Positions 1 through 64,000 of a stretch of DNA of 64,000 nt are shown piece by piece; within the stretch, counting starts at the first letter, position 1, and each line of letters starts with the position of its first letter. A program made the translations under genes and the position numbers. Source of the DNA: Paenibacillus sp. FSL W8-0426. GTDB lineage: Bacteria; Bacillota; Bacilli; Paenibacillales; Paenibacillaceae. The notes under the pieces are model-generated. The model saw only the letters and a list, made by a program, of their open reading frames with translations. It made no database searches and was not told the origin of the DNA. Location of the stretch: contig NZ_CP150203.1 in the NCBI RefSeq assembly GCF_037969725.1, positions 4,542,001 through 4,606,000 on the forward strand, given 5' to 3'.

Positions 1-474
1 AACGTTGCTTTCAGATAGAAGCTGATCCGCCAATTTCCTGCCCCAAAATTGATAGAGGGAGCTGAAACCCGGACCTTGCAGCCTTGCCTGCATCTCCAAC
101 CGATAAGGAGTTACGCCATCAAAAGGCCGTAACATGCCATAAAAACCGGATAATATGCGTAAATGCTGCTCAAGATACTCCAGCTCCTCATGTTGAAAAA
201 CACCAGGCGCCATATATTGATACTGAATGCCCTCATAGGCATAAATGGCTGGCGTAAGATTGTCCTTTAAGTTCATATTCCGAATTCGCTCCACATTCAG
301 TTCGGCGATGGCATCGTTACACTTCCACAACGCTTTGAGTTCGTCATAGGTTAGCTTTTGAAGCAAACGAAGCAGCCGTTCTGACTCGGTCATAAAGTGC
401 GGCATCTGTTTGCAAGCCATACTGTCATTGTCTATCTTCATCTTTTTTGCAGGTGAAATAATAATTCGTATCAT
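1..474 (-). CDS. yaaA: YaaA/UPF0246 family peroxide-stress protein (3' part missing)
   Basis: The reading frame begins with ATG at 474 and runs off the left edge, so only about the first 158 residues are present. The N-terminus MIRIIISPAKKM and later blocks (YEGIQYQYM, LRILSGFYGMLRPFDG, PYRLEMQ) are typical of the YaaA/DUF328 family, whose members are about 245-260 residues and are linked in E. coli to limiting free iron during peroxide stress. The role here is inferred from the family only. The gene lies downstream of a terminator that follows the SleB-type hydrolase gene, so it is probably transcribed on its own. Confidence 0.85.
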   Translation of the reverse strand, partial: MIRIIISPAKKMKIDNDSMACKQMPHFMTESERLLRLLQKLTYDELKALWKCNDAIAELNVERIRNMNLKDNLTPAIYAYEGIQYQYMAPGVFQHEELEYLEQHLRILSGFYGMLRPFDGVTPYRLEMQARLQGPGFSSLYQFWGRKLADQLLSESNV

Positions 475-636
475 GCTGATCCATCCTTAATCTACCGTTG
501 TTATTATCGTCATTCATTTTACATGACTGGTTAAGTGAAACCAATGTCAAAGTACATTCATTCGCATCGTGAACCCTTTTATTCATTATGGATTAGGCAT
601 TAGTTGCACCTATTATTTTCGTTATTCAAAAAGAAT

Positions 637-679
637 ACCCCGGTACGTGTCTGCATTGAGCAGCACTCGCAACCGGGGT
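637..679 (-). terminator. Intrinsic terminator after the SleB-type gene
   Basis: The arms ACCCCGGT and ACCGGGGT are separated by about 27 nt. On the minus strand the structure is followed by TATTCTTTTT, so it can end transcription of the hydrolase gene before yaaA. The plus-strand side is also T/A rich. Confidence 0.55.
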
Positions 680-720
680 TTATTATTATATTCAAGCACT
701 GCCTACTCTCTCAACCTATC

Positions 721-1569
721 TCACCGCGTAAAATCATGCTGCCCGATCGTCAGCAGCGTTGGTCTGCTCTTGCTCCACACGGACGTTGCGATCTTCGGGT
801 TGTAATAATACAGCGCACCGTTCGTCGGGTCCGAACCGTTCAGTGCGGCGCGGGCGGCACGATACGACGTTTGGCTCGGCTTCTGGTTGAACTGGCCGTC
901 ATCAATCGCGGTAAACTGCCCTTTCTGGAAAATGACCTTCGAAATGGACGACGGGAACTTGTCCGACTGCACACGGTTGAGCACAACCGCGCCGACAGCC
1001 ACCTGTCCTTCAAACGATTCTCCCCGAGCCTCACCGTGAATCAACTTGGCAAGCTGGCGCAACGTACGACCCTCAGCCTTTATTTTGGCGTTCAGCTTGG
1101 TTAACGTCTTCGGGCCAGCGATGCCGTCCGCGCTCAGACCGACATGGCGCTGGAAATTACGTACTGCGCTCTTAGTCACCGTGCCGTAATATCCGGTCAA
1201 GCCTGCATTAAAATAACCCAGGTCGCTGAGTTGTTCCTGCAGCCGCAGCACCTGATCACTCTGCACGCCCTGCGCCAGTTTCTGGGCTCCCGCCGAAGGT
1301 GCGCCCACCGAGAAGGCCAGGCCTGCTGCCAACAAGCATGTGCCAAGCAGTACAGCCCCCCTCCCCGGGCGTTTGTTGCGTGCTTGGCCGCGCTCCGGCC
1401 GCATGGACTCTTCCAAGCTTGCTGCCTGAAGCGTCACCGATGGATGCTCCAGCACATTCGCAGTGATGTTATGCATGTCGTTTGTGTCTATCGTATTTCG
1501 CGCGTTTTTCAAGTTTTTGAGTTGAATGAGTTTTTTCAGATCTTTCATCGATTTCAGCTTGTTCATCAT
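721..1569 (-). CDS. SleB/CwlJ-type cell wall hydrolase with peptidoglycan-binding domain
   Basis: A 282-residue protein. Residues 103-160 form a PG_binding_1 domain (QEQLSDLGYF, TKSAVRNFQRHVGL, DGIAGPKTLTKLN). Residues 165-282 form a Hydrolase_2 (SleB) domain with the HGEARGES motif carrying the likely catalytic Glu. Proteins of this kind cleave spore-cortex or other peptidoglycan. A hydrophobic segment ending AGAQ (about 71-96) resembles a signal peptide but lies after an unusual basic, Asn/Leu-rich extension of about 70 residues. The ATG at 1569 has a clear GGAGG site at good spacing; an internal Met at residue 56 would give a conventional secretory start but has a poorer site. The lytic role is well supported; a specific germination role is inferred. 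Confidence 0.85.
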   Translation of the reverse strand: MMNKLKSMKDLKKLIQLKNLKNARNTIDTNDMHNITANVLEHPSVTLQAASLEESMRPERGQARNKRPGRGAVLLGTCLLAAGLAFSVGAPSAGAQKLAQGVQSDQVLRLQEQLSDLGYFNAGLTGYYGTVTKSAVRNFQRHVGLSADGIAGPKTLTKLNAKIKAEGRTLRQLAKLIHGEARGESFEGQVAVGAVVLNRVQSDKFPSSISKVIFQKGQFTAIDDGQFNQKPSQTSYRAARAALNGSDPTNGALYYYNPKIATSVWSKSRPTLLTIGQHDFTR

Positions 1570-1717
1570 TTCGGATTACCTCCACTTCAATGCATCCGGA
1601 TTGGCTTCATGGATCGTTCATGCCGGTGATCGTTCCACGTTCTATAATCTTAGGCAATGCCGGAAACGAAGTCTATCGGACCGATGGAGCAGAGGCACAC
1701 GCTCTGAAAACACAACG

Positions 1718-1759
1718 CAAAAAGGCATGAGTCCTTGGTCACGCCAAGCTCACGCCTTT
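1718..1759 (-). terminator. Intrinsic terminator after niaP
   Basis: A long imperfect hairpin: AAAGGC/GCCTTT outside, TGAG/CTCA and CTTGG/CCAAG inside. On the minus strand it is followed by five T residues, about 90 nt downstream of the niaP stop codon. Confidence 0.6.
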
Positions 1760-1846
1760 CTTCTAACATTGCATTAAAACTTGCCCAATCACGTACAACT
1801 TAGGCTGACAGACCTGCACAGGGAATGATTGGTTTTCTTATGCCGT

Positions 1847-3064
1847 CTAATCTTCCAGCTCCTGTCCCTTGGTTTCCCGGCCCAGGAACAATACCGCCGC
1901 GGCTCCGACCAGGATGGTGACGAAGAAAATGGTGAAAATCGTGCTGATCTGCACCTCTCGCTGCACTAGCATGCCGACCATGAACGGGGCGATGACACCG
2001 CCGATCCGGCCGACCGATGTCGCCAAGCCCACGCCCGTGGAACGCACCGATGTCGGATAGAGCTCCGGACTGTAGGCGTAAAGCCCGCCCCATGCACCGA
2101 GGTTGAAGAAGGAAAGGAAAATCCCTGCCGTCAAAATCGCCGCTTCCGTCGTTGCCAATCCAAAGGCGATCGCGCTCACTGCGGTCAGGGTCAGGTAAAC
2201 GACCAACACAAACTTGCGGCCGAACCGTTCAATGAAATACGCAGCGGTGAAATATCCCGGCAGCTGCGCCAGCGTCATGATCAACACGTACTGGAAGCTC
2301 TTCACCAGCGTGAACCCTTTGGCCATCACGACCGAAGGCAGCCACAAGAACATGCCGTAATACGAAAAAATGACGGTAAACCACAGAATCCACAGCATCA
2401 GCGTGGTACGGCGATGCGGAACGGACCAGACAGTAGCCACTTTTTCGCGGAACGTCGTTTTGCGGATCGTCGTGTTCTCCTTGAACCGTGGCGGATCCTG
2501 GATGACTCTGCGCAAATAAAGCGCATAGATTGCGGGCACCGCACCGATCGCAAAGGCGATGCGCCAGCCGTATTCCGGAATGACAAAGTTCGCCACCAGC
2601 GCGGATACGATCCAGCCGCCCGCCCAGAAGCTCTCCAGCAGCACGACGGCCCGGCCGCGTTCCTTGGTCGGAATCGACTCGGATACCAGCGTCGAAGCTA
2701 CCGGCAGCTCTCCGCCCAGACCGATGCCGGCCACGAGGCGCAGCACGCACAGCACGGCAAATCCGGTGGCGAGCGCGGACAACCCGCTCGCGATCGTAAA
2801 AATTAACAGCGTCCAGATCAGGATCGCCCTGCGGCCGTAGCGATCGGCAAGCGCTCCCGCAAGAAGCGCGCCAAGCGCCATGCCGATGGAATTAATGCTG
2901 GTGAGCACGCCCACCTGACCTGCGCTCAGGTTCCATTCCTTGGCCAGCGCAGCCACGATGAAGGAGATCATGCCTACCTCCATCGCATCGAACAACCAGC
3001 TCATGCCGGCACTGAATAGCAGCTTGCGCTGCTTGGGATTACGCAATACTTCCAGATTGCTCAT
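1847..3064 (-). CDS. niaP: MFS niacin permease NiaP
   Basis: A 405-residue major facilitator protein with about 12 membrane segments. It has the MFS loop motif GALADRYGRR (2-3 loop) and the family-specific blocks SWLFDAMEVGMISF, GIGLGGELPVASTLVSE, VVLLESFWAGGW and FSYYGMFLWLPS. These closely resemble what I recall of B. subtilis NiaP (YceI), the nicotinate/nicotinamide importer feeding NAD salvage. The C-terminus (ETKGQELED) also matches that protein. The ATG at 3064 is preceded by GAGGGAG. The gene appears monocistronic, with its own promoter and terminator. Substrate assignment rests on sequence resemblance. Confidence 0.85.
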   Translation of the reverse strand: MSNLEVLRNPKQRKLLFSAGMSWLFDAMEVGMISFIVAALAKEWNLSAGQVGVLTSINSIGMALGALLAGALADRYGRRAILIWTLLIFTIASGLSALATGFAVLCVLRLVAGIGLGGELPVASTLVSESIPTKERGRAVVLLESFWAGGWIVSALVANFVIPEYGWRIAFAIGAVPAIYALYLRRVIQDPPRFKENTTIRKTTFREKVATVWSVPHRRTTLMLWILWFTVIFSYYGMFLWLPSVVMAKGFTLVKSFQYVLIMTLAQLPGYFTAAYFIERFGRKFVLVVYLTLTAVSAIAFGLATTEAAILTAGIFLSFFNLGAWGGLYAYSPELYPTSVRSTGVGLATSVGRIGGVIAPFMVGMLVQREVQISTIFTIFFVTILVGAAAVLFLGRETKGQELED

Positions 3065-3093
3065 TCGATCATTGCTCCCTCGATCTCGTAATC

Positions 3094-3141
3094 GTCATAA
3101 TGACACTAACCCATTATTATGCAGAATGATCCAGAAAGCAA
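3094..3141 (-). promoter_or_regulatory. Candidate niaP promoter with operator-like palindrome
   Basis: On the minus strand TTGCTT (3136-3141) and TAATAA (3114-3119) are 16 nt apart. Just downstream, across the expected start of transcription, lies the perfect palindrome GTCATnATGAC (3094-3104). Niacin transporters in Firmicutes are often repressed by NiaR, so this is a candidate operator. The match to a NiaR consensus was not tested. Confidence 0.35.
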
Positions 3142-3212
3142 TGAAAAATACGTAGGAATGACCAACCGTTTACAGCCTGGTTGCGGCATTCATCCTGTTA
3201 ATGGGAGAAAAT

Positions 3213-3245
3213 AAAAAAACAGGATGCAACAACTCCTTGCACCCT
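3213..3245 (-). terminator. Intrinsic terminator after lipoprotein gene
   Basis: On the minus strand AGGGTGCAA and TTGCATCCT pair (nine pairs, one G-T) around a 7-nt loop and are followed by GTTTTTTT. It lies beyond the repeat element that follows the lipoprotein gene. Confidence 0.65.
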
Positions 3246-3286
3246 GCGCCCTTACCTTCAAATTTGCCCTTTAAAATTTATATTCT

Positions 3287-3520
3287 GATATAAACCGCAA
3301 AAAAAATATCCGCATGTTAATGGAGAGGCAGAACCAATCTGGAGAAGCAGAGCCGTCGCTTGAAAGCCTTCTGAAAGAAAGCTGCGTCGGAAGCATAGAC
3401 TGTTCTCCGGATTTTCCCTTTGAAAGATGGAATTTGAATAAATCTGGGGATCCCAGCGATCGGAAGATGTTTCTAACTACGTAGTGGCTCCGTGTAAAAA
3501 TCATTGGTTCAACTGATCTA
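3287..3520 (+). mobile_element. MITE-like repeat, full-length copy 1
   Basis: A 234-bp element in the plus orientation. The left end is GATATAAACCGC followed by an A-run; the right end is GGTTCAACTGATCTA. Internal blocks shared with the other copies are GGCAGAACCAATCTGGAGAAG (one base longer than the core at 12.6 kb), a CTTTCTGAAAGAAAGCTG hairpin segment, CCGGATTTTCCC and AGCGATCGGAAGATG. It appears non-coding and overlaps the last three bases of the neighbouring lipoprotein gene. Confidence 0.7.
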
Positions 3521-4210
3521 ATCGCTGCGAACCGTGGATAAAGAAACGAGAACCGGGCTGGCAAAATCGGATGCTTCCTCGCCTTTCGGATTATGAAGGC
3601 GGAACAGGAACGCATCTCCCGTTTCCGATTCCCACACCATGTAGTCCCACACTCCGTCCTCGCCCGAGGTTTGAAGATACAGCGCCGCAAAGCCCAGCGG
3701 ATGTTCCACCAGTTCGCCGCTGTAATCGGCCACCTCGCCGTGGGCACCCAGCTCTTTCTCGCCCGCGGCCCGAAGCTCTTCCAGATTGTATCCTTCAGGC
3801 AGCGGTTCGATATCTGCATAATAATCAGCGTTTTTTTCCAGCGACAGACGGCCTTTCTCCGCATCAAAAGCAAATCCGTCAAACACGTACAGGGAAAATC
3901 CTTCGCCCTGATGAAGCTGGGCGGTCAACGTCTGATTACCTTCCGGCGTCAACAGGCCAAAGCTTTCGCTCTGCGGACGTTCTGTTTCTGTAGCCGACGG
4001 TGACGTTCCCTCATGATCCTCACCCGGTTCGTTGCCCGGATTCGGTTCTCCTTCCCCAGCAGAAGGGGAAGACTCGGGCGCCTCCGTATTTTGCGATGGA
4101 GCAGATGATTCAGGCGAAGAAGACGGTGCGTTCGTTCCGGAACAAGCCGCAAGCATAAACACCAAGGCCAACATCGGTACGCTCTTCCATACGTTAGATA
4201 ACGAAATCAT
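3518..4210 (-). CDS. Putative lipoprotein of unknown function
   Basis: A 230-residue protein with a lipoprotein signal peptide: hydrophobic residues 11-20, then the lipobox LAAC with Cys23 as the lipidation site. Residues 24-80 are a Ser/Pro/Glu-rich spacer. Residues 84-230 look like a small folded domain of alternating strands (FSLYVFDGFAF, DYMVWESETGDAFLF) that I do not recognise. An extracytoplasmic, membrane-tethered location is likely. AGGGAG lies before the ATG. The stop codon falls at the outer edge of the adjacent MITE-like element, so the extreme C-terminus may have been set by that insertion. Confidence 0.7.
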   Translation of the reverse strand: MISLSNVWKSVPMLALVFMLAACSGTNAPSSSPESSAPSQNTEAPESSPSAGEGEPNPGNEPGEDHEGTSPSATETERPQSESFGLLTPEGNQTLTAQLHQGEGFSLYVFDGFAFDAEKGRLSLEKNADYYADIEPLPEGYNLEELRAAGEKELGAHGEVADYSGELVEHPLGFAALYLQTSGEDGVWDYMVWESETGDAFLFRLHNPKGEEASDFASPVLVSLSTVRSD

Positions 4211-4422
4211 GGCAGATCTCCCTTTCGATTCGGTAAGCTCACTTACCTTTGTTACACTTACATACCCAAACGCGCTCTGGGTTAAAAAGGTTACCGATAT
4301 AAACGAAAATAGGTCCTCGTCCCTCCATTTCCCATATTACAAACCATAAACATCCTTTTAGTTTTTTACCCATATACCTTGCAAGCACTTCATTGGCAAT
4401 TCAGCCAGAATGCAATGCTCAC

Positions 4423-4454
4423 AAAAAAACGGATCGAACGTTAAGTTCGATCCG
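4423..4454 (-). terminator. Intrinsic terminator of the sugar ABC operon
   Basis: CGGATCGAA and TTCGATCCG form a perfect stem with a short loop. On the minus strand it is followed by seven T residues, starting 16 nt downstream of the second permease gene. Confidence 0.85.
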
Positions 4455-4469
4455 GTTTCATGCATCTTT

Positions 4470-5282
4470 CTATCCTTTCAGCGATCCCGCCGTCATGCCT
4501 GCCACAAAATACCGCTGCAGCATGACGAACAGCGCGATCATCGGAACGGCCGTGATCAACACGCCGGCGAGCAGCATCGGATAGTTGGTGACATACTCGC
4601 CCCGGAACTGCATCAGCGCAAGCGGCAGCGTCAGCTTGGACTTGCTGCTCAGCATCAGCATCGGAATCAGCAGGTCGTTCCAGACCATCACGAGCAAAAA
4701 GGTGGTCGTGGCCGCCAGGGACGGCGCGGCCAGCGGCAGCGCGATGCGGGTATACAGCTTCCACTCACTCGCGCCGTCCATGCTGCCTGCCTCCAAAATT
4801 TCGGCATTCAGCATGCGCATGAACCCGGTCAGCATAAAGACGGAAACCGGCATCAGCATCGCGGCGGATACCACGATCAGCCCGGTCAGGCTATCCGACC
4901 ACCCCAGCGTGCGCGTCAAGGAATAGATCGGCAGCATGCTGACCTGTGAAGGTACGATGAGCCCTGCCACGAACATGGCAAACACCACCTTGCCCACACT
5001 GCCTCCCCAACGGACGATGGCGTAGGCGATCATGCTGCTGAGCAGCAGTTCGATCGCAACGGTCGAGAGCGTGACGATCAGGCTGTTGCCAAAGTACTGC
5101 CACATCGGCTGGTTGCGAAACATGCCCGTGATGTTATCCCATGTGAACGGGTCCGGCCAGCCGAAGGGGCTCGTGAAGAAATGGCTGCTTGTTTTGAACG
5201 ACGAGATGAATACAAAGTACAGCGGCACCAGAACGAGCAGTGCATAAATGAGCAGAATCAGGCGGCTAAACCATTTGAACAA
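4470..5282 (-). CDS. Carbohydrate ABC transporter permease (MalG-like)
   Basis: A 270-residue inner-membrane permease of the MalG/CUT1 type, with about six helices. The EAA loop is seen as EAGSMDGASEWKLYTRIALPLAAPS (about 163-187), the contact site for the ATPase. The start is a TTG at 5282, with AGGGAG eight bases upstream. It is the last gene of a monooxygenase, binding protein, permease, permease operon and is followed by a strong terminator. No ATP-binding subunit is encoded nearby, so a shared MsmX-type ATPase probably energises it. The substrate cannot be read from the permease. Confidence 0.9.
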   Translation of the reverse strand: MFKWFSRLILLIYALLVLVPLYFVFISSFKTSSHFFTSPFGWPDPFTWDNITGMFRNQPMWQYFGNSLIVTLSTVAIELLLSSMIAYAIVRWGGSVGKVVFAMFVAGLIVPSQVSMLPIYSLTRTLGWSDSLTGLIVVSAAMLMPVSVFMLTGFMRMLNAEILEAGSMDGASEWKLYTRIALPLAAPSLAATTTFLLVMVWNDLLIPMLMLSSKSKLTLPLALMQFRGEYVTNYPMLLAGVLITAVPMIALFVMLQRYFVAGMTAGSLKG

Positions 5283-5328
5283 CTTGAAAACTCCCTTCTG
5301 CCTCGGCTCAGTGACGGATGTTCCGATA

Positions 5329-6201
5329 TCAGTAGCTGACGCGATCGGCGCGCAGTGCCTTGAATTGCAAGAGCGTCAGCAGCGCAAGCAATACCAGGAA
5401 GATCATGGACCCCGCAGAGGCCAGACCAAACGAGTAACTGCCAAAGGCGGTATGGTAAATGTAGGTCGTCAATATTTCGGTCGCATAGTTGGGTCCACCA
5501 TCGGTCATCGTGAAGATCAGGTCGAACGCCTTGAACGATTGAATCGTCGTATACGCCACCACAATCGTTGCCGATGGAGCGAGCAGCGGCCAGGTCACGT
5601 TGCGGAACACCTGCCATCTGCCGCCTCCGTCCATACGTGCCGCTTCGTACAACTCGGCCGGGATGCTTTGCAGGCCAGCAATGAAAACGATCATCATTTG
5701 TCCGGCATGGGCCCACACCTGTACAAATGCAATGGAATAAATCGCGATGGACGGATCGCCGATCCAGTTGCGCGCCATGCTTGTCAGGCCAATCTCATTC
5801 AAGCCGTAGTTGATCAAACCGATGGACGGATCATATAAGAAAGCCCAGATCAGGCCGACCGATACCGAGGACAGAATGGCCGGCAGGAAATACAAAGCCC
5901 GTAATACAACGCTTCTTTTGCTATTGCGCACGAGCAGCAATGCCAATACCAGCGAAATGAACGTTTGTGCGATGACCACCGTCAGCATGAACTTGACGTT
6001 GTTGCCAAAGGCTTTGTGGAAAACGATGCTGCCGAGACTGTCCTTGTAGTTGTCCAACCCCACAAATGCATAGGACGGGGAAACCCCGTCCCAATCCGTA
6101 AAGGAGTAGAACAGCCCCGTCAACGTTGGAAATACGAACAGCGCAGCGTACAGCAGCAACCCGGGCAGCAGGAACAGGGATAGCTGAAACCGATTTTTCA
6201 T
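5329..6201 (-). CDS. Sugar ABC transporter permease (MalF-like)
   Basis: A 290-residue permease of the CUT1 MalF type, pairing with the downstream MalG-like subunit. Six hydrophobic helices are visible. The EAA motif region reads YEAARMDGGGRWQVFRNVTWPLLAPS (about 186-211). The gene starts with ATG three bases after the stop of the solute-binding protein gene, so the two are translationally linked. It forms half of the transmembrane channel of the importer. No substrate-specific residue could be assigned. Confidence 0.9.
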   Translation of the reverse strand: MKNRFQLSLFLLPGLLLYAALFVFPTLTGLFYSFTDWDGVSPSYAFVGLDNYKDSLGSIVFHKAFGNNVKFMLTVVIAQTFISLVLALLLVRNSKRSVVLRALYFLPAILSSVSVGLIWAFLYDPSIGLINYGLNEIGLTSMARNWIGDPSIAIYSIAFVQVWAHAGQMMIVFIAGLQSIPAELYEAARMDGGGRWQVFRNVTWPLLAPSATIVVAYTTIQSFKAFDLIFTMTDGGPNYATEILTTYIYHTAFGSYSFGLASAGSMIFLVLLALLTLLQFKALRADRVSY

Positions 6202-6204
6202 GGC

Positions 6205-7476
6205 TTATTTCCCGATATTCTGATCAATGATCGCCTGGGCTTGCTGCGCCGCCTCTTCGGGAGACGTGCCGCTCAGCACGGCCTGGATCGAGTTGGTGAC
6301 CGCCTTTTGGTTGTCCCCGTTCAGAATCGTAAAGCGCGGCTGGAATACCGTTTTTTTGCCGGACCAGCCGCCTGCCACCTGCAGCTCCGGCGAATCGTAT
6401 TTTACGTTGTCCACCGTTACGTTCTGTCCGGTCGCATTGGCATACTCGGCGGCCACGTCGGGCTTGCTCAGGAACTCGATGAACTTCTTCGCTTCCTCCG
6501 GATGTTTGGATTTGCTGTTCACTGCCAACATAAATGTGGTGGTATGCACGCCCTCATATTTGGCCTGGTCGGCGCTGACCGTAATCGGAGCAAGCAGCCC
6601 TTGTTCCAGATTCGGATTCTGCTGCTTGTTCTGTGCGAGCTGGTACGAACCGCTGGCCAGCATGGCCGCTTTCTCTTGAATGAAGAGCGCTCCGGCCGCA
6701 GCGTCTTTCGTTCCGAGCGCGTTCGGCTGGAAATATCCCTTGTCGTTCAATTCTTTGATTTGGGTCAGCGTTTTGACCCAGAATTCGTCGGTCAGCTTGG
6801 CTTCGCCGGCTTCTACTTTTGTAAAAATGTCGTCACTCGGCGCATTGTTCATAACCATCGTGTTCATGAATTGCCCTGGTCCGATATCTGCTCCGGCAAA
6901 AGCAATCGGAATAATGCCATTATCCTTCAGCGTTTGGGCTGCCTTTAGGAAACCATCCCAGTCTTTCGGCGGCGTGAGGCCGTATTTTTCGAACAGTTTG
7001 ACATTATAGATCGGCATGTTGTACACGAGCTGGTATGGAATGGCATACTGCTTGCCATCCTTCTGCCCGGCTTCGATCAGTTTCGGATTATAAGACGACA
7101 GGAAGGAAGATCCCGTCAGATCGGTGAACAGTCCCGCTTTGGCAAAGGCCTCGAACTGCGCGCCCGGAAACGAAGTAAACACGTCGCCTACCGACCCATC
7201 ACCCAGCTTGGACTGCACCGTGGACTGATACTGATCGGAAGGAAGGGTCTGCATTTCCACCTTGATGTTCGGGTTCTCCTGCTCGAAGGCGGCAATCGTT
7301 TTGTTCAGCGCCTCGGAGTCTTCCCCGCGCCAGTGAATGAAGCTGATCGTCACCTTGCCCGAAGAATCCGAGGAGCCGTTTCCTCCTTCAGCCGCCCCGC
7401 TGCCGCAAGCGGACAGCACGATGGACAAGATGAGCAGGCTGACCAAGGGAAGCAGCATTTTTTTATGTTTTTTCAT
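6205..7476 (-). CDS. Family 1 sugar-type solute-binding lipoprotein
   Basis: A 423-residue binding protein. The signal peptide ends in the lipobox LSAC with Cys24, followed by a Gly/Ser linker. The body has hallmarks of family 1 extracellular solute-binding proteins (ITISFIHW-type first strand, INVEMQTLPSDQYQ-like region, KYGLTPPKDWDGF, EEAKKFIEFL). It captures the ligand outside the cell and delivers it to the two permeases. I chose the ATG at 7476 because GGAGGT lies at correct spacing; the upstream in-frame ATG at 7482 would sit on top of that site. Its position behind an SsuD-like enzyme suggests a sulfonated or otherwise unusual sugar, which is inference. Confidence 0.88.
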   Translation of the reverse strand: MKKHKKMLLPLVSLLILSIVLSACGSGAAEGGNGSSDSSGKVTISFIHWRGEDSEALNKTIAAFEQENPNIKVEMQTLPSDQYQSTVQSKLGDGSVGDVFTSFPGAQFEAFAKAGLFTDLTGSSFLSSYNPKLIEAGQKDGKQYAIPYQLVYNMPIYNVKLFEKYGLTPPKDWDGFLKAAQTLKDNGIIPIAFAGADIGPGQFMNTMVMNNAPSDDIFTKVEAGEAKLTDEFWVKTLTQIKELNDKGYFQPNALGTKDAAAGALFIQEKAAMLASGSYQLAQNKQQNPNLEQGLLAPITVSADQAKYEGVHTTTFMLAVNSKSKHPEEAKKFIEFLSKPDVAAEYANATGQNVTVDNVKYDSPELQVAGGWSGKKTVFQPRFTILNGDNQKAVTNSIQAVLSGTSPEEAAQQAQAIIDQNIGK

Positions 7477-7520
7477 AAACATTGACCTCCAGATGAATAG
7501 TGAAATGAATTCGCCAAACC

Positions 7521-8729
7521 TTATGACTGCGGCTGATGTTGCTTACGCCGTTCGTTCCATTTGCTGTGGATGAGCGGAAGCGTTGTGCGGCCGAAATTCT
7601 CAGCCTCTTCCAGGTGCGGGTATCCCGACAGGATGAACGTTTTCACGCCAAGGTCGGCATATTCCAGCAACCGTTCCGCAACCTGGTCCGCCGTACCTAC
7701 GATCAGAATGGCACCCCCGGAACGAACGACGGACAATCCGGTCCAGAGATTGGGTCCAACAACAAACTGCTGTTTCTCGGACAACTCCCGCAGCTCGTTC
7801 TGTCTGCGCTGATTGGTAGCATCTGTCTCGGCAAATGCCGCCTTCGCTTTTTCGATCGCTTCAGGCGGCACCTTGCTGATAATCTCCCACGCGGCGGCCC
7901 ATGCTTCTTCTTCGGTTTCACGCACGAGCACTTGTGCCCGCATGCCGTAACGCATGTCGCGCTTCTGCCCCGTCTCCTGACGGATCTGCTCGCGGATCGT
8001 TTCAATTTCTTCGATCTGTTCCTGAATCCAGTCGTGCGGTTCTCCCCACATCAGGAACGTGTCCGCATGTTCCACCGCAATGCGTTTGGCAATGGGCGAG
8101 CTGCCTCCCAAATAAAAGGGCGGGTGCGGGTTTTGCACCGTTTCCGGCATGCCTACCGGCGTTTTGAAGTGGTAATATTTCCCGTTAAACTCCGTCTGTG
8201 ATCCCTGCTCTTCTTCGCCTGCTCCGCTGCCTGCAAATTCCGTCAGGTTCAGGCCGGATGCCTGGGTCCAGGAACGTTTCATCACTTCCATGTATTCGCT
8301 CGCCCGTTCATAACGTTCATCATGGGCATGAGCGAGCGGATCGCCGAGCTCTTCCAAATCTTTGACCGAACTTCCGGTGACCACGTTGATCATGGCCCGT
8401 CCGCCGGACAGCTGATCCAGAGCCGCCCCCATCCGGGCAGCGAGTACAGGAGCCACCAACCCGGGCCGCACGGCGACGAGCGGGCGCAATGTCTGCGTAT
8501 GGCTCATGACGGCCGAGCCGACGACCCATGCGTCCAGACACGCTCCGCCCGTCGGAATCAACACAAATTCAAAACCGGCCGTTTCCGCCGTCTGAGCGAC
8601 CTGCACCAGGTAATCCAGGCTTGGCTCTCTTTCCGGCGCAACGCCTACATATTTTCCGTCTCCCGCCGTCGGCAAAAACCAGCCGAACGACAATTCCTCG
8701 CGTTTGCTCTCTTCGTGTTTACTCAACAT
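7521..8729 (-). CDS. SsuD-like FMNH2-dependent (sulfonate) monooxygenase
   Basis: About 402 residues, a bacterial-luciferase-fold (LLM) protein with strong resemblance to alkanesulfonate monooxygenase SsuD: GWFLPTAGDGKY at the start, ALDQLSGGRAMINVVTG, PPFYLGGSS and ILSGYPHLEEA near the end. Counterparts of SsuD Cys54 (in ACLDAW), Arg226 (YGMRAQ), Arg297 and Tyr331 are visible. The position of SsuD His228 appears to be Gln, which hints at a different substrate. Such enzymes oxidatively cleave a C-S bond with reduced flavin, releasing sulfite. No flavin reductase is adjacent. The start at 8729 is preceded by AAAGGA. It heads an operon with a sugar-type ABC importer, so a sulfosugar is a plausible substrate; this is unproven. 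Confidence 0.82.
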   Translation of the reverse strand: MLSKHEESKREELSFGWFLPTAGDGKYVGVAPEREPSLDYLVQVAQTAETAGFEFVLIPTGGACLDAWVVGSAVMSHTQTLRPLVAVRPGLVAPVLAARMGAALDQLSGGRAMINVVTGSSVKDLEELGDPLAHAHDERYERASEYMEVMKRSWTQASGLNLTEFAGSGAGEEEQGSQTEFNGKYYHFKTPVGMPETVQNPHPPFYLGGSSPIAKRIAVEHADTFLMWGEPHDWIQEQIEEIETIREQIRQETGQKRDMRYGMRAQVLVRETEEEAWAAAWEIISKVPPEAIEKAKAAFAETDATNQRRQNELRELSEKQQFVVGPNLWTGLSVVRSGGAILIVGTADQVAERLLEYADLGVKTFILSGYPHLEEAENFGRTTLPLIHSKWNERRKQHQPQS

Positions 8730-8764
8730 GGTCATTCCTTTCATCCGATAATCCATCTGAAATG

Positions 8765-8903
8765 ATATAAGTTGAACCAATGATTCTTACACGAAGTCAC
8801 CACGCGGTCCGAACCATCTTCCGATTGGCATTATCCGGTCGCCATTATCTCAGATTTTTTTGATCCCCTTCGTATTTGTGTCATTGTTTCGTTCAACTTA
8901 TAT
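8765..8903 (-). mobile_element. MITE-like repeat, short copy with perfect 13-bp inverted ends
   Basis: The ends ATATAAGTTGAAC (8765-8777) and GTTCAACTTATAT (8891-8903) are exact inverted copies, 139 bp overall. Read on the minus strand, the interior contains AAGGGGATC, GAGATAATGGCGA and AATCGGAAGATGG, which align with the distal half of the full copies, while the proximal block is missing. The element occupies most of the gap between the monooxygenase and AraC genes, and its distal end is the leader of the monooxygenase operon. The ends could equally be regulator half-sites. Confidence 0.6.
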
Positions 8904-9135
8904 AGCTACTCATCGCTTCTGATCATCATATTCTCAAATGCCTATTAGTTAACTTGGTTTAATAAGGTATGCACATCATAACAATTGATTTGTCTGTGAT
9001 CAATGTCATTTTACGACAACTTAAATTTGTCATTTTGTGGTCAATATAAAAAACGAGACGGATTCCATCTTGAATATATACAAAACCCACCTGTATAATA
9101 GGTTATATACTTCTAGGGATAAAAGAGGTGTTCCC

Positions 9136-10008
9136 ATGATCGAGCGCATGAAGGAGGATCACCACGAATTTTTGGATATCATTTTTTTCACTCCATCCGA
9201 ATTCGAAAAATCCGGCGGAGCCTGGCCGATCCGTATCGGCCGCAACATGGCCAAAACCAACTATCACATTGGACCACGGACCACGCCGTTCCATTATTTG
9301 TTGTTCGTGCTGGAGGGCGAGGGTACATTCATTCAGAACGGGCAGCGTCATGCACTGCGTCCGAGAGATGCCTTCTGTCTTTTTCCCCACGTCACGCACG
9401 AATACTGGACCCATCCGGAAGAACCTTTGCAAAAAATATTCATCGCTTTCGACGGAAAACTCGCGACCGAGTTGCTCTCGCGCATCGGCCTTACGCCCGA
9501 CTCCCCGCACCGCTCAGGCGTACTCACGCCGGAAACAGCAAATGGCATGCGTGCTTTCATGGAGGAAGTGCGCGAGCCCAAAGGAGGTTCAAGCGACCTG
9601 GGCCGGCTTACCCGTTTTCTGGGGCTATTCGACCGGATCAGCCGTTCACCGGCAGCCCGTGAGCTTCAGCCCGACGTCTCCATCCCCTGGCTTCAAAAAG
9701 GCAAGGAGTACATGGACATTCATTTTGCGGGAGGCATTACGGTGGAAGGCGTATCGGCGCATGCCGGGGTGGATCGCACCCATTTCGCGAAACAGTTCCG
9801 CAAAGCTTACGGTCTTTCTCCCGTGCAGTATATCCAACAGCTCAAAATGAACCAGGCCAAGCGTTTGCTTGTTCAGACACCGCTGACGTTAACCGAAGTC
9901 GCGCACTCGGTCGGTTATCCGGACTTGTTTTCGTTCTCCAAAGCGTTCAAAAAGCAGGTCGGGCAGCCGCCCAACCGCTACCGCATGATGGAGCGCAGCC
10001 AACGCTGA
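9136..10008 (+). CDS. AraC family transcriptional regulator
   Basis: About 290 residues. Residues 20-135 form a cupin-type sensing domain (FHYLLFVLEGEGTFIQNG, PRDAFCLFPHVTHEY). Residues 195-290 contain the two helix-turn-helix units typical of AraC proteins (VEGVSAHAGVDRTHFAKQF and LTEVAHSVGYPDLFSFSKAF, ending KKQVGQPPNRYR). AGAGGTG precedes the ATG at 9136; an in-frame ATG at 9037 lacks a site. It is transcribed divergently from the monooxygenase-ABC operon and probably activates it in response to the imported ligand. The cupin domain suggests a small-molecule, often sugar, effector. Confidence 0.9.
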   Translation: MIERMKEDHHEFLDIIFFTPSEFEKSGGAWPIRIGRNMAKTNYHIGPRTTPFHYLLFVLEGEGTFIQNGQRHALRPRDAFCLFPHVTHEYWTHPEEPLQKIFIAFDGKLATELLSRIGLTPDSPHRSGVLTPETANGMRAFMEEVREPKGGSSDLGRLTRFLGLFDRISRSPAARELQPDVSIPWLQKGKEYMDIHFAGGITVEGVSAHAGVDRTHFAKQFRKAYGLSPVQYIQQLKMNQAKRLLVQTPLTLTEVAHSVGYPDLFSFSKAFKKQVGQPPNRYRMMERSQR

Positions 10009-10037
10009 CCCACCGTGTTTCTTGCATACACCATGAC

Positions 10038-10076
10038 AAAAAGACAAGCTTCCTTATCCTAAGGAAAGCTTGTCTT
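10038..10076 (-). terminator. Bidirectional terminator between AraC gene and TIM-barrel gene
   Basis: AAGACAAGCTTCCTTA/AAGGAAAGCTTGTCTT forms a long stem. On the minus strand it is followed by TTTTT, ending the exopolysaccharide-type locus. It also lies 30 nt after the AraC stop codon and may serve both genes. Confidence 0.75.
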
Positions 10077-10101
10077 CGAATGCCACTTCCGCTTGCGTAT
10101 A

Positions 10102-11028
10102 TCAGCGATGTTCTTCCTTGGTGCCTTTTGCCAGAGGAATGCCGTTTTTCTTGGCATACCAGGCTTGGTAATGATGGATTGCCACCCCTGCAAAAGACGA
10201 ATGTTCCTTTCCAAGGCGGAACACGTTCGCAATCTCTTCATCCATATTGCTCAGCGTTTTGTTGTAGAAGGTCAGATGCTCCCCTTCATGCGTGTCCCCG
10301 AGTTCAGCGCCGATCCACACCTTTTTGCCGAGTTCATCCGCTTCGTCGAGCTCCTCGCGGGAAAGGTCATACATCTGCTGTCCGCTGTCCCGGTAAGCCA
10401 TGATGGCCACGGCGTCGAAGCGGTTAATGATCCAGCGGCTGAGCGTGCCGCCGCCATTTGCCGCTTCGCGCCCATCCAGCCAGAACGGGATCGCCGCGCT
10501 CATGTACAATCCCGCTTCCTTGCCCTCAGCGGTCCAAGCGCTCATATTGTCCTGCCATTCCGCAATGACTTCACTCTGCTCTTGCTCCCAGCGCTGAAGC
10601 TGATACGGCTCCACGTCGAATTGAATGCCCGTGAACCGTTCTTCCGGTGCTGATGCCTCATTATAGGCCTTTACTTTGTCCACGAACGCAAGACCCTCTT
10701 CGCGCTTCTCCGTATAAGCCCAATCCGCATGGCCGTTCAACGCATGCACTTCCATTCCGGCCTTGTGCGCGGCAGCAACGAAATGGCGGTATGCATCCTC
10801 CGTGACCTCATCCTGCAGCTGCAAGAAAATGACTTCAATCCCCTGCTCTTTCGTGAACGCAATGATCTCCGGCGTTTGCTCGGCAATGATCGACGCATCC
10901 CACAGCCAGGTCGACTTATGCTCCTCGGTTGCGAACCACCGGAAGAGCCAGGGCAGGAGCAGCAGGCAGAACGTCAGTGCCAGCACAGCCCATTTTGCCT
11001 TGGCCGGCATCTTGCCCTTGAATGTCAT
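10102..11028 (-). CDS. Membrane-anchored TIM-barrel (glycosidase-like) protein
   Basis: A 308-residue protein with one N-terminal membrane segment (residues 13-31) after a basic stretch. The remainder, predicted extracytoplasmic, looks like a (beta/alpha)8 barrel: DASIIAEQTPEIIAF, IEVIFLQLQDEV, GMEVHALNGHADW, FTGIQFDVEPYQL (an acidic strand end typical of glycosidase-fold barrels), FDAVAIMAYRDSG and KVWIGAELGD. I do not recognise a named family. It follows the UDP-sugar dehydrogenase gene after five bases and is the last gene before a terminator, so a role in trimming or handling an extracellular polysaccharide is inferred. The ATG at 11028 has a weak ribosome site; Met7 is an alternative start. 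Confidence 0.65.
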   Translation of the reverse strand: MTFKGKMPAKAKWAVLALTFCLLLLPWLFRWFATEEHKSTWLWDASIIAEQTPEIIAFTKEQGIEVIFLQLQDEVTEDAYRHFVAAAHKAGMEVHALNGHADWAYTEKREEGLAFVDKVKAYNEASAPEERFTGIQFDVEPYQLQRWEQEQSEVIAEWQDNMSAWTAEGKEAGLYMSAAIPFWLDGREAANGGGTLSRWIINRFDAVAIMAYRDSGQQMYDLSREELDEADELGKKVWIGAELGDTHEGEHLTFYNKTLSNMDEEIANVFRLGKEHSSFAGVAIHHYQAWYAKKNGIPLAKGTKEEHR

Positions 11029-11033
11029 CGGCT

Positions 11034-12401
11034 TTAGACGAGCAGCGCTTCGCTATGTTCGAGCACAGGATGTTGAATGGAATGGCCAATTTTGTAAATA
11101 TGCGGCTGCGTGTAGCTGCGGAACGCATTGCGCGTGTCCAGAATCGGCACGCCGAGGTCGGCAATGTCGCCATACGGCAGGTCTTTATGGTTCGTGATCA
11201 GCACGATGCAGTCATATTTCTTGAACTGCTCCAGGCTGAACGGCACGCTTGGCACGGTCTCTCCATGCTTGTCGCGGAAGGAAGCGGCATATGGATCATA
11301 GTAGCTGACGTTGGCTCCGCTCTCTTTGAACAGCTCGTATACCTCAAGTCCCGGGGATTCACGCAAGTCCGCAATGTTAGGCTTGTACGCCATGCCGAGC
11401 AGCAGCACGTTCGAATTGCGCACCGACTTCGCGTATTCGTTCAGAATGACGGAGGCTTTGTTCAGCACGTAATACGGCATGTTGTCATTGGTGGACTGCG
11501 CCAGTTCAATGAATTTGCTGTAGAAACGGAAGCCCTTCGCTTTCCAGGACAGGTACATCGGGTCGAGCGGGATGCAGTGGCCTCCAATGCCCGGGCCCGG
11601 GTAGAACGGCATGAATCCGAACGGCTTCGTCGCCGCCGCGTCGATGACTTCCCAAATATCGATGCCCATGCGGTCGCACATCATCGCCATTTCGTTCACA
11701 AACGCGATGTTAACGCTGCGGAACGTGTTTTCGAGCAGTTTGGACATTTCGGCCACTTTCGGGGAGGATACCGGAACGACGGTTTGCACGTATTTGCTGT
11801 ACAGTGCCGTTCCGAGCTTCAGGCACGATTCTGTCGTGCCTCCGATGACCTTCGGCGTATTGAACGTCGTGAAACGTCCGTTGGACGGGTCCACCCGTTC
11901 CGGCGAGAAGCACAGGAAATAGTCTTTGCCTGCTTCATGCCCGATCTTGTCCAACTCCTGCTGGATGAGCTCTTCGGTCGTTCCCGGGTAGGTCGTGCTT
12001 TCGAGCGTGATCAGCATGCCTGGCTTCATGTGCCGTTTGATCTGGTCCACAACCGTTTCGATGTAGGAGGTATCCGGGTCCTGATTCTCGCTCAGCGGCG
12101 TAGGCACGCAGATGCTGAGCGCATCGATCACGCGCAGCAGGCTGTAATCCGTCGTCGGCTGGAAACGGCCGGTTTGCATCACCTTTTTCAACTCGTCGGA
12201 CGAAATGTCATGAATGTAGGAATCGCCATGATAGATACGATCCACCTTCGATGCATCCAGGTCGATGCCGATGACCGTGAAGCCCTGATTGACCATTTCC
12301 ACGGCCAGCGGCAGACCTACGTAACCGAGCCCGACAACGCCGAGCACCGCTTCTTTATTCTCAATTGCATTCAGTAAAGTGTGAACATGCTGATTCTCCA
12401 T
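11034..12401 (-). CDS. Nucleotide-sugar (UDP-GlcNAc/UDP-Glc type) 6-dehydrogenase
   Basis: About 455 residues with the full UDP-sugar dehydrogenase layout: Rossmann motif VGLGYVGLPLAVEM, SERVDPSN, central domain with FVNEMAMMCDRMGIDIWEVIDAA, catalytic cysteine in GIGGHCIPLDP, and C-terminal YKPNIADLRESP. The enzyme oxidises C6 of a UDP-hexose or UDP-N-acetylhexosamine to the uronate with two NAD+. It resembles the WbpA/UDP-GlcNAc dehydrogenase branch more than TuaD, but this is not decisive. I chose the ATG at 12401 (GGAGGG seven bases upstream) over an ATG 23 codons earlier that lies in the repeat element. It would supply a uronate donor for the linked glycosyltransferase. Confidence 0.9.
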   Translation of the reverse strand: MENQHVHTLLNAIENKEAVLGVVGLGYVGLPLAVEMVNQGFTVIGIDLDASKVDRIYHGDSYIHDISSDELKKVMQTGRFQPTTDYSLLRVIDALSICVPTPLSENQDPDTSYIETVVDQIKRHMKPGMLITLESTTYPGTTEELIQQELDKIGHEAGKDYFLCFSPERVDPSNGRFTTFNTPKVIGGTTESCLKLGTALYSKYVQTVVPVSSPKVAEMSKLLENTFRSVNIAFVNEMAMMCDRMGIDIWEVIDAAATKPFGFMPFYPGPGIGGHCIPLDPMYLSWKAKGFRFYSKFIELAQSTNDNMPYYVLNKASVILNEYAKSVRNSNVLLLGMAYKPNIADLRESPGLEVYELFKESGANVSYYDPYAASFRDKHGETVPSVPFSLEQFKKYDCIVLITNHKDLPYGDIADLGVPILDTRNAFRSYTQPHIYKIGHSIQHPVLEHSEALLV

Positions 12402-12439
12402 GGTATTCCCTCCAGGCTGTATTTTTGGTTTTTTTGTAT

Positions 12440-12672
12440 TTATATAAGCCGAAAGAATGCTTCGCACCAAGACACTTCGAGTACAGTACCATCTTCTGAT
12501 CGCCGTTATCTCCTTATTTTGTTGAATCCCCTTTTGCTAAGGGGAAAATCCGGGGATAAGTTTATGCTTCCGATGCAGCTTTCTTTCAGAAAGCTTTTAG
12601 GCGACCGCTTCGCTTCTCCAGATTGGTTCTGCCTCTCCGTTAACGTGTGTATGTTTTTTGCGGTTTATATAA
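12440..12672 (-). mobile_element. MITE-like repeat, full-length copy 3
   Basis: A 233-bp element in the minus orientation between the response-regulator gene and the dehydrogenase gene. Its outer ends are TTATATAAGCCG (12440) and CGGTTTATATAA (to 12672), an imperfect inverted pair. On the minus strand it carries all blocks seen in copy 1, including AGCTTTCTGAAAGAAAGCT as a hairpin and GATCAGAAGATGGTACTG near the distal end. It fills almost all of a 357-bp gap, so its distal end forms the leader of the dehydrogenase gene. Confidence 0.7.
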
Positions 12673-12758
12673 ATATGTGTTCGTAGTATGTCTCGGCAGA
12701 CGCTGGTTTCCTGCTGTTATGCACTGTTCGTGGTTGATTGTCGATCATCCGAACCAAC

Positions 12759-13562
12759 TCAGTGCAGGCACCGCCGGATTCTCGCATCCAGTTCCACCGG
12801 GGAGAACGGTTTGGTCATATAGTCATTCACGCCGCTGCTGAAGCATTGGCTGATCGTTTCCTCCACTCTTTGCTCGGTTAACACCACGATTTTGGGCGGG
12901 TGTTCCACCTCCAGTTTCTGAATGTGGTGAATAAACGGGAGACCATCGATGCCGTACAAGTTCAGTTCGGTTAACACCAGGTCAGGCTCCACCTTTCCGA
13001 TCAGTTCGAGCGCTGCGAGTCCATCCACCGCTTCGTAGGTTTCGTACCCCTGCATCTTCAGCCGCAATTGCAAAAATTCGCGGATCGTCGGATCATTATC
13101 GACAATCAGGATACGCTCCGCCCGTTCTGCCATCTGATCCGGCGTATAGATCTGGATGTCGGCGGAATCGACCCGTCGGGCGGATTCCGCCATTTGCTGG
13201 ATGACCGCCTGGGACGGCCGATCCTTGTCCTTGAAGCTGGCTACCGCGATCTGCGGCCGTGCTCCCGGAACGGTTTCCAGCAAATGTTGTTTGATGCAAA
13301 GACCCTCATAGTGGACCTCATCCAACAGCAGACCTGGCAGCAGCACGCCAACCGTTTGGGTTGTGCCATCCTGCCATAACTGGAAGCCATACTCGTTCGT
13401 TCGCTCCAGATACGTTCGGACCTGCTGCTCCGGCGGGGATTGCCCTGCACAATGGATGAACATGAGGCCGCATGCTCCGGCCCCGATTCCCTTTACTTCC
13501 TGCTCCATGCTTCGGTACACGTTCGCGGCAGCTTCGCGCTGCAATGTCGCCGCATTCGACAT
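12759..13562 (-). CDS. Degenerate GGDEF plus receiver-domain protein with Glu at phosphoacceptor
   Basis: A 267-residue protein. Residues 15-130 resemble a GGDEF domain whose signature has been replaced by TTQTVGVLLPG, with a weak IAVASF strand near the end, so cyclase activity is unlikely. Residues 148-267 are a receiver domain: VDND (Asp155/Asn156), Thr229 and Lys251 (TKPF) match the family, but the phosphoacceptor position reads VLTELNL with Glu199 instead of Asp. This predicts a protein that is not phosphorylated and may be locked in one state. There is no DNA-binding domain. It follows the GT2 gene by 106 bp, comparable to YdaK-type c-di-GMP receptor proteins beside polysaccharide synthases; control of the synthase by protein contact is inferred. 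Confidence 0.75.
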   Translation of the reverse strand: MSNAATLQREAAANVYRSMEQEVKGIGAGACGLMFIHCAGQSPPEQQVRTYLERTNEYGFQLWQDGTTQTVGVLLPGLLLDEVHYEGLCIKQHLLETVPGARPQIAVASFKDKDRPSQAVIQQMAESARRVDSADIQIYTPDQMAERAERILIVDNDPTIREFLQLRLKMQGYETYEAVDGLAALELIGKVEPDLVLTELNLYGIDGLPFIHHIQKLEVEHPPKIVVLTEQRVEETISQCFSSGVNDYMTKPFSPVELDARIRRCLH

Positions 13563-13668
13563 GTTTTCTCCACCCTTCTCCTTTGGTTATCTATCATGGT
13601 CTTGCCGTATTGCTTCCGTTAACACCGGCTTGCCTGAACCCGGATCATGATTGGATCACGGCGGGAAC

Positions 13669-15099
13669 TCAAGCCGCTTCGGTTGTGTCCTTGCTTTCTT
13701 CGGACCAGCTCTGACGCGTCATCGTGCCCCAGGAGTTGTTGTTTTGCAAAAACTGGATGTGCCCCTGCAATCTCCACAACACGCCGAGCTGATGGTAACC
13801 GACGAATTTCAAGGCCGAGAATACAAGCATCTTGCCCAGATCGGACAGCTTGTTGTAACGTCTGAATGCGATCTCCTCCAGAATGAGCGCCCCGATGCTC
13901 AGCAGATAACCGCTCACCAGGTTGAGCGTGCCGAACAATACGAGGATCGGCCACTGTGTCATGTCCAGCAGCACATATCCAACCAGTGCCAGCAAACCGG
14001 TAATCCGGAAGTAGGGGTTCAGCGCTTCAAAAATGACGTTATACGGCATCGTGATGAGTCCCATCACCTTGTACTTCGGATTGAACAGCATGCCGCGGTT
14101 TTCCAGCATGTTTTTAAGGTTTCCGCGTCCCCAGCGCTTGCGCTGGCTGGACAGGATACGGTAAGAATCCGGCGCTTGGGTCCAGCAAACGGCCTCGGGA
14201 CAGAACGCCACGCGGTATTTCAATTTATTTTCCAGCATGTAGCGATGCAGCTTGATAATGATGTTCATGTCCTCGCCCGGATACCCGTCGCGATATCCGC
14301 CGACGGCAATGACGTAATCCTTGCGGAACAGGCCGAAGGCTCCCGAGACAATGATCAGGCCATTGATATGGCTCCAGCCGATCCGGCCTCCCAAAAATGC
14401 TTTGAGATACTCGATGGACTGGAACATCGGCCACATTTTGCGCGGCAGCGAAACGTCCTGCACGGCCCCGTTCTCGATTTTGCAGCCGTTGGCGATGCGT
14501 ACATCGCCTCCGATGGCCACCGTTTCTTCCGGATTCTCCATGTACATGCGCGCCATGCGAATCAGGGCGTCCTTTTCGAGCAAGGAGTCGGCATCGATAG
14601 AAGAAATGAGCGGATAATGCGACAAGTTGATGCCCGCATTCAGCGAATCGGCCTTGCCTCCGTTTTCTTTGTCGATGACGTACAGTCCCGGGAACTCGGG
14701 GTTGTGATAAATGCCGCGAATCGTCTGGCAAGGAATCTTGCCCCGAACCTGGGCATTGGATATCGGTTTTAGCTTGTATTCTTTCAGCAGCAGCTTCAGC
14801 GTATTGTCGCTGGAACCGTCATTGACCACGATGACCTCATACGTCGGATAATTGAGCGTCATCAGGCAGTTTACATTTTCGATAATCGTGAGTTCCTCAT
14901 TGTATGCCGGTACCAGGAGAGAAACGGAAGGCACCAGCTGCGAACCGGACAATGTGTTGTACTTCGAATAATTCGATCGTCTGAAGATGGTCCAGATGTT
15001 GCGGAATGACAGGGCCATAATCGAAAAATAAAGCGTATTGACAAAGACGACGTAATAAATCGCCACCATGCCGTAAATGAACAGCAGATCCCTAAGCAG
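13669..15099 (-). CDS. Processive family 2 glycosyltransferase (membrane polysaccharide synthase)
   Basis: About 476 residues. An N-terminal helix is followed by a GT2 domain with VPAYNEE, VVNDGSSDNT, SIDADSLLEKDALIR, PGEDMNIII and the QRKRWGRGN motif characteristic of processive synthases such as PgaC and cellulose synthase. Three or more C-terminal helices follow (DMTQWPILVLFGTLNLVSGYLL). The first ATG (15069) has no ribosome site. In the same frame a CTG at 15099 lies eight bases after AGGAGG and adds LLRDLLFIYG, completing the first membrane helix. I therefore annotate a CTG start overlapping the upstream stop by eight bases. It probably polymerises and exports a polysaccharide from a UDP-sugar donor. 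Confidence 0.85.
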   Translation of the reverse strand: MLRDLLFIYGMVAIYYVVFVNTLYFSIMALSFRNIWTIFRRSNYSKYNTLSGSQLVPSVSLLVPAYNEELTIIENVNCLMTLNYPTYEVIVVNDGSSDNTLKLLLKEYKLKPISNAQVRGKIPCQTIRGIYHNPEFPGLYVIDKENGGKADSLNAGINLSHYPLISSIDADSLLEKDALIRMARMYMENPEETVAIGGDVRIANGCKIENGAVQDVSLPRKMWPMFQSIEYLKAFLGGRIGWSHINGLIIVSGAFGLFRKDYVIAVGGYRDGYPGEDMNIIIKLHRYMLENKLKYRVAFCPEAVCWTQAPDSYRILSSQRKRWGRGNLKNMLENRGMLFNPKYKVMGLITMPYNVIFEALNPYFRITGLLALVGYVLLDMTQWPILVLFGTLNLVSGYLLSIGALILEEIAFRRYNKLSDLGKMLVFSALKFVGYHQLGVLWRLQGHIQFLQNNNSWGTMTRQSWSEESKDTTEAA

Positions 15100-16300
15100 T
15101 GTAATCCCCTCCTAACGCGGCTACGCCTGCGCGTTTCTTGTTTGTCCTGCCGGCTTTCATGGGACCAAAATACCGCTCGTACAACAGTCGTTTTTGGTTA
15201 TGTGCAATCATCTGCTCCACGCCGCGATCGCCGGGTCCGGGATGCTGCATGATGCTCTCGACGTGCTGTTTGGCAATCTCGCGTTCGGCTCCCGTTCCAT
15301 GCATGGCCGCCTGGCACAGCGCCTCGAATCCCGGTTCGCCCAACTTGCCGAGGCTCTCCGCGCTGTTATGACGCACACCCCAGTCTTCGTCGCGCAGCGC
15401 CTTGCGCAGCAATGGAATGCTGCCCGCGGCATGCTTGGAACCAAGCGCCTGCGCCACTTCGGCGCGCACTTCCGGGCTCTCGTCCTGCATCAGCCGGAGA
15501 ATGGTTTCATCGCTTAACGTCGGACTTGCGCTGAGATACAGCTTCACCGCTTCGGCACGCACGTCCTGATGCTCCGCACCGACCAGCTTGCCTAGCGCAG
15601 GCATCACTTCCGGTACTGCCTGTCCCCACATGGCGACAAGGCCTACCTTCACAAAATCCGGCTTGTCCGATTCAAGCAGCTCGATCAACAGTTTGCTGGG
15701 GTCCAGACGGGTTTCCAGCAAGATATCCGCCGCCAGGTGGTGAATCGATTTGCCCTTGGTCAGCAGCAGCTCCAGCATCTCCTTCAGTTCACCCTGGCGT
15801 GCGGAACATCTTGCGATCGAGCGGGCGATCATAATCGCCATCGGTCCCGGCTTCTCGTCCCGGAGCAGTTCCATCAGACCCGGCACCGCCTCGGGACAGC
15901 GCATGCCTCCCAGGCGGTATGCCGCATCGATCTGGCGTCCGTAACGCAGCCTGCCGAGCTCCTTCAAATCCTGTTCCACCATGCCGGCTTCCCGGCACAA
16001 TGCAATCAGCTTGTCGCGGTACTCGCCTTTAAACTGGTCGATCCATTCGATGAGCCTGTTTTGAATCACCCGCCTTTCGAGCGGAGCCAGTTTGCCTGGC
16101 GGCAAACGCAGCGGACGTTGTTCCGCCAGCGCTGCCTGCAAATACGCGAAGTAGTCGCGCTGCTTTTGCTCATAGTACTGCGCCTTGCGCTCTTTGCCGT
16201 TATGGGATATTTTCATCGCAAACAGCAGAATGACCCCGATCACGACAAGCGCCGCACAAATGTATAGAAACAGGTAGGCCAAAGCCAAATTCGAAAACAT
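15092..16300 (-). CDS. Membrane-anchored HEAT-repeat protein
   Basis: A 402-residue protein. Residues 6-30 form a transmembrane helix. Residues 35-115 are charged and helical. About residues 120-355 contain tandem HEAT-like repeats, recognisable as recurring units such as PEVMPALGKLVGAEHQDVRAEAVKLYL and SIPLLRKALRDEDWGVRHNSAESLGKLG. The C-terminus is basic and cytoplasmic (KKRAG). HEAT repeats build protein-binding scaffolds. Between the glycosidase-like gene and the synthase gene, which it overlaps by eight bases, the protein probably anchors or assembles the synthase complex at the membrane. No enzymatic motif is visible. Confidence 0.8.
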   Translation of the reverse strand: MFSNLALAYLFLYICAALVVIGVILLFAMKISHNGKERKAQYYEQKQRDYFAYLQAALAEQRPLRLPPGKLAPLERRVIQNRLIEWIDQFKGEYRDKLIALCREAGMVEQDLKELGRLRYGRQIDAAYRLGGMRCPEAVPGLMELLRDEKPGPMAIMIARSIARCSARQGELKEMLELLLTKGKSIHHLAADILLETRLDPSKLLIELLESDKPDFVKVGLVAMWGQAVPEVMPALGKLVGAEHQDVRAEAVKLYLSASPTLSDETILRLMQDESPEVRAEVAQALGSKHAAGSIPLLRKALRDEDWGVRHNSAESLGKLGEPGFEALCQAAMHGTGAEREIAKQHVESIMQHPGPGDRGVEQMIAHNQKRLLYERYFGPMKAGRTNKKRAGVAALGGDYTA

Positions 16301-16332
16301 GTGACAAAGCCCTCCTCATTCTTTTTTCTTAG

Positions 16333-18558
16333 TTATTCGCCTTGAAAACTAGGTATTTGTTCGAAGCGTTCCCGCATGGCATCATAGCTCAGCTTCAGGC
16401 GTTCGCTGTAGTTTACTTGTTCCCACGGTTTCCAGCTGTAGACCGGCAGCGTCCGTAAATCCAGCGTATTTTTCTCACCGCCTGGCCATGCAACTTTTCC
16501 GGTGGCACGATCCGTCAACCATGGAACGATGGTGATGCCTTGGGTCGTTTCCGTCTCAAATGTTCTTCCTCCCGGCAGCGGTCCGTATTGGATGACTTGC
16601 AGGGAGCTTGGATCGCCGAAACCGAGCAGCATCCACGGAATTCGCATTTCCACCTGGTTCCCGCTATACTGCCAAGCGGTTAGCGAATCTTCGTCCGCTT
16701 GGCCTGGAGCGTTGGTGCCACGTTTCAATATGCCCACCTCGGCATCGAGGAACGGATGTGCAGATCGTGTATCGGGCGGAGTCATGGTCAGGCTGACCGC
16801 CAGTTTCCAAGGCTGAAACGGATCATCGGATAACTCCTCTTCCTTGGGAAGCATATTGTAGCCGTCTTTCCCGTACAAGCGCCTGTTGAAATCATAGTCC
16901 CGCGCGATTTCCACTTCGGATTCGTCATCCTTGCCCAGCGTGATCACCGTTTCCAGACCGTCGCTCATCGTCCGGCCCGGAAGGCGCTTGCCTGGCTGAT
17001 TGCCGCCGGTCAGCGTGTTCGTGCCAAGACGGAGCAGCGTTTGCTTCGGATCGAATGGCTTGTCCAGCGTCACGCCAATGTACAGGTAGGCTTCGTCATG
17101 GGTCATTCGGATTTGCTGAATGCCTTCCACCTTGCCCTGCCAAACGTTGACCTCGCCTTCTTGCAGCGCGTCCCAATCATCCAGCTTGCCGTCGATGGTC
17201 AATCGATCCTGTTTGCCGGGATCCATGGCGAGCAAGCCGAACATCTTCTCGTTGGTCAGTACATTAAGCCAATACGCGCGCCGATCCGCCGGAATTTCAA
17301 ACGGCATCGTGTTCCACGTTTTTTTGAACCATTCGTCCTGCCACATGAACAAGATGGCTCCCGCGTACCCTTCGTCGTAAATATCCTGGGTCAGCGAAGC
17401 GTCGATCTCGCCTTGCTCGGTCTCATTGTGTCCCCCTTGGTCCCTTCCGCCCATGCCCAGATGGGAAATGCCAAGCGAGGAAGGAACGCCGTATTCTGTA
17501 ATCATTACAGGCATATCCGAAAACTCGGCTTTGAGTTTGCGCAAATAACTTTTGTACGTATTGTACTCCCCGTTTTCATCCTTGATGGTCTGCAGCGTCT
17601 GATCCGTATGGAACAAATCGGGATAATACGGATACACGTGATACGCCGCGAAATATCCCCCTTGCCAATCCACCGGCTTAATGTGGCGGGCATCCACGCT
17701 GACAAGATCCTCCTCGTACAACGGTTCTCCCGGATGTTCGAGCACATCGGTCGTCACCCAGTTGGTGAAGGTGACCGGATGTTCCCAGCCGTATGTTTTC
17801 TCCAATCCGGCGGTGTAATCCAGCAGTTCAGCCAACCAGTTCTCGAACGGCGAAGCATCCGCCGTGCCCGCAAACTGGGCTCCCTTGTACTGCGGAACAT
17901 CCGCATGCTTGGCATTGGTATTCTCCACCATGGTCGGGTCCCATTCCGTGCCCACATGCCAGGCCATCAAATATTTCCCCGCATCGGCCGTATATTCCCC
18001 GCTCGAAGCCCCTTGCTTCTCGGGAACGTCCGCATCCCCGTAAACGGCGGAAACCGCCTTTTCGATTTCCTGTTTGAACGTCTGCACGATGTGGTCGGCA
18101 TAGGCGTCCTTGCCCTCGATCAACTGCTCCTCCGGCGACCATATGCCCTGTATAAAATATAACGGTTGCTCGCGGCCGCGATTGTAATCGACCAAAGCCG
18201 AGTAAAAAATCGGTTCATGGACCGTATAAATCCGGATCACATTGGCGCCCAGCTCCTGAATCTGCCCGAACCACCTCTGATAATCCTCCTTGGTCAGCGG
18301 AAACTCTCCCGGATAATGGCCCGGCGACGTTGCGCCCAAATTCACGCCTTTGACGAACATTTCCCGCCATATGCCATCCTGGCCATACTCCATGAACTTG
18401 GCTCCCTCGGTCTTGAACTTCATTTCCGCACCATTCTCCGCCGTGTACGTCGCGAGCCGGGGCTGCATAAACTGCCAGCCTGCCAGCACTCCGCCGGCCA
18501 GCACTGCCGTCCCAGCCAGCAACGTCAGCATCCAGCGCTTTCGTCTTCGTCTGCTCAT
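16333..18558 (-). CDS. Membrane-anchored glycoside hydrolase-like protein with CBM9-like tail
   Basis: A 741-residue protein. Residues 9-28 form a signal anchor after an Arg/Lys cluster. Residues 65-450 look like a clan GH-A barrel: FVKGVNLGA, LGANVIRIYTVH, LMAWHVGTEWDP (Glu205 as possible acid/base), YHVYPYYPD and VMITEYGVPSS (Glu355 as possible nucleophile), then AGAILFMWQDEW. Residues 453-741 begin LTIDGKLDDWDAL, a pattern typical of CBM9/DOMON-type beta-sandwich modules. It is the first gene of the exopolysaccharide-type operon with a sigma-A promoter about 130 bp upstream. It could trim, transfer or cleave the exported polymer. The family number is not assigned. Confidence 0.7.
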   Translation of the reverse strand: MSRRRRKRWMLTLLAGTAVLAGGVLAGWQFMQPRLATYTAENGAEMKFKTEGAKFMEYGQDGIWREMFVKGVNLGATSPGHYPGEFPLTKEDYQRWFGQIQELGANVIRIYTVHEPIFYSALVDYNRGREQPLYFIQGIWSPEEQLIEGKDAYADHIVQTFKQEIEKAVSAVYGDADVPEKQGASSGEYTADAGKYLMAWHVGTEWDPTMVENTNAKHADVPQYKGAQFAGTADASPFENWLAELLDYTAGLEKTYGWEHPVTFTNWVTTDVLEHPGEPLYEEDLVSVDARHIKPVDWQGGYFAAYHVYPYYPDLFHTDQTLQTIKDENGEYNTYKSYLRKLKAEFSDMPVMITEYGVPSSLGISHLGMGGRDQGGHNETEQGEIDASLTQDIYDEGYAGAILFMWQDEWFKKTWNTMPFEIPADRRAYWLNVLTNEKMFGLLAMDPGKQDRLTIDGKLDDWDALQEGEVNVWQGKVEGIQQIRMTHDEAYLYIGVTLDKPFDPKQTLLRLGTNTLTGGNQPGKRLPGRTMSDGLETVITLGKDDESEVEIARDYDFNRRLYGKDGYNMLPKEEELSDDPFQPWKLAVSLTMTPPDTRSAHPFLDAEVGILKRGTNAPGQADEDSLTAWQYSGNQVEMRIPWMLLGFGDPSSLQVIQYGPLPGGRTFETETTQGITIVPWLTDRATGKVAWPGGEKNTLDLRTLPVYSWKPWEQVNYSERLKLSYDAMRERFEQIPSFQGE

Positions 18559-18690
18559 GGCCTTCGATTGCCCACCTCACTATTATGCAATTTATCCTCA
18601 CGCCTCTTTTTTTGCAGAAACCAGGAGGAACGCGGAATTTCTCGCATTCATGCTCGTTGACATCGTTCGGGATGTCTGCGGTGTAGTCTC
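18559..18690 (-). other. Leader of the exopolysaccharide-type operon
   Basis: About 125 nt of transcribed leader are expected between the promoter and the first ATG. GAGGTGGGC lies before the ATG at 18558. I looked for a GEMM-type c-di-GMP aptamer and saw none. Confidence 0.4.
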
Positions 18691-18719
18691 ACTATAGCGC
18701 CAAGACTCTGCTTTTGTAA
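18691..18719 (-). promoter_or_regulatory. Sigma-A-type promoter of the exopolysaccharide-type operon
   Basis: On the minus strand TTACAA (18714-18719) and TATAGT (18691-18696) are separated by exactly 17 bp. This is the best promoter match upstream of the first gene of the locus. Confidence 0.6.
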
Positions 18720-19304
18720 CTAGGCTGATGGAAGCAAACCTGAAAATGAAACATTTTGCCTATTATTCTCAAAAAATCAAGTAATTGAGCGTTTTGAGAA
18801 GCCTGCACCATCCATGAAAACAAAGCATGCATCGCCGCGATTGAGCACCCGTCCACATCTTTTCTTTCAGCCGTGTCCCCGCCCGAGGATGTTATGTGTA
18901 TGGCGGGTTGAAGCTGACGTCAATCTTGGACGCTTACCCCATTAAACGCCTGTCATGTTGTAAAGTTGCGCTTTATTTTTACAGTATTAACCATAAAGAT
19001 TACAAAATTGATACTATAGTCCGATAACGCAGCAGCGGAAAACCGCATGGCATCAAGGTTTTCTGAAAAGAGCAGAAAATGAAAAAAAGGACATCAGTCC
19101 CCCTATGGGACCGTGTCCTTGATCATATTTCTTTACAAACATCAAAACGACCGCCCAGACATCGCCCAGAGGTCACAGATAGATAACATATAATGTAAAA
19201 ACACACTTCTTATTCCCTATATTTCTCCGTTTTCGCTCTTCTGCCCATCCCCTTTCCCATTTGCAAATAATTCCGGTTGTCGCAAGAAGCATTCTCGGAT
19301 ATGC
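18720..19304. other. Long intergenic region without a recognised gene
   Basis: About 585 bp between the exopolysaccharide-type promoter and the uvrX promoter. It contains TTTTCTG/CAGAAAA pairing near 19065 and the terminator-like structure listed separately. No convincing coding frame with a ribosome site is visible on either strand. The AT-rich stretch 18960-19060 could hold regulator sites. Confidence 0.4.
19082..19120 (-). terminator. Orphan terminator-like hairpin
   Basis: AAGGACA/TGTCCTT outside and GTCCC/GGGAC inside form a stable stem. On the minus strand it is followed by seven T residues. No annotated minus-strand gene precedes it, so it may end a small RNA starting near 19200-19440 or may insulate the two loci. 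Confidence 0.5.
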
Positions 19305-19333
19305 TTATAAAAAGAGAACACTTGTTCTATACT
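19305..19333 (+). promoter_or_regulatory. SOS promoter with LexA (DinR) box, upstream of uvrX
   Basis: TTATAA (19305-19310) and TATACT (19328-19333) are 17 bp apart. The spacer contains GAACACTTGTTC (19316-19327), an exact GAAC-N4-GTTC LexA/DinR box. LexA bound here would block RNA polymerase, so the uvrX-yolD pair should be induced by DNA damage. Confidence 0.8.
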
Positions 19334-19446
19334 ATGGATAAATGATCATATACTACACTGTTCGCACGTCTAAAGACGCCGCGATCCTGCAGGCCCGATG
19401 TTCATTCGGAATATCCTGCCCACCAATGGACAAAGGAGAGAATCGC

Positions 19447-20691
19447 ATGGAACGCCAAAAGGGGCCTGTCATTATGCTGGCCGACTGCCAGTCATTTTAT
19501 GCCAGCGTGGAGAAATCGGCACATCCCGAATATAAGGACCGTCCCCTGGTGGTAGCGGGTGACCCCGCCCGCCGTTCGGGCATCATTCTGGCAGCTTGCC
19601 CTCTCGCCAAGTCGTACGGCATTACGACGGCCGAACGGCTGGGCGAAGCCTTGGCCAAGTGTCCGGACGTCGTCGTCATCCGCCCGCGGATGGCCGAATA
19701 CATTCGGGTGTCGCTGCACATTACGAACATTCTGCAGTCCTATACCGACCTGGTCGAGCCCTACAGCATTGATGAACAGTTTCTGGATGTCACCGGAAGT
19801 CTGGACTTGTTCGGCGACCCGGAAACGATTGCCCGCAGCATTCAGGCACGGGTCATGGATGAGACGGGCGTACGGATTCGCATCGGCATCAGCGATACCA
19901 AGGTCGTGAGCAAGATGGCCTGCGACCTTTTCGCCAAAAAAATGCCTGGCGGCATCTGCACCCTGCCCCGGAAGGATATGCCGGCACTGTTATGGCCTAA
20001 ACCCGTCCGGGACATGTTCATGGTTGGCTCCCGAATGGCAAAGCATCTGTACAACATGGGCATTCATACGATTGGCGACCTCGCGCAGACCCCTTTGCCC
20101 CGGCTGAGGGAACGCTGGGGAGTGAACGGCGAGGTGCTCTGGCGCATTGCCCGCGGCATCGACGATTCGCCCGTAAGGCCAGGAACCTATGCCCATCAGC
20201 AGCAAGGGATCGGCCACCAAATGACGCTGCCCCGGGACTACGATACTTGGGCGGATATTAAGGTCGTGCTGCTGGAATTAGCCGAACTGGTATGCAGGCG
20301 TGCCCGGGACAAAGCGCTCATGGGGCAGGTTGTGTCGGTCGGCTGCCGGGGGCATGATTTCGATCGGCCCACCGGTTTCTCCCGCCAAATGAAGGTGGGG
20401 GAGCCCACCAACATCACGGACGAAGTCTATGATGCTGCGGCCGCACTCTTCTTGCGCCACTGGGACGGTCTGCCCATCCGCCGCATCGGCGTATCCTTGA
20501 CAGGTCTTATGTCGGATGCCGAAGTACAGCTCTCCTGGTTCGATGGACGGGATCGCAAGCGGGAACTGGAACGGGCCACGGACGGCATCAAACGCAAATT
20601 CGGGGACACCGCCATCATGCGTGCTTCCTCGCTGAATGCATCCGGGCAGGCTCAGGATCGTGCCCACAAAATCGGAGGTCATTACAAATGA
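19447..20691 (+). CDS. uvrX: Y-family DNA polymerase, UvrX (UV-damage repair) type
   Basis: A 414-residue translesion polymerase. Catalytic blocks: LADCQSFYASVEK at the start (metal-binding Asp), PYSIDEQFLDVTG around residue 103 (SIDE motif), and IGISDTKVVSKMACD. It then shows helix-hairpin-helix (GIHTIGDLAQTPL) and little-finger regions. The length matches UvrX/YqjW-type proteins rather than the shorter DinB. The ATG at 19447 follows AAAGGAGAG; an upstream frame extension lies in the promoter. Its last four bases overlap the start of a YolD-family gene, a pairing typical of Bacillales SOS cassettes. Expected role: error-prone bypass of lesions under LexA control. Confidence 0.92.
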   Translation: MERQKGPVIMLADCQSFYASVEKSAHPEYKDRPLVVAGDPARRSGIILAACPLAKSYGITTAERLGEALAKCPDVVVIRPRMAEYIRVSLHITNILQSYTDLVEPYSIDEQFLDVTGSLDLFGDPETIARSIQARVMDETGVRIRIGISDTKVVSKMACDLFAKKMPGGICTLPRKDMPALLWPKPVRDMFMVGSRMAKHLYNMGIHTIGDLAQTPLPRLRERWGVNGEVLWRIARGIDDSPVRPGTYAHQQQGIGHQMTLPRDYDTWADIKVVLLELAELVCRRARDKALMGQVVSVGCRGHDFDRPTGFSRQMKVGEPTNITDEVYDAAAALFLRHWDGLPIRRIGVSLTGLMSDAEVQLSWFDGRDRKRELERATDGIKRKFGDTAIMRASSLNASGQAQDRAHKIGGHYK

Positions 20692-21026
20692 GCAAAAAAT
20701 TACAGCATAACGGGTTATTCGAATCTTCGCGCATGATGCTTCCCGAACATCGGGAGGCCTATATTTTGCATCAGGAGCGCCTCGCTCCCCGCAGCCGTCC
20801 TTCCCTCGATATGCAGGCGGCCGAGGAAATGTCGCGTTTGCTTAGCAGTTCCATGGTGCTGGGAGACCGAATCACGATCACCTTGTTCCACGAATACGAC
20901 GATGTGCGCGTGACCGGTCAGGTCGTTCGTTTGGACCGTCCTGCACGTACGCTCCGCATGCAGACGGAAGACGGGATGCGTGATGTGCAGATGAATCTCA
21001 TTACGGATGTTGCTCTGGCGGACTAG
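20688..21026 (+). CDS. YolD-like family protein
   Basis: A 112-residue protein that begins in an ATGA overlap with uvrX. The pattern HNGLFESSRMMLPEHREAY near the N-terminus and VRVTGQVVRLDRPARTLRMQ in the second half is characteristic of the YolD-like family, which accompanies Y-family polymerases in Bacillales and is thought to act as an accessory or UmuD-like partner. The exact function is not established. It is co-transcribed under the same LexA-controlled promoter. Confidence 0.88.
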   Translation: MSKKLQHNGLFESSRMMLPEHREAYILHQERLAPRSRPSLDMQAAEEMSRLLSSSMVLGDRITITLFHEYDDVRVTGQVVRLDRPARTLRMQTEDGMRDVQMNLITDVALAD

Positions 21027-21395
21027 ACGCATCCATCTCTTCCGTAATCAGGAAACAGGTTCTTGCTTTGAAGAAGATGGGCCCGTAGGTACTTGGACTT
21101 GGCTCGACCTTGATCCGGAAACCGGATGCGGTCATCGAGAAGGTGCGGTCAAACGAGGAATGAAACAGGCCGGGTTACGGGTCGCGATGGAATGATGGCA
21201 GTAACTGCAATATATAAGAAGCCTGATGCCCGGCTTGCAGGACCGTGTGCCTAGCATGCCAAACCTTTGATGTGTCGCAGCCTGCTCCCTGCACCGGCAT
21301 CCATCGCTCGTTCGAAAGAAGCAATTTGGTCCGTGACGGTTTTTCAGGCTGCCACCAAGGGTAATGATAAAGTTACGGCTTCAGCTCGGCTTCAA
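21027..21395. other. Intergenic gap between convergent yolD and glsA
   Basis: 369 bp between convergent genes. A 62-codon frame at 21007-21195 overlaps yolD, has no ribosome site and does not look like a protein. No clear intrinsic terminator with a T-run was found for either gene. I see nothing else supportable. Confidence 0.5.
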
Positions 21396-22343
21396 TCAGA
21401 ACATGCTCCACTGAAATTCCTTCGACAAACGTTCCAACAAATGTACGCCCGCGATGCTGTTGCCCTTCCGGTTCAGTGCAGGACCTACCAGGCCGATGCC
21501 GAATTGCCCCGGAACCAGGGTCAGAATGCCTCCGGACACCCCGCTTTTGGCCGGCAATCCGACCTGAATCGCAAATTCGCCGGACGCGTTGTACATGCCG
21601 CAGGTGGTCATGAACGTTTTGGCAATTTGCACATAACGGCGCGGAATCAGTTCTTCCCCGCTAATGGGATCGGTTCCGTCATAAGCAAGCACCAGCGCCA
21701 TGCGGGCCAAATCCGTACAGGTTACCTCAATCGAGCAGTGGCGGAAATACACGGCCAGCACATCTTCCACATCGTCCTTAAGCACGCCGTTATGCTTCAG
21801 GAAGTAGGCGAGCGACCGGTTCAGATGTCCGGTTTCCGACTCGGATTGAAATACGGCTTCGTCGTAGCCCAACCGGTCGTTATGCGCCAATTTCCGAAAA
21901 AAATCCAAAATGCGCTGCGATTTTTCCGTTTTGCAATCCCCGGCGACGAGAGAAGACACGGTAATGGCACCGGCGTTAATCAGCGGATTAAACGGAATGC
22001 CGGGTTCGACCAGCTCCAGCTTGATCATCGAATTGTAGTCATCTCCGGTAGGTTCCATGCCCACATTGAAAAAGACGGCCTCTTCTCCATGGTCCATCAA
22101 GGCCAGAATCAAGGTAAACACTTTGGAAATGCTCTGCATCGTAAACGTCACGCCGCAATCTCCTGCCGACACGCTCCGGCCCTCGGCGTCCATGATATGA
22201 ATGCCCAGACCGTCAGGCGAAGCCTTGGCCAACTCGGGGATATACGAGGCGACTTTCCCTTGTCCTGTATGCAAGCGGCTGGTCTCCAACCATTCCGGCA
22301 AGAGCAGATTCAAGCGTTCCATCGTTGTGTTGCTCACTTCCAT
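21396..22343 (-). CDS. glsA: Glutaminase A
   Basis: About 315 residues of the serine-dependent beta-lactamase-like glutaminase family, which converts L-glutamine to glutamate and ammonia. Visible family blocks: TFTMQSISKVFTL (Ser-x-x-Lys catalytic pair), FFNVGMEPTGDDYNSMIKLE, PFNPLINAGAI, GHLNRSLAYFLKHNG, CGMYNASGEFA, LPAKSGVSGGI. Length and motifs agree with B. subtilis GlsA/YbgJ proteins. The ATG at 22343 directly follows overlapping AAGGAG/GGAGGAG sites; an ATG 11 codons upstream is less well placed. It appears to be a single-gene unit. Confidence 0.93.
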   Translation of the reverse strand: MEVSNTTMERLNLLLPEWLETSRLHTGQGKVASYIPELAKASPDGLGIHIMDAEGRSVSAGDCGVTFTMQSISKVFTLILALMDHGEEAVFFNVGMEPTGDDYNSMIKLELVEPGIPFNPLINAGAITVSSLVAGDCKTEKSQRILDFFRKLAHNDRLGYDEAVFQSESETGHLNRSLAYFLKHNGVLKDDVEDVLAVYFRHCSIEVTCTDLARMALVLAYDGTDPISGEELIPRRYVQIAKTFMTTCGMYNASGEFAIQVGLPAKSGVSGGILTLVPGQFGIGLVGPALNRKGNSIAGVHLLERLSKEFQWSMF

Positions 22344-22397
22344 CTCCTCCAACTCCTTCTGATGTCTATGTATCACGCCCTAGATTTGGTGTAATCT

Positions 22398-22886
22398 CTA
22401 TCTTTGACGTGTCAAATCCAATTCCAATATTTCACCCGGGAGACCGTCGTAATCGCCCACCCACACTGAAGCAAACTGCTGTTTCGTCAAAATACGGCGC
22501 GAAGCTGCATTCGAAGGATCAATAATGGCGTATAATACGCCAATTTGCCTATATTCTAAGGTAGCCTGTTCAATCAGGCGTGCAGCAATTTTGGTGCCAT
22601 ACCCTTTTCCCCAGTGCTCCGGCAAAATCATGTAACCCAACTCGGCCCGTGCCGGATCGGTTGCATCCGGAATCAGTTTCGCATAACCAACAGCGACTCC
22701 GGCAGTATCCATTACCCGATAATATCCGCCAATATGCCCGGCATTATAATCAAGCATCTGCGCGAACTGCGTTCGGGCTTCGGGTTCGGGCGTCGTGCAC
22801 TCCGTGATCTGTTTCATGACTTCCATATTGGAGACAAGCGCGTAATAGTCATCGAAATGGGATGCGGCATATTTGACGAACTTCAT
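22398..22886 (-). CDS. GNAT family N-acetyltransferase
   Basis: A 162-residue protein with the RimJ/RimL-like GNAT core: VAVGYAKLIPD (strand 4), ELGYMILPEHWGKGYGTKIAARLIEQA (acetyl-CoA binding, Q/RxxGxG/A-like WGKGYGT) and DPSNAASRRILTKQQF (conserved Asn-x-x-Ser). It transfers an acetyl group from acetyl-CoA to an amine, but the substrate is unknown. A strong AAGGAGG site precedes the ATG at 22886. It lies between glsA and the MFS carrier gene with its own gap on each side. Confidence 0.88.
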   Translation of the reverse strand: MKFVKYAASHFDDYYALVSNMEVMKQITECTTPEPEARTQFAQMLDYNAGHIGGYYRVMDTAGVAVGYAKLIPDATDPARAELGYMILPEHWGKGYGTKIAARLIEQATLEYRQIGVLYAIIDPSNAASRRILTKQQFASVWVGDYDGLPGEILELDLTRQR

Positions 22887-22999
22887 TTATGTCCTCCTTT
22901 TGTACAGACACCAACCCGTACTGCGATGATGTAGATAGAGTATATCAGATGCCATATCATCCGTGCACGCCCGGAGAAAAGAAATTGGATACGACATGC

Positions 23000-23033
23000 A
23001 AAACAGGCGACCTCATGCGAAGCCGCCTGTTTT
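23000..23033. terminator. Terminator downstream of the MFS carrier gene
   Basis: AAAACAGGCG and CGCCTGTTTT form a perfect 10-bp stem around a 14-nt loop, flanked by T-runs on both strands. It lies 63 nt past the MFS stop codon on the minus strand. Confidence 0.75.
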
Positions 23034-23095
23034 CTTTCATACGATCTATATCTGTTTGACTCTATTTTGCCGAATCGATGATTTGGATAGTATCT

Positions 23096-24385
23096 TCAAC
23101 TCGCCCGGGAAGAAGGATTAAAGCTCATTTTCCGTTCGCGCTGTCTCATACGGCGGCTTTGACCCGGGGGCATAACGATCAGCGCAAGCAGCAGCGAGAT
23201 GGCGCAAAGTACGGCAATGACGATAAACGTCAGATGAAATCCGCCCAGCATGGCGCTAATGAACGACCCGGCCAGTGCGCCAAAACCAAACCCCTGGTAG
23301 ATGACGCCGTAGTTTTTGCTTTGATTCTTCAGCCCGAAGTAATCGGCCACAATGGCTGGGAAGACGGTGATGTTTCCGCCGAAACAGAAGGCCACGGCTG
23401 CCACGCAGGCAAAGAAGATGCCAAAGTTCAATGGAACCAGGCTTAACGTCATAACGGCGATGGCCGTCACGAGCAAAGCACCGGCAATGACTTTCATGCG
23501 CCCCACTTTGTCCGAAAGCGCCCCCAAAATAATGCGTCCAGCGGTATTAAAAATCGCGACCATCGCGACCGCATTCGCCGCAGTAGCCACGTCCAGCCCG
23601 GCCAATTGTACGCCAATGTCTTTGACGATGCCGATCAGGTACAGGCCGCTCATGCAAGCCGTGAAAAAGATGACGAACAACATGTACGCTTCTTTCGTAC
23701 GCAGCATTTCTTTCACCGTATATTGATGGCGCGCATTCACCTGTGCCGTTCCTTGGGCCGTATCGGCAGAACCCTGCTCACGCATAACGGCTTCCCGAAT
23801 CAGGAACGAACCTGCCACGATCAGCACCAAAACGATGATTCCCCAATACATGAATGCCTGCGCGGGACCAACCGAACCGATCAGCGCCGAGTTCACGTAT
23901 TTGAAGAGCAAACTTCCCGTGCCGAAAGCACCCACCGAGATTCCCGAAATGAGTCCTTTGCGCTCGGGAAACCATTTGATCAGATTGGACAGCGACGTAA
24001 TGTAGGCCGTACCGTCGGCGAAACCGACCACGAAACCGGCCAAAATATAAAGCAGCGTCAACGAGCTGGCTTGCGAGCTAAGCATAAGTCCCAGCCCAAG
24101 CACTACCCCGGCGATGCGGATAAGTCGTCTCAATCCCATTCGTTCCTGCAGTCTGCCGGCAAACAAGGTTGCGAATGCCAACGCAAAACTGGTGATCGAA
24201 AACGTAATCGCAACCGAGCTGACATCCCAGCCGAAGCGATCGGCCAGCGGTTGGTTGAATAAACTCCAAGTGTATATGGTTCCCAGTCCCATCTGTACAA
24301 TGATGGTGCCAAGCACGATGAGCCACCGGTTCACGTTGATTGTTGTAGTGTCGGATTTAGCTCCGGATGAAATTGCCGCATTCAT
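23096..24385 (-). CDS. MFS carrier of the oxalate/formate antiporter (YhjX-like) family
   Basis: A 429-residue transporter with about 12 helices. It has the OFA-family signature near the N-terminus (GLGTIYTWSLFNQPLADRFGWD), YILAGFVVGFADGTAYITSLSNLIKWFPERKGL and RIILGALSDKVGRMK. E. coli YhjX belongs to this group and is induced by pyruvate through the LytS/LytTR system YpdAB. Here the gene is immediately downstream of a LytTR regulator gene and its kinase, with paired operator-like repeats in between. A pyruvate or related carboxylate substrate is therefore likely but not shown. A purine-rich site (AAAGGGGAG) precedes the ATG. Confidence 0.85.
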   Translation of the reverse strand: MNAAISSGAKSDTTTINVNRWLIVLGTIIVQMGLGTIYTWSLFNQPLADRFGWDVSSVAITFSITSFALAFATLFAGRLQERMGLRRLIRIAGVVLGLGLMLSSQASSLTLLYILAGFVVGFADGTAYITSLSNLIKWFPERKGLISGISVGAFGTGSLLFKYVNSALIGSVGPAQAFMYWGIIVLVLIVAGSFLIREAVMREQGSADTAQGTAQVNARHQYTVKEMLRTKEAYMLFVIFFTACMSGLYLIGIVKDIGVQLAGLDVATAANAVAMVAIFNTAGRIILGALSDKVGRMKVIAGALLVTAIAVMTLSLVPLNFGIFFACVAAVAFCFGGNITVFPAIVADYFGLKNQSKNYGVIYQGFGFGALAGSFISAMLGGFHLTFIVIAVLCAISLLLALIVMPPGQSRRMRQRERKMSFNPSSRAS

Positions 24386-24441
24386 GATGATCTCCCCTTT
24401 ATGGACGTCTGCTTCTCTGAATACCTTTCCTTTACAAACCC

Positions 24442-24510
24442 ATCATACATGAAAGGGGATTCATAACGTCCATTTCGGCATGAGTTGCATCAAATGCGGA
24501 ATGAATTGCC
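24442..24510 (-). promoter_or_regulatory. Candidate LytTR-activated promoter with paired direct repeats
   Basis: On the minus strand GGCAATTCAT (24501-24510) and TGCAACTCAT (24480-24489) are direct repeats with a 21-bp period, the same spacing as the YpdB sites I recall for E. coli yhjX (GGCATTTCAT, 11-bp spacer). Downstream are a weak -35 (GACGTT, 24465-24470) and a -10 TATGAT (24442-24447) with 17-bp spacing. A poor -35 with activator sites just upstream fits positive control of the carrier gene. Confidence 0.6.
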
Positions 24511-24511
24511 G

Positions 24512-25444
24512 TCAAATACGCATGAGCTGCCTGAATTCTTTGACCTTTCCGCGGCTGACCGGAACTTCGGCCTCCAGATCCCGCAAGCGAAGCAGGTACG
24601 TATTGTTGAACCAGGGCACGATTTCGCGAATCTGGGACAGATTGACCAAATACGAGCGATGGCACCGGAAGAACATTTCCTGAGGCAAACGTGCGTGAAA
24701 ATCCGAAATGCTGACAGGCATCGTGTACTCCCCGCTTTTGGCATACACCTTCGTGACCTTCTCTTGCGCTTCCGCATAATAAATGTCCGCCGGATCCGTG
24801 ACGATGATGTTGTCATTGCGCAGCAAATTGATTTTGCCGCTTGTTACGCTCGTGCCTTGTACAGCAGCGGAATGCGTTCCAGTTCCAGCATGCTTTTCTC
24901 CGGAACTCGTTCCCCCTTCCCCCACATGTCCGCCGATGCCAGGGTGCTCCATGTTTGGCTGTCCTTCAACAGCCTTCATTGGGACAGCATGTACATTCGA
25001 GGCCGTTTGACTCGCGATTTGTGCATATCCGGATTCCATGGTTTCCGAGGTTTTTGTACCCTCGCCTGGTTCTGCATGGTCCCGTCGAAAAGCAGCCTCT
25101 AATTTCTTCAACATGGCAGCAATCCGCTTCTCATCATACGGTTTCAGAATATAATCAAAGGCCTCCAGCTCAAAGGCTTCTGCCGCATGCTCCTTATATG
25201 CCGTGGTAAATACGATGTAGGGCTTTCGGGCAAACATGCCGATGTGGTGGGCCAACATCATGCCATCCAGGGACGGAATGTTGATATCAAGGAAAATGAC
25301 ATCCACTTCCTGCTCCTGCAAAAATTTCAGCACATCCAGCCCATCCTCCAGGCAGTCCACCACTTCAATAGCGCTATGCGCGCGTATCAGGTAATTCAGT
25401 TCCTCGCTAGCGGGGATTTCATCTTCAACAATGAGTGCTCTCAT
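24512..25444 (-). CDS. LytTR-type response regulator (BtsR/YpdB-like)
   Basis: About 310 residues. The receiver domain is residues 1-120 with VEDE acidic residues, Asp53 in FLDINIPSLDG as phosphoacceptor, TT at 82-83 and Lys in ILKPYDEKR. A Gly/Thr/Ser/His-rich linker of about 75 residues follows (120-200), much longer than in E. coli BtsR. The C-terminal LytTR DNA-binding domain (about 205-305) shows IYYAEAQEKVTKVY, FFRCHRSYLVNLSQI and VPVSRGKVKEFRQLM. I chose the ATG at 25444 (GAGGTG upstream) over an ATG eight codons earlier that abuts the kinase stop. It forms a two-component system with the upstream kinase and likely controls the carrier gene. Confidence 0.9.
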   Translation of the reverse strand: MRALIVEDEIPASEELNYLIRAHSAIEVVDCLEDGLDVLKFLQEQEVDVIFLDINIPSLDGMMLAHHIGMFARKPYIVFTTAYKEHAAEAFELEAFDYILKPYDEKRIAAMLKKLEAAFRRDHAEPGEGTKTSETMESGYAQIASQTASNVHAVPMKAVEGQPNMEHPGIGGHVGEGGTSSGEKHAGTGTHSAAVQGTSVTSGKINLLRNDNIIVTDPADIYYAEAQEKVTKVYAKSGEYTMPVSISDFHARLPQEMFFRCHRSYLVNLSQIREIVPWFNNTYLLRLRDLEAEVPVSRGKVKEFRQLMRI

Positions 25445-25467
25445 GTTCCGCTTCACCTCTTCAGCCA

Positions 25468-27123
25468 TTATCTTTTCGGTACGTCAAAACGAATTTCCGT
25501 CCCTTGCTCAAGCCGCCGGATCGTCAGCCCTTGTCCATACATCAGTTTCACGCGCCGGTGCACGTTGTATAACCCGATCTGATTGCCAGGCATACGGTCA
25601 TGGTACACCTTGTCGATAATATCCTCGCTGATGCCTGCGCCCGTATCGCTAACGCTGATCCGCACCGCGTCCGGCTGTTCCCGCACCTGAATGCATACCG
25701 TCCCAGGACCTTTCGTTTTGAGTATGCCGTGAATGATCGCGTTTTCGACCAATGGCTGGATGACCAAGCTTGGAATGTGCACGGCCACCTCGTCAATATC
25801 GTAGATCACCCGCAGCCTGCTGCCAAAACGTGCCTTTTCGATCTCCACATAGTTCCGGACCTGTTCCAGCTCCTTGTGAATGTCGATCAGTTCATCCGAT
25901 AACTCCAAATTGTATCGCATGTAACCGGAAAGATTAACGATCAACTCGCGGGCCCGATCCGGGTTCGTTCGAATCGAGGAACCGATCGCATTGAGCGCAT
26001 TGAACAGGAAATGCGGATGGATCGTCGTCTGGAGCGCGCGCAGCTCCGCTTTGTTCGCGGCAGCCTTCATCTCTTCGACCCGGGATACCTCCATCTGGGT
26101 GGAGATGATCTGGGACAAACCTACCGCCATCGTTTGCAGCGGGTATGTGATTTTGTACGCTTTGCGGTAATAGAGCTTGAGCGCCCCCGTCACTTCCCCG
26201 CGCTCCTTCAGCGGTATGATGAGCAGCGAATGGATGTCCGGCGTTTTCTCGTCGGTGACATCATTGCTGATCGTAATCTCGCCGCTCGCAATCGTGCGTT
26301 TCGTCATCTCGCTGATGATTTCGTTGCCGATATGGTACCGTTCCTCGCCAAATCCGACATAAGCAAGCACATTCCTCGTATCCGTAATGGCTACGGCATC
26401 TGCCTGAATGTCGTCCCGAATGATGCGGCAGATCGTGCGCAGCGAATCTTCGTCGATGGAACGGAAATAGGGCAGCGTTTTGTTGGCGATCTCCAGTGCC
26501 AGCTTGGCCTGGCGGGCTGCGATCATTTCTTTTTCCCCTTCCACGCTCTGCACCAGCAGCACGATCAATCCGATGTTGATTTCACCCAGAATCATCGGCA
26601 GCGCAATCTTCGATACGATATCAGCCCCCACAGGATCCGGATAGGAATATAACAAAATAAGCAGCATCGTCAGCGCTTCACAAATCATGCCGGCCGCAAT
26701 GCCGACCAGCCAGCGTTTGGACTTGGGTGTGTATTTATGAATAGAGCCCGACACCAATCCAGCGAGGATGCTCGTAATCAAGCATGGAATGGCTGTCACG
26801 CCATTCATGTCGATCAGATAACGATGCACGCCAGATACAAGTCCTGTAATAATCCCTACTGGCGCGCCGAACAATATCCCTCCAGACATGATCGCGATAA
26901 TGCGAACATTCACAAGCGAACCTTCCACATTGATGCCCGTATACGTACCAAAGATGGCAAATGCGCAAAACAGAAGAGTAACCACCGTCACTTCCTGCCA
27001 CCGCAGCTTGTCCTTCTGCAAAATTTGCCTGAACCGCGGCACCCGCGACAGAAAGAACAAAAAAATGATCAGCAGCGCCGCCCGCTCGAACAACCCAAGC
27101 AGCATCGTAAATATTTCGCCCAA
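25468..27123 (-). CDS. LytS-family sensor histidine kinase (BtsS/YpdA-like)
   Basis: A 551-residue kinase. Residues 1-195 form a 5TMR-LYT sensor. A GAF-like domain follows (about 220-345), then the LytS-type phosphoacceptor motif [15 protein letters not shown] with His369, and an HATPase domain with [13 protein letters not shown] and DTGAGI near the end. Arg74, Arg101, Cys114 and Thr117 line up with the residues I recall as the pyruvate-binding set of E. coli BtsS (Arg72, Arg99, Cys110, Ser113), with a two-residue insertion before the Cys. The gene starts with TTG behind AAGGAGGTG. It overlaps or abuts the regulator gene. Pyruvate sensing is inferred from these matches and the adjacent YhjX-like carrier. 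Confidence 0.9.
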
Positions 27124-27180
27124 CGGCGCACCTCCTTCAAGTCCGAAACAAAAATCATAACATTGATATTATAACCCAAA

Positions 27181-27363
27181 CGTCAATCGACGTACGTTTC
27201 ATGGAAGCAGGACCTACAAAAAACAAAGACGACCATCTCAAAAATGGCCGCCCACCTATTACATCATCCTATCTCATCGATGAAATGCATTTTTAAAAGA
27301 AGTTTCTTTTGTTACACCAAACGGAGAAGACAGAAAAAACCTGGAGAAGCGAAGCGCTCGCCT
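27181..27363 (+). repeat. Duplicated segment, copy A
   Basis: About 183 bp nearly identical to 27631-27805 (small indels such as ATCATCCT versus ATCCT). It contains the ACCATCTCAAAAATGG hairpin region and runs into repeat block B (ACGGAGAAGACAG, CTGGAGAAGCGAAGCG). It lies upstream of the LytS-type kinase gene. Confidence 0.75.
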
Positions 27364-27410
27364 AAAAGCTTTCTAAAAGAAAGCTGCATCGGAAGCATAG
27401 GCTTAGCAAC
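27318..27410 (+). mobile_element. MITE-like repeat, partial copy (proximal block)
   Basis: Contains ACGGAGAAGACAG, CTGGAGAAGCGAAGCG, AAGCTTTCTAAAAGAAAGCTG and CATCGGAAGCATA, the proximal and hairpin blocks of the family, without recognisable outer ends. Confidence 0.55.
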
Positions 27411-27441
27411 AAATCCTAACCTTTAATCATACCTCCAGTTC

Positions 27442-27629
27442 GATATAAGCCATTTTAAAAATAGTCCACGTTTACGCGTAACGGAGAATGCAGAACCAAT
27501 CTGGAGAAGCGCAGCGTTCGCCTTTAGCAACGAATTTCTACCATAATCAAATTTTAAATCAGAAGAAATCCGGGGATAACAGCGATCGGAAGATGGTACT
27601 GCAGTCGGAGTGGCCACACGTCAACCTAA
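27442..27629 (+). mobile_element. MITE-like repeat, near full-length copy without hairpin block
   Basis: Begins with GATATAAGCC, a decayed left end. It contains CGGAGAATGCAGAACCAATC followed by TGGAGAAGCG, then AAATCCGGGGATAACAGCGA and TCGGAAGATGGTACTGCAG. The AAGCTTTCTGAAAG hairpin block is deleted. The copy sits between the two halves of the tandem duplication. Confidence 0.6.
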
Positions 27630-27630
27630 C

Positions 27631-27805
27631 GCCAATCACGTATGTTTCATCGAAGCAGGACCTACAAAAAACAAAGACGGCCATCTCAAAAATGGCCGCC
27701 CACCTATTACATCCTATCTCATCGATGAAATGCACTTTTAAAAGAAGTTTTTGTTACACCAAACGGAGAGGACAGAAAAAACCTGGAGAAGCGAAGCGCT
27801 CGCCT
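27631..27805 (+). repeat. Duplicated segment, copy B
   Basis: The second unit of the tandem duplication (compare 27181-27363). It begins CGCCAATCACGTATG and ends inside the next MITE-like partial copy. Its hairpin is more perfect than in copy A and probably serves as the spoVIF terminator. Confidence 0.75.
27666..27698 (-). terminator. Likely terminator of the spoVIF-like gene
   Basis: CGGCCAT and ATGGCCG form a stem with a 7-nt loop. On the minus strand it is followed by TCTTTGTTTTTT. An imperfect twin (GACCATC...ATGGCCG) lies near 27230 in the other duplicated unit. Confidence 0.55.
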
Positions 27806-27905
27806 TTAGCACCAAATTTTAACCTTATAAAACTAATCAAAAAAATTTGGAGATAACAGCGATCGGAAGGTTGTTCTGGCATCGCAGTGCTCTCGTGTAA
27901 CATAA
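27760..27905 (+). mobile_element. MITE-like repeat, partial copy (distal end kept)
   Basis: Contains ACGGAGAGGACAG, CTGGAGAAGCGAAGCG, GGAGATAACAGCGATCGGAA and a distal GCAGTGCTCTCGTGTAAC. The central hairpin block is missing. It ends shortly before the spoVIF-like gene. Confidence 0.55.
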
Positions 27906-27942
27906 TGAATTTCTTTTAACCATTTGCCTTACATCGATCCCC

Positions 27943-28230
27943 TCACCTAAACATGCCCCACAGCTTAATCAAATGAAACGTATTGTTCGGATCGATCTTC
28001 TGAGCAATGACGAAATTGACGAACTGCTCCTCTTGCGCAGGCGAAAAATGCTCGTTCATGATGAGCGCCGACGACTTGATCAGCCTGCGCACCTTCGCCC
28101 GGTCCTGGAGATCCGTCTTGGTCACACCTTCAATCAGCTTTTTGACCCGCTCTTTGATGGCAGGATTTTTCATTTTCAATTTGACCCGCTCCACCAGCTG
28201 CGGACTGATTCCATATTGTTGATAACCCAA
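27943..28230 (-). CDS. spoVIF: SpoVIF-like sporulation protein
   Basis: A 95-residue, soluble, helical protein. The pattern KVRRLIKSSALIMNEHFSP then FVNFVIAQKIDPNNTFHLI resembles the SpoVIF (YjcC) family, needed in B. subtilis for coat assembly and spore resistance. The start is a TTG at 28230 with GGGAGGTG at the right distance. Upstream lies a good match to a sigma-K promoter, agreeing with late mother-cell expression. Identification rests on weak similarity plus the promoter, so the family name is likely rather than certain. It sits alone, followed by the repeat-rich gap. Confidence 0.7.
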   Translation of the reverse strand: MGYQQYGISPQLVERVKLKMKNPAIKERVKKLIEGVTKTDLQDRAKVRRLIKSSALIMNEHFSPAQEEQFVNFVIAQKIDPNNTFHLIKLWGMFR

Positions 28231-28265
28231 CGTCTATAGCACCTCCCGAAGTTTGAATCACTGTC

Positions 28266-28295
28266 TATACTTATGACGGGAGGGCTTGTACAGTT
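28266..28295 (-). promoter_or_regulatory. Candidate sigma-K promoter of spoVIF-like gene
   Basis: On the minus strand AACT (28292-28295), a 16-bp spacer and CATAAGTATA (28266-28275) fit the sigma-K pattern mACm-N16-CATAnnnTA. It is placed 36 bp upstream of the TTG start. Confidence 0.6.
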
Positions 28296-28341
28296 GACCC
28301 TTTTCAGAAGAAGATGTGCAAAACGTTTGAGACGGTCATGC

Positions 28342-30390
28342 TTAGTCGATCAGATCCCCTTGAAATACTTGCTGTTGCTGTAAATAGTCGCGGAGCGGGG
28401 CATACTGGGCAGAGGTCCAAAAGCCGGGATCGGCAATCAGATTGGAAACATCATCCCGGGTTTGCTCCAATACGGCGAAATCGGCAACCATGTCCGCCAG
28501 CCGAAACTCCGGCATGCCGCTTTGCTTGGTTCCGAAAAAATCACCAGGACCGCGCAAATCGAGATCCCGCCGCGACACCTCGAAACCGTCATCGGTTTCG
28601 GTCATCACCTTCATGCGTTCCTGCCCTACCTCGGATTTGGGATCGGCAATCAACACGCAAAAGGAAGCATGGGCGCCACGTCCTACCCGACCCCGCAGCT
28701 GATGCAGCTGGGACAAGCCAAAGCGGTCGGCATCCATGATGACCATCAGCGTGGCGTTCGGCACGTCGACGCCAACCTCGATGACCGTAGTGGAAACCAG
28801 CAAGTGCGTTTCATTGTCATAGAATGAACGCATGACTTCTTCTTTTTCCGAAGCCGTCATTCGTCCATGGAGCAAACCCACCTTGTAGTTCGGAAAATGC
28901 TGCTGCATCTGCACATGCAAATCGATCGCGTTTTGCACGTCCAGCTTGTCCGACTCCTCGATGAGCGGGCAAATGAGATACGCCTGCCGACCCTGATCCA
29001 CCTCGCGGGAAATAAATCCGAGCACCCGATCCATCTTGTCATGCTTGACCCAATACGTGGAGATTGGGATACGGCCTTTCGGGCGCTCGGAAATGGTCGA
29101 TACGTCGATATCTCCGAACGCCGTAATCGCCAGCGTGCGCGGGATCGGCGTCGCAGTCATCGTCAGCACGTCCGGATTATACCCTTTACGCCGCAGAACG
29201 CTGCGCTGATTTACCCCGAAACGATGCTGCTCATCCGTCACAACCAATCCAAGCGCGCGGAAAAAAACGTCCTCCTGGATCAATGCGTGCGTCCCCACAA
29301 CGATATCGATCAAGCCCATTTGCAGGGACGCGATCAGGTCCTTGCGTTTGCGTCCATTTACGCTGCCTGTCAGCAGCCCGACCGTCACGCCGAATGGTTC
29401 GAACAGTTTCTGCAAAGACTTCATATGCTGCTCCGCCAAAATTTCCGTCGGCACCATCAGCGCCCCCTGAAAGCCGGAGCGAACCGTCGTATAAAGCGCG
29501 ATGGCCGCAATAATGGTTTTGCCTGATCCTACATCCCCTTGAAGCAGCCGATTCATGGAATACGGGGAACGCATGTCGTGCAAAATCTCCAGCTCGACTT
29601 TTTTTTGCGCATCCGTCAATTCAAACGGCAGACTGCGCACGAACTCCCGGATCGTTGCATTGTCGGTCGTGTGTACAACCCCATCCATACGATCGCGGTT
29701 CAAAGCGCGATAGGCCTGCATCTTGAGCTGGAACAGGAACAGCTCCTCATAAACCATGCGCTGCCTGGCTTGTAGTCCATCCCTGTTATCCTGTGGATGA
29801 TGGATGCCGGCTATCGCTTGTTTGCGCGGCATGAATCCGTATTTGCTCATCAACGAAGGCGGCAAAATTTCGGGAATCATGTCGCCGAATTGAACGAGTC
29901 CTTGATGAATCGTTTTGCGCATCCAAGATTGCGTAATTTTGCCGGTCACCGAATACACCGGCTGCAGCGTGCCGGAACGGCCCGTTCCCTTGTCCGGAAA
30001 TTCCGAGTCCGCCACGGTCAGCTGCATTCGTTTCTGTTCCCATTTTCCCGTCAAAACGATTTCGCGGTTCGGCGTCAGCTGGTCTTTCAGGAAATGACGA
30101 TTAAACCATGTTGCCGTTATCATCCATTCCTCCGTCATCACTTTACAGGTAAGACGAGACTTTTTGCCATACCGCTGCAGTACCGGCACGCCCATCACTT
30201 TGCCTTGTACCGTTATTTTATCCCCGTCTTTCACTTCACTGAGCGAGCGAAGGCGGTAATCCTCGTATCGAAACGGATAATATTCAAGCAGGTCTTTGAC
30301 AGTAGAGATGCCAAAGGCGTGAAGCTCTCCCTCTTTGAGAGCACTCACGCCGTTAATTTGTTTTACCGATATTTGATCCAAATTCATCAT
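28342..30390 (-). CDS. recG: ATP-dependent DNA helicase RecG
   Basis: A 682-residue protein with the full RecG layout. An N-terminal wedge/OB domain (about 50-160) holds YYPFRYEDYR and VTGKITQSWMRK. Helicase domains have Walker A GDVGSGKT (about 290), DEQHRFG, TMTATPIPRT, and C-terminal motifs TTVIEVGVDVPNATLMVI and QLRGRVGRG. RecG drives branch migration and regression of stalled replication forks. It is part of the conserved ylo-type cluster; in B. subtilis it follows the sdaA genes, which are absent here, and instead a degV gene lies eight bases upstream. The coding frame is intact. Confidence 0.97.
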   Translation of the reverse strand: MMNLDQISVKQINGVSALKEGELHAFGISTVKDLLEYYPFRYEDYRLRSLSEVKDGDKITVQGKVMGVPVLQRYGKKSRLTCKVMTEEWMITATWFNRHFLKDQLTPNREIVLTGKWEQKRMQLTVADSEFPDKGTGRSGTLQPVYSVTGKITQSWMRKTIHQGLVQFGDMIPEILPPSLMSKYGFMPRKQAIAGIHHPQDNRDGLQARQRMVYEELFLFQLKMQAYRALNRDRMDGVVHTTDNATIREFVRSLPFELTDAQKKVELEILHDMRSPYSMNRLLQGDVGSGKTIIAAIALYTTVRSGFQGALMVPTEILAEQHMKSLQKLFEPFGVTVGLLTGSVNGRKRKDLIASLQMGLIDIVVGTHALIQEDVFFRALGLVVTDEQHRFGVNQRSVLRRKGYNPDVLTMTATPIPRTLAITAFGDIDVSTISERPKGRIPISTYWVKHDKMDRVLGFISREVDQGRQAYLICPLIEESDKLDVQNAIDLHVQMQQHFPNYKVGLLHGRMTASEKEEVMRSFYDNETHLLVSTTVIEVGVDVPNATLMVIMDADRFGLSQLHQLRGRVGRGAHASFCVLIADPKSEVGQERMKVMTETDDGFEVSRRDLDLRGPGDFFGTKQSGMPEFRLADMVADFAVLEQTRDDVSNLIADPGFWTSAQYAPLRDYLQQQQVFQGDLID

Positions 30391-30397
30391 TCATCCC

Positions 30398-31264
30398 TCA
30401 TTCCGGAACAGGCCACATAAAGATGGCAATGACACCCGGACCAACATGGCTGCCAATGACGGCCCCGATATTGGTATAGACCACTTCATTCAGCGTAAAA
30501 TGTTCCCGCAATTGCTCGGCGCAGGCTAGCGCAGCGTCAGGATCGGCCGTATGACCGACTGCCACGTTCACGCGCGCTCCCGCAAAATCCTGCTGAAACA
30601 GCTCAATGATGCGTGCCATCGCTTTTTTATGGCCTCTGACTTTCTCGACGGCATAAATGATGCCTTCGTCATCAATGGAAAGGATCGGTTTAATATTCAG
30701 CAATGCGCCGAATATGGCCGCAGCCTTGCCGATCCGCCCACCTTTTTGCAAATACTCCAGCGAGTCCACCAGGAAAAACAGCTTGCGGCCCCGCTGCAGC
30801 GCTTGAACGGCGGTCTTGATATCCGCGGCAGACTTGCCCTGCTCTGCCAGCTCAGCCGCCTGCACGACAAGCAAACCGTATCCGTACGACGCGGACTTGG
30901 AATCCAGCACCGTAATCATGTCCGACTCATGTTCGAGCAGCGATTTGCCGAGCAAAGCCGACTGATACGTACCGCTCATACCGGATGACAAATGGATGGA
31001 GACGATGGGCCTTTCCGGATCTTCATCCAGCAATGACTGGTAGACATTCATGAATTCCGTCGGAGAAGGCTGGGACGTCGTAGGCAGGGCTGCGGCTTGC
31101 CCCAGCTTGGTGTAAAACTGCTTCGGGGTCAGATCCACCCCGTCCGCATAAGTCTCTTCCCCAAAAAGCACGCGCAATGAAACGACATGAATTCCGTATT
31201 TGCGAACCAGTTCCTCCGGGATGTCGGCGGTGCTGTCGGTGACGATGGCTACCTTGTGGCTCAT
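30398..31264 (-). CDS. DegV family fatty-acid-binding protein (FakB type)
   Basis: A 288-residue DegV-fold protein: VTDSTADIPEELV at the start, TSQPSPTEFMN, IHLSSGMSGTYQSA, and GRIGKAAAIFGALLNIKPIL, all standard for the family. DegV proteins bind a fatty acid and, as FakB, present it to the kinase FakA for phosphorylation. The gene lies between recG (8 bp) and the fakA-type gene (34 bp), so kinase and carrier are neighbours in one operon. This supports exogenous or recycled fatty acid activation for phospholipid synthesis. Fatty acid specificity cannot be read. Confidence 0.9.
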   Translation of the reverse strand: MSHKVAIVTDSTADIPEELVRKYGIHVVSLRVLFGEETYADGVDLTPKQFYTKLGQAAALPTTSQPSPTEFMNVYQSLLDEDPERPIVSIHLSSGMSGTYQSALLGKSLLEHESDMITVLDSKSASYGYGLLVVQAAELAEQGKSAADIKTAVQALQRGRKLFFLVDSLEYLQKGGRIGKAAAIFGALLNIKPILSIDDEGIIYAVEKVRGHKKAMARIIELFQQDFAGARVNVAVGHTADPDAALACAEQLREHFTLNEVVYTNIGAVIGSHVGPGVIAIFMWPVPE

Positions 31265-31298
31265 GTGATTCCCTCCTCGTCGCAGTAGGGGCCGAGTG

Positions 31299-33104
31299 TT
31301 ATGCCTCTACCGAGAACAGATAATAGTACACGGGCTGTCCGCCGGGATGAACCTCAATCTCTGCATCAGGGTATCGTTCTTCCATCCACGCGACCAGATC
31401 GGCGGTAGTTTCCGGATTGGCTTCCTCCCCTTCCAGGATGGTAACCACTTCATCCCCGTGATCCATCATCTGCTGCATCAGACCTTCGCAAGCCTGAAGC
31501 AGGCTTTCGTCCGCAGCCACGATTTTGGAATTGTGGATCGCGATATAGTGCCCTGCCTTGATGTCCAGCTCATCATACTGGGTATCCCGGACAGCATGAG
31601 TTACCTGTCCTGATTGAACACGGCCGATCGCTTCAAGCATCTGCTCGCGGTTCGTCTCCGGAGATTCGTCCTCCTGGAACGCAAAGGCTGCTGCCATTCC
31701 CTGCGGAATCGTTTTGCTCGGAATGACCGTAATGCGGCGTTCGCCTTCCAACAATTCACGGGCCTGCTCAGCCGCAAGCACGATGTTCGAGTTGTTTGGC
31801 AAAATGAATACCTGTTCAGCCGCGATGGAACGCACTGCATTGACGAAGTCCTCCGTGCTCGGATTCATCGTCTGTCCGCCAGACAGCACGATGTCCACGC
31901 CAAGACTTTGAAAGATATCGGCAATGCCCTCTCCGGAGGAGACAGCAATAAATCCGTATGGGGCCATTTCGACTGCCGGAGGTTCAGCCGTTTCCGGGCT
32001 GCGTACCTCTTCCGGCGGGATCTCCGCAAACAACTCGGGCGAAGGAGCGATATCCATGCCTGCCGTCAGCAGCTCACGATGCTGTTCCCGCATATTGAGG
32101 ATGTGAATTTGCGTAATTTCGCCATAGCGAAGCGCTAGGTTAAGCACATCCCCTGGCGTTTTGGAATGCACATGGACCTTAATGACTTCGTCATCGGCAA
32201 TTACGATAATGGAATCCCCATTGACTGACAACGCTTTCCGGAATGCCTCGTCATCGAAAGTGGTTCCGGCGTGATCTCCCAGCTGGCGATTAATGAAAAA
32301 TTCCATATCGTACAGGAATTCGATATCTTCCGTATCCAGGCGAGCCTGAGCCGATAACGGCATTTCCGGAGCGATGACCTGCTGTGCCGCCGGCATGTGA
32401 ACCGGTTCAACGGCTGGCACGGATTTGACCGGAGCCGCCGGGGCAGTCTGTGGTGCCTCGGGTTTGGAAACAAAGCCGCTGCCATCGGTTTGCCGCAGCG
32501 CTTCCATAAATCCCTCATAAATATATACAAGCCCCTGGCCACCAGAATCCACGACGCCGACCTGTTTAAGCACAGGCAGCAATTCGGGAGTTTTGGCCAA
32601 CGCCTCTTTTGCTTTTAATAAGACTTCGTTCATCAATTCCGTTACGTCATTCGTCCGTCTAGCGTAGTACGTGGCATGCTTGGCTGCCTCTTTGGCTACG
32701 GTAAGAATGGTTCCTTCGACGGGTTTGACCACGGCTTTGTATGCCGTATCCACGCCGCTTTGGAGAGCTGCGGCAAACTGAAGCGTGTTCAGTTCATCCT
32801 GGGAAGCCGCTGCACGGCTGAAGCCGCGAAACAGCTGCGACAGAATAACGCCCGAATTGCCCCTTGCACCCATCAGCAGCCCTTTCGAAAGAATCCCGGC
32901 TGCTTCGCCGATGGAAGCCGAACTTTTGCGTTTGATTTCGGCAACGCCGGCGGTCATTGTCAAATTCATGTTCGTTCCCGTGTCGCCATCAGGCACAGGG
33001 AACACATTCAGGGAATTGACGTGCTCTGCATGCTGTCCAAGTTGTTCCGCTCCGGCAAGGACCATTGCGGTAAAATCTGTTCCATTTAAAGAACGTATAC
33101 TCAA
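31299..33104 (-). CDS. fakA: DhaL-domain fatty acid kinase FakA (YloV)
   Basis: About 601 residues. The N-terminal DhaL kinase domain (1-200) has LNVFPVPDGDTGTNMNLTM and LLMGARGNSGVILSQLFRGF for ATP/Mg binding. The C-terminal FakA domain (about 260-600) includes RTDTEDIEFLYDMEFFI-like and VHVHSKTPGDVLNLALRYGEI blocks. It phosphorylates FakB-bound fatty acids. Between the domains is a Pro/Ala/Val-rich linker of about 45 residues, longer than in B. subtilis YloV (553 residues). I chose TTG at 33104 (AAGGGG upstream) because SIRSLNG then matches the YloV N-terminus; the ATG at 33140 has no site. The usual upstream asp23-family gene is not seen. Confidence 0.93.
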   Translation of the reverse strand: MSIRSLNGTDFTAMVLAGAEQLGQHAEHVNSLNVFPVPDGDTGTNMNLTMTAGVAEIKRKSSASIGEAAGILSKGLLMGARGNSGVILSQLFRGFSRAAASQDELNTLQFAAALQSGVDTAYKAVVKPVEGTILTVAKEAAKHATYYARRTNDVTELMNEVLLKAKEALAKTPELLPVLKQVGVVDSGGQGLVYIYEGFMEALRQTDGSGFVSKPEAPQTAPAAPVKSVPAVEPVHMPAAQQVIAPEMPLSAQARLDTEDIEFLYDMEFFINRQLGDHAGTTFDDEAFRKALSVNGDSIIVIADDEVIKVHVHSKTPGDVLNLALRYGEITQIHILNMREQHRELLTAGMDIAPSPELFAEIPPEEVRSPETAEPPAVEMAPYGFIAVSSGEGIADIFQSLGVDIVLSGGQTMNPSTEDFVNAVRSIAAEQVFILPNNSNIVLAAEQARELLEGERRITVIPSKTIPQGMAAAFAFQEDESPETNREQMLEAIGRVQSGQVTHAVRDTQYDELDIKAGHYIAIHNSKIVAADESLLQACEGLMQQMMDHGDEVVTILEGEEANPETTADLVAWMEERYPDAEIEVHPGGQPVYYYLFSVEA

Positions 33105-33526
33105 GTGAGAATTCCCCTTCCTAGCTTGATACACGAACATCTTGCACCAAGAAGTGTTCTGGTCTGTTCATGCGTGACGCTCGTCACGCCATTCTTCGTC
33201 CATACCTTGTCCGGCACAGGCATACAATTTCATGATGTCGTCCCGAATCACGGTCTGGGCGGCCAGGCCACCGAAAGCCCGTGAACTCGCATCCCCCATC
33301 TCGGGGCATACGGATATGCACCGGTATCGAGAGCCGGCATGAATGCCGCATGGAGACTGGTGCCAGTGATGGGTTCACGGTGCACAGCATTGCCAAACAG
33401 GAAGAACGTCGGCCCCAGGCCGATATTGCTCTGCTTTACGCGGCAATGACTCCTCACCGCTATATTATGGACTATTCAACATTGTACTATATTAGACATG
33501 AGAAATAAATAAAGTTTTTGGATCAG
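33105..33526. other. Intergenic region between fakA and rpmB
   Basis: About 420 bp upstream of the divergent fakA and rpmB genes. It contains an inverted repeat GCGTGACG/CGTCACGC near 33172-33189. A short protein-like minus-strand frame is listed separately. No Asp23-family gene is readable here, although one sits at this place in many Bacillales. Confidence 0.45.
33168..33299 (-). CDS. Possible 43-residue small protein or remnant
   Basis: An ATG at 33299 opens a frame ending in TGA at 33168, with a plausible composition (GGLAAQTVIRDDIMKLYA, then EEWRDERH). No ribosome site is visible and I recognise no family. It could be the tail of a decayed gene between rpmB and fakA. Support is codon plausibility only. 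Confidence 0.2.
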   Translation of the reverse strand: MGDASSRAFGGLAAQTVIRDDIMKLYACAGQGMDEEWRDERHA

Positions 33527-33556
33527 TTGACGAAGCTTTTTTCAATATGATATTAT
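33527..33556 (+). promoter_or_regulatory. Candidate rpmB promoter
   Basis: TTGACG (33527-33532) and TATTAT (33551-33556) are 18 bp apart, about 180 bp before the rpmB start. The leader is long enough for regulation, but I saw no recognisable L28 leader motif. Confidence 0.5.
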
Positions 33557-33733
33557 ATTCGAGTATTGTTTTATGCAGGTTTAGTAATGGAAATGATCCG
33601 GCCATGCCGGCTTGAACAACGCCATTAGCTACTGGAGCCTGGTCTTTTCGATCAGGAAGAACAATTGGTCCATTCGGAATGACACGAGTCTTCCCCTTGG
33701 ACAACTGGTTATTATGGATAGGAGGTGTAATCT

Positions 33734-33922
33734 ATGTCTCGCAAATGTTATGTGACAGGTAAGAAACCGGGCACCGGTAACCACGTATCCCACGCTAACA
33801 ACCGTAACCGTCGTTCTTGGGGCGTAAACGTTCAAAAAGTACGCATTCTCGTGAACGGTAAACCGAAACGTGTATACGTAAGCACCCGCGCACTGAAAGC
33901 CGGTAAAGTGACTCGCGTATAA
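33734..33922 (+). CDS. rpmB: 50S ribosomal protein L28
   Basis: A 62-residue basic protein. [23 protein letters not shown], then [16 protein letters not shown] and [13 protein letters not shown], follow the L28 family throughout. Only one cysteine is present, so it is the zinc-free form. AGGAGGTG lies seven bases before the ATG. It is on the plus strand against its neighbours, as in the Bacillus ylo cluster where rpmB is divergent from the yloU/yloV (fakA) genes. A strong terminator follows. Confidence 0.98.
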
Positions 33923-33954
33923 TTTCACGCATAGCACCCTTACATCGGATAGCA

Positions 33955-33987
33955 AAAAGCACCTTGTTCTCATGCAGGTGCTTTTTT
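33955..33987 (+). terminator. rpmB terminator
   Basis: AAAGCACCT and AGGTGCTTTTTT form a stem with an 11-nt loop followed by a T-run, 33 nt after the stop codon. Confidence 0.9.
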
Positions 33988-34103
33988 CGTATGCCGAAAT
34001 CGTTCCAAAACATGAAAACAGCCGCCGCACAGCGCTGCCGGGACTCTGTCCAAGCCCGAACCCTTTCACTGCTGCCCGCGGCGGTATTCGTCTGAAACAT
34101 GCT

Positions 34104-34184
34104 TCAATTTTTCTGAAACGTATTAAGAATCGCCTTGACAAACCCTCCCAGAAACTTCGGCAGTTTGAATGTGTAAAATTTCAT
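34104..34184 (-). CDS. spoVM: Stage V sporulation protein M (26-residue peptide)
   Basis: A tiny gene encoding 26 residues that begin MKFYTFKLPKFLGGFVKAI. This is almost the same as B. subtilis SpoVM, including length, Pro9, and the amphipathic helix with Lys residues on one face. SpoVM recognises the positive curvature of the forespore membrane and anchors SpoIVA to start coat assembly. GGGAGGG precedes the ATG at 34184. Its position next to rpmB is the same as in B. subtilis. A CATAGGAT sequence about 45 bp upstream fits a sigma-E -10 element, but no good -35 is seen. Confidence 0.95.
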   Translation of the reverse strand: MKFYTFKLPKFLGGFVKAILNTFQKN

Positions 34185-34265
34185 GCTTCACCCTCCCTAT
34201 CATGCTCATGCATCCGCCCTATCCTATGCTTCATGCCTTGCTTGCCGCCCATTAACCTCTACGAC

Positions 34266-34300
34266 AAAAAAGGCTACATGAGAAACCTGCTCACGTAACC
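34266..34300 (-). terminator. Terminator after the small membrane protein gene
   Basis: GGTTACGTGAG and CTCATGTAGCC pair over 11 positions (two G-T) and are followed on the minus strand by TTTTTT. It separates the rpe-side genes from spoVM. Confidence 0.75.
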
Positions 34301-34359
34301 ATACTTATGCGAAAAGCGTTGTCCCTATTCCACCGTGACAAGCCCGAATAACGGACCGG

Positions 34360-34611
34360 TCATGCTTGGGGAGGAACATATTGATAAACGGCGATCATGA
34401 ATACACTTAACAAATAATACAGAATGCTGAAAATGACGAAGGTAACCCGCAGCCCGGTCCGGTCGAATTTGCGAAAATACATGATGACCACGCCGACCCC
34501 GACCAAGGACATGATGGCATTAAACGGGGATTGTACGACCGCAAAAAGCGCGAGTACCAAACCGGTTGCAAGGCTTGCCCCCATCGTCCATAGCGTTTCC
34601 CTGAGGTTCAT
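34360..34611 (-). CDS. Small membrane protein of unknown function
   Basis: An 83-residue protein with three likely membrane segments (residues 9-25, 30-46 and 56-78) separated by a short basic loop (FRKFDRTGLR). I do not recognise a family. It starts three bases after the rpe stop codon, so it is probably translated with rpe. It occupies the place where thiamine pyrophosphokinase (thiN) lies in B. subtilis. Confidence 0.7.
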   Translation of the reverse strand: MNLRETLWTMGASLATGLVLALFAVVQSPFNAIMSLVGVGVVIMYFRKFDRTGLRVTFVIFSILYYLLSVFMIAVYQYVPPQA

Positions 34612-34614
34612 GCC

Positions 34615-35274
34615 TTACCCCTCGTAACTACGGCGGATATCCGCAATCGCAGCCGCGCGATCCTCACGGCCGAATACCGCGCTGCCGGCAACCAGCACGT
34701 CCGCTCCTGCCTTCACAACAAGCGGTGCCGTATCGGCCGCAATGCCGCCGTCCACTTCGATATGTACGTCTTGACGGCCTCGTTCATTCAGCCAGGTACG
34801 AATCTGTTTGATTTTGTTCAGGGTGCCCGAAATAAAGGCTTGTCCGCCAAAACCGGGATTTACGGTCATTACGAGAACCAAATCCACATCGTCAAGCACT
34901 TCCTGGATAGCCGTGGCTGGTGTCCCCGGATTAAGGGCCACGCCGGCCTTGATGCCGTATTCCTTGATCAAGTGAATGACCCGGTGCAGGTGCACGCAAG
35001 CTTCGGCATGCACGGTAATGACTGCAGCTCCCGCTTTCGCAAACTCCTCGACGTAACGCTCGGGATTTTCAATCATCAGATGCACGTCCAGCGGCAGGCT
35101 GGTATGCGGAGCAATCGCCTTGACAATCGCTGGTCCCAGCGTAATGTTGGGAACGAAGTGACCGTCCATGACGTCGACGTGAATCCAATCCCCTCCCGCT
35201 GCTTCGGCTGCGGCAACTTCTGCGCCAAGACTGGCAAAATCGGCTGACAATATGGATGGAGCAATTTTAATCAT
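34615..35274 (-). CDS. rpe: Ribulose-phosphate 3-epimerase
   Basis: A 219-residue TIM-barrel enzyme. Diagnostic blocks: [35 protein letters not shown] (metal-binding His and Asp), [32 protein letters not shown] and VEVDGGI-like [13 protein letters not shown]. It interconverts ribulose-5-phosphate and xylulose-5-phosphate in the pentose phosphate pathway. The gene begins one base after the rsgA stop codon, within the conserved ylo-type operon. Confidence 0.97.
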
Positions 35275-35275
35275 G

Positions 35276-36193
35276 TTAGTACCTCCGCTTCTTTTCTTTC
35301 ATTTCGTTTAAAAACTGTTCATAGTGCCGGTATCGGCTCTCTGCAATCAACCCGTCCTCTTTGGCTGCAATGACTCGGCAGCCCGGTTCATGGGTATGGG
35401 TACAGCCGCGGAATTTACATTCGTCCGCATACTGGGCGAATTCCCGGAAGCAGGTGGACAATTCCTCCACCCCGATTTCGAGAAAATCCAGCTGGCTGAA
35501 CCCCGGCGTATCGGCGACAAAACCGCCATTATGGAGCGGAATCAATTCCACATGCCTCGTCGTATGCCTTCCCCGGCCAAGCCGCATGCTGATTTCACTC
35601 GTTTCCAACGAAAGGCCCGGGACCAGCGCATTCAGCATGGATGATTTGCCCACGCCCGACTGACCCGAAAATACGCTGATTCGACCTGCCAGCCGCTCTT
35701 TGAGCAGTTCGCTGCCCTCTCCCGTTCGGGAACTGGTCGAAATGACCTCATAACCGATCTGTCTATACATGGCCTTCACATCGGCAACCGTGTCCCGGCC
35801 ATCGGCCTCGGGATCGGCCAAATCCTGCTTGGTCAGCACGATCAGGGCATCCAGCCCCGCTTGTTCGATATGAACGAGAAACTTGTCCAGCAAGTTCAGA
35901 TTCATATCCGGCTCCTTAACGGAAAACAGCAGTACCGCCAAATTGACGTTGGCTACAGGCGGACGAATCAGCTCCGTCTCACGGGCATGGATCCGATCCA
36001 CGGTTCCTTCGCCGTTTTCGGTCAGCACGTAATCCACGCGATCGCCCACGAGCGGGGAGATTCCCTTTTTCTTGAACACGCCCCTGGCTCTGCATTGAAC
36101 GGCGGAGCCTTCAACCGAAGGCACCCCTCCGTCTTCCAGTGGCATGACATAGTAATAACCGCTTAGCGCTTTGACAATGATACCCTCCGGCAT
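35276..36193 (-). CDS. rsgA: Ribosome small subunit-dependent GTPase RsgA
   Basis: About 305 residues. An N-terminal OB-fold is followed by a circularly permuted GTPase: LTKQDLAD (G4) precedes [14 protein letters not shown] (G1) and [10 protein letters not shown] (G3). The C-terminal zinc site is visible as [14 protein letters not shown]. RsgA (CpgA) acts in 30S subunit maturation. I chose the ATG at 36193, preceded by GGAGGG; the earlier ATG at 36253 adds a 20-residue basic segment not typical of the family. It follows prkC, whose kinase phosphorylates CpgA in B. subtilis. Confidence 0.95.
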
Positions 36194-36262
36194 TAGCTCC
36201 GTCGCCCTCCTTTTCGTTCTGCGCGATATGGCATAGACCCCAAACGCCAGCATAAGCCGTCC

Positions 36263-38518
36263 TTACGGACGGCCTGATGCGTTAATAACTTCCTTTTTCT
36301 TGCCTTTCTCCTTGTTACCATGGCTATTGATCGCCGACGTGTCGGAGGCTTCTCCTTCTACGTCTCCTTCTTCTTCACCATCTACCGGCGTGGACGGCTC
36401 TTCGGTTCCTTCATTCGCCGCTCCGCTGCCGTCGTCTATGCCTCCGCTTCCGTCTTCGGCACCGCCTCCGCCTCCACTTTCGCCACCCGTTTCAGGTTCC
36501 TGCTTTTCAGGCGGCGGTGTAACGGTCTCCGGTTCGATCGAAGGCACGTTTACCGTTCCGTTTTTGGCTTCCCCGTAAGATACGAGATACGTATCCAGGA
36601 ACTTGCCGTCGCGGTAAACGGAGACAGCCCCATTTTCATTCGGAGCCAGCACTAGCGGTACGCTGAGCGTCTGGGTGGAGTTAATGGATTGCGTTCCCCA
36701 CTCTTGGCTCTTGCCGCGGGCATCCTCAAACGTAATCCGGATTTTGCTGGTTTTGCCTTCTTCTTTTGGTGCGACCATTATGTTGAAATTGTATCTTAAG
36801 GCTTCAGGCGGGTATCCCGTGCTGACATAGATCGTAATTTTGTCGCCGGGACTTACTTCCCCGCCAGCTTCCACAGGCCACTGCTGGGTTACCTTGCCGG
36901 AGTCAACCGTATAACTCGGCTCTTCCTTCACCTGGGCGAGCGTTAGTCCGGCGTTTTTCAACATCTCCTCCGCTTCGCTGCGGGTTTTGTTTTTCAGATC
37001 CGGCATTTTGACCGTTTCTACACCTTGGCTTACGGTTAGAACAATTTCACCGGCCTCGAGGTCGAAATCCTCGTTTACGCCAGGCGTCTGCGAAATGACA
37101 TTGCCTGACGACACCTCGGTTGAATATGCGTTATCCCGCTTGATCTGGCTTTCCTTGATGCCCAGCTCGCTGGTCAATCTTTTGACGGCCTCGTCGTACG
37201 GAATGTTCTTCACGTCGATCATTTTGACGGATTCCTTCTCCGCCCCGACGCTCAGCTGAATCTCGGTGCCTTCCTTGACGATTTCCCCCTCATTACGGCT
37301 CTGGGCATAAACCATCCCCGGGTCAACGCCTTCTTGATACATCCGGATCACTTCATCGCTTACGACTAACCCTTTATCCTGCAGCGTTTGGCGCGCAGCT
37401 TCCTCCGTCTGGTTAACGACATTCGGAACGGTCACTTCCGGAACCACCAGCATGCCTTTGACATAAATGACAACACCGACCATTGCGGCCAGAATAAGAA
37501 CAGTAAGCGAAATGAGCAATGTCGGCTTTTTCCAGCCTTTGGACTTGCTTTTATGTTGTCCGGCCTCTTCCTTTGGTTCCATCGTAGGCATTGCGCCCGT
37601 CGTGGTCACGCCTCTCGGTTCAGGCTTAATGGCCGGCATAACGCGGGTCTGGTCCGCATCGTCCTCATCGGCAAAATCGATTTTGGTTTCGTTCCGCCGC
37701 TCGGGAAGAAGACAGGTTTCCAGGTCCTCTTGCATTTCCCTGGCGGACTGATAACGCTCATGCGGATTTTTGCGCATCGATTTCAGAATGATGTTTTCCA
37801 CGCTTTGCGGGATCAACGGATTGAATTTGCGCGGTTCATCAAACTCTTCCTGAAGATGCTTCAGGGCAACGCTGATCGGACTTTCGCCCAGGAACGGAAG
37901 CTGGCCAGTCAGCATTTGATACAGCACGATGCCAAGCGAATACAAGTCCGACTTCTCTCCGGTAACGATGCCTTTGGCATGCTCCGGCGAAAAATAATGG
38001 ACCGAACCGACCACCGAACCGGTCTGCGTGATCGTTGTCGACGTCACAGCCCGTGCGATGCCGAAATCGGTGACCTTTACCCGGCCGTTTCTGCCGATCA
38101 AAATGTTGTGCGGCTTAATGTCTCGATGAATGATTTGGTTATGATGCGCATGGTCCAAAGCGTCCGCAATCTGGGAAGCGATGCGCACCGCCTCGTCAAC
38201 CTGCAGGGGCGCCCGTTCTTTGATGATTTCGTTCAGGTTTTTGCCTTCCACATACTCCATGACGATGTAGTGGACGTCATCCTCTTGGCCGACATCGTAA
38301 ATGCTGACCACGTTCGGGTGCGACAGCGATGCCGCCGATTGCGCCTCCCTGCGGAAACGGCGGATGAATTCTTCGTCATGAACAAACTGCTGGCGAAGCA
38401 CCTTGATCGCCACGAACCGATTCAGCAGAAGATCCTGAGCTTTATATACGAGAGCCATGCCGCCGCCGCCGACACGTTCGATGATTTCATAGCGTCCGCC
38501 TAGCTGGTGCCCGATCAT
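36263..38518 (-). CDS. prkC: Serine/threonine protein kinase PrkC with PASTA repeats
   Basis: About 751 residues. The cytoplasmic kinase domain (1-265) has the Gly-rich loop, AIKVL lysine, IHRDIKPHN catalytic loop and DFGIA. A membrane helix lies near 345-362. Outside are three PASTA repeats (about 365-570) that bind muropeptides, then a beta-rich segment and a Pro/Glu/Gly/Ser-rich tail ending in basic residues. PrkC signals growth and spore germination status. The ATG at 38518 overlaps the phosphatase stop codon (ATGA). The acidic tail of over 80 residues after the last folded part is longer than in B. subtilis PrkC (648 residues). Confidence 0.95.
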   Translation of the reverse strand: MIGHQLGGRYEIIERVGGGGMALVYKAQDLLLNRFVAIKVLRQQFVHDEEFIRRFRREAQSAASLSHPNVVSIYDVGQEDDVHYIVMEYVEGKNLNEIIKERAPLQVDEAVRIASQIADALDHAHHNQIIHRDIKPHNILIGRNGRVKVTDFGIARAVTSTTITQTGSVVGSVHYFSPEHAKGIVTGEKSDLYSLGIVLYQMLTGQLPFLGESPISVALKHLQEEFDEPRKFNPLIPQSVENIILKSMRKNPHERYQSAREMQEDLETCLLPERRNETKIDFADEDDADQTRVMPAIKPEPRGVTTTGAMPTMEPKEEAGQHKSKSKGWKKPTLLISLTVLILAAMVGVVIYVKGMLVVPEVTVPNVVNQTEEAARQTLQDKGLVVSDEVIRMYQEGVDPGMVYAQSRNEGEIVKEGTEIQLSVGAEKESVKMIDVKNIPYDEAVKRLTSELGIKESQIKRDNAYSTEVSSGNVISQTPGVNEDFDLEAGEIVLTVSQGVETVKMPDLKNKTRSEAEEMLKNAGLTLAQVKEEPSYTVDSGKVTQQWPVEAGGEVSPGDKITIYVSTGYPPEALRYNFNIMVAPKEEGKTSKIRITFEDARGKSQEWGTQSINSTQTLSVPLVLAPNENGAVSVYRDGKFLDTYLVSYGEAKNGTVNVPSIEPETVTPPPEKQEPETGGESGGGGGAEDGSGGIDDGSGAANEGTEEPSTPVDGEEEGDVEGEASDTSAINSHGNKEKGKKKEVINASGRP

Positions 38519-39288
38519 GATTCGCACCCCGTTTCCGTTGCTGCGGAATCCTTCTGCATTTCAAACAAGGCCACGGTGATATTGTCGTCTCCCCCGGCAA
38601 GAAGGGCCAGCTGCAGCAAACGATCGGCACGCTCTTCCAGCGGCAGCTCCAGATTGCCCGCAACCCGAATGATCTGCTCATTGCTGACCAAGTTGCTGAG
38701 TCCGTCGCTGCACAGCAGCAAGACCTCCCCTTCTTCCAGCTTGACGTTATCCATGTCGACCTTCACTTCGGCATCCGTGCCGAGGGCCCGGGTCAACACG
38801 TTGCGTCTGGGATGATGCGTAACGTCCTCTTTGCTGATCTGACCGTTTTTGAACAGCTCGTTGACGAGGGTATGGTCCTCGGTCAGCTGGATCATTTGTT
38901 GGCCGGAAATTTTGTAAGCCCGGCTGTCGCCGATATGTCCAATGACGCCTTCGGCATCGTTCAACAAGGCAGCAACGACCGTTGTGCCCATATTATGGTA
39001 TTTGTCATTAGCGGAGGCCGTACTGTAAATAACCTCATTGGCATGGAGGATCGCATCGCTAAGCGCAGCGGACAAGGACGCATGGGACAGCCCCGGTTCC
39101 AGCGATCTCAGGTCGCCCACCAGCGTTTCCACCGCAAGGCGGCTTGCCGTGTCGCCTGCAAGATGCCCGCCCATGCCATCGGCAACAATGCCCAATATAT
39201 AGCCCGTTTCCAGGTCGCGAATCCAGGCAGAGTCTTCATTGACGGAACGCACGCGTCCGATATGGCTTGCATGAACTGTTTTGATCAA
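38515..39288 (-). CDS. prpC: PP2C-type protein phosphatase (Stp/PrpC)
   Basis: About 257 residues of the PPM/PP2C family. Metal-binding blocks: VRSVNEDSAWI, GIVADGMGGHLAGDTAS, VGHIGDSRAYKI, LLCSDGLSNL and GGDDNITVAL. It reverses PrkC phosphorylation. I place the start at TTG 39288: GGTGAG is correctly spaced and the protein then begins like PrpC. The ATG at 39351 lies inside rlmN and would add an unrelated hydrophobic stretch. It starts seven bases after the rlmN stop and overlaps prkC by four bases. Confidence 0.95.
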   Translation of the reverse strand: MIKTVHASHIGRVRSVNEDSAWIRDLETGYILGIVADGMGGHLAGDTASRLAVETLVGDLRSLEPGLSHASLSAALSDAILHANEVIYSTASANDKYHNMGTTVVAALLNDAEGVIGHIGDSRAYKISGQQMIQLTEDHTLVNELFKNGQISKEDVTHHPRRNVLTRALGTDAEVKVDMDNVKLEEGEVLLLCSDGLSNLVSNEQIIRVAGNLELPLEERADRLLQLALLAGGDDNITVALFEMQKDSAATETGCES

Positions 39289-39295
39289 AACGCTC

Positions 39296-40336
39296 TCACC
39301 CCAACTCCATATGCTTTGCACGAAGCTGACCGCAAGCGGCAGCAATATCATGTCCCTGTTCGCGGCGAATGGTTACGTTAATGCCCTGCTCCGAAAGAAT
39401 GCGTTGAAAATTGAAAATGTCCTTGCGGGACGTTCTCACGTATTTACGCTCAGGCACATGGTTGACCGGAATCAAATTGACGTGGCACAGCATCGTTTTC
39501 AGCACGCTCGCCAGTTCCATTGCATGCTCCGGTTGATCGTTCATGCCGCCGATCAGCGCATATTCAAACGTGATTCTGCGGCCGGTTTTGGCCAGGTAAT
39601 AACGAAGCGATTCCATCACGTCATCAAATGGAAAACGACGGTTTACCGGCATCAGTTTGGAACGGAGCGCATCGTTCGGCGCATGGATGGAGATCGCCAG
39701 GTTGATCTGGGTATCCTCGTCCGCAAAACGATAAATATTCGGCACGATACCGCTCGTGGATACGGTGATATGCCGCTGACCGATATTCAGCCCTTTTTCG
39801 TGGATCATGATGCGCAGGAACGTCATCGTTGCATCATAGTTTTCGAACGGCTCGCCCGAACCCATGATGACGATGCTGCTGACCCGTTCACCGCGTTCGT
39901 CCAAAATTTTCTGGGCCTGCACCACCTGAGCGACGATTTCGCCTGCAGTCAGGTTCCGTTTCAATCCCCCCAGCGTGGATGCGCAGAACGTGCAACCGAT
40001 TCGGCAGCCCACCTGCGTTGTGACGCAGATGCTGTTGCCGTAGTTATGTTTCATGATCACCGTCTCGATGGCATGGTTGTCATGAAGGCCGAAGAGGAAT
40101 TTTACCGTGCCGTCCTTGGACTCGAATTTGGTAATTTCGTTCAGCGTAACGAACTCGAATTGATCGGCCAGTTTGGCGCGCAGCGCCTTGGACAGATTCG
40201 TCATTTCGCTGAAGTCGTTCACCCGCTTCACGTAGATCCAGTCGAAAATCTGACCGCCGCGGAAGGCTGGCTCCCCGTTGTCCACAGCCCATTGCTGCAG
40301 TTCTTCAAGGGTGTAATCGTATATAAAAGGTTTCAT
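39296..40336 (-). CDS. rlmN: 23S rRNA (A2503-C2)/tRNA methyltransferase RlmN
   Basis: A 346-residue radical-SAM methyltransferase. The cluster motif is [10 protein letters not shown] (CxxxCxxC, about 118-125). Further blocks are [37 protein letters not shown] and AACGQL with the C-terminal catalytic Cys. It methylates C2 of A2503 in 23S rRNA and A37 in some tRNAs. AGGTG precedes the ATG. It is separated from rsmB by 276 bp that contain the rsmB terminator, so rlmN-prpC-prkC may have a separate promoter. Confidence 0.97.
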
Positions 40337-40555
40337 TTTGTTGTCAACACCTATTCCTTCTTTATCTTTTCATTCTTTCTATTCTATCACAAAGACCGCC
40401 ATACATCCATGTATACCCTGGCAACCCGCGATTCATGCATGATCACATCCGACTTGTACTATCGCATCCTATCATTAAGGGAGGTTCAGGGCAAGTCCGT
40501 TGGTTAGAAAAATAGAGCAAAAGCCGTTGAACAGCGCCATATGGACGGTGTTGAC

Positions 40556-40587
40556 GCAAAAAATCCGCCATAGTCTCCTAAGGCGGA
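40556..40587 (-). terminator. rsmB terminator
   Basis: TCCGCC and GGCGGA with an inner TAG/CTA form a stem. On the minus strand it is followed by a run of at least five T residues, 25 nt after rsmB. Confidence 0.75.
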
Positions 40588-40612
40588 CATCATTGCTGGC
40601 ACGATCGGAGGT

Positions 40613-42064
40613 TCAGTCCGCGATACGTCTCAACCTGGCGATGAAAAAGCCGTCGCTGTGCGCATCTTGCGGCAATATCTGAACACCGCCGCGAAGGGTA
40701 TTCCACTTCGTCGCCTCGGCTCCGGACCAATCGGCGTTCTCGGCACGGTACTCGGGATGCCGGTTCAGGAAGTTTGCTACCATGCGCTCGTTCTCGTCCG
40801 GCTCAATGGTGCACGTGCTGTAAACCAGAATGCCGCCCGGTTTAAGCAGCGGGGCAATCCGGTCAAGCAGCTCGCTCTGCAATGCCGCGATATCGGCGAT
40901 ATCGGCGGGAGATTTGGTCCATTTGACATCCGGCTTGCGACGGATCACGCCCAGGCCAGAGCAAGGTGCATCCAGCAAAATTCGGTCAAAGGACCCGGCC
41001 GGATACCTTTCGTCCAAGTCAAGTGCATTGCCGGTGATCGCATCGATGCATCCCAGTCCCAAACGTTCCGCCTGCTCCATGATCAAACGGCGTTTATGCG
41101 CATGCAGATCATTGGCTACGATCCGGCCGCGATCTTTCATCTTTTCGGCCATATGAGCGGTTTTGCCGCCCGGTGCCGCGCAGCAGTCCAGCACGACATG
41201 GCCTTCTTCCGGCGAGACGGCTTCGGCCACCAGCATGGAACTTTCGTCCTGTACGGACAACAGGCCGTCCCGATACCAGGACGTTAGCGCCATATTTCCG
41301 CCGCTGCGAACCAGGATGCCATCCGGGCTAAGCTTGGAAGCTTCCACTTCGACTCCCGCGCTTTCCATTTCCTGCATCAGCTTGTCCCGCGTCGTCATCG
41401 TTGTGTTCACGCGCACGCTGACGGCCGGAGGTTCGTTGTTGGCCTTGCAGATCGCTTCTGCCGTTTCCTCGCCATACTGGCTGATCCAGCGTTCGACCAT
41501 CCATTGCGGGTGGGAATGCTGCAGCGCGATCCGTTCGGCGGCCGGCAAATGGTCGGGAATGCGCAGTTCGTCGCGCTGGCGCAGCATGCTGCGCAGCACG
41601 CCGTTTACCATGCCCGAGATGCCTTGGTGCCCCATTTTTTTCGCCAAATTGACCGCTTCGCTCACAACGGCATGCTCCGGAATGCGATCCAGATACATGA
41701 TCTGATATACGCTGATCCGAAGCAGGCTGCGCACCCAGGGCTGCAGCTTGGCCAGTCCTTTGGCAACGAATTTTTCCAAGAAATAATCAAGCGTATTCCG
41801 CCGCGCAATCGTTCCGTAGACCAACTCGGTCGCAAGTCCCGCATCGGCCGCGCCAAGCCCGGCTTCGTTCAGCCGGCGGTTAAGCTCAAGGTTGCTGTAC
41901 GCTCCCTCCTGCTCCACTGCGCTAAGCACGCTGACGGCAAGAGAACGCGCGGTAACCTTGGCTTTCCCCGACCGCCGATCGGCCTGGGCTCCCCGGCCAG
42001 CCGGAGCAGGACGCCGCGTGTCGCGCGAACCGCCCGGCTGCCGCCCCGATGTATTGCCGCTCAT
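40613..42064 (-). CDS. rsmB: 16S rRNA m5C967 methyltransferase RsmB
   Basis: A 483-residue protein. Residues 38-170 form the NusB-like RNA-binding domain (ARSLAVSVLSAVEQEGAYSN, NGVLRSMLR). The SAM domain shows VLDCCAAPGGKTAHMAE, LDAPCSGLGVIRRKPDVKW (catalytic Cys of the PCS motif) and LVYSTCTIEPDENE (second Cys). A basic, Gly/Arg-rich extension of about 35 residues precedes the NusB-like part. The start overlaps fmt (ATGA). It methylates C967 of 16S rRNA. Confidence 0.96.
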   Translation of the reverse strand: MSGNTSGRQPGGSRDTRRPAPAGRGAQADRRSGKAKVTARSLAVSVLSAVEQEGAYSNLELNRRLNEAGLGAADAGLATELVYGTIARRNTLDYFLEKFVAKGLAKLQPWVRSLLRISVYQIMYLDRIPEHAVVSEAVNLAKKMGHQGISGMVNGVLRSMLRQRDELRIPDHLPAAERIALQHSHPQWMVERWISQYGEETAEAICKANNEPPAVSVRVNTTMTTRDKLMQEMESAGVEVEASKLSPDGILVRSGGNMALTSWYRDGLLSVQDESSMLVAEAVSPEEGHVVLDCCAAPGGKTAHMAEKMKDRGRIVANDLHAHKRRLIMEQAERLGLGCIDAITGNALDLDERYPAGSFDRILLDAPCSGLGVIRRKPDVKWTKSPADIADIAALQSELLDRIAPLLKPGGILVYSTCTIEPDENERMVANFLNRHPEYRAENADWSGAEATKWNTLRGGVQILPQDAHSDGFFIARLRRIAD

Positions 42065-43014
42065 CGCAGCACCGTTCCCGGCTTCAGCGTGCCTCCGCGG
42101 GCAAAGTCAGCCGCCTTCATCGCCTTTTTGCCTGCCGGCTGGACTTCGGTCAGCCAGATCGAACCGTCGCCGGTGCGGACCTCGATGCCGTTTGCATTCG
42201 CTTGCAGCACCGTTCCCGGCTCGGCTTGTTCGCTGCCGGAAACCGAAACTTCGCCCGGCTCGCCCGGTTTGGCCACCGCCCACACTTTGAACACCTGCTC
42301 GTCCCAGAGGGAAAATGCGCCCGAAAAAGGCACCAAACCGCGCACCTGATTGAACAGTTCGCGCGACGTGCGCGACCAGTCGATTTTTTCGTCCTCGCGC
42401 GTCAGATTGCGCGCGTATGTCGACTGTGCATCGTCCTGCGGCACAGCCTTCGTTTCGCCTGCGATCAGACGCGGCATTTCTTCGCGCAGCAGTTCCGATC
42501 CGGCCTTGCTCAGCTTGGCAAACATCGTTCCGGACGTGTCTTCATCCGTAATCGGCACTTCCACGCGGGAAATCATGTCACCGGTATCCAAACCTTCGGC
42601 CATGTACATCAACGTAACTCCGGTTACGGACTCGCCATTGATAATGGAGCGTTGGATCGGCGCACCGCCGCGGTATTTCGGCAAAAGGGAGCCGTGTACG
42701 TTCACGCAGCCGCGAACAGGCATGTCCAATACCGCTTTGGGCAAAATCTGCCCAAACGCTGCCGTCACGATCAAATCCGGCTTCCATTCGGCCAAGCGGG
42801 CCACGGACTCCGGATCGCGCAATTTTACCGGCTGGAATACGGGCAGCCCGTGACGCTCGGCTGCCACCTTCACCGGAGTGGGCGTCAATACCTTTTTCCG
42901 CCCCTGCGGTTTGTCGGGCTGCGTCACCACACCCACGACGTTATATCCCTCGTTCAGCAGCATTTCCAACGAAGGAACGGCGAACTCGGGCGTACCCATA
43001 AATACAATGTTCAA
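42061..43014 (-). CDS. fmt: Methionyl-tRNA formyltransferase
   Basis: About 317 residues. FMGTPEFAVPSLEMLL, VVTQPDKPQGRKKVLTPTPVK, AAFGQILPKAVLD, CVNVHGSLLPKYRGGAPIQ (catalytic His and Asn) and ITELQPAGKK-like LTEVQPAGKKAMKAADF identify it. It formylates initiator Met-tRNA using 10-formyl-THF. I chose TTG at 43014, with AGGAG eight bases upstream and alignment of LNIVFMGTP with other Fmt N-termini; the GTG at 43023 overlaps the ribosome site itself. The def stop codon lies 12 bp upstream. Confidence 0.96.
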   Translation of the reverse strand: MNIVFMGTPEFAVPSLEMLLNEGYNVVGVVTQPDKPQGRKKVLTPTPVKVAAERHGLPVFQPVKLRDPESVARLAEWKPDLIVTAAFGQILPKAVLDMPVRGCVNVHGSLLPKYRGGAPIQRSIINGESVTGVTLMYMAEGLDTGDMISRVEVPITDEDTSGTMFAKLSKAGSELLREEMPRLIAGETKAVPQDDAQSTYARNLTREDEKIDWSRTSRELFNQVRGLVPFSGAFSLWDEQVFKVWAVAKPGEPGEVSVSGSEQAEPGTVLQANANGIEVRTGDGSIWLTEVQPAGKKAMKAADFARGGTLKPGTVLR

Positions 43015-43026
43015 ATCGATCACTCC

Positions 43027-43515
43027 TTAGTTGCGTCGAGGTCCGTTCTGATCCGCCGAAATTTCGTACACCTTTTCGGCAATATCGGTGAAGAGCACGC
43101 CATCCAAGTGATCAATCTCGTGCTGGAATGCGCGGGCCAGCAAGCCGCTGCCCGTAATGATCAACTCGTTGCCTTCGCGGTCCAGGCCTTTAACTGTCAC
43201 CGTTTCGCTGCGGCGAACGTCACCATTAATGCCAGGAATGCTCAAACATCCTTCCGGTCCGAACTGCTCGCCTTCTTTTGCGACGATTTCCGGGTTGATC
43301 ATCTTGATCAATCCGTGCTCGTCCCCGGCATCGATGACGATGAGGCGTTTCAAAATTCCTACCTGCGGCGCCGCAAGTCCGACGCCTTCGGCGTCATACA
43401 TCGTATCGGCCATATCGTCCAGCAATTTTTGCACATTTGGCGTAATTTTTGTGACTTCTTTGGCTCTTTTGCGGAGCACCTCATCCGGTTCTTTCACGAT
43501 AATACGAATTGACAT
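43027..43515 (-). CDS. def: Peptide deformylase
   Basis: A 162-residue metalloenzyme with all three deformylase motifs: [18 protein letters not shown] (metal-binding Cys) and HEIDHLDG (metal-binding His pair and catalytic Glu). It removes the formyl group from nascent proteins, complementing fmt downstream. AAGGTG precedes the ATG. It lies 152 bp downstream of the end of priA, in a gap where I see no clear terminator. Confidence 0.98.
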
Positions 43516-43667
43516 GTTGTAAGCACCTTCCCAATGGTTATCATAATTTCAGGATATCAAACTGTTGTTATCTAATTTATGTTTGGACCGCTTGTCTCCG
43601 TCCGCTTTTTTTGTCATTGCGGGCCATTCCCGCAAGCGAATTTCTTCCCGCCCTTATGGCGCAAAGC

Positions 43668-46217
43668 TTACATCAACATTTGCGGGTCTACATCCAGACT
43701 GATCTGCAGCTTCTGTGACTGGACATCATCGTCCATGCGACGCGCTGTCGCCAGTGCAAGTCCGATGGCGTCGACATCCCCCCGCCATTTTATCATACAT
43801 TGGAATCTGTATCTATTCTTGATGCGCGGGATCGGGGAGGCGACCGGTCCAAGCACGTCAAGCGCTTCGCTGCTGAATCGGTCCAGGCTGCCCAACCAAC
43901 CGGCGCCGTGGGCACGTTCCTTGAGCATCCGCACATAATTCTCCGCCAAACGAATGAGCACGGGCAGCTGCTCGTGCGAGAATGTGACCAGAATCAAACG
44001 GCAGTAAGGCGGGTACTGCAAATTGCGTCGGTGCAGCAGCTCTTCGCGTACAAAGGACAGATAGTCATGTCTGCTTGCATGTCCGATGGAATAATGCTCA
44101 GGGGTGTACGATTGCACGAACACCTCGCCAGGCAGCTGATGCCGGCCTGCGCGTCCGGCCACCTGCGTAAGCAGCTGGAACGTTTTCTCCGCTGCCCGGA
44201 AGTCAGGCAGGTTGAGCGCCGAATCGGCAGTAATGACGCCGACCAGGGTAACGTCGGGGAAATCGAGCCCTTTGGCAACCATCTGCGTGCCCAGCAGCAC
44301 GTCCGCCTTTTTTTCCCGGAACTGCTTCAGCAGCTTTTCGTGAGCGCCTTTTTCCGTCGTTGTATCCACGTCCATCCGAATGACCCGAATGCCGGGGAAA
44401 AGCTTCGCCAGTTCTTCTTCGACCCGTTGGGTTCCGGTTCCGAAATAGCGAATATGCTCGCTCCCGCATTCGGGACACACTTCCGGCGCCGCTTCCGCAT
44501 AACCGCAGTAATGGCAGCGCAGGTTGTTGGAACGCTGGTGGTAGGTCAAGGAAATATCGCACTCGGGGCATCCGGCCACATAACCGCAGCTCCGGCACAT
44601 GACAAAGGTCGAGTACCCCCTGCGGTTCAGCAGGAGCACCGACTGCTCGCCTCGTTCCAATCGCTCCTCAATGGCCTTATGCAATGAACGGCTGAACATT
44701 GAGCGATTGCCTTCTTTTAATTCTTCACGCATGTCCACGATCCGCACGTCAGGCAAATTGTTGCCCAGCGCACGGGTGTGCATTTCAAGCAACAGAGGGG
44801 CGAAATCGTCATTGCTTTGCGAACGGGCCGCATAATAACTTTCCAGCGATGGCGTTGCCGAGCCGAGAACGACCACGGCCTGATGCTGCTGTCCTCGTTT
44901 GACAGCCACGTCGCGAGCGTGGTATTTCGGCGTTTCCTCCTGCTTGTAGGAGGTTTCGTGTTCCTCGTCCATAATGATGAGACCCAGGTTGCGAAAAGGG
45001 GCAAATACGGCAGATCGTGCGCCGATCGCCACTTTGACGCGGCCTTCACGGATCTTCCGCCACTCGTCATAACGTTCGCCGCCGGACAGGCGGCTATGCA
45101 TCACCGCAACCTGGTCGCCGAAGCGCCCTTTGAAACGTTCCACCATTTGAGGGGTAAGCGCGATTTCGGGAACAAGCACGATGGCCTGGCGATCCTGTTC
45201 GATGCAGCGCTGAATCGTCTGGAGATATACTTCGGTTTTGCCGCTGCCGGTTACGCCATGCAGCAAAAAAACGCCATGGCGTCGTTCCCGCAAACGGCCG
45301 CTGATGCTCTCGTATACCGTTTGCTGCTCCGAAGTCAGCGCAAGAGGTTCGGTAGCGCGGAATCTGCGCCCTTGGTAAGGGTCCCGGAATACTTCGACGT
45401 CCTCGGTCACGACCAGCCCTTTTTCCTCAAGCCCTTTGACGGTAGCAGCGGATACCTGCAGCGTGGACAGCAATTCCTTCATCGGCATGGGCAGCAGCTC
45501 GTGCATCTCCAGCAAAAAGCCCAGCACTTCTTTCTGGCGCTGCGCCTTGGCCGGAAACGAATCCATCGCTTCCTTCGCAGCTGCGGCATCCACAGCGAGA
45601 GCAACGGATTTCAATGTTTTTTTACCCATTTTATCCTTGATGAGCTGGCTTTCGAGCAGCACGCCGGTGCGCAGCAGATTTTTGATCAGCTCTGCGTGAT
45701 GGGGATACTTTCGGCTCAGCTGCTGTAAAGGCACTTGGCCCCGGTTCTGCACGAAGCGGATGATGTCCGTCCGAACCTTTTCGGAAGAGGATTCTTCGCC
45801 CCATGCCCACAATACCTCTTCCCCGGAGGTTGGTTCATTCGCTTGACCGTCGATCCCTTCCCCAATGGAGATGTACCGCTCGGCCTTTCCTTTCAGTGCT
45901 GTGGGCACCATAACCTGCAGCGACAGAATCCGGTTGCTGGCATATCGCTCGCTCATCCATTCCGCAAGCTCCACCAGGTCCGGGGACAAAGGCGGAACCA
46001 AGTCGAGCAGCTCCGCAATGGGTTTGAGCTTAAAGTTCTCCTCCCCCGTTCGCGGCACCAAATCGACCACAAAGCCCTGCACAGTCCGGTGCCCGAAAGG
46101 CACCCCGACCCTGCTGCCGATCTCGATCCATTCACGCATGGACTCCGGCACCAAATAATCGAACGGCCGGTCCGTCTGTTTCACGGGCACGTCGACGATG
46201 ACCTTGGCAATCTCCAT
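43668..46217 (-). CDS. priA: Primosomal protein N' (PriA helicase)
   Basis: An 849-residue replication restart helicase. The N-terminal DNA 3'-end-binding domain begins AKVIVDVPVKQTDRPFDY. Walker A is HGVTGSGKTEVYLQT, followed by MDEEHETSYKQ. The zinc-binding insertion carries eight cysteines in the pattern CRSCGYVAGCPECD through CHYCGYAEAAPEVCPECG. C-terminal motifs include ITADSALNLPDFRAAE and VAGRAGR. It loads the replicative helicase at collapsed forks. It starts one base after coaBC ends, indicating translational coupling. Confidence 0.97.
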   Translation of the reverse strand: MEIAKVIVDVPVKQTDRPFDYLVPESMREWIEIGSRVGVPFGHRTVQGFVVDLVPRTGEENFKLKPIAELLDLVPPLSPDLVELAEWMSERYASNRILSLQVMVPTALKGKAERYISIGEGIDGQANEPTSGEEVLWAWGEESSSEKVRTDIIRFVQNRGQVPLQQLSRKYPHHAELIKNLLRTGVLLESQLIKDKMGKKTLKSVALAVDAAAAKEAMDSFPAKAQRQKEVLGFLLEMHELLPMPMKELLSTLQVSAATVKGLEEKGLVVTEDVEVFRDPYQGRRFRATEPLALTSEQQTVYESISGRLRERRHGVFLLHGVTGSGKTEVYLQTIQRCIEQDRQAIVLVPEIALTPQMVERFKGRFGDQVAVMHSRLSGGERYDEWRKIREGRVKVAIGARSAVFAPFRNLGLIIMDEEHETSYKQEETPKYHARDVAVKRGQQHQAVVVLGSATPSLESYYAARSQSNDDFAPLLLEMHTRALGNNLPDVRIVDMREELKEGNRSMFSRSLHKAIEERLERGEQSVLLLNRRGYSTFVMCRSCGYVAGCPECDISLTYHQRSNNLRCHYCGYAEAAPEVCPECGSEHIRYFGTGTQRVEEELAKLFPGIRVIRMDVDTTTEKGAHEKLLKQFREKKADVLLGTQMVAKGLDFPDVTLVGVITADSALNLPDFRAAEKTFQLLTQVAGRAGRHQLPGEVFVQSYTPEHYSIGHASRHDYLSFVREELLHRRNLQYPPYCRLILVTFSHEQLPVLIRLAENYVRMLKERAHGAGWLGSLDRFSSEALDVLGPVASPIPRIKNRYRFQCMIKWRGDVDAIGLALATARRMDDDVQSQKLQISLDVDPQMLM

Positions 46218-46218
46218 C

Positions 46219-47487
46219 TTAATCCCTCCCGGTCATGCGCTCCGCCGCAATGGCCAACAGCCGGTGTGCCACCGCTTGCTTGCTCATCAACTCAAGCTCT
46301 TCCACCAGGCCTTCCCGGTCATAGATATTCACCTTGTTCGTATCTGTGCCGAAGCCGGCATCCGTCCGGCTCACGTCGTTGGCGACGATCAGATCGCAAT
46401 GTTTTCGCTCCAGCTTCTCGCGGGCGTATCTTTCGACATCATGGGTCTCTGCCGCAAAACCGATCAAAAATTGATGGTCCTTCCGTTTCCCGAGCGTCTC
46501 CAGAATGTCTATGTTTTTCACAAGCTCCAAGGACAGTGTATCGCCCTTTTTTTTGATTTTCTGGGATGCGACCGTTTGAGGGCGGTAATCTGCAACGGCC
46601 GCGGCCTTGACGACGATGTCGGCATCCGCCCATTCGGCCAGCACCGCTTCATACATATCCTGGGCCGACTGTACGGCAACAATCCGCACCCCTTCGGGAG
46701 GCGTTGCCTGGGTATTGCCCATAACCAGCTTTACCTCGGCTCCCAAATCACGCGCAGCCGCAGCGATCGCAAACCCCATTTTGCCGGAAGAATCATTCGT
46801 GATATAACGTACAGGGTCAATGCGTTCAATGGTACCGCCAGCTGTAACCACCACTTTTTTCCCCGAAAGCAAGGCGGTGTGCAGCGAAGCCGGTTCTGCT
46901 TGACCATCTGTCAGTCCCCGTGATTCCAGCATACCCGACTGTTGTTGCTCGAAGTACTGCTCGATCACTTCCACGATCGTTTCCGGCTCCTCCAGCCTTC
47001 CTTTGCCAACATAACCGCAGGCAAGCAGACCTTCGCCAGGTTCGATCATCATCGTACCCCGCTCCACGAGCAGCTGCATGTTGTGACGCACGGCCGGATG
47101 GTCATACATATGCACATTCATGGCCGGAGCAACCATAACCGGAGCGGTTGTGGCAAGCAAGGTCGTCGACAACATGTCATCCGCCAGTCCATTTGCCATC
47201 TTGGCAATGGTGTTGGCCGTAGCCGGGGCTACGAGCACCAGATCCGCCAGGTCCGCCAAATGAATATGCGACACGACCGCAGGTTCCCGTTCATCGAATG
47301 TATCGCTGTATACAACGTTTCGGGTCAGGGTTTGCAGCGTCAATTCGGTAATAAACTGTTTTGCGGAATCCGTCATGATGACGTGAACATCCGCCCCCTT
47401 TTGCACCAGTCTGCTGCATAATGTAGCCGCCTTGTAAGCGGCAATGCCTCCTGTTACGCCGAGCACGATTTTTTTACCGTTCAACAT
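46219..47487 (-). CDS. coaBC: Bifunctional phosphopantothenoylcysteine decarboxylase/phosphopantothenate-cysteine ligase
   Basis: A 422-residue bifunctional enzyme of coenzyme A synthesis. The CoaC part (1-185) is a flavoprotein decarboxylase with GVTGGIAAYKAATL, PATANTIAKMANGLADD, APAMNVHMYDHPA and a substrate-clamp Cys in LLACGYVGKGRL. The CoaB part (about 205-422) has VVTAGGTIERIDPVRYITNDSSGKMG and AAVADYRP, and joins cysteine to 4'-phosphopantothenate. A terminator-like hairpin stands between rpoZ and this gene. All motifs are intact. Confidence 0.96.
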   Translation of the reverse strand: MLNGKKIVLGVTGGIAAYKAATLCSRLVQKGADVHVIMTDSAKQFITELTLQTLTRNVVYSDTFDEREPAVVSHIHLADLADLVLVAPATANTIAKMANGLADDMLSTTLLATTAPVMVAPAMNVHMYDHPAVRHNMQLLVERGTMMIEPGEGLLACGYVGKGRLEEPETIVEVIEQYFEQQQSGMLESRGLTDGQAEPASLHTALLSGKKVVVTAGGTIERIDPVRYITNDSSGKMGFAIAAAARDLGAEVKLVMGNTQATPPEGVRIVAVQSAQDMYEAVLAEWADADIVVKAAAVADYRPQTVASQKIKKKGDTLSLELVKNIDILETLGKRKDHQFLIGFAAETHDVERYAREKLERKHCDLIVANDVSRTDAGFGTDTNKVNIYDREGLVEELELMSKQAVAHRLLAIAAERMTGRD

Positions 47488-47518
47488 TGGTTACTTCCCC
47501 CGATATATAAGACGTAGA

Positions 47519-47544
47519 GAAAAAAATAACAACCTTGCGGTTGT
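47519..47544 (-). terminator. Terminator-like hairpin between rpoZ and coaBC
   Basis: ACAACC and GGTTGT with a GCAA-type tetraloop are followed on the minus strand by TATTTTTTT. It begins 55 nt after rpoZ and 32 nt before coaBC, so it may attenuate expression within the operon. Confidence 0.6.
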
Positions 47545-47598
47545 CGAATGAATCCGGCCATGCCGGGTTATGCAATTGGAAGAAAAGCCGCAAGCGGC

Positions 47599-47814
47599 TT
47601 ACTCTTCCTCTTCTTCGTCTTGCCCTTTGACAACGACGAGCAGATCACCATAAATTTCTTCGAGCGCCACGCCAACCTGCTTATGGGATTTCGGATTTCT
47701 CAGCTCCGATTTTTCCCCTTCACGCAGCTGTCTTGCACGACGGGATGCGGCAACAACCAACGAATATTTGCTGTCGACTTTGTTCATCATTTCATCAATA
47801 GAAGGATACAGCAT
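47599..47814 (-). CDS. rpoZ: RNA polymerase omega subunit
   Basis: A 71-residue protein: MLYPSIDEMMNKVDSKYSLVV, ASRRARQLREGE and the GVALEEIYGDLLVV segment match omega of Bacillales, which helps fold the beta' subunit. The C-terminus is a run of acidic residues (DEEEEE). The order gmk, rpoZ, coaBC, priA is conserved across Firmicutes. Confidence 0.95.
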   Translation of the reverse strand: MLYPSIDEMMNKVDSKYSLVVAASRRARQLREGEKSELRNPKSHKQVGVALEEIYGDLLVVVKGQDEEEEE

Positions 47815-47908
47815 GTTAACAAAACACCTCTTTGCATTAGTATAACCCCGGTCGCCGCCGCGGCACTTTTCTCTCTTTCCAGAATATATGCATGCGGCAG
47901 CGCCTAGA

Positions 47909-48481
47909 TTATTTCCTGATCTTACAATGTTCGGCGATAATGATGCTTTCTATTCGTTTGCACGCCAGATCGATCTCATCATTGACAACCGCATAATCGT
48001 ACTGCTCCAACAAATTAATTTCGTCGACCGCTACGGACATCCGGTGATCAATCGTCGCCTGACTCTCCGTACCGCGCCCCTGAATCCGATCTTTAAGCTC
48101 GTCCAACGAAGGAGGAAGCAAAAAGACAAAGATCCCTTCCGGGAACTTCTCCTTCACCTTCAGCGCGCCCTGGACCTCAATCTCCAGAATGATGTCGCGG
48201 CCTTCATTGATCGTATTTTCCACGAAATCACGAGGCGTGCCGTAATAATTCCCGACATACTCGGCATGCTCCAACAATTGATCCTGTTCGATCATGGCCA
48301 TAAATTCTTCACGGGTTCTAAAAAAATAGTTCACGCCATGCTCTTCGCCAAGACGCGGCTGACGGGTCGTCGCCGATACCGAATAAATCAGTTCCGGCAC
48401 CCGTTTGCGCAAAGCGCTGCATACAGTACCCTTCCCGACCCCAGATGGTCCGGACAACACAATCAGTAATCCCTTAGACAT
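47909..48481 (-). CDS. gmk: Guanylate kinase
   Basis: A 190-residue nucleoside monophosphate kinase. P-loop [15 protein letters not shown]-binding [28 protein letters not shown] and [15 protein letters not shown] follow the family. It converts GMP to GDP with ATP. I chose the ATG at 48481 (GGAGTG upstream); an ATG 19 codons earlier lies within the end of remA. It begins 13 bp after remA. Confidence 0.97.
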
Positions 48482-48494
48482 ATTACACTCCATT

Positions 48495-48755
48495 TTATTC
48501 GTCGTTATCATCGTCTTTCGAGGAAAGACGATGGGCAACCGTCTCCGGCTGAACAGCAGACAGAATGACGTGGTCGCTATCCGTAATGATCACGGCACGC
48601 GTGCGTCTTCCGTACGTAGCATCAATCAGCATATGGCGGTCTCTGGCCTCTTGTATAATTCTCTTGATCGGCGCGGATTCCGGGCTTACGATAGAAATAA
48701 TCCGGTTCGCCGACACGATGTTACCGAATCCAATGTTAATGAGTTTGATTGCCAT
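48495..48755 (-). CDS. remA: Extracellular matrix regulator RemA (DUF370)
   Basis: An 86-residue protein. [33 protein letters not shown] and [20 protein letters not shown] are the standard RemA blocks. RemA forms octameric rings that wrap DNA and activate biofilm matrix and osmoprotection genes in B. subtilis. The highly acidic C-terminus (KDDDNDE) is common in the family. Its linkage to gmk and yicC is the same as in Bacillus. It could act on the exopolysaccharide-type locus of this window, but no site was tested. Confidence 0.95.
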
Positions 48756-48806
48756 AATCAGGTTCTTCCCCCTATACTTGCGACTCTTATGCCGAAATAT
48801 GGCCGT

Positions 48807-49706
48807 TCATTCGATATTCGCCGCCTGCTCGCGAATCTTCTCCAGTTCCGCCTTCATTTCGACAACACGGTTCACCAGAGCCAAATGGTTGGCTTTTGAG
48901 CCAATCGTATTGACCTCCCGATTCATCTCCTGAATAAGAAAGTCCAGCTTCCGGCCTACCGGTTCATCACTTCTCAGCAGTTCCCTGCATTGTCCAAAGT
49001 GGCTCAGCAGACGCGTAAGCTCCTCCTCAATGTTGGAACGATCGGCAAATACAGCAATTTCCATACCCAATTTATGCTCATCAAAAGGGAAAGAGCCTTC
49101 TTCCTGCATTTCCGTTAGCCTTTGTCTAAGCTTGTTGCGGTAGTCACTGACGACAGTGGGCGCAAGAGCAAGCATCTCGGTATGCAGCGATTCGAGATGG
49201 GCGATTCGCCGATCCAGATCACTGGCCAGATGAAGACCCTCTCGGGCACGCATCTGTTCAAGCCCGGTCAGCGCTTCTTCCAATCCGGCATGCAGTACGC
49301 GCTCCCACTCCTGCTTTTCTTCTTCCGTAAGCAGGCCCACTCCGTCCGAATGAACCATGACGTCAGGCAACGCAAGCATGTCCTTGATGGTGGGTTTGCC
49401 CTGCATTCCGAAGCGTGATTCCAGTTGCTCCGCGGCCTGTAGATAGGCCCTGACCGCCTGCTCATTCAGCACGGCAGGCAGAGCCTCGTCCTCATCCTTT
49501 TCCTTCATTACATAAACATCAATCCGCCCGCGCTTCAAACGGCTCTGCACTTTCTTCCTCAAGCCGTCCTCATAATACGTCCACTCCTTCGGCAGGCGCA
49601 TCATAACCTCGCAGTAGCGATGATTGACAGACTTGATCTCGAGCTGTACCTTGTAGCCGCCGAAATGAAAGGCGGATTGACCGTATCCGGTCATACTGAA
49701 TGACAT
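48807..49706 (-). CDS. yicC: YicC family endoribonuclease-like protein
   Basis: About 299 residues. MSFSMTGYGQSAF, IKSVNHRYCEVMMRLP and the C-terminal KLDFLIQEMNREVNTIGSKAN are signatures of the YicC/YloC family (YicC_N plus DUF1732). Family members have been shown to act as endoribonucleases and influence sRNA decay. I chose the ATG at 49706, with a GGATGTG site six bases away; a Met two codons upstream is too close to it. It begins about 19 bp after yitJ. Confidence 0.92.
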   Translation of the reverse strand: MSFSMTGYGQSAFHFGGYKVQLEIKSVNHRYCEVMMRLPKEWTYYEDGLRKKVQSRLKRGRIDVYVMKEKDEDEALPAVLNEQAVRAYLQAAEQLESRFGMQGKPTIKDMLALPDVMVHSDGVGLLTEEEKQEWERVLHAGLEEALTGLEQMRAREGLHLASDLDRRIAHLESLHTEMLALAPTVVSDYRNKLRQRLTEMQEEGSFPFDEHKLGMEIAVFADRSNIEEELTRLLSHFGQCRELLRSDEPVGRKLDFLIQEMNREVNTIGSKANHLALVNRVVEMKAELEKIREQAANIE

Positions 49707-49725
49707 CGGCATCACATCCGTTACA

Positions 49726-51615
49726 CTATTGTAATTGATTATTTGGGTTGAAACAAGTAGGACATTGGTGGGCGGATTTCTCCCACACATATCTCGTCAA
49801 TTCCGCCGTCATGCCATAGAACATGAAAGGTGTCATCAAATAGATTCCGTTAAATTGCTCGGTTGCCACGTCGAGCAGCTCTTTGGCAATCGTCACGCCC
49901 ATGGCTCGGCCTTGTTCGCCCTCAAGGCCCGCCATGCGGGAACGAACTTCGTCCGACAGCTGGATGCCCGGCACTTCATTATGAAGATACTCCGCGTTTC
50001 GTCCGCTTGCGAGCGGCATGATCCCGACAAAAATAGGCACTTCCAGATGTTTCGTCGCTTCGCGCATCCTTACGATCAATTCAGGATCATACACCGGCTG
50101 GGTCATGATATAGTCCGCTCCCGAAGCGATTTTTTTCTCCAGCCGCTGCACGGCTTTATCCAAATGCTTGACGTTCGGGTTGAAGGCGGCCCCGATCACG
50201 AAGCCCGCTTTTTGTTTGAGCGGTTTCCCCGAGAAAGCGATGCCGTCGTTCAGCTGCTTGATCATGCGAATGATTTCGAACGAAGTCAAGTCGTATACGG
50301 AGCTGGAGCCCGGAAGGTCACCAAAGCGGGCCGGGTCACCCGTAACGGCAAGCACATGGTTGATGCCGAGCGCGTCGAAGCCCATCATATGCGACTGCGT
50401 TCCGATCAGGTTTCGGTCGCGGCAGGCGATATGCACGAGCGGCCGCAAACCTGTCCGATCCTGAACGAGGTGGCCGAGGGCCATATTGCTCATACGGGTC
50501 ACCGCAAGGGAATTGTCGGCAAGCGTCAGCGCGTCGGCACCCGCCGCCTTGAGTTCTTCCGCGCCTTTCATGAATTTTGCGATATCGAGGTCGCGCGGTG
50601 GATCAAGTTCCACAATGATCGTATGGCGCTGTTTGACCAGGTCAACGATGGTCGGCTGTCCGCCTCGGCCGGAACGCTCATCGAGATGTTCGTGCAATAC
50701 AATGCGCGGTTTCGGCTCGGCCGGATCCGGCTCGGCAATCGGCAGCGGCGTATACTCGGCCAATGCGCGGGCCATGGCCGAAATGTGGTCCGGCGTCGTG
50801 CCGCAGCAGCCGCCGATAATGCGCGCGCCCAGTTCGGCGAATTGAAGCGCGGTCTGGCCAAAGTATTCCGGAGACGCGCCGTAGCGGAACTGACCGTCCA
50901 CGTAATCCGCGGCACCCGCGTTCGGGTAAACCGACATCGGCAGTCCGATTTTGCCGGACACGGTTTCCATGGCACGCATGATTCCGTTCGGACCCGTGCG
51001 GCAATTAAAACCGATCACGTCGGCTCCCTGTTCGCGCATGATTCGAAACGCTTCAGGCATGGTGTAACCGTCAAGCGTGTGTCCGATGTTTTCAACGGCA
51101 AACTGTCCGATGACCGGCAGATCGCTCAGCTTCCGCGCTTGCCGCAATGCGATATCCATCTCCTCGATGTCATAGAACGTTTCAAGCAAAATGCCGTCAA
51201 CGCCTTCGTCAAGCAAGGCGAAAATCTGTTGTTCATAGAATCGCTTCAGTTCGCTCGTGGACACGTTGGTCCGCTTGCCTCCGCGGATGGAGCCGACCGC
51301 GCCAAGTACGTAACCGTTGGCCCCGGCTACCTCCTTTGCAATCCGCACTCCCTCTCGGTTGACTTCCCCCACCTTCGATTCAAGCCCGAACTTGGACAGT
51401 TTGTCATAGTTGGCCGAGTAGGTGTTCGTCTCGAAAATTTCAGTCCCCGCGTCGCGATAACGGCGATGCACTTCCGCCACCACCTCGGGTGAAATCAAAT
51501 TCAATTCCTCATAAGATATCCCCACAGGAAACCCCATCTGGTACAGAAACGTCCCCATCGCCCCATCCCCAATGAGAACCCGTTCCTGCAATGCGCTGCG
51601 CAAATCCGCCTTCAT
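49726..51615 (-). CDS. yitJ: Bifunctional homocysteine S-methyltransferase/methylenetetrahydrofolate reductase
   Basis: About 629 residues in two parts. Residues 1-310 form a homocysteine S-methyltransferase barrel with GDGAMGTFLYQMGFP and zinc ligands in GFNCRTGPNG and GGCCGTTPDHI. Residues 330-629 form the MTHFR barrel (IVELDPPRDLDIAKFM, ADNSLAVTRMSN, THMMGFDALGINHVLAVTGDP-like, QPVYDPELI). It supplies methyl groups and methionine, like B. subtilis YitJ. I chose the ATG at 51615 (GGGAGGAAGAGG upstream). No S-box (SAM-I) riboswitch is visible upstream, unlike B. subtilis. Confidence 0.95.
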   Translation of the reverse strand: MKADLRSALQERVLIGDGAMGTFLYQMGFPVGISYEELNLISPEVVAEVHRRYRDAGTEIFETNTYSANYDKLSKFGLESKVGEVNREGVRIAKEVAGANGYVLGAVGSIRGGKRTNVSTSELKRFYEQQIFALLDEGVDGILLETFYDIEEMDIALRQARKLSDLPVIGQFAVENIGHTLDGYTMPEAFRIMREQGADVIGFNCRTGPNGIMRAMETVSGKIGLPMSVYPNAGAADYVDGQFRYGASPEYFGQTALQFAELGARIIGGCCGTTPDHISAMARALAEYTPLPIAEPDPAEPKPRIVLHEHLDERSGRGGQPTIVDLVKQRHTIIVELDPPRDLDIAKFMKGAEELKAAGADALTLADNSLAVTRMSNMALGHLVQDRTGLRPLVHIACRDRNLIGTQSHMMGFDALGINHVLAVTGDPARFGDLPGSSSVYDLTSFEIIRMIKQLNDGIAFSGKPLKQKAGFVIGAAFNPNVKHLDKAVQRLEKKIASGADYIMTQPVYDPELIVRMREATKHLEVPIFVGIMPLASGRNAEYLHNEVPGIQLSDEVRSRMAGLEGEQGRAMGVTIAKELLDVATEQFNGIYLMTPFMFYGMTAELTRYVWEKSAHQCPTCFNPNNQLQ

Positions 51616-51900
51616 CCTCTTCCTCCCGCCTAACTGCAATCATTTTCATACTAATGTAACACAAAAAAAGCCCAAAAACGAAGAAAAACAAAGAATTTTC
51701 GGGATTAAACCCGTCACTTCATCTATTTGCGTTTTAATGTGTACTTCCCGCATGAGCGCGAATGGCTGAATAGGCTGCAAAATCCACGCATCATCTTGTT
51801 CGATATAAACAAATGGACGGCGCAACTCCCAAGGAGCGGACCGGGACCAACCATCGTTTGTCTCGCCATGACCAAGAGCAGAAATGCAGGATTGCAACCG
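51616..51900 (-). other. Gap between dapF and yitJ, with a protein-like open frame
   Basis: About 285 bp lie between the dapF terminator and yitJ. A minus-strand frame through about 51646-51870 reads like protein (WELRRPFVYIEQDDAWILQP, ALMREVHIKTQIDEVTG) but has no ATG; in-frame TTG codons exist without a ribosome site. It may be a remnant or an unusual small gene. A weak promoter (TTGGGC, 16 bp, TAGTAT) is near 51650-51680. Confidence 0.3.
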
Positions 51901-51924
51901 AAAAAAGAGGCCCGCAGGCCTCTC
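51901..51924 (-). terminator. dapF terminator
   Basis: GAGGCC and GGCCTC form a tight hairpin. On the minus strand it is followed by at least six T residues, about 20 nt after dapF. Confidence 0.9.
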
Positions 51925-51944
51925 TTGCTTGAATAGCGCATCGC

Positions 51945-52778
51945 TTATGCGATGACTCCTTTGAAAACAACTTCCGCCGGACCTGTCATGTATACATGGT
52001 TGTCCGACTCGTTCCATTCGATATGCAAATCGCCGCCTTTGAGGCTGATGACCGCAGTGCGATCCGTGTGCCCGTTCAGCACAGAGGACACGAGCGTTGC
52101 ACATGCGCCTGTTCCGCAAGCCAGCGTTGGGCCGGCTCCCCGCTCCCATACTCTCATATCCACATGTCCGCGGTCGCGCACGGTCGCGAATTCAACGTTG
52201 ATCTTTTTCGGAAACATCGGGTGAACCTCAAGCAGCGGGCCCCATGTCGCCAGATCGAAATGGACCGCGTCGTCCACATAAATAACCGCATGAGGGTTGC
52301 CCATGGAAACGGCGGTAAATTTGAACTCGCGTCCATTCGCTTCAATCGAGTGATCCAGTACCGGATTGGCATCCACCGTCGTCGGCACCTGAAGCCCGTC
52401 CAAAATCGGCTCGCCCATGTCGACGCGCACGGATGCGACTTCCCCGTCGTTAACGTTGAGGGAGACCGGCTGCACGCCGGCGCCAATCGTTTCGATCGTG
52501 ATCTGCTCCTTGCTCATATGGCCGTGGTCGTATACGTATTTGGCTACGCAGCGGATGGCATTTCCGCACTGCTCCGCTTCCGAGCCGTCCGAATTGATGA
52601 TCCGCATCTGAAAGTCCGCCTTTTCGGAAGGCAATATATAGACGAGCCCGTCCGCACCGATGCCGAAAAACCGGTTGCACCATTGAATAGCCCGTTCAGG
52701 CGCATCGGCGGGAAGCTGCTGTTCTCCATAAATCACGATAAAATCGTTGCCAAGCCCGTGCATTTTCGTAAATTCCAT
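51945..52778 (-). CDS. dapF: Diaminopimelate epimerase
   Basis: A 277-residue enzyme with the two catalytic cysteines in EQCGNAIRCVAKY and TLACGTGACATLV. MEFTKMHGLGNDFIV at the start and NPHAVIYVDD are also typical. It converts LL- to meso-diaminopimelate for lysine and peptidoglycan synthesis. I chose the ATG at 52778 because AAGGAGTG is eight bases upstream. It stands alone between two strong terminators, so it has its own promoter within the 139-bp gap behind the P-type ATPase. Confidence 0.97.
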   Translation of the reverse strand: MEFTKMHGLGNDFIVIYGEQQLPADAPERAIQWCNRFFGIGADGLVYILPSEKADFQMRIINSDGSEAEQCGNAIRCVAKYVYDHGHMSKEQITIETIGAGVQPVSLNVNDGEVASVRVDMGEPILDGLQVPTTVDANPVLDHSIEANGREFKFTAVSMGNPHAVIYVDDAVHFDLATWGPLLEVHPMFPKKINVEFATVRDRGHVDMRVWERGAGPTLACGTGACATLVSSVLNGHTDRTAVISLKGGDLHIEWNESDNHVYMTGPAEVVFKGVIA

Positions 52779-52826
52779 TGGCTGTACACTCCTTTTGGCA
52801 TCTGCTGCCAAAGCGTTTATCGGCGT

Positions 52827-52884
52827 AAAAAAAGCTATCCGCCAAAATGCCGAAGCTCTCGCCCCGCATCATTTTGAGGATAGC
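52827..52884 (-). terminator. Terminator of the P-type ATPase gene
   Basis: GCTATCC/GGATAGC outside and CAAAATG/CATTTTG inside make a long stem. On the minus strand it is followed by seven T residues, 33 nt past the ATPase stop. Confidence 0.85.
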
Positions 52885-52917
52885 ATACCCGAAAACGGGC
52901 TTTATACGGTATTGATT

Positions 52918-55761
52918 TTATGCCGAAATTTTTGTACTTTTCGGTACGATGCGGCCCGGAGGGCCCATACGGCGGCGGTTGCGGCGACCGCCCCATACGC
53001 TTCCCGCACCCATGACAAACGTGGGGATCCCTGCGGCTACGATCGAGATCGCCCATTCGCGCAGGCCGAGCGGAACCGTCTTGAAGATCGGCTGCAATGG
53101 TGGAGCGTACATGACGACCAGCATCAGAACGACCGATGAAATAACCGCCAGCACGAGGTATTTGTTCTGCAGCGGGTTCCGGTGGAAAATAGAACGGGAG
53201 CTGCGGCAATCGAATACGTGAATGAGCTGAGCCAGAACCAATGTGGCAAACGCCACGGATTGGGCTTTGATCAGCTGGCCGGGATCATTCGGCGCTGCCT
53301 TCAGCGTCAGCCAGAACGCGCCCAACGTACATATGCCGATCAATACCCCTCGGCTGATGATTTTCCACCCGAGCCTGCGGGCAAAAATATTTTCTTTGGC
53401 CCCGCGCGGCTTGTGTTCCATCAAATCCTTTTCCGGTTGGTCGACTCCAAGCGCCATTGCCGGCAATCCGTCCGTAACCAGATTCACCCACAAAATTTGA
53501 ATAGGCACGAGCGGCAGCGGCAATCCCATCATCATGGCGAAGAACATCGTCAGGATTTCTCCCACGTTTGAAGCGAGTAAATATCGGATGAACTTGCGAA
53601 TGTTCTCGTAAATATTGCGTCCTTCTTCGATGGCAGCGACGATCGTCGAGAAATTGTCATCGCTCAAAATCAGCGCGGAGGCTTCTTTGGTAACGTCGGT
53701 ACCCGTGATGCCCATCGAAATGCCGATATCCGCCGCTTTGATGGCCGGAGCATCGTTGACTCCGTCCCCCGTCATAGCAACGACGTGTCCCTTGCGTTGG
53801 AACGCCTTGACGATGCGCAGCTTATGTTCCGGGGATACCCGCGAGAAGACATAAGCGTTCTCCACTTGTTTATCCAGCTGTTCGTCCGTCATGCCGTCCA
53901 GCTGCTGCCCGCTCAAGGAACTGCCTCCGCGCGGGAGGATGCCGAGCTGATGTGCAATCGCCTCGGCTGTCGTGCCATGATCCCCTGTAATCATGACGGT
54001 ACGGATGCCGGCACGGCGGCACGTGGCGATCGCATCCCGCACTTCCCGGCGCGGAGGGTCGATCATGCCTGCCAGGCCAACGAAGACAAGCTGGTTCTCG
54101 GCGGCTTGCTCATCTTCGACTCTCTCGTCAGGTCGGACCTCCCTGAAGGCCATGCCCAGTACGCGCAAGGCGGAAGCGGCCATATTTTCGTTGGCTGCCA
54201 TTACCTTTTGGCGCAATGTGCCCGTGAAAGGCACCACTTGACCTTCCCATAAAATGTAGTTGCACTGTCCAATGAGCAAATCGGGGGCTCCTTTGGTATA
54301 TACCATCCGGCCGCCCTGATGATGAACGAGAACGGACATGCGTTTTCGCTCGGAATCGAACGGGAATTCCACTTGACGAGCGTACAGATCTTTCAGGCTG
54401 GCGGGAGAAAGTCCCATTTTCGTGGCCAGCGTCACTAGCGCGCCCTCGGTTGGATCACCTTTCAATTCCCAAATGATGTTATTCTCGCCGTGCTCGACGT
54501 CGCTGCTTCCCTTTTTGGCATCCTTCTTGGCGTCTTTGCCTTTCTTTTTGTTTCGCTGATCTGCATCGCTGACCGGTGAAATGCTGGCATTGTTGCACAG
54601 CGCGCTGATTTGCAGCAATCGGCGCAGCGTCTGATCGCTCTTCAATTCCAACGTCCGTCCATTCTCCAGCATCTGCCCCTCTGGAGCGTATCCGTCCCCG
54701 GTTACCTTGATGCTGCGGCCTTCCACCCACACGTCCGTTACCGTCATTTTGTTCTGGGTCAGCGTGCCGGTCTTGTCCGAGCAAATGACCGAAGCACAGC
54801 CCAGCGTTTCAACGGAAGGCAGCTTGCGGACGATCGCTTTCCGTTTGATCATGCGCTGTACGCCGAGCGCAAGGGCAATTGTGACGATGGCTGGCAGCCC
54901 TTCGGGAATTGCGGCCACGGCGAGGCTGACCCCGGCCAGGAACATGCCCACCGCAGGCTGTCCATGCAGGATGCCTGCTACGACAACCATCACGGTTAAC
55001 GCCAGGGCAACCATGATCAAAATTTTGCCCAATTGCTCCAGACGGTGCTGCAGCGGCGTTTCCTGTTCTTCGGTATTTTGGATCAGGTCGGCAATTTTGC
55101 CCATTTCGGTATCCATGCCGGTACGAATGACAATCCCTTTTCCCGTACCCCGGGTTACCATGGTACCCATAAAGCCGATGTTTTTCTGGTCCCCGAGCGG
55201 CACTGCCGCATCCGGGATCGGGTTGCAGTGTTTGCTGACCGGCACCGATTCACCCGTAAGGGCGGATTCCTCGACGTCCAGGCTGTTCGTTTCGAACCAA
55301 CGCACGTCGGCCGGGACGCGGTCCCCGCTTTCCACAAACACGATATCGCCCGGCACCAACAGCTTGGCTGCCAGATGAACCTCTTTTCCCGATCGCCATA
55401 CCTTGGCCGCAGGAGCGGACAGCTGTTTCAAGGCCCGCAGCGAACGTTCGGCCCGAAATTCCTGCACGAAGCCCAGAATGGCGTTAAGCACAATGATGGC
55501 CACGATCGTGATCGCATCCAAATACTCTCCCAGCAACCCGGATACCAGCGTTGCCCCCATCAGCACCAGTACCATGAAATCCTTGAACTGGTTCAGCAGC
55601 AGCGTGATCGGGGATATGCGTTTTCCTTCGCTCAGCTCGTTAGAACCTGCTGTTTTCCTTTTCTCCGCCGCAGCTTCATCCGTTAAACCAACCTCCGGAC
55701 TGACGCCAAGCATTTGCTGGAGCTCCTCAACCCTCAGTTGATGCCAATTGGTCTGTTCCAT
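52918..55761 (-). CDS. Ca2+-translocating P-type ATPase (YloB-like, SERCA type)
   Basis: About 947 residues with the type IIA pump layout. It has an actuator TGES loop ([12 protein letters not shown]), phosphorylated Asp in [12 protein letters not shown], nucleotide-binding KGAPDLL, hinge [12 protein letters not shown] and about ten membrane helices with PEGLPAIV in M4 and [13 protein letters not shown] in M6. It exports Ca2+ using ATP, as YloB does in B. subtilis spores. A lysine-rich insertion ([16 protein letters not shown], about residues 415-435) in the nucleotide-binding domain is unusual. I chose the ATG at 55761, which has GGGAGGG upstream. Gene order next to rqcH (yloA) is conserved. 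Confidence 0.93.
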
Positions 55762-56123
55762 GCTTCCAGATTCCCTCCCAATCTGTTTTCCCGTGCGAGA
55801 CGTTCGGTCATGCTGCGCCGACACATGGCGTACAGGTTGTACGCCCTGCCGGACAAACTGCCTGCTCTATATCTATTCGGACAGGACCCCAATTATCACC
55901 CGGAAGGCGAATCCTTTCCCTGATGCCCGGAATAAGCTAAAATAAAAGTCTGAGGAAAACCCGTGACGGTTGCCGTGATTCCGTTTCGCCACCAGGCCGC
56001 CCGGGCAAAGCAGATTGAACACTTTTTTACATATCCGCAAATGCTAACGTGTTCAAGGAACGATCCACAGATTACCGACAGAGCATTTCACGAAATGCTT
56101 GCATAGAGAGGAAGTTGAAAAAC
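55762..56123. other. Divergent intergenic region between ATPase and rqcH
   Basis: About 360 bp carrying the promoters of both genes. A short plus-strand frame (from about 55811 to 55923, MAYRLYALPDKLPALYLFG) looks protein-like but has no ribosome site. No riboswitch or terminator was recognised. Confidence 0.35.
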
Positions 56124-57875
56124 ATGGCATTGGACGGCATCGTTACACGCGCCATCGTACATGAACTCCAGGGCTGCAAAGGCGGCCGCATCAGCAAAAT
56201 CCATCAGCCGAACGATCATGACGTGGTCCTGACCTTACGGGCGCAGCGAGGAAACAGCAGGCTGCTTGTCTCGGCAAGCCCGACCTACCCGCGCGTGCAT
56301 TTTACCGAAAAAACGTTTATCAACCCCGCCGAAGCACCGATGTTCTGCATGTTGCTGCGGAAACATTGCGAAGGCGGCATTATCGAGGACATTCGTCAAG
56401 TCGGCATGGAACGCATCATTCACATCGACGTGCGTCAGCGCGACGAACTCGGAGATGTCTCGAGCAAACGCATCGTCATCGAACTGATGGGACGCCACAG
56501 CAATATTGTGCTGCTCGATCCGGCTACCGGAACGATTCTGGACGGCATTCATCATGTTACCCCTTCCATCAGCAGCTACCGGGTCATCATGCCCGGATTT
56601 TCCTACACTGCGCCGCCGGAGCAGCACAAACTGAACCCGCTTGAAGCCACACGGGAACAATTTGCGTTCAGCTTGCAGTCTTCCGAAGAGGAAGCCGCCC
56701 GCTGGTTCGTCGGTTCGTTCAGTGGGCTTAGTCCCCTCGTCGCCGGAGAAATCACATATCGCGCGTTCGGGACAGACGGGGAGACGTCGAATGGAACGAA
56801 AGATACGGAGCAATTATGGAATGCATTTCGTTCCGTCATGGACGATGTGCAGGAAAACCGATACACGCCGATGACGGGGGCCAATGCCAAAGGAAAATTT
56901 GTCTTCTCCGCCATCTCGCTGCATGGGATTCAAGATTCCGTCAAAACCTATGACACCATCAGCCAATGCATGGAAGATTTTTACGGCGACAAAGCCGAAC
57001 GGGACAGCGTCAAGCAAAAGGTCAGCGACCTGTTGCGTTTTATTCAGAACGAGCGGAGCAAAAACGTCAAAAAACTCGACAACCTGCACAAGGATTTGCT
57101 TGAAGCCGACGACGCGGACAAATACAGGATATGGGGCGAGCTGCTGTTTGCCTCCTTGCACCAGATCAACAAAGGCGACACCCAGGCCGAGCTCGTGAAC
57201 TTCTATGACGAGGACCAGGCGACCGTCACCATTCCGCTGGACCCGCTGCTGACGCCGTCGGACAATGCCCAGCGTTACTTCAAGCGTTACAACAAATACA
57301 AAAACAGCCTGGCGGTCATTCATGAACAACTCGGCAAGACGAAGGAAGAAATCGTCTATATGGACAACCTGCTGCAGCAGCTTTCCAGCGCATCCATGAG
57401 CGATATCGAGGAAATTCGCGACGAGCTGGTACAGCAGGGTTACCTGCGCGACCGGGCCAAAAAAGGCAAAAAGAAAAAGAAGAACGATCGCCCTACCGTG
57501 CATCAGTTTACTTCCTCGGAAGGCATCGACATTCTGGTCGGCAAAAACAATCTGCAGAACGAATACGTGACGAACCGCTTGGCTTCCGCCAACGACACGT
57601 GGCTGCATACCAAGGACATTCCCGGCTCTCACGTCGTCATTCGCAGCCAGGAATTCGGCGATGCCACGCTGGAAGAGGCGGCCCAGCTGGCCGCATATTT
57701 CAGTCAAGCCAAGGAATCCAGCAGCGTGCCCGTCGACTACACATACATCCGCCATGTTCGCAAGCCGAACGGGGCTAAACCGGGTTTCGTCATTTACGAT
57801 AATCAGAAAACGCTGTTTGTTACACCGAACGAAGAGTTGATTAAAAGCCTGCCTTCTACCGTCAAGAACGGTTAA
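56124..57875 (+). CDS. rqcH: Rqc2 homolog RqcH (NFACT protein, YloA)
   Basis: A 583-residue protein. The NFACT-N part starts MALDGIVTRAIVHELQG and includes GGRISKIHQPNDHDVVLTLRA, PPMFCMLLRKH-like APMFCMLLRKHCEGG and ELMGRHSNIVLLD. A helix-hairpin-helix and a long coiled coil (about 290-420) follow. A basic stretch (KKGKKKKKNDR) leads to the NFACT-R part with ILVGKNNLQNEYVTNRLAS and DTWLHTKDIPGSHVVIRS. RqcH recruits tRNA-Ala to stalled 50S subunits for alanine tailing and degradation of the nascent chain. The ATG at 56124 follows GAGAGGAAG. A bidirectional terminator follows. Confidence 0.95.
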   Translation: MALDGIVTRAIVHELQGCKGGRISKIHQPNDHDVVLTLRAQRGNSRLLVSASPTYPRVHFTEKTFINPAEAPMFCMLLRKHCEGGIIEDIRQVGMERIIHIDVRQRDELGDVSSKRIVIELMGRHSNIVLLDPATGTILDGIHHVTPSISSYRVIMPGFSYTAPPEQHKLNPLEATREQFAFSLQSSEEEAARWFVGSFSGLSPLVAGEITYRAFGTDGETSNGTKDTEQLWNAFRSVMDDVQENRYTPMTGANAKGKFVFSAISLHGIQDSVKTYDTISQCMEDFYGDKAERDSVKQKVSDLLRFIQNERSKNVKKLDNLHKDLLEADDADKYRIWGELLFASLHQINKGDTQAELVNFYDEDQATVTIPLDPLLTPSDNAQRYFKRYNKYKNSLAVIHEQLGKTKEEIVYMDNLLQQLSSASMSDIEEIRDELVQQGYLRDRAKKGKKKKKNDRPTVHQFTSSEGIDILVGKNNLQNEYVTNRLASANDTWLHTKDIPGSHVVIRSQEFGDATLEEAAQLAAYFSQAKESSSVPVDYTYIRHVRKPNGAKPGFVIYDNQKTLFVTPNEELIKSLPSTVKNG

Positions 57876-57918
57876 AGGTGTTGCTCCCCCATTTATGTAC
57901 CGATGATGCATACGCATT

Positions 57919-57963
57919 AAAAAATCCCGCAAGCAGCCTTGTTTGACTGCTCGCGGGATTTTT
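57919..57963. terminator. Bidirectional terminator between rqcH and the PHP gene
   Basis: AAAATCCCGC and GCGGGATTTT with an inner GCAG/CTGC extension form a strong stem between convergent genes, with T-runs on both strands. Confidence 0.92.
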
Positions 57964-58032
57964 ATGTCGTTTCATGCCAAAACAAGGCTCTGCTTATGTG
58001 TCATGGTTAACTGTGGAGACATACATTGGCGC

Positions 58033-58908
58033 CTAGCTAACGCCTGTTTCATTTCGCTCTGCTGCAGCCTTCAGCTTGGCGAGCACATCGGCAGAGACCG
58101 TCCGGCTTCCCAAATCGCCATGAAAAACAACCCCTTGCCGCTCACCATGATAATCCGACCCTCCCGTCTCGATCAGGTCAAACTCGCCGGCGAACTGCGC
58201 GTACCTGCGTTCTTCCTCTGGCCCATGGTCGGAATGAAAGACCTCGATGCCATCAGGCTTGGCCTGGTGCAATATATCCCTAACCAGATCATCATCGCCG
58301 TACAGGCCCGGATGTGCGATCACCGCCGCACCGCCCGCTTCCCTAATCCACTGGCATGCATCTTGCGGCGTTACCCGGGGTACCGATACGAAGCCCGGCT
58401 TGCCTTCAGCCAAATATTGATCGAACGCGTCTTTCATGTTGGCAGCGTATCCTTTGCGTACCAACACGTCAGCCATGTGCGGTCTGCCGATGCTTTCGTC
58501 GGGCTGAAGCGGCCGTCCAAGTGCATCGATGACTTCTTGCCATGTGATATCCAGCCCCAGTTCCCGTAATTTCGCGATGATTTTATGGTTGCGCTGGTCT
58601 CTTGCCTCCCGCAGGCCGCGAAGTCTCTCCAAAAACCGAACATCGTTCGGGTCCATGTAATAACCGAGTACGTGAATGTCCTTGCCGCCGGCACGGGTAC
58701 TGATTTCCACCCCAGGCACGACGTCGATCCCTTCTTCCAATCCTGCTTGAACCGCTTCGGCAATGCCCGCTACCGTATCATGATCCGTAATCGCTACCGC
58801 AGCGAGTCCCTTCCGCTTGGCCAACTTCACGTTCTCCGCAGGCGGCTGCATGCCGTCCGAGGCTTGCGTATGGGTATGCAGGTCGCATTGTCCATTCAGT
58901 GGTTTCAT
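58033..58908 (-). CDS. PHP-domain phosphoesterase (YciV/TrpH-like)
   Basis: About 291 residues. Metal-binding PHP motifs: CDLHTHTQASDGM at the start, VAITDHDTVAG, PGVEISTRAGGKDIHVLGYY, VIAHPGLYGDDDLV and ETGGSDYHGERQ near the end. The YciV/RNase AM branch hydrolyses 3',5'-nucleoside bisphosphates and short RNA 5' ends. I chose the ATG at 58908 (AAGGAG upstream). Its leader consists of a fragment of the MITE-like repeat, which separates it from the LysR gene. Confidence 0.9.
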   Translation of the reverse strand: MKPLNGQCDLHTHTQASDGMQPPAENVKLAKRKGLAAVAITDHDTVAGIAEAVQAGLEEGIDVVPGVEISTRAGGKDIHVLGYYMDPNDVRFLERLRGLREARDQRNHKIIAKLRELGLDITWQEVIDALGRPLQPDESIGRPHMADVLVRKGYAANMKDAFDQYLAEGKPGFVSVPRVTPQDACQWIREAGGAAVIAHPGLYGDDDLVRDILHQAKPDGIEVFHSDHGPEEERRYAQFAGEFDLIETGGSDYHGERQGVVFHGDLGSRTVSADVLAKLKAAAERNETGVS

Positions 58909-58930
58909 CCTTAACATCTCCTTTATCATC

Positions 58931-58992
58931 TATATAAACCGCACTAAACAATCACACAAGGCACTGCGAGTGCAGTACCATCTTCCGATCGC
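58931..58992 (-). mobile_element. MITE-like repeat remnant (distal end)
   Basis: A 62-bp remnant: TATATAAACCGC (58931-58942) is an intact outer end, followed inward by ACTGC/GCAGT pairing and CCATCTTCCGATCGCTT, the conserved distal block. It abuts the LysR stop codon at 58993 and forms the DNA immediately upstream of the PHP gene. Confidence 0.6.
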
Positions 58993-59895
58993 TTATTTAT
59001 CCGTCCCCTGCTCCTGGTGGCGAAGATAATTGAGGAAAGCTATTGCCGGCAGCGGCGGGAGTGATGACTTCAAATGAATGGCGTAGAACTGGCGCTTGAA
59101 CTCCAGTCCGCGAATATCCACGATCCGCACCAGCCCCAGAGCGAGTTCATGCTGCACCGATGAGGGGGACAGCATCGTGATGCCCACGCCCGCCTCGACT
59201 GCGGATTTTACGGCTCCCGTGCTGCCAAGCTCCATCACAACATGAATATGCCGGGCATCAATATCTCGTTTTAGCAGCTCATCCTCCATGACTTGGCGGG
59301 TTCCCGACCCTTTCTCACGAAGAACAAACGGATAAGTCAACACTTCCTCAAGCTCGACTTCTCCACGATCAAGGGCGTGTCCTGCCGGGACTACCAGCTT
59401 CAGTTCATCCTGCATAACCGTCTCCACGACCATGTCAGGGTGCTGTACGGGTGCCTCGATCAGCCCCAGATCAAGTTGATGTTTCAGGATATCCTCCATA
59501 ATTTGTGCAGTATTCATGACCTTCATCACGATCGAAGTATCGGGATATTTTTTGGCAAAGGGTCCTAACATCCGGGGCAATACGTATTCGCCGATGGTGA
59601 GGCTTGCTCCCAGCTGCAGCCTGCCTTGAAGTTTCTCGGTAAAGGCGGACATCGCTTCGTCCGTCTGCCGCACCAGCTCAACGCTTCGTTTCGCATAGGG
59701 CAGTAAAGTCAGCCCCGCTTCGGACAGCTCCAATTTTTTGGTGGAACGATGCAGCAGCTTGATACCGAAATAGTCCTCCAGCGACTGGATCTGCATCGTT
59801 ACCGCAGGCTGGGTCATATGAAGCGCTTGGGCTGCAGCCGAAAAGCTACCCCTCTCTGCCACCGTATAAAAGATATGTAATTGATGAAAATTCAT
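58993..59895 (-). CDS. LysR-type transcriptional regulator
   Basis: A 300-residue regulator. The N-terminal winged helix-turn-helix reads FYTVAERGSFSAAAQALHMTQPAVTMQIQSLEDYFG. The co-inducer domain (about 90-300) includes GASLTIGEYVLPRML, LDLGLIEAPV and VAKSAVEAGVGITML-like VKSAVEAGVGITMLSPSS. The general type resembles CysL/YwfK regulators, but the target is not evident and no divergent gene is adjacent. I chose the ATG at 59895, behind AGAGGGG. The stop codon lies at the border of the repeat remnant, so the C-terminus may have been trimmed. Confidence 0.9.
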   Translation of the reverse strand: MNFHQLHIFYTVAERGSFSAAAQALHMTQPAVTMQIQSLEDYFGIKLLHRSTKKLELSEAGLTLLPYAKRSVELVRQTDEAMSAFTEKLQGRLQLGASLTIGEYVLPRMLGPFAKKYPDTSIVMKVMNTAQIMEDILKHQLDLGLIEAPVQHPDMVVETVMQDELKLVVPAGHALDRGEVELEEVLTYPFVLREKGSGTRQVMEDELLKRDIDARHIHVVMELGSTGAVKSAVEAGVGITMLSPSSVQHELALGLVRIVDIRGLEFKRQFYAIHLKSSLPPLPAIAFLNYLRHQEQGTDK

Positions 59896-59952
59896 GGCTT
59901 CGCCCCTCTTCTTTACACTCTCTCCATTGTAGCCCATTTCTTCGATTCCAAC

Positions 59953-59980
59953 AAAAAAAGCATGCAGCTTGTCTGCATGC
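59953..59980 (-). terminator. Terminator of the unknown gene at 60 kb
   Basis: GCATGCAG and CTGCATGC form a perfect stem with a 5-nt loop. On the minus strand it is followed by seven T residues. Confidence 0.88.
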
Positions 59981-60034
59981 GATGTAGCCTAATGCTATGA
60001 TGGTATACGTTCGGGATAAGGTTACTCCTAATCG

Positions 60035-60472
60035 TTACTTGTGCTTGCGGCTGTTTTTCACCAGCGTCATCCTTCTGGAATGTCTCAGCCAGGAATAATA
60101 CGATTTCAAATCGCGAAGCTCGATCGTCTCCGACATCCGTCCGAGAAACGTTACGATGATCATTTTGTGCAGCGGATTGCCGGCAATATCGTATTCCCCT
60201 TCAAGCTCGGAAAATTCAGCAACCACTACCAAATCGTCATCAATCAGGTATACATCCTGCTCATTGCGGTAATATGGCGTAATACGGTCTTGCTTCAGGC
60301 ACTCCCATAACCATGTCGCAATATGGTCATCGTCATTATGTTTCGGCTCGATCCGGTCCGTGTACCGAATCTTGGCATGGTGGGTAATAACGATGTCGGC
60401 CACTTTTTTGTCTCCAAGAGCCACAAAGAAGGGCTCGTACGTGCTCCAACGTTGCATCACCTTATCACGCAT
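60035..60472 (-). CDS. Protein of unknown function
   Basis: A 145-residue soluble protein with many charged residues. Blocks such as ADIVITHHAKIRYTDRIEP, YLIDDDLVVVAEF and MIIVTFLGRM suggest an alpha/beta fold, with a basic C-terminal tail (LRHSRRMTLVKNSRKHK) that could bind nucleic acid. I do not recognise the family. The ATG at 60472 has GGAGAG eight bases upstream; the GTG three codons earlier is too close to it. It is a single-gene unit with its own terminator. Confidence 0.7.
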   Translation of the reverse strand: MRDKVMQRWSTYEPFFVALGDKKVADIVITHHAKIRYTDRIEPKHNDDDHIATWLWECLKQDRITPYYRNEQDVYLIDDDLVVVAEFSELEGEYDIAGNPLHKMIIVTFLGRMSETIELRDLKSYYSWLRHSRRMTLVKNSRKHK

Positions 60473-60598
60473 GGGAATCACTCTCCACCAGATAGGACTT
60501 TCTATCTATTTGTTAACCAATATATTACAACATAAGTCCCGCAACCTCAAGGCATATGTTTCATTTTTTTCACAAAACAAGCTTGCTGCATAATGGAA

Positions 60599-60625
60599 CA
60601 AAAGAGCGGCCCCGAAAGGCCCCTC
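60599..60625 (-). terminator. Likely terminator after ylbG
   Basis: GAG-GGCC/GGCC-CTC pairing with one mismatch is followed by TTTT on the minus strand, about 60 nt after ylbG. The structure is weaker than the others. Confidence 0.45.
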
Positions 60626-60684
60626 CATAAAGACGTTTTCCTGCATCGGCCATGGGCTTCGACGCTCAGGCGCGACAGCGCAGG

Positions 60685-60951
60685 TCACAATCCGTAATAA
60701 CTCGTTTTATCTGCCGTTTTGCTTGCATACTCCGTCTTGATTTCGTTCCGGTAGGAACGCTCGATTTTGCGCACATAGGAAAGGCGCTTCACGTTTTTCA
60801 TCGTATCGTCGGCCCGATCGGCATTCACGTACATGACCACATAATGCATGCGGCGGGATATGTAGTGAACGGTGCCATATTTATCGAGATTGCGGGCAGC
60901 TTTTAAATCGCTGACCCAAATAATGAATCCTGTTCTTTCGGCAAACATCAT
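60685..60951 (-). CDS. ylbG: YlbG family protein (UPF0298)
   Basis: An 88-residue protein. FAERTGFIIWVSDLKAARNL, YGTVHYISRRMHYVVMYV and KRLSYVRKIERSYRNEIKTE match the UPF0298/YlbG family of Bacillales. Its function is not established; in B. subtilis it also lies directly after ylbF. The start is one of two adjacent ATG codons (60951 or 60948) with a GGCGGGA site. The longer frame upstream overlaps ylbF and is not likely coding. Confidence 0.88.
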   Translation of the reverse strand: MMFAERTGFIIWVSDLKAARNLDKYGTVHYISRRMHYVVMYVNADRADDTMKNVKRLSYVRKIERSYRNEIKTEYASKTADKTSYYGL

Positions 60952-61040
60952 CTTTCCCGCCTTTCTAAAATGGAGGCCGGACGCTGCATCGGGTCCGGCC
61001 TGTCTGATATTATCGTTCCCTTCTCCGTGCCAGCGCCGGC

Positions 61041-61481
61041 TCAGCCGCCACAGCCGCATTTACCCCCGCTGCCGCAGCCGCCTTTGGGGTTCGGATCATT
61101 GCTTGGAACCTTGATGCTGGAGGATACCGCAAAAGCAATCGTCTCCGACATTTGGTGCAGCATGTCATCAAGCCGGCTCTCCGCTTGTTTGAAACGAACC
61201 ACTGCTTCGAACTGCTCCAATTCCATCTCCACGTCGCGAACCTGATCTTTGGCCGCATGGTAATCCGGATGAAAATGCCCAAAACGCTGCGTTTCCTCGA
61301 AAAGCTGCTTTTTGCTTTCCAGTTTGCGGATCCCCGCCTGGATGTCGGGATTCGTATCAACTTGCTGCTTCCAATATAAATAATCCGATACTTCGGCAGA
61401 TTGATTGATCATGTCGGCCAATTCATATGCGCCCGTCAACACTTGGGCCATATCGACCGTGTTTATTTCCGCTACGCTCAT
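61041..61481 (-). CDS. ylbF: YlbF family regulator (Y-complex component) with cysteine-rich tail
   Basis: A 146-residue helical protein. ELADMINQSAEVSDYLYWK, IRKLESKKQLFEETQRFGHFHPDY and the long helix following match the Com_YlbF domain. YlbF, YmcA and YaaT form the Y-complex, which influences RNase Y processing and developmental decisions (competence, sporulation, biofilm) and can carry Fe-S clusters. Here the C-terminus ends GGCGSGGKCGCGG, adding three closely spaced cysteines as a possible cluster or metal site. It is co-oriented with ylbG. The start at 61481 has no strong GGAGG. Confidence 0.9.
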   Translation of the reverse strand: MSVAEINTVDMAQVLTGAYELADMINQSAEVSDYLYWKQQVDTNPDIQAGIRKLESKKQLFEETQRFGHFHPDYHAAKDQVRDVEMELEQFEAVVRFKQAESRLDDMLHQMSETIAFAVSSSIKVPSNDPNPKGGCGSGGKCGCGG

Positions 61482-61578
61482 GAAATCATCCCTATCTATA
61501 TATAAAGTTCTACGTAACGTAGACTACTTTATCATAGCATATCCCTGATGGGTTAAGAAGAGTTTTTCCTGCATTTAG

Positions 61579-61603
61579 AAAACAGGGCGCAACAACGACG
61601 CCC
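61579..61603 (-). terminator. Possible terminator after the XPB-associated gene
   Basis: GGGCG and CGCCC are separated by about 9 nt, with TGTTTTC following on the minus strand. It is short and only moderately convincing. Confidence 0.4.
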
Positions 61604-61665
61604 AAATCGAAAACACCGCATGGGAAGCATGGACGCAGCTCATTTTCACCATTCGATGCGGGGAA

Positions 61666-63534
61666 TTACATCTCAGGTACGAGGATGCGCATTTCTTCCC
61701 AATCGCAGGGCGAGAAGTTTTCGCGTATGGCTTTGCCGTCAGGCGCAGATACGTTCCATCCGGTCAACGTCCATGATTCATGGCCATGGATCTTTTCGGG
61801 AATCACGAAAACTAGCTCATCCTTCATCTTCATGACCAGTTTTGTCTGCCACTCAATGGCTTGGGCCGCGATTTGGCGCGCCGTGGATAGATGATACCGC
61901 CTCCAGTCGTTGTGCCACACGTCCGGCACCCGGTCCAAATCCGGCAGTATATCCTCCTTTTGATTCCGGAAGGGGACGGATTCAAGACGAAGCCATCCGC
62001 GGCTGGACTCGACAAGCCCATCACCAAGGTGGTCGCGAAACGCAATCCGGTCGGGCTTTTCCTTCTCGAGGCCGCCTTCGACCGGATCCTCGCCGTAAAC
62101 AGCGCCCATATCCGCCTTTGGCACCTCATGCTTCATGAGCAGCGCGCCGCCTCGCCTTTCCGACGGATGGCCCCCTCCCCATTCTTCAAGAGCAAGTTGG
62201 ATGTGGGGATGAAGCTCCTCCATCGCATTTAGCGCGAGGCAGCGGATGACCTCTTCCGCCGATGTTCCGAAGTGCGCAGCTTTGGCAAAGCTCTCTCGGC
62301 TTAAACGATATACGCTAAGGCGATCGCGATGAACCAATTCGGCGCAGCACTCTGCCACCCAATGCACGGAAGGGGCTGCCTCGCTAGGAACGAGCAGTTC
62401 GAAATCAGGTTGAATGATGATACGAGGCAACCGCGCATCCTGCGTCCCATCCTCCCTCTCCGTTCCATACAACAGCGAATGAGGATCAACAAGCCAGCGA
62501 AACACGATCCCTTCCGCAGCGTCTTGGCCGATTTCGCCAAAACCCCAACCCGCCAATGCCTCCAACCACCCCAGAATTCGGGGGAATACATGGTCCCATT
62601 CGGGTTTCCACCCCGGATCAACCGAAATCGAAACGGTTTTGGCATGTTCATGTTCATGGGGAGCAGCAGCATCGCGCCATTCACGGATGAACGGCAGTAC
62701 CTGCCGCAAACCAAACCATTGGTCTTTGCCCGGCGCGAGCAACAGCAGGCGATACTGCACGTGCTGCATGACGGGGTTCGTTGCAGCATACCTGTCCGCG
62801 CACAGCCCATAGATCTTCCTGTGCATCGCGCTCCAGGGCAAATCCAGCCATGAACTCAGCCGATCTTGAGATATGGCGTACACGTCCTCGTTCTTTTGAA
62901 TAAGCCCCAATGAAAGCAGCAAGTCCAGCATGATCGCAACGTGGCGCGGATAAACCTCTTGATGCTTATACTGAAAAACCAGGCCATTCACATCTTCCGG
63001 CCGCATGCTGGTCATACGGTCAAGCTGGTTTATTGCTTTTTTGTGCAGTGTGCCCTTTCGGGTCAATGGCAGACCTTTGCTTCCGAACCAGGCAAGCACG
63101 TGCAGCAGATCGAGGGCTATGTTGGTTTTCCCTTCCCGCCATACGGCCATGCCCACGCGATGGGGCGAAGGGCTTAACCCCCCGCCCTGAAGCGGCGAAA
63201 CGGAGCTGGAGGAGAAAGGCGGGACACCTTCCAAAGCGCGGCCGATTCTCCGTTCAAAGGCTGCTGCGAGTATAGGGAGGTGGGCAGCCGGGATGTAGTA
63301 CAAACATTCGCCCCAAGCTTTGCGGACGGCCTGTATCCATCCCTTCTCCCATAATGAGGCAAACGCCGCTTTCGCCTCCGCCCGGCTAAGTCCTTCTTCG
63401 GCCCAATCGGCCGCAGCCATTACCGACGCAAAGGGTTGGCCTGCATGCTTGCAAAAAAAGGCTCCCAATACCGTCTGCTCCATTGCCGGCAATGCTGAAA
63501 CCATGTTCGCCCCGCATGTATCTTCGAAATGCAT
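61666..63534 (-). CDS. Helicase-associated (XPB/Ssl2 N-terminal-like) protein
   Basis: A 622-residue protein. The central and C-terminal part (about 360-520) resembles the Helicase_C_3/XPB-Ssl2 N-terminal domain: RIIIQPDFELLVPSEAAPSV, DRLSVYRLSRESFAKAAHFG and EVIRCLALNAMEELHPHIQLALEEWG. The N-terminal half looks like repeated winged-helix units. It lacks Walker motifs. It lies just downstream of an XPB-type helicase gene, so it probably acts as its partner or damage-recognition domain supplied in trans. A weak AGGAGGG lies before the ATG. Confidence 0.75.
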   Translation of the reverse strand: MHFEDTCGANMVSALPAMEQTVLGAFFCKHAGQPFASVMAAADWAEEGLSRAEAKAAFASLWEKGWIQAVRKAWGECLYYIPAAHLPILAAAFERRIGRALEGVPPFSSSSVSPLQGGGLSPSPHRVGMAVWREGKTNIALDLLHVLAWFGSKGLPLTRKGTLHKKAINQLDRMTSMRPEDVNGLVFQYKHQEVYPRHVAIMLDLLLSLGLIQKNEDVYAISQDRLSSWLDLPWSAMHRKIYGLCADRYAATNPVMQHVQYRLLLLAPGKDQWFGLRQVLPFIREWRDAAAPHEHEHAKTVSISVDPGWKPEWDHVFPRILGWLEALAGWGFGEIGQDAAEGIVFRWLVDPHSLLYGTEREDGTQDARLPRIIIQPDFELLVPSEAAPSVHWVAECCAELVHRDRLSVYRLSRESFAKAAHFGTSAEEVIRCLALNAMEELHPHIQLALEEWGGGHPSERRGGALLMKHEVPKADMGAVYGEDPVEGGLEKEKPDRIAFRDHLGDGLVESSRGWLRLESVPFRNQKEDILPDLDRVPDVWHNDWRRYHLSTARQIAAQAIEWQTKLVMKMKDELVFVIPEKIHGHESWTLTGWNVSAPDGKAIRENFSPCDWEEMRILVPEM

Positions 63535-63589
63535 CGAACCACCACGCCCTCCTTTTCAGAAACATTCAGAAAACAGGGAACTCACAACG

Positions 63590-64000
63590 CTATATATCCT
63601 CATGTCTAATCGTGTATTCATAACCTTGCTCAATCAGAAACAGTTGTCTGTTTATCGCAAATTCTTGTTCCCTGCTGTTCTCGGATACAAGCGTATAAAA
63701 GAAAGCTTTGTTCTCGCCCGATTTTGGTCGCAAAATACGGCCGAGACGCTGCGCTTCTTCCTGCCTTGATCCAAAGCTTCCCGATATTTCAAGGGCAACA
63801 GCCGCATCGGGAAGATCCACGGCAAAGTTGGCGACCTTCGAAACGACAATCGTTTTTATTTCACCGCGCCGAAAAGCCGAAAACCACTTGTTTCTCTCCG
63901 GTTGCGACATTTGACCCGAAATCAGGGGGGCGTTAATTTCCCGGGCAATCCCCTCCAGCTGATCCAAATACTGACCAATCACTAGCGCCGGAAGCTCTGC
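63590..64000 (-). CDS. XPB-type DNA helicase, C-terminal part (cut by window edge)
   Basis: The frame continues past 64000, so only the last approximately 137 residues are present. They form the end of RecA-like domain 2 of an SF2 helicase: AELPALVIGQYLDQ, VVSKVANFAVDLPDAAVALEISG (motif V) and RQEEAQRLGRILRPK (motif VI with arginine finger). This arrangement is typical of bacterial XPB/Ssl2 homologs, 3'-5' helicases implicated in repair. The stop lies 55 bp before the associated-domain gene, with which it likely forms an operon. Confidence 0.85.
   Translation of the reverse strand, partial: AELPALVIGQYLDQLEGIAREINAPLISGQMSQPERNKWFSAFRRGEIKTIVVSKVANFAVDLPDAAVALEISGSFGSRQEEAQRLGRILRPKSGENKAFFYTLVSENSREQEFAINRQLFLIEQGYEYTIRHEDI

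Follow-up and report, generated by a model that had tools for sequence, protein, structure and literature searches.

The dispersed repeat that recurs in the window (the whole 64-kb stretch of DNA that was analysed) is a real, mobile-looking non-coding element. At its centre lies a folded core, for which covariation beyond both shuffled and slid controls argues, at the level of sequence comparison, for a conserved structured RNA. We consider it rather likely that several MITE-type ends here carry a structured RNA that acts in cis, where the RNA function as well as the transposases are presumed. Non-coding mobile repeats are usually regarded as IS debris of which only the ends matter, whereas here the ends are replaceable and the folded interior persists, both order-wide with scores of copies in each genome and at prophage loci that stay fixed. 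Should the interpretation hold, this would be an RNA part that spread by transposition and was then recruited for gene control, and each genome would provide dozens of natural replicates to test how transposons seed RNA regulation.

Copies in the window and in the genome

The first-pass annotation had listed seven copies or remnants in the window, and all seven places contain what was described (Table 1). Its view of the smaller ones as shorter derivatives holds for the places at 27329, 8764 and 58931, which are truncated or deleted, but those at 27489 and 27771 are not simply worn: both lack one 38-nt hairpin module and constitute a short form that is also found in other genera of the order. 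Model R2 scores five of the places (12482, 3327, 27771, 27489 and 27329) at E < 1e-14. Scans of the window with at most three mismatches yielded nine matches to GATCGGAAGANGGTNCTG (0.54 expected; six inside the named copies) and seven to CTGGAGAAGCGAAGCG (0.78 expected; five inside), in both cases exceeding all of 100 shuffles. The copies at 27329 and 27771 start within a local 188-bp duplication with 92.6% identity. Read by eye, the copy at 3287 appears to be a hybrid, with a 5' end of the ATATAAACCGC type (ACCGC-type) and a 3' end of the GTTCAAC type, and the ends of the copy at 27760..27905, AAAGAAGTTTTTGTTACAC and GTGTAACATAATGAATTTCTTT, would represent a third type.

Table 1. Copies and derivatives of the element in the window.
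Feature	Position	Strand	Remarks
Full-length long-form copy, TATATAA-type ends	12440..12672	-	Reference copy for genome-wide search
Putative conserved structured core (P1, P2, mini-hairpin, P3, P4) of the 12440 copy	12482..12633	-	Model R2, 142.8 bits
Long-form copy with hybrid ends	3287..3520	+	R2 match 3327-3477, 106.9 bits
Copy with P3 hairpin, 3' half truncated, start in local duplication	27329..27431	+	R2, 67.1 bits
Short-form copy (without P3 module)	27442..27629	+	R2 match 27489-27603, 85.1 bits
Short-form copy, third end type	27760..27905	+	R2 match 27771-27880, 91.8 bits
Deletion derivative, GTTGAAC-type ends, without 5' half of core	8764..8904	-	Both ends matched; no R2 match
62-bp fragment of the element 3' end	58931..58992	-	One end matched (58931-58955); no R2 match

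More than 20 copies had been anticipated in the complete genome, and with the 12440 copy, taken as 12438-12675, as query at least 40 matches were found (the best 40 of 181 candidates). The genome contains 140 ends of the first type, 93 of the second type and 78 central hairpins, versus 1, 10 and 0 in the reversed control. Inspection by eye of 100 of the 140 first-type and all 93 second-type ends revealed close inward-facing pairs, about 125-250 bp apart. The description of a short, many-copy element without an ORF was also borne out; the copies have no coding capacity and are mostly intergenic.

The folded core and its distribution

By sequence comparison the core has the shape of a rod, in which the outer helix P1 leads via a symmetric GNA/GNA internal loop to a short helix, from which a GC(GNA)GC mini-hairpin bulges, and from there to helix P2 (UCGC/GCGA). 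The 38-nt module constitutes the optional hairpin P3, and helix P4 covaries freely. For the bulge, an initial model that joined columns 20-23 of A3 to columns 29-32 gave way to the mini-hairpin and P2b, which pairs better. P3-like hairpins were also observed outside the cores.

Alignment A1, a plain MAFFT alignment of 33 hand-chosen loci out of 58 that was not fitted to the structure, has 95.4% of its cells paired. Double changes occur in 20 of its 40 pairs, versus a mean of 6.5 in shuffled and at most 13 in slid versions, where the comparison with the latter is favoured by the partial choice of the structure from the same sequences. The broader, model-fitted alignment A3 (from 52 sources, omitting L022, L067, L108, L114-L116 and L118, with four low-scoring second matches removed by a stricter cut-off) has double changes in 27 of 40 pairs (257 cells versus 65). 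Moreover, there is a strand signal, with 57 G-U versus 12 A-C when one near-constant G-U pair is excluded, and the unpaired positions of the core are almost invariant across genera.

Of 296 genomes of the order, 225 have the core according to a covariance model, and these represent 30 of 48 genera; searches of 398 genomes of the class and 398 of the phylum gave 38 and seven matches, respectively, all inside that order. The motif also occurs in 31 viral contigs, 29 of which were confirmed by model R2. Plasmids yielded one partial match, and the INPHARED phages no match to either of two queries. A search of the window against Rfam 15 at gathering score (families including known ribozymes, HEARO and riboswitches) gave no match, and five loci searched at E up to 10 gave three chance-level matches, none of them on the core. 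The sole match above a family cut-off was to 23S rRNA, at L115 next to a weak match to P3, and it was discarded as a family identity. An all-against-all comparison of ORFs (loci up to L160) revealed no protein partner beside the core: no family exceeded 12 members and no neighbour emerged as recurrent. The largest cluster of neighbouring ORFs covers 12 loci, and the next two, which we take to be ABC permeases, cover eight each.

Mobility, variable ends and related repeats

The classification as a MITE is partly supported, by the many intergenic copies, the paired inverted ends, the lack of an ORF, the absence of the 12440 copy in congeners and, in the related genome G088, the target duplications and a nested copy, but the conserved part proved to be the interior and no autonomous element was found among the ends inspected. 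In fact, a plain MITE is expected to conserve its ends, and across the order the opposite is seen. Paired terminal inverted repeats are present, as had been claimed, yet they are not constant between or within lineages, and different ones surround the core in G088, G240 and G094.

The ends in G088 are GAGGCCACTGAAAAA, accompanied by target duplications of 8-9 bp. These are exact direct repeats at the boundary in five of the 14 copies with both ends found (16 copies were taken, two of them without a recognisable end pair), and the direct repeat reaches 6 bp in eight of the 14, versus 4.4% of mismatched flank pairs. One copy in this genome was inserted in another (L211). The G240 copies have no clear target duplication, the clear ones coming from the G088 lineage only, and in the genome of the window a TA duplication is indistinguishable from the end because the ends are TATATA palindromes. 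Three congeners (G012, G003 and G001) lack the 12440 copy in the corresponding gap, which is too diverged to reveal an exact empty site. Six of the seven window copies sit in stretches that align to the same-species genome G140 with no gap as long as 15 bp (in an alignment that excludes window positions 1-720); the seventh (27771) lies at a break in this alignment, and that genome revealed no other polymorphic copy.

A transposase with the same ends had been expected as well; none was seen in the genome of the window among 100 of the 140 first-type and all 93 second-type ends. In G088 no pair 0.5-3.5 kb apart occurred among 100 of the 110 ends, and thus no IS with GAGGCCACTGAAAAA ends. Three candidates were set aside: a wider end pair has two short elements together with a ferritin gene inside instead of a transposase, a weak end pair of 573 bp has no core inside and showed no transposase, and an IS1182-type guess (PF05598, the only transposase family searched) gave zero matches in G000, G088 and G094.

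That the elements are plain MITEs with no function as RNA, whose long palindromes stay paired through template-switch (quasipalindrome) repair bringing the same change into both arms, seems unlikely to us, though not negligibly so. It would account for the paired ends, the G088 duplications and the copy-specific changes in G240 that, by eye, are mirrored in both outer arms; compensatory changes can indeed arise by template switching, according to an extract of PMC8794818. It leaves unexplained the near-invariant unpaired core positions, the excess of G-U over A-C and the conservation in place at a phage locus. Very improbable is the view that the elements are a regulatory RNA or ribozyme, a structured family travelling along with genes and phages, whose 'terminal repeats' are merely a variable outer helix: the conserved core with its free outer helix, the viral contigs confirmed by R2 and the conserved phage loci agree with it, but the 78 module copies with shared end sequences in one genome, the G088 duplications and the nesting in L211 do not.

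HEARO or IscB omega-RNA (RF02033) is likewise a structured RNA on mobile elements, many copies of which have no ORF, and differs in that none of the five loci matched Rfam on the core at E 10. BOX repeats have a modular make-up, and we know of no sequence shared between the present element and ERIC, BOX, RUP or Correia. The bcr1 repeat is reportedly specific to the Bacillus cereus group, whereas the present core extends over an order and occurs with unrelated ends, a distinction by description and not by sequence. In the excerpted parts of PMC3446304, bcr1-bcr18 of this group are intergenic repeats, bcr1-3 are MITE-like, bcr10 and bcr18 have a conserved RNA structure, and copies were found in mRNA in 51% and 40% of cases in two strains; the present family resembles them in being intergenic and MITE-like with a conserved RNA structure. 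In common with ERIC, BOX, RUP and Correia, it consists of short mobile repeats that are bounded by inverted ends. Correia and ERIC have been reported to influence the cleavage or decay of mRNA, but the available portion of PMC10969869 does not describe end swapping around a conserved core for any of the four. REP/BIME elements with RAYT transposases are similarly dispersed extragenic palindromes; the extract of PMC3733652 gives REP elements as 20-40 bp with GTAG or CGTC tags and a hypothesised role in mRNA stabilisation, whereas the present elements measure 110-230 bp and have inverted ends.

Position between genes and a possible role in cis

We propose that the repeats are non-autonomous MITE-like mobile elements of which the folded RNA element is the conserved part. 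The outer inverted repeats, varied between and within lineages, would let various transposases encoded elsewhere move the elements, and insertion between genes, mostly in sense, would lead to transcription of the core within mRNA. There it may act in cis. Its most likely role would be in RNA processing or stability, setting where transcripts end or how abundant adjacent cistrons are relative to each other. Copies with a useful role would be retained in place, for instance in one prophage lineage, and others would decay. A further-reaching version, a new, order-wide structured-RNA class that is the cargo of unrelated transposon ends, became domesticated in prophages and serves as a cis device for mRNA segmentation or stability (e.g. 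of tail-tube or ferritin genes versus their neighbours), is possible but we hold it only tentatively.

Copies between tandem genes are sense rather than antisense in a ratio of 28:7 (with L138 unclassified) and, in a larger set, of 57:25 (p=5e-4), where 44 of the 126 matches lie outside tandem pairs (17 convergent or divergent, eight at an edge, six inside an ORF and 13 without a flanking gene). With respect to replication, 56 of 78 copies are oriented with the presumed leading strand; at lagging-strand tandem genes the ratio of sense to antisense is 5:1, for few copies. Both ends are also present in G088 on mini-forms of about 100 bp that lack P2b and P4, and therefore the core seems unnecessary for movement. 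The mini-hairpin follows the pattern GCGNAGC, which in DNA folds into an exceptionally stable hairpin. That the core is read as single-stranded DNA for mobility, as in IS200/IS605-type systems, with an orientation bias that reflects replication, would suit this hairpin and the leading-strand excess, but is hardly probable in view of the coreless mini-forms with both ends, the sense bias, in few copies, on the lagging strand and the G088 duplications, which misfit the IS200/IS605 or RAYT type (only that lineage was clearly tested) and which, to our knowledge, IS200/IS605 movement does not make.

A strict role of the RNA in cis does not predict the retention of antisense copies, and those that are kept (the L094/L105 copy, L378 and apparently the 3287 copy) count against it. 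The mini-forms without parts of the core, the leading-strand bias, the failure to find a matching transposase among the ends inspected, the restriction of clear target duplications to one lineage and the phage orthologs described below, without a full double change, also speak against the proposed explanation.

One prophage locus was found in 19 viral contigs of one origin, with 18 distinct element sequences. Identity over these 19 loci is 87.0% for the element, 81.8% for the xkdX codons, 61.1% for the spacer and 45.2% downstream; within the element it is 93.5% without the P4 loop and 63.8% for the P4 loop, a split chosen after seeing the data. Such differences suggest that the element is under selection in place. 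The varying P4 pairs toggle mainly via G-U, and none of the pairs in the 19 orthologs shows a full double change (alignment A4 drops L365, weaker at 55.9 bits, from 20). In a second phage group the tail-tube gene is located between two sense copies in three of seven contigs, and a ferritin gene in the genome of the window is likewise flanked (L138). Finally, between ilvC and a leuA-like gene (the orthologous loci L094/L105) the element is kept and most of the upstream flank is unalignable; two P4 pairs appear by eye to be compensated, and P3 is present in one of the genomes only.

Copies, ends and mobility of a dispersed repeat

The repeats in the window are members of a dispersed family with terminal inverted repeats (ends). 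All seven copies located by the first-pass annotation have the sequences it described, with motif counts far above chance within the window, and the same genome holds further copies: BLAST with the full-length copy at 12440 (the 12440 copy) returned at least 40 matches (the best 40 of 181 candidates). Moreover, the end type TATATAAACCGCANNAANNANNCAC occurs 140 times in this genome versus once in a reversed control, TATATARRTTGAACNNNANA 93 versus 10 times, and the central hairpin module (P3) 78 versus 0 times. The module lay within a recognisable element, in several cases truncated, in 39 of 40 further fetched stretches; the 40th, L138, was chosen for two short forms, both of which are present.

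Coordinates of the repeat and associated features
Feature	Sequence	Position	Remark
Window	6.9 Mb single-contig genome	4,542,001-4,606,000	
12440 copy	window	12440..12672 (-)	full length
188-bp duplication	window	27176-27363 and 27625-27805	92.6% identical
Alignment to same-species genome G140, block 1	window	721-27805	98.7%
Alignment to G140, block 2	window	27934-64000	99.4%
Match of core model R1	L115 (G052)	1501-1619	
23S rRNA (Rfam)	L115 (G052)	reaches 1537	
Ferritin gene (PF00210) between two sense short forms	L138, window's genome	1603-2705	G000:C1:2629102-2630204

The ends in the window's genome are TATATAAACCGCA and TATATARGTTGAAC, with a third type in the 27.7-kb window copy; those of three other genomes are GAGGCCACTGAAAAA (G088), GAAGTNCGGTGAATAA (G240) and GGCTCAAAACAATAATCAGTGCTTG (G094). 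In G088 both ends were found in 14 of 16 copies. Five of these 14 have target duplications, with exact direct repeats of 8 or 9 bp where element and flank meet, and by eye three further copies agree at 7 of 8 boundary positions. The longest boundary repeat averages 6.1 versus 3.4 in mismatched flanks, and a repeat of at least 6 bp is found in 8 of the 14 copies versus 4.4% of mismatched pairs. One of these copies (L211, G088:C25) is nested in the 3' part of a second one; its 8-bp duplication is CCATGCAG. By eye, three G088 copies (L207, L209 and L210) each lie within the loop of a terminator-like hairpin, and such loops may be a favoured target.

The 12440 copy is absent from the corresponding gap in three congeners (G012, G003 and G001). 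In the two window blocks that align with the same-species genome G140, no gap reaches 15 bp; the break between them falls within the 27771 copy, a short form without P3, at the 188-bp duplication. This duplication includes the starts of two copies plus flanking sequence, with a third copy in between. No transposase was found among the ends listed (100 of 140 and 93 of 93 in the window's genome, 100 of 110 in G088), in a search for PF05598 in G000, G088 and G094, or in two wide end pairs, one of which (L391, a weak 573-bp pair) lacks the core. Several transposases probably move the elements in trans. In kind, the element is similar to bcr1-bcr18 (PMC3446304) and to reviewed MITEs (PMC10969869). 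A prior description was not found in the titles and abstract openings listed from the open literature, though one may exist elsewhere.

A folded core conserved across the order

The conserved part of the element is its interior and not its ends. As a DNA query the 12440 copy matched 18 of 39 genomes (its own counted), all of one genus, and many of the matches in other species begin inside the ends. Four loci (L044-L047) combine the same core with unrelated outer sequence. A covariance model built on 33 cores (R1) matched 225 of the 296 genomes of the order and 30 of 48 genera, the score list of each genome being capped at 10 matches. With a second model (R2), matches came from 38 of 398 genomes in a class sample, every one within the order, and 7 of 398 in a phylum sample, every one within the family; both samples contain order members, and the strict filters could miss weak distant ones. 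An exact-pattern scan of named genomes gave at least 119 stretches, and the titles among the matches listed (80) are Paenibacillus, Saccharibacillus and a Paenibacillaceae MAG, with 'Bacillus sp. FJAT-27264' as the sole exception.

The core consists, in order, of P1, a 3x3 GNA/GNA loop, two base pairs, a bulge that carries the mini-hairpin GC(GNA)GC, UCGC/GCGA, the optional P3 (38 nt) and P4. In a MAFFT alignment 95.4% of the cells are paired in the refined structure, with double-sided changes at 20 of 40 pairs versus 6.5 (sd 1.6) in shuffles and a covariation score of 0.179 versus 0.088; with slid partners pairing falls to 36-48%. A second alignment, which holds more genera and was fitted to R1, gave 96.7%, 27 of 40 pairs and 0.421 versus 0.146. 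In 44 of 45 rows one G of the GNA/GNA loop faces A. There are 57 G-U pairs to 12 A-C mismatches when a near-constant G-U pair is left out (84 to 12 with it), a count modestly biased since the model itself tolerates G-U; the modelled strand is therefore the folding strand.

By eye, P3-like hairpins (AAAGY-stem-RCT-nACTTCG) directly flank the elements, on one side or on both, in L163, L172, L180 (G240), L199 and L200 (G183). Another lies at or just past the 3' end of the 23S rRNA in G052 (L115), with which L116 (G062) was grouped. The module may exist independently, outside elements.

Conservation in place

The core motif was present in 31 viral contigs, 29 of which were confirmed by R2: a group of 20, a group of 7 and two singles. 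Nineteen contigs of the larger group were aligned, with 18 distinct element sequences. In all of them the upstream frame ends with the ITGE-type tail of the xkdX product (a Phage_XkdX match in L359, the sole contig tested) and a CCTCGG..CCGAGG hairpin lies at most 400 nt downstream. The whole element averages 87.0% identity; the value reaches 93.5% without the P4 loop, against 63.8% for that loop, a split chosen post hoc on the alignment already seen. For the surroundings the average is 81.8% (3' part of the xkdX coding region), 61.1% (spacer) and 45.2% (60 nt downstream). The core has been kept in place at an orthologous phage locus. In L352, L361, L368, L374 and L376, tandem repeats of about 42 bp lie downstream of the element and derive from its 3' end.

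The weak point of the covariation argument is that template switching can give long palindromes matching changes in both arms (PMC8794818). Among the 19 phage orthologs the variable P4 pairs toggle mainly via G-U, a pattern that template switching would not yield; none of these pairs shows a full double change.

A second orthologous element was found between ilvC and a leuA-like gene in two genomes of genus g15 (L094 and L105; genes named from L094). It is kept while most of the upstream flank is no longer alignable, has two compensated P4 pairs and carries P3 in one genome only.

Orientation and bracketed genes

The copies are biased towards the sense orientation, which was found in 28 of 35 tandem gene contexts in the window's genome (69 loci classified) and in 57 of 82 in the 119 stretches of the exact-pattern scan (126 matches examined; p=5e-4, species and sites being partly dependent and the gene calls coming from a simple script). 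Replication may confound this bias: 56 of the 78 modules follow the presumed leading strand (origin taken as coordinate 0), and the tandem sample on the lagging strand is small, at 5:1.

The elements would be transcribed and may act in mRNA processing or stability. Antisense copies, such as that in the ilvC/leuA-like operon, and coreless mini-forms count against this role. The best hint at function is the bracketing of the ferritin gene in L138 and of a phage tail-tube gene, cases encountered in passing and without a background count. The tail-tube gene, whose product matches PF09393 (L350), is present in 7 of 7 contigs of the smaller phage group and adjoins the element. It lies between two sense copies, with starts about 660 nt apart, in L356, L358 and L363, follows a single copy in L350, L364 and L369, and precedes an antisense copy in L378.
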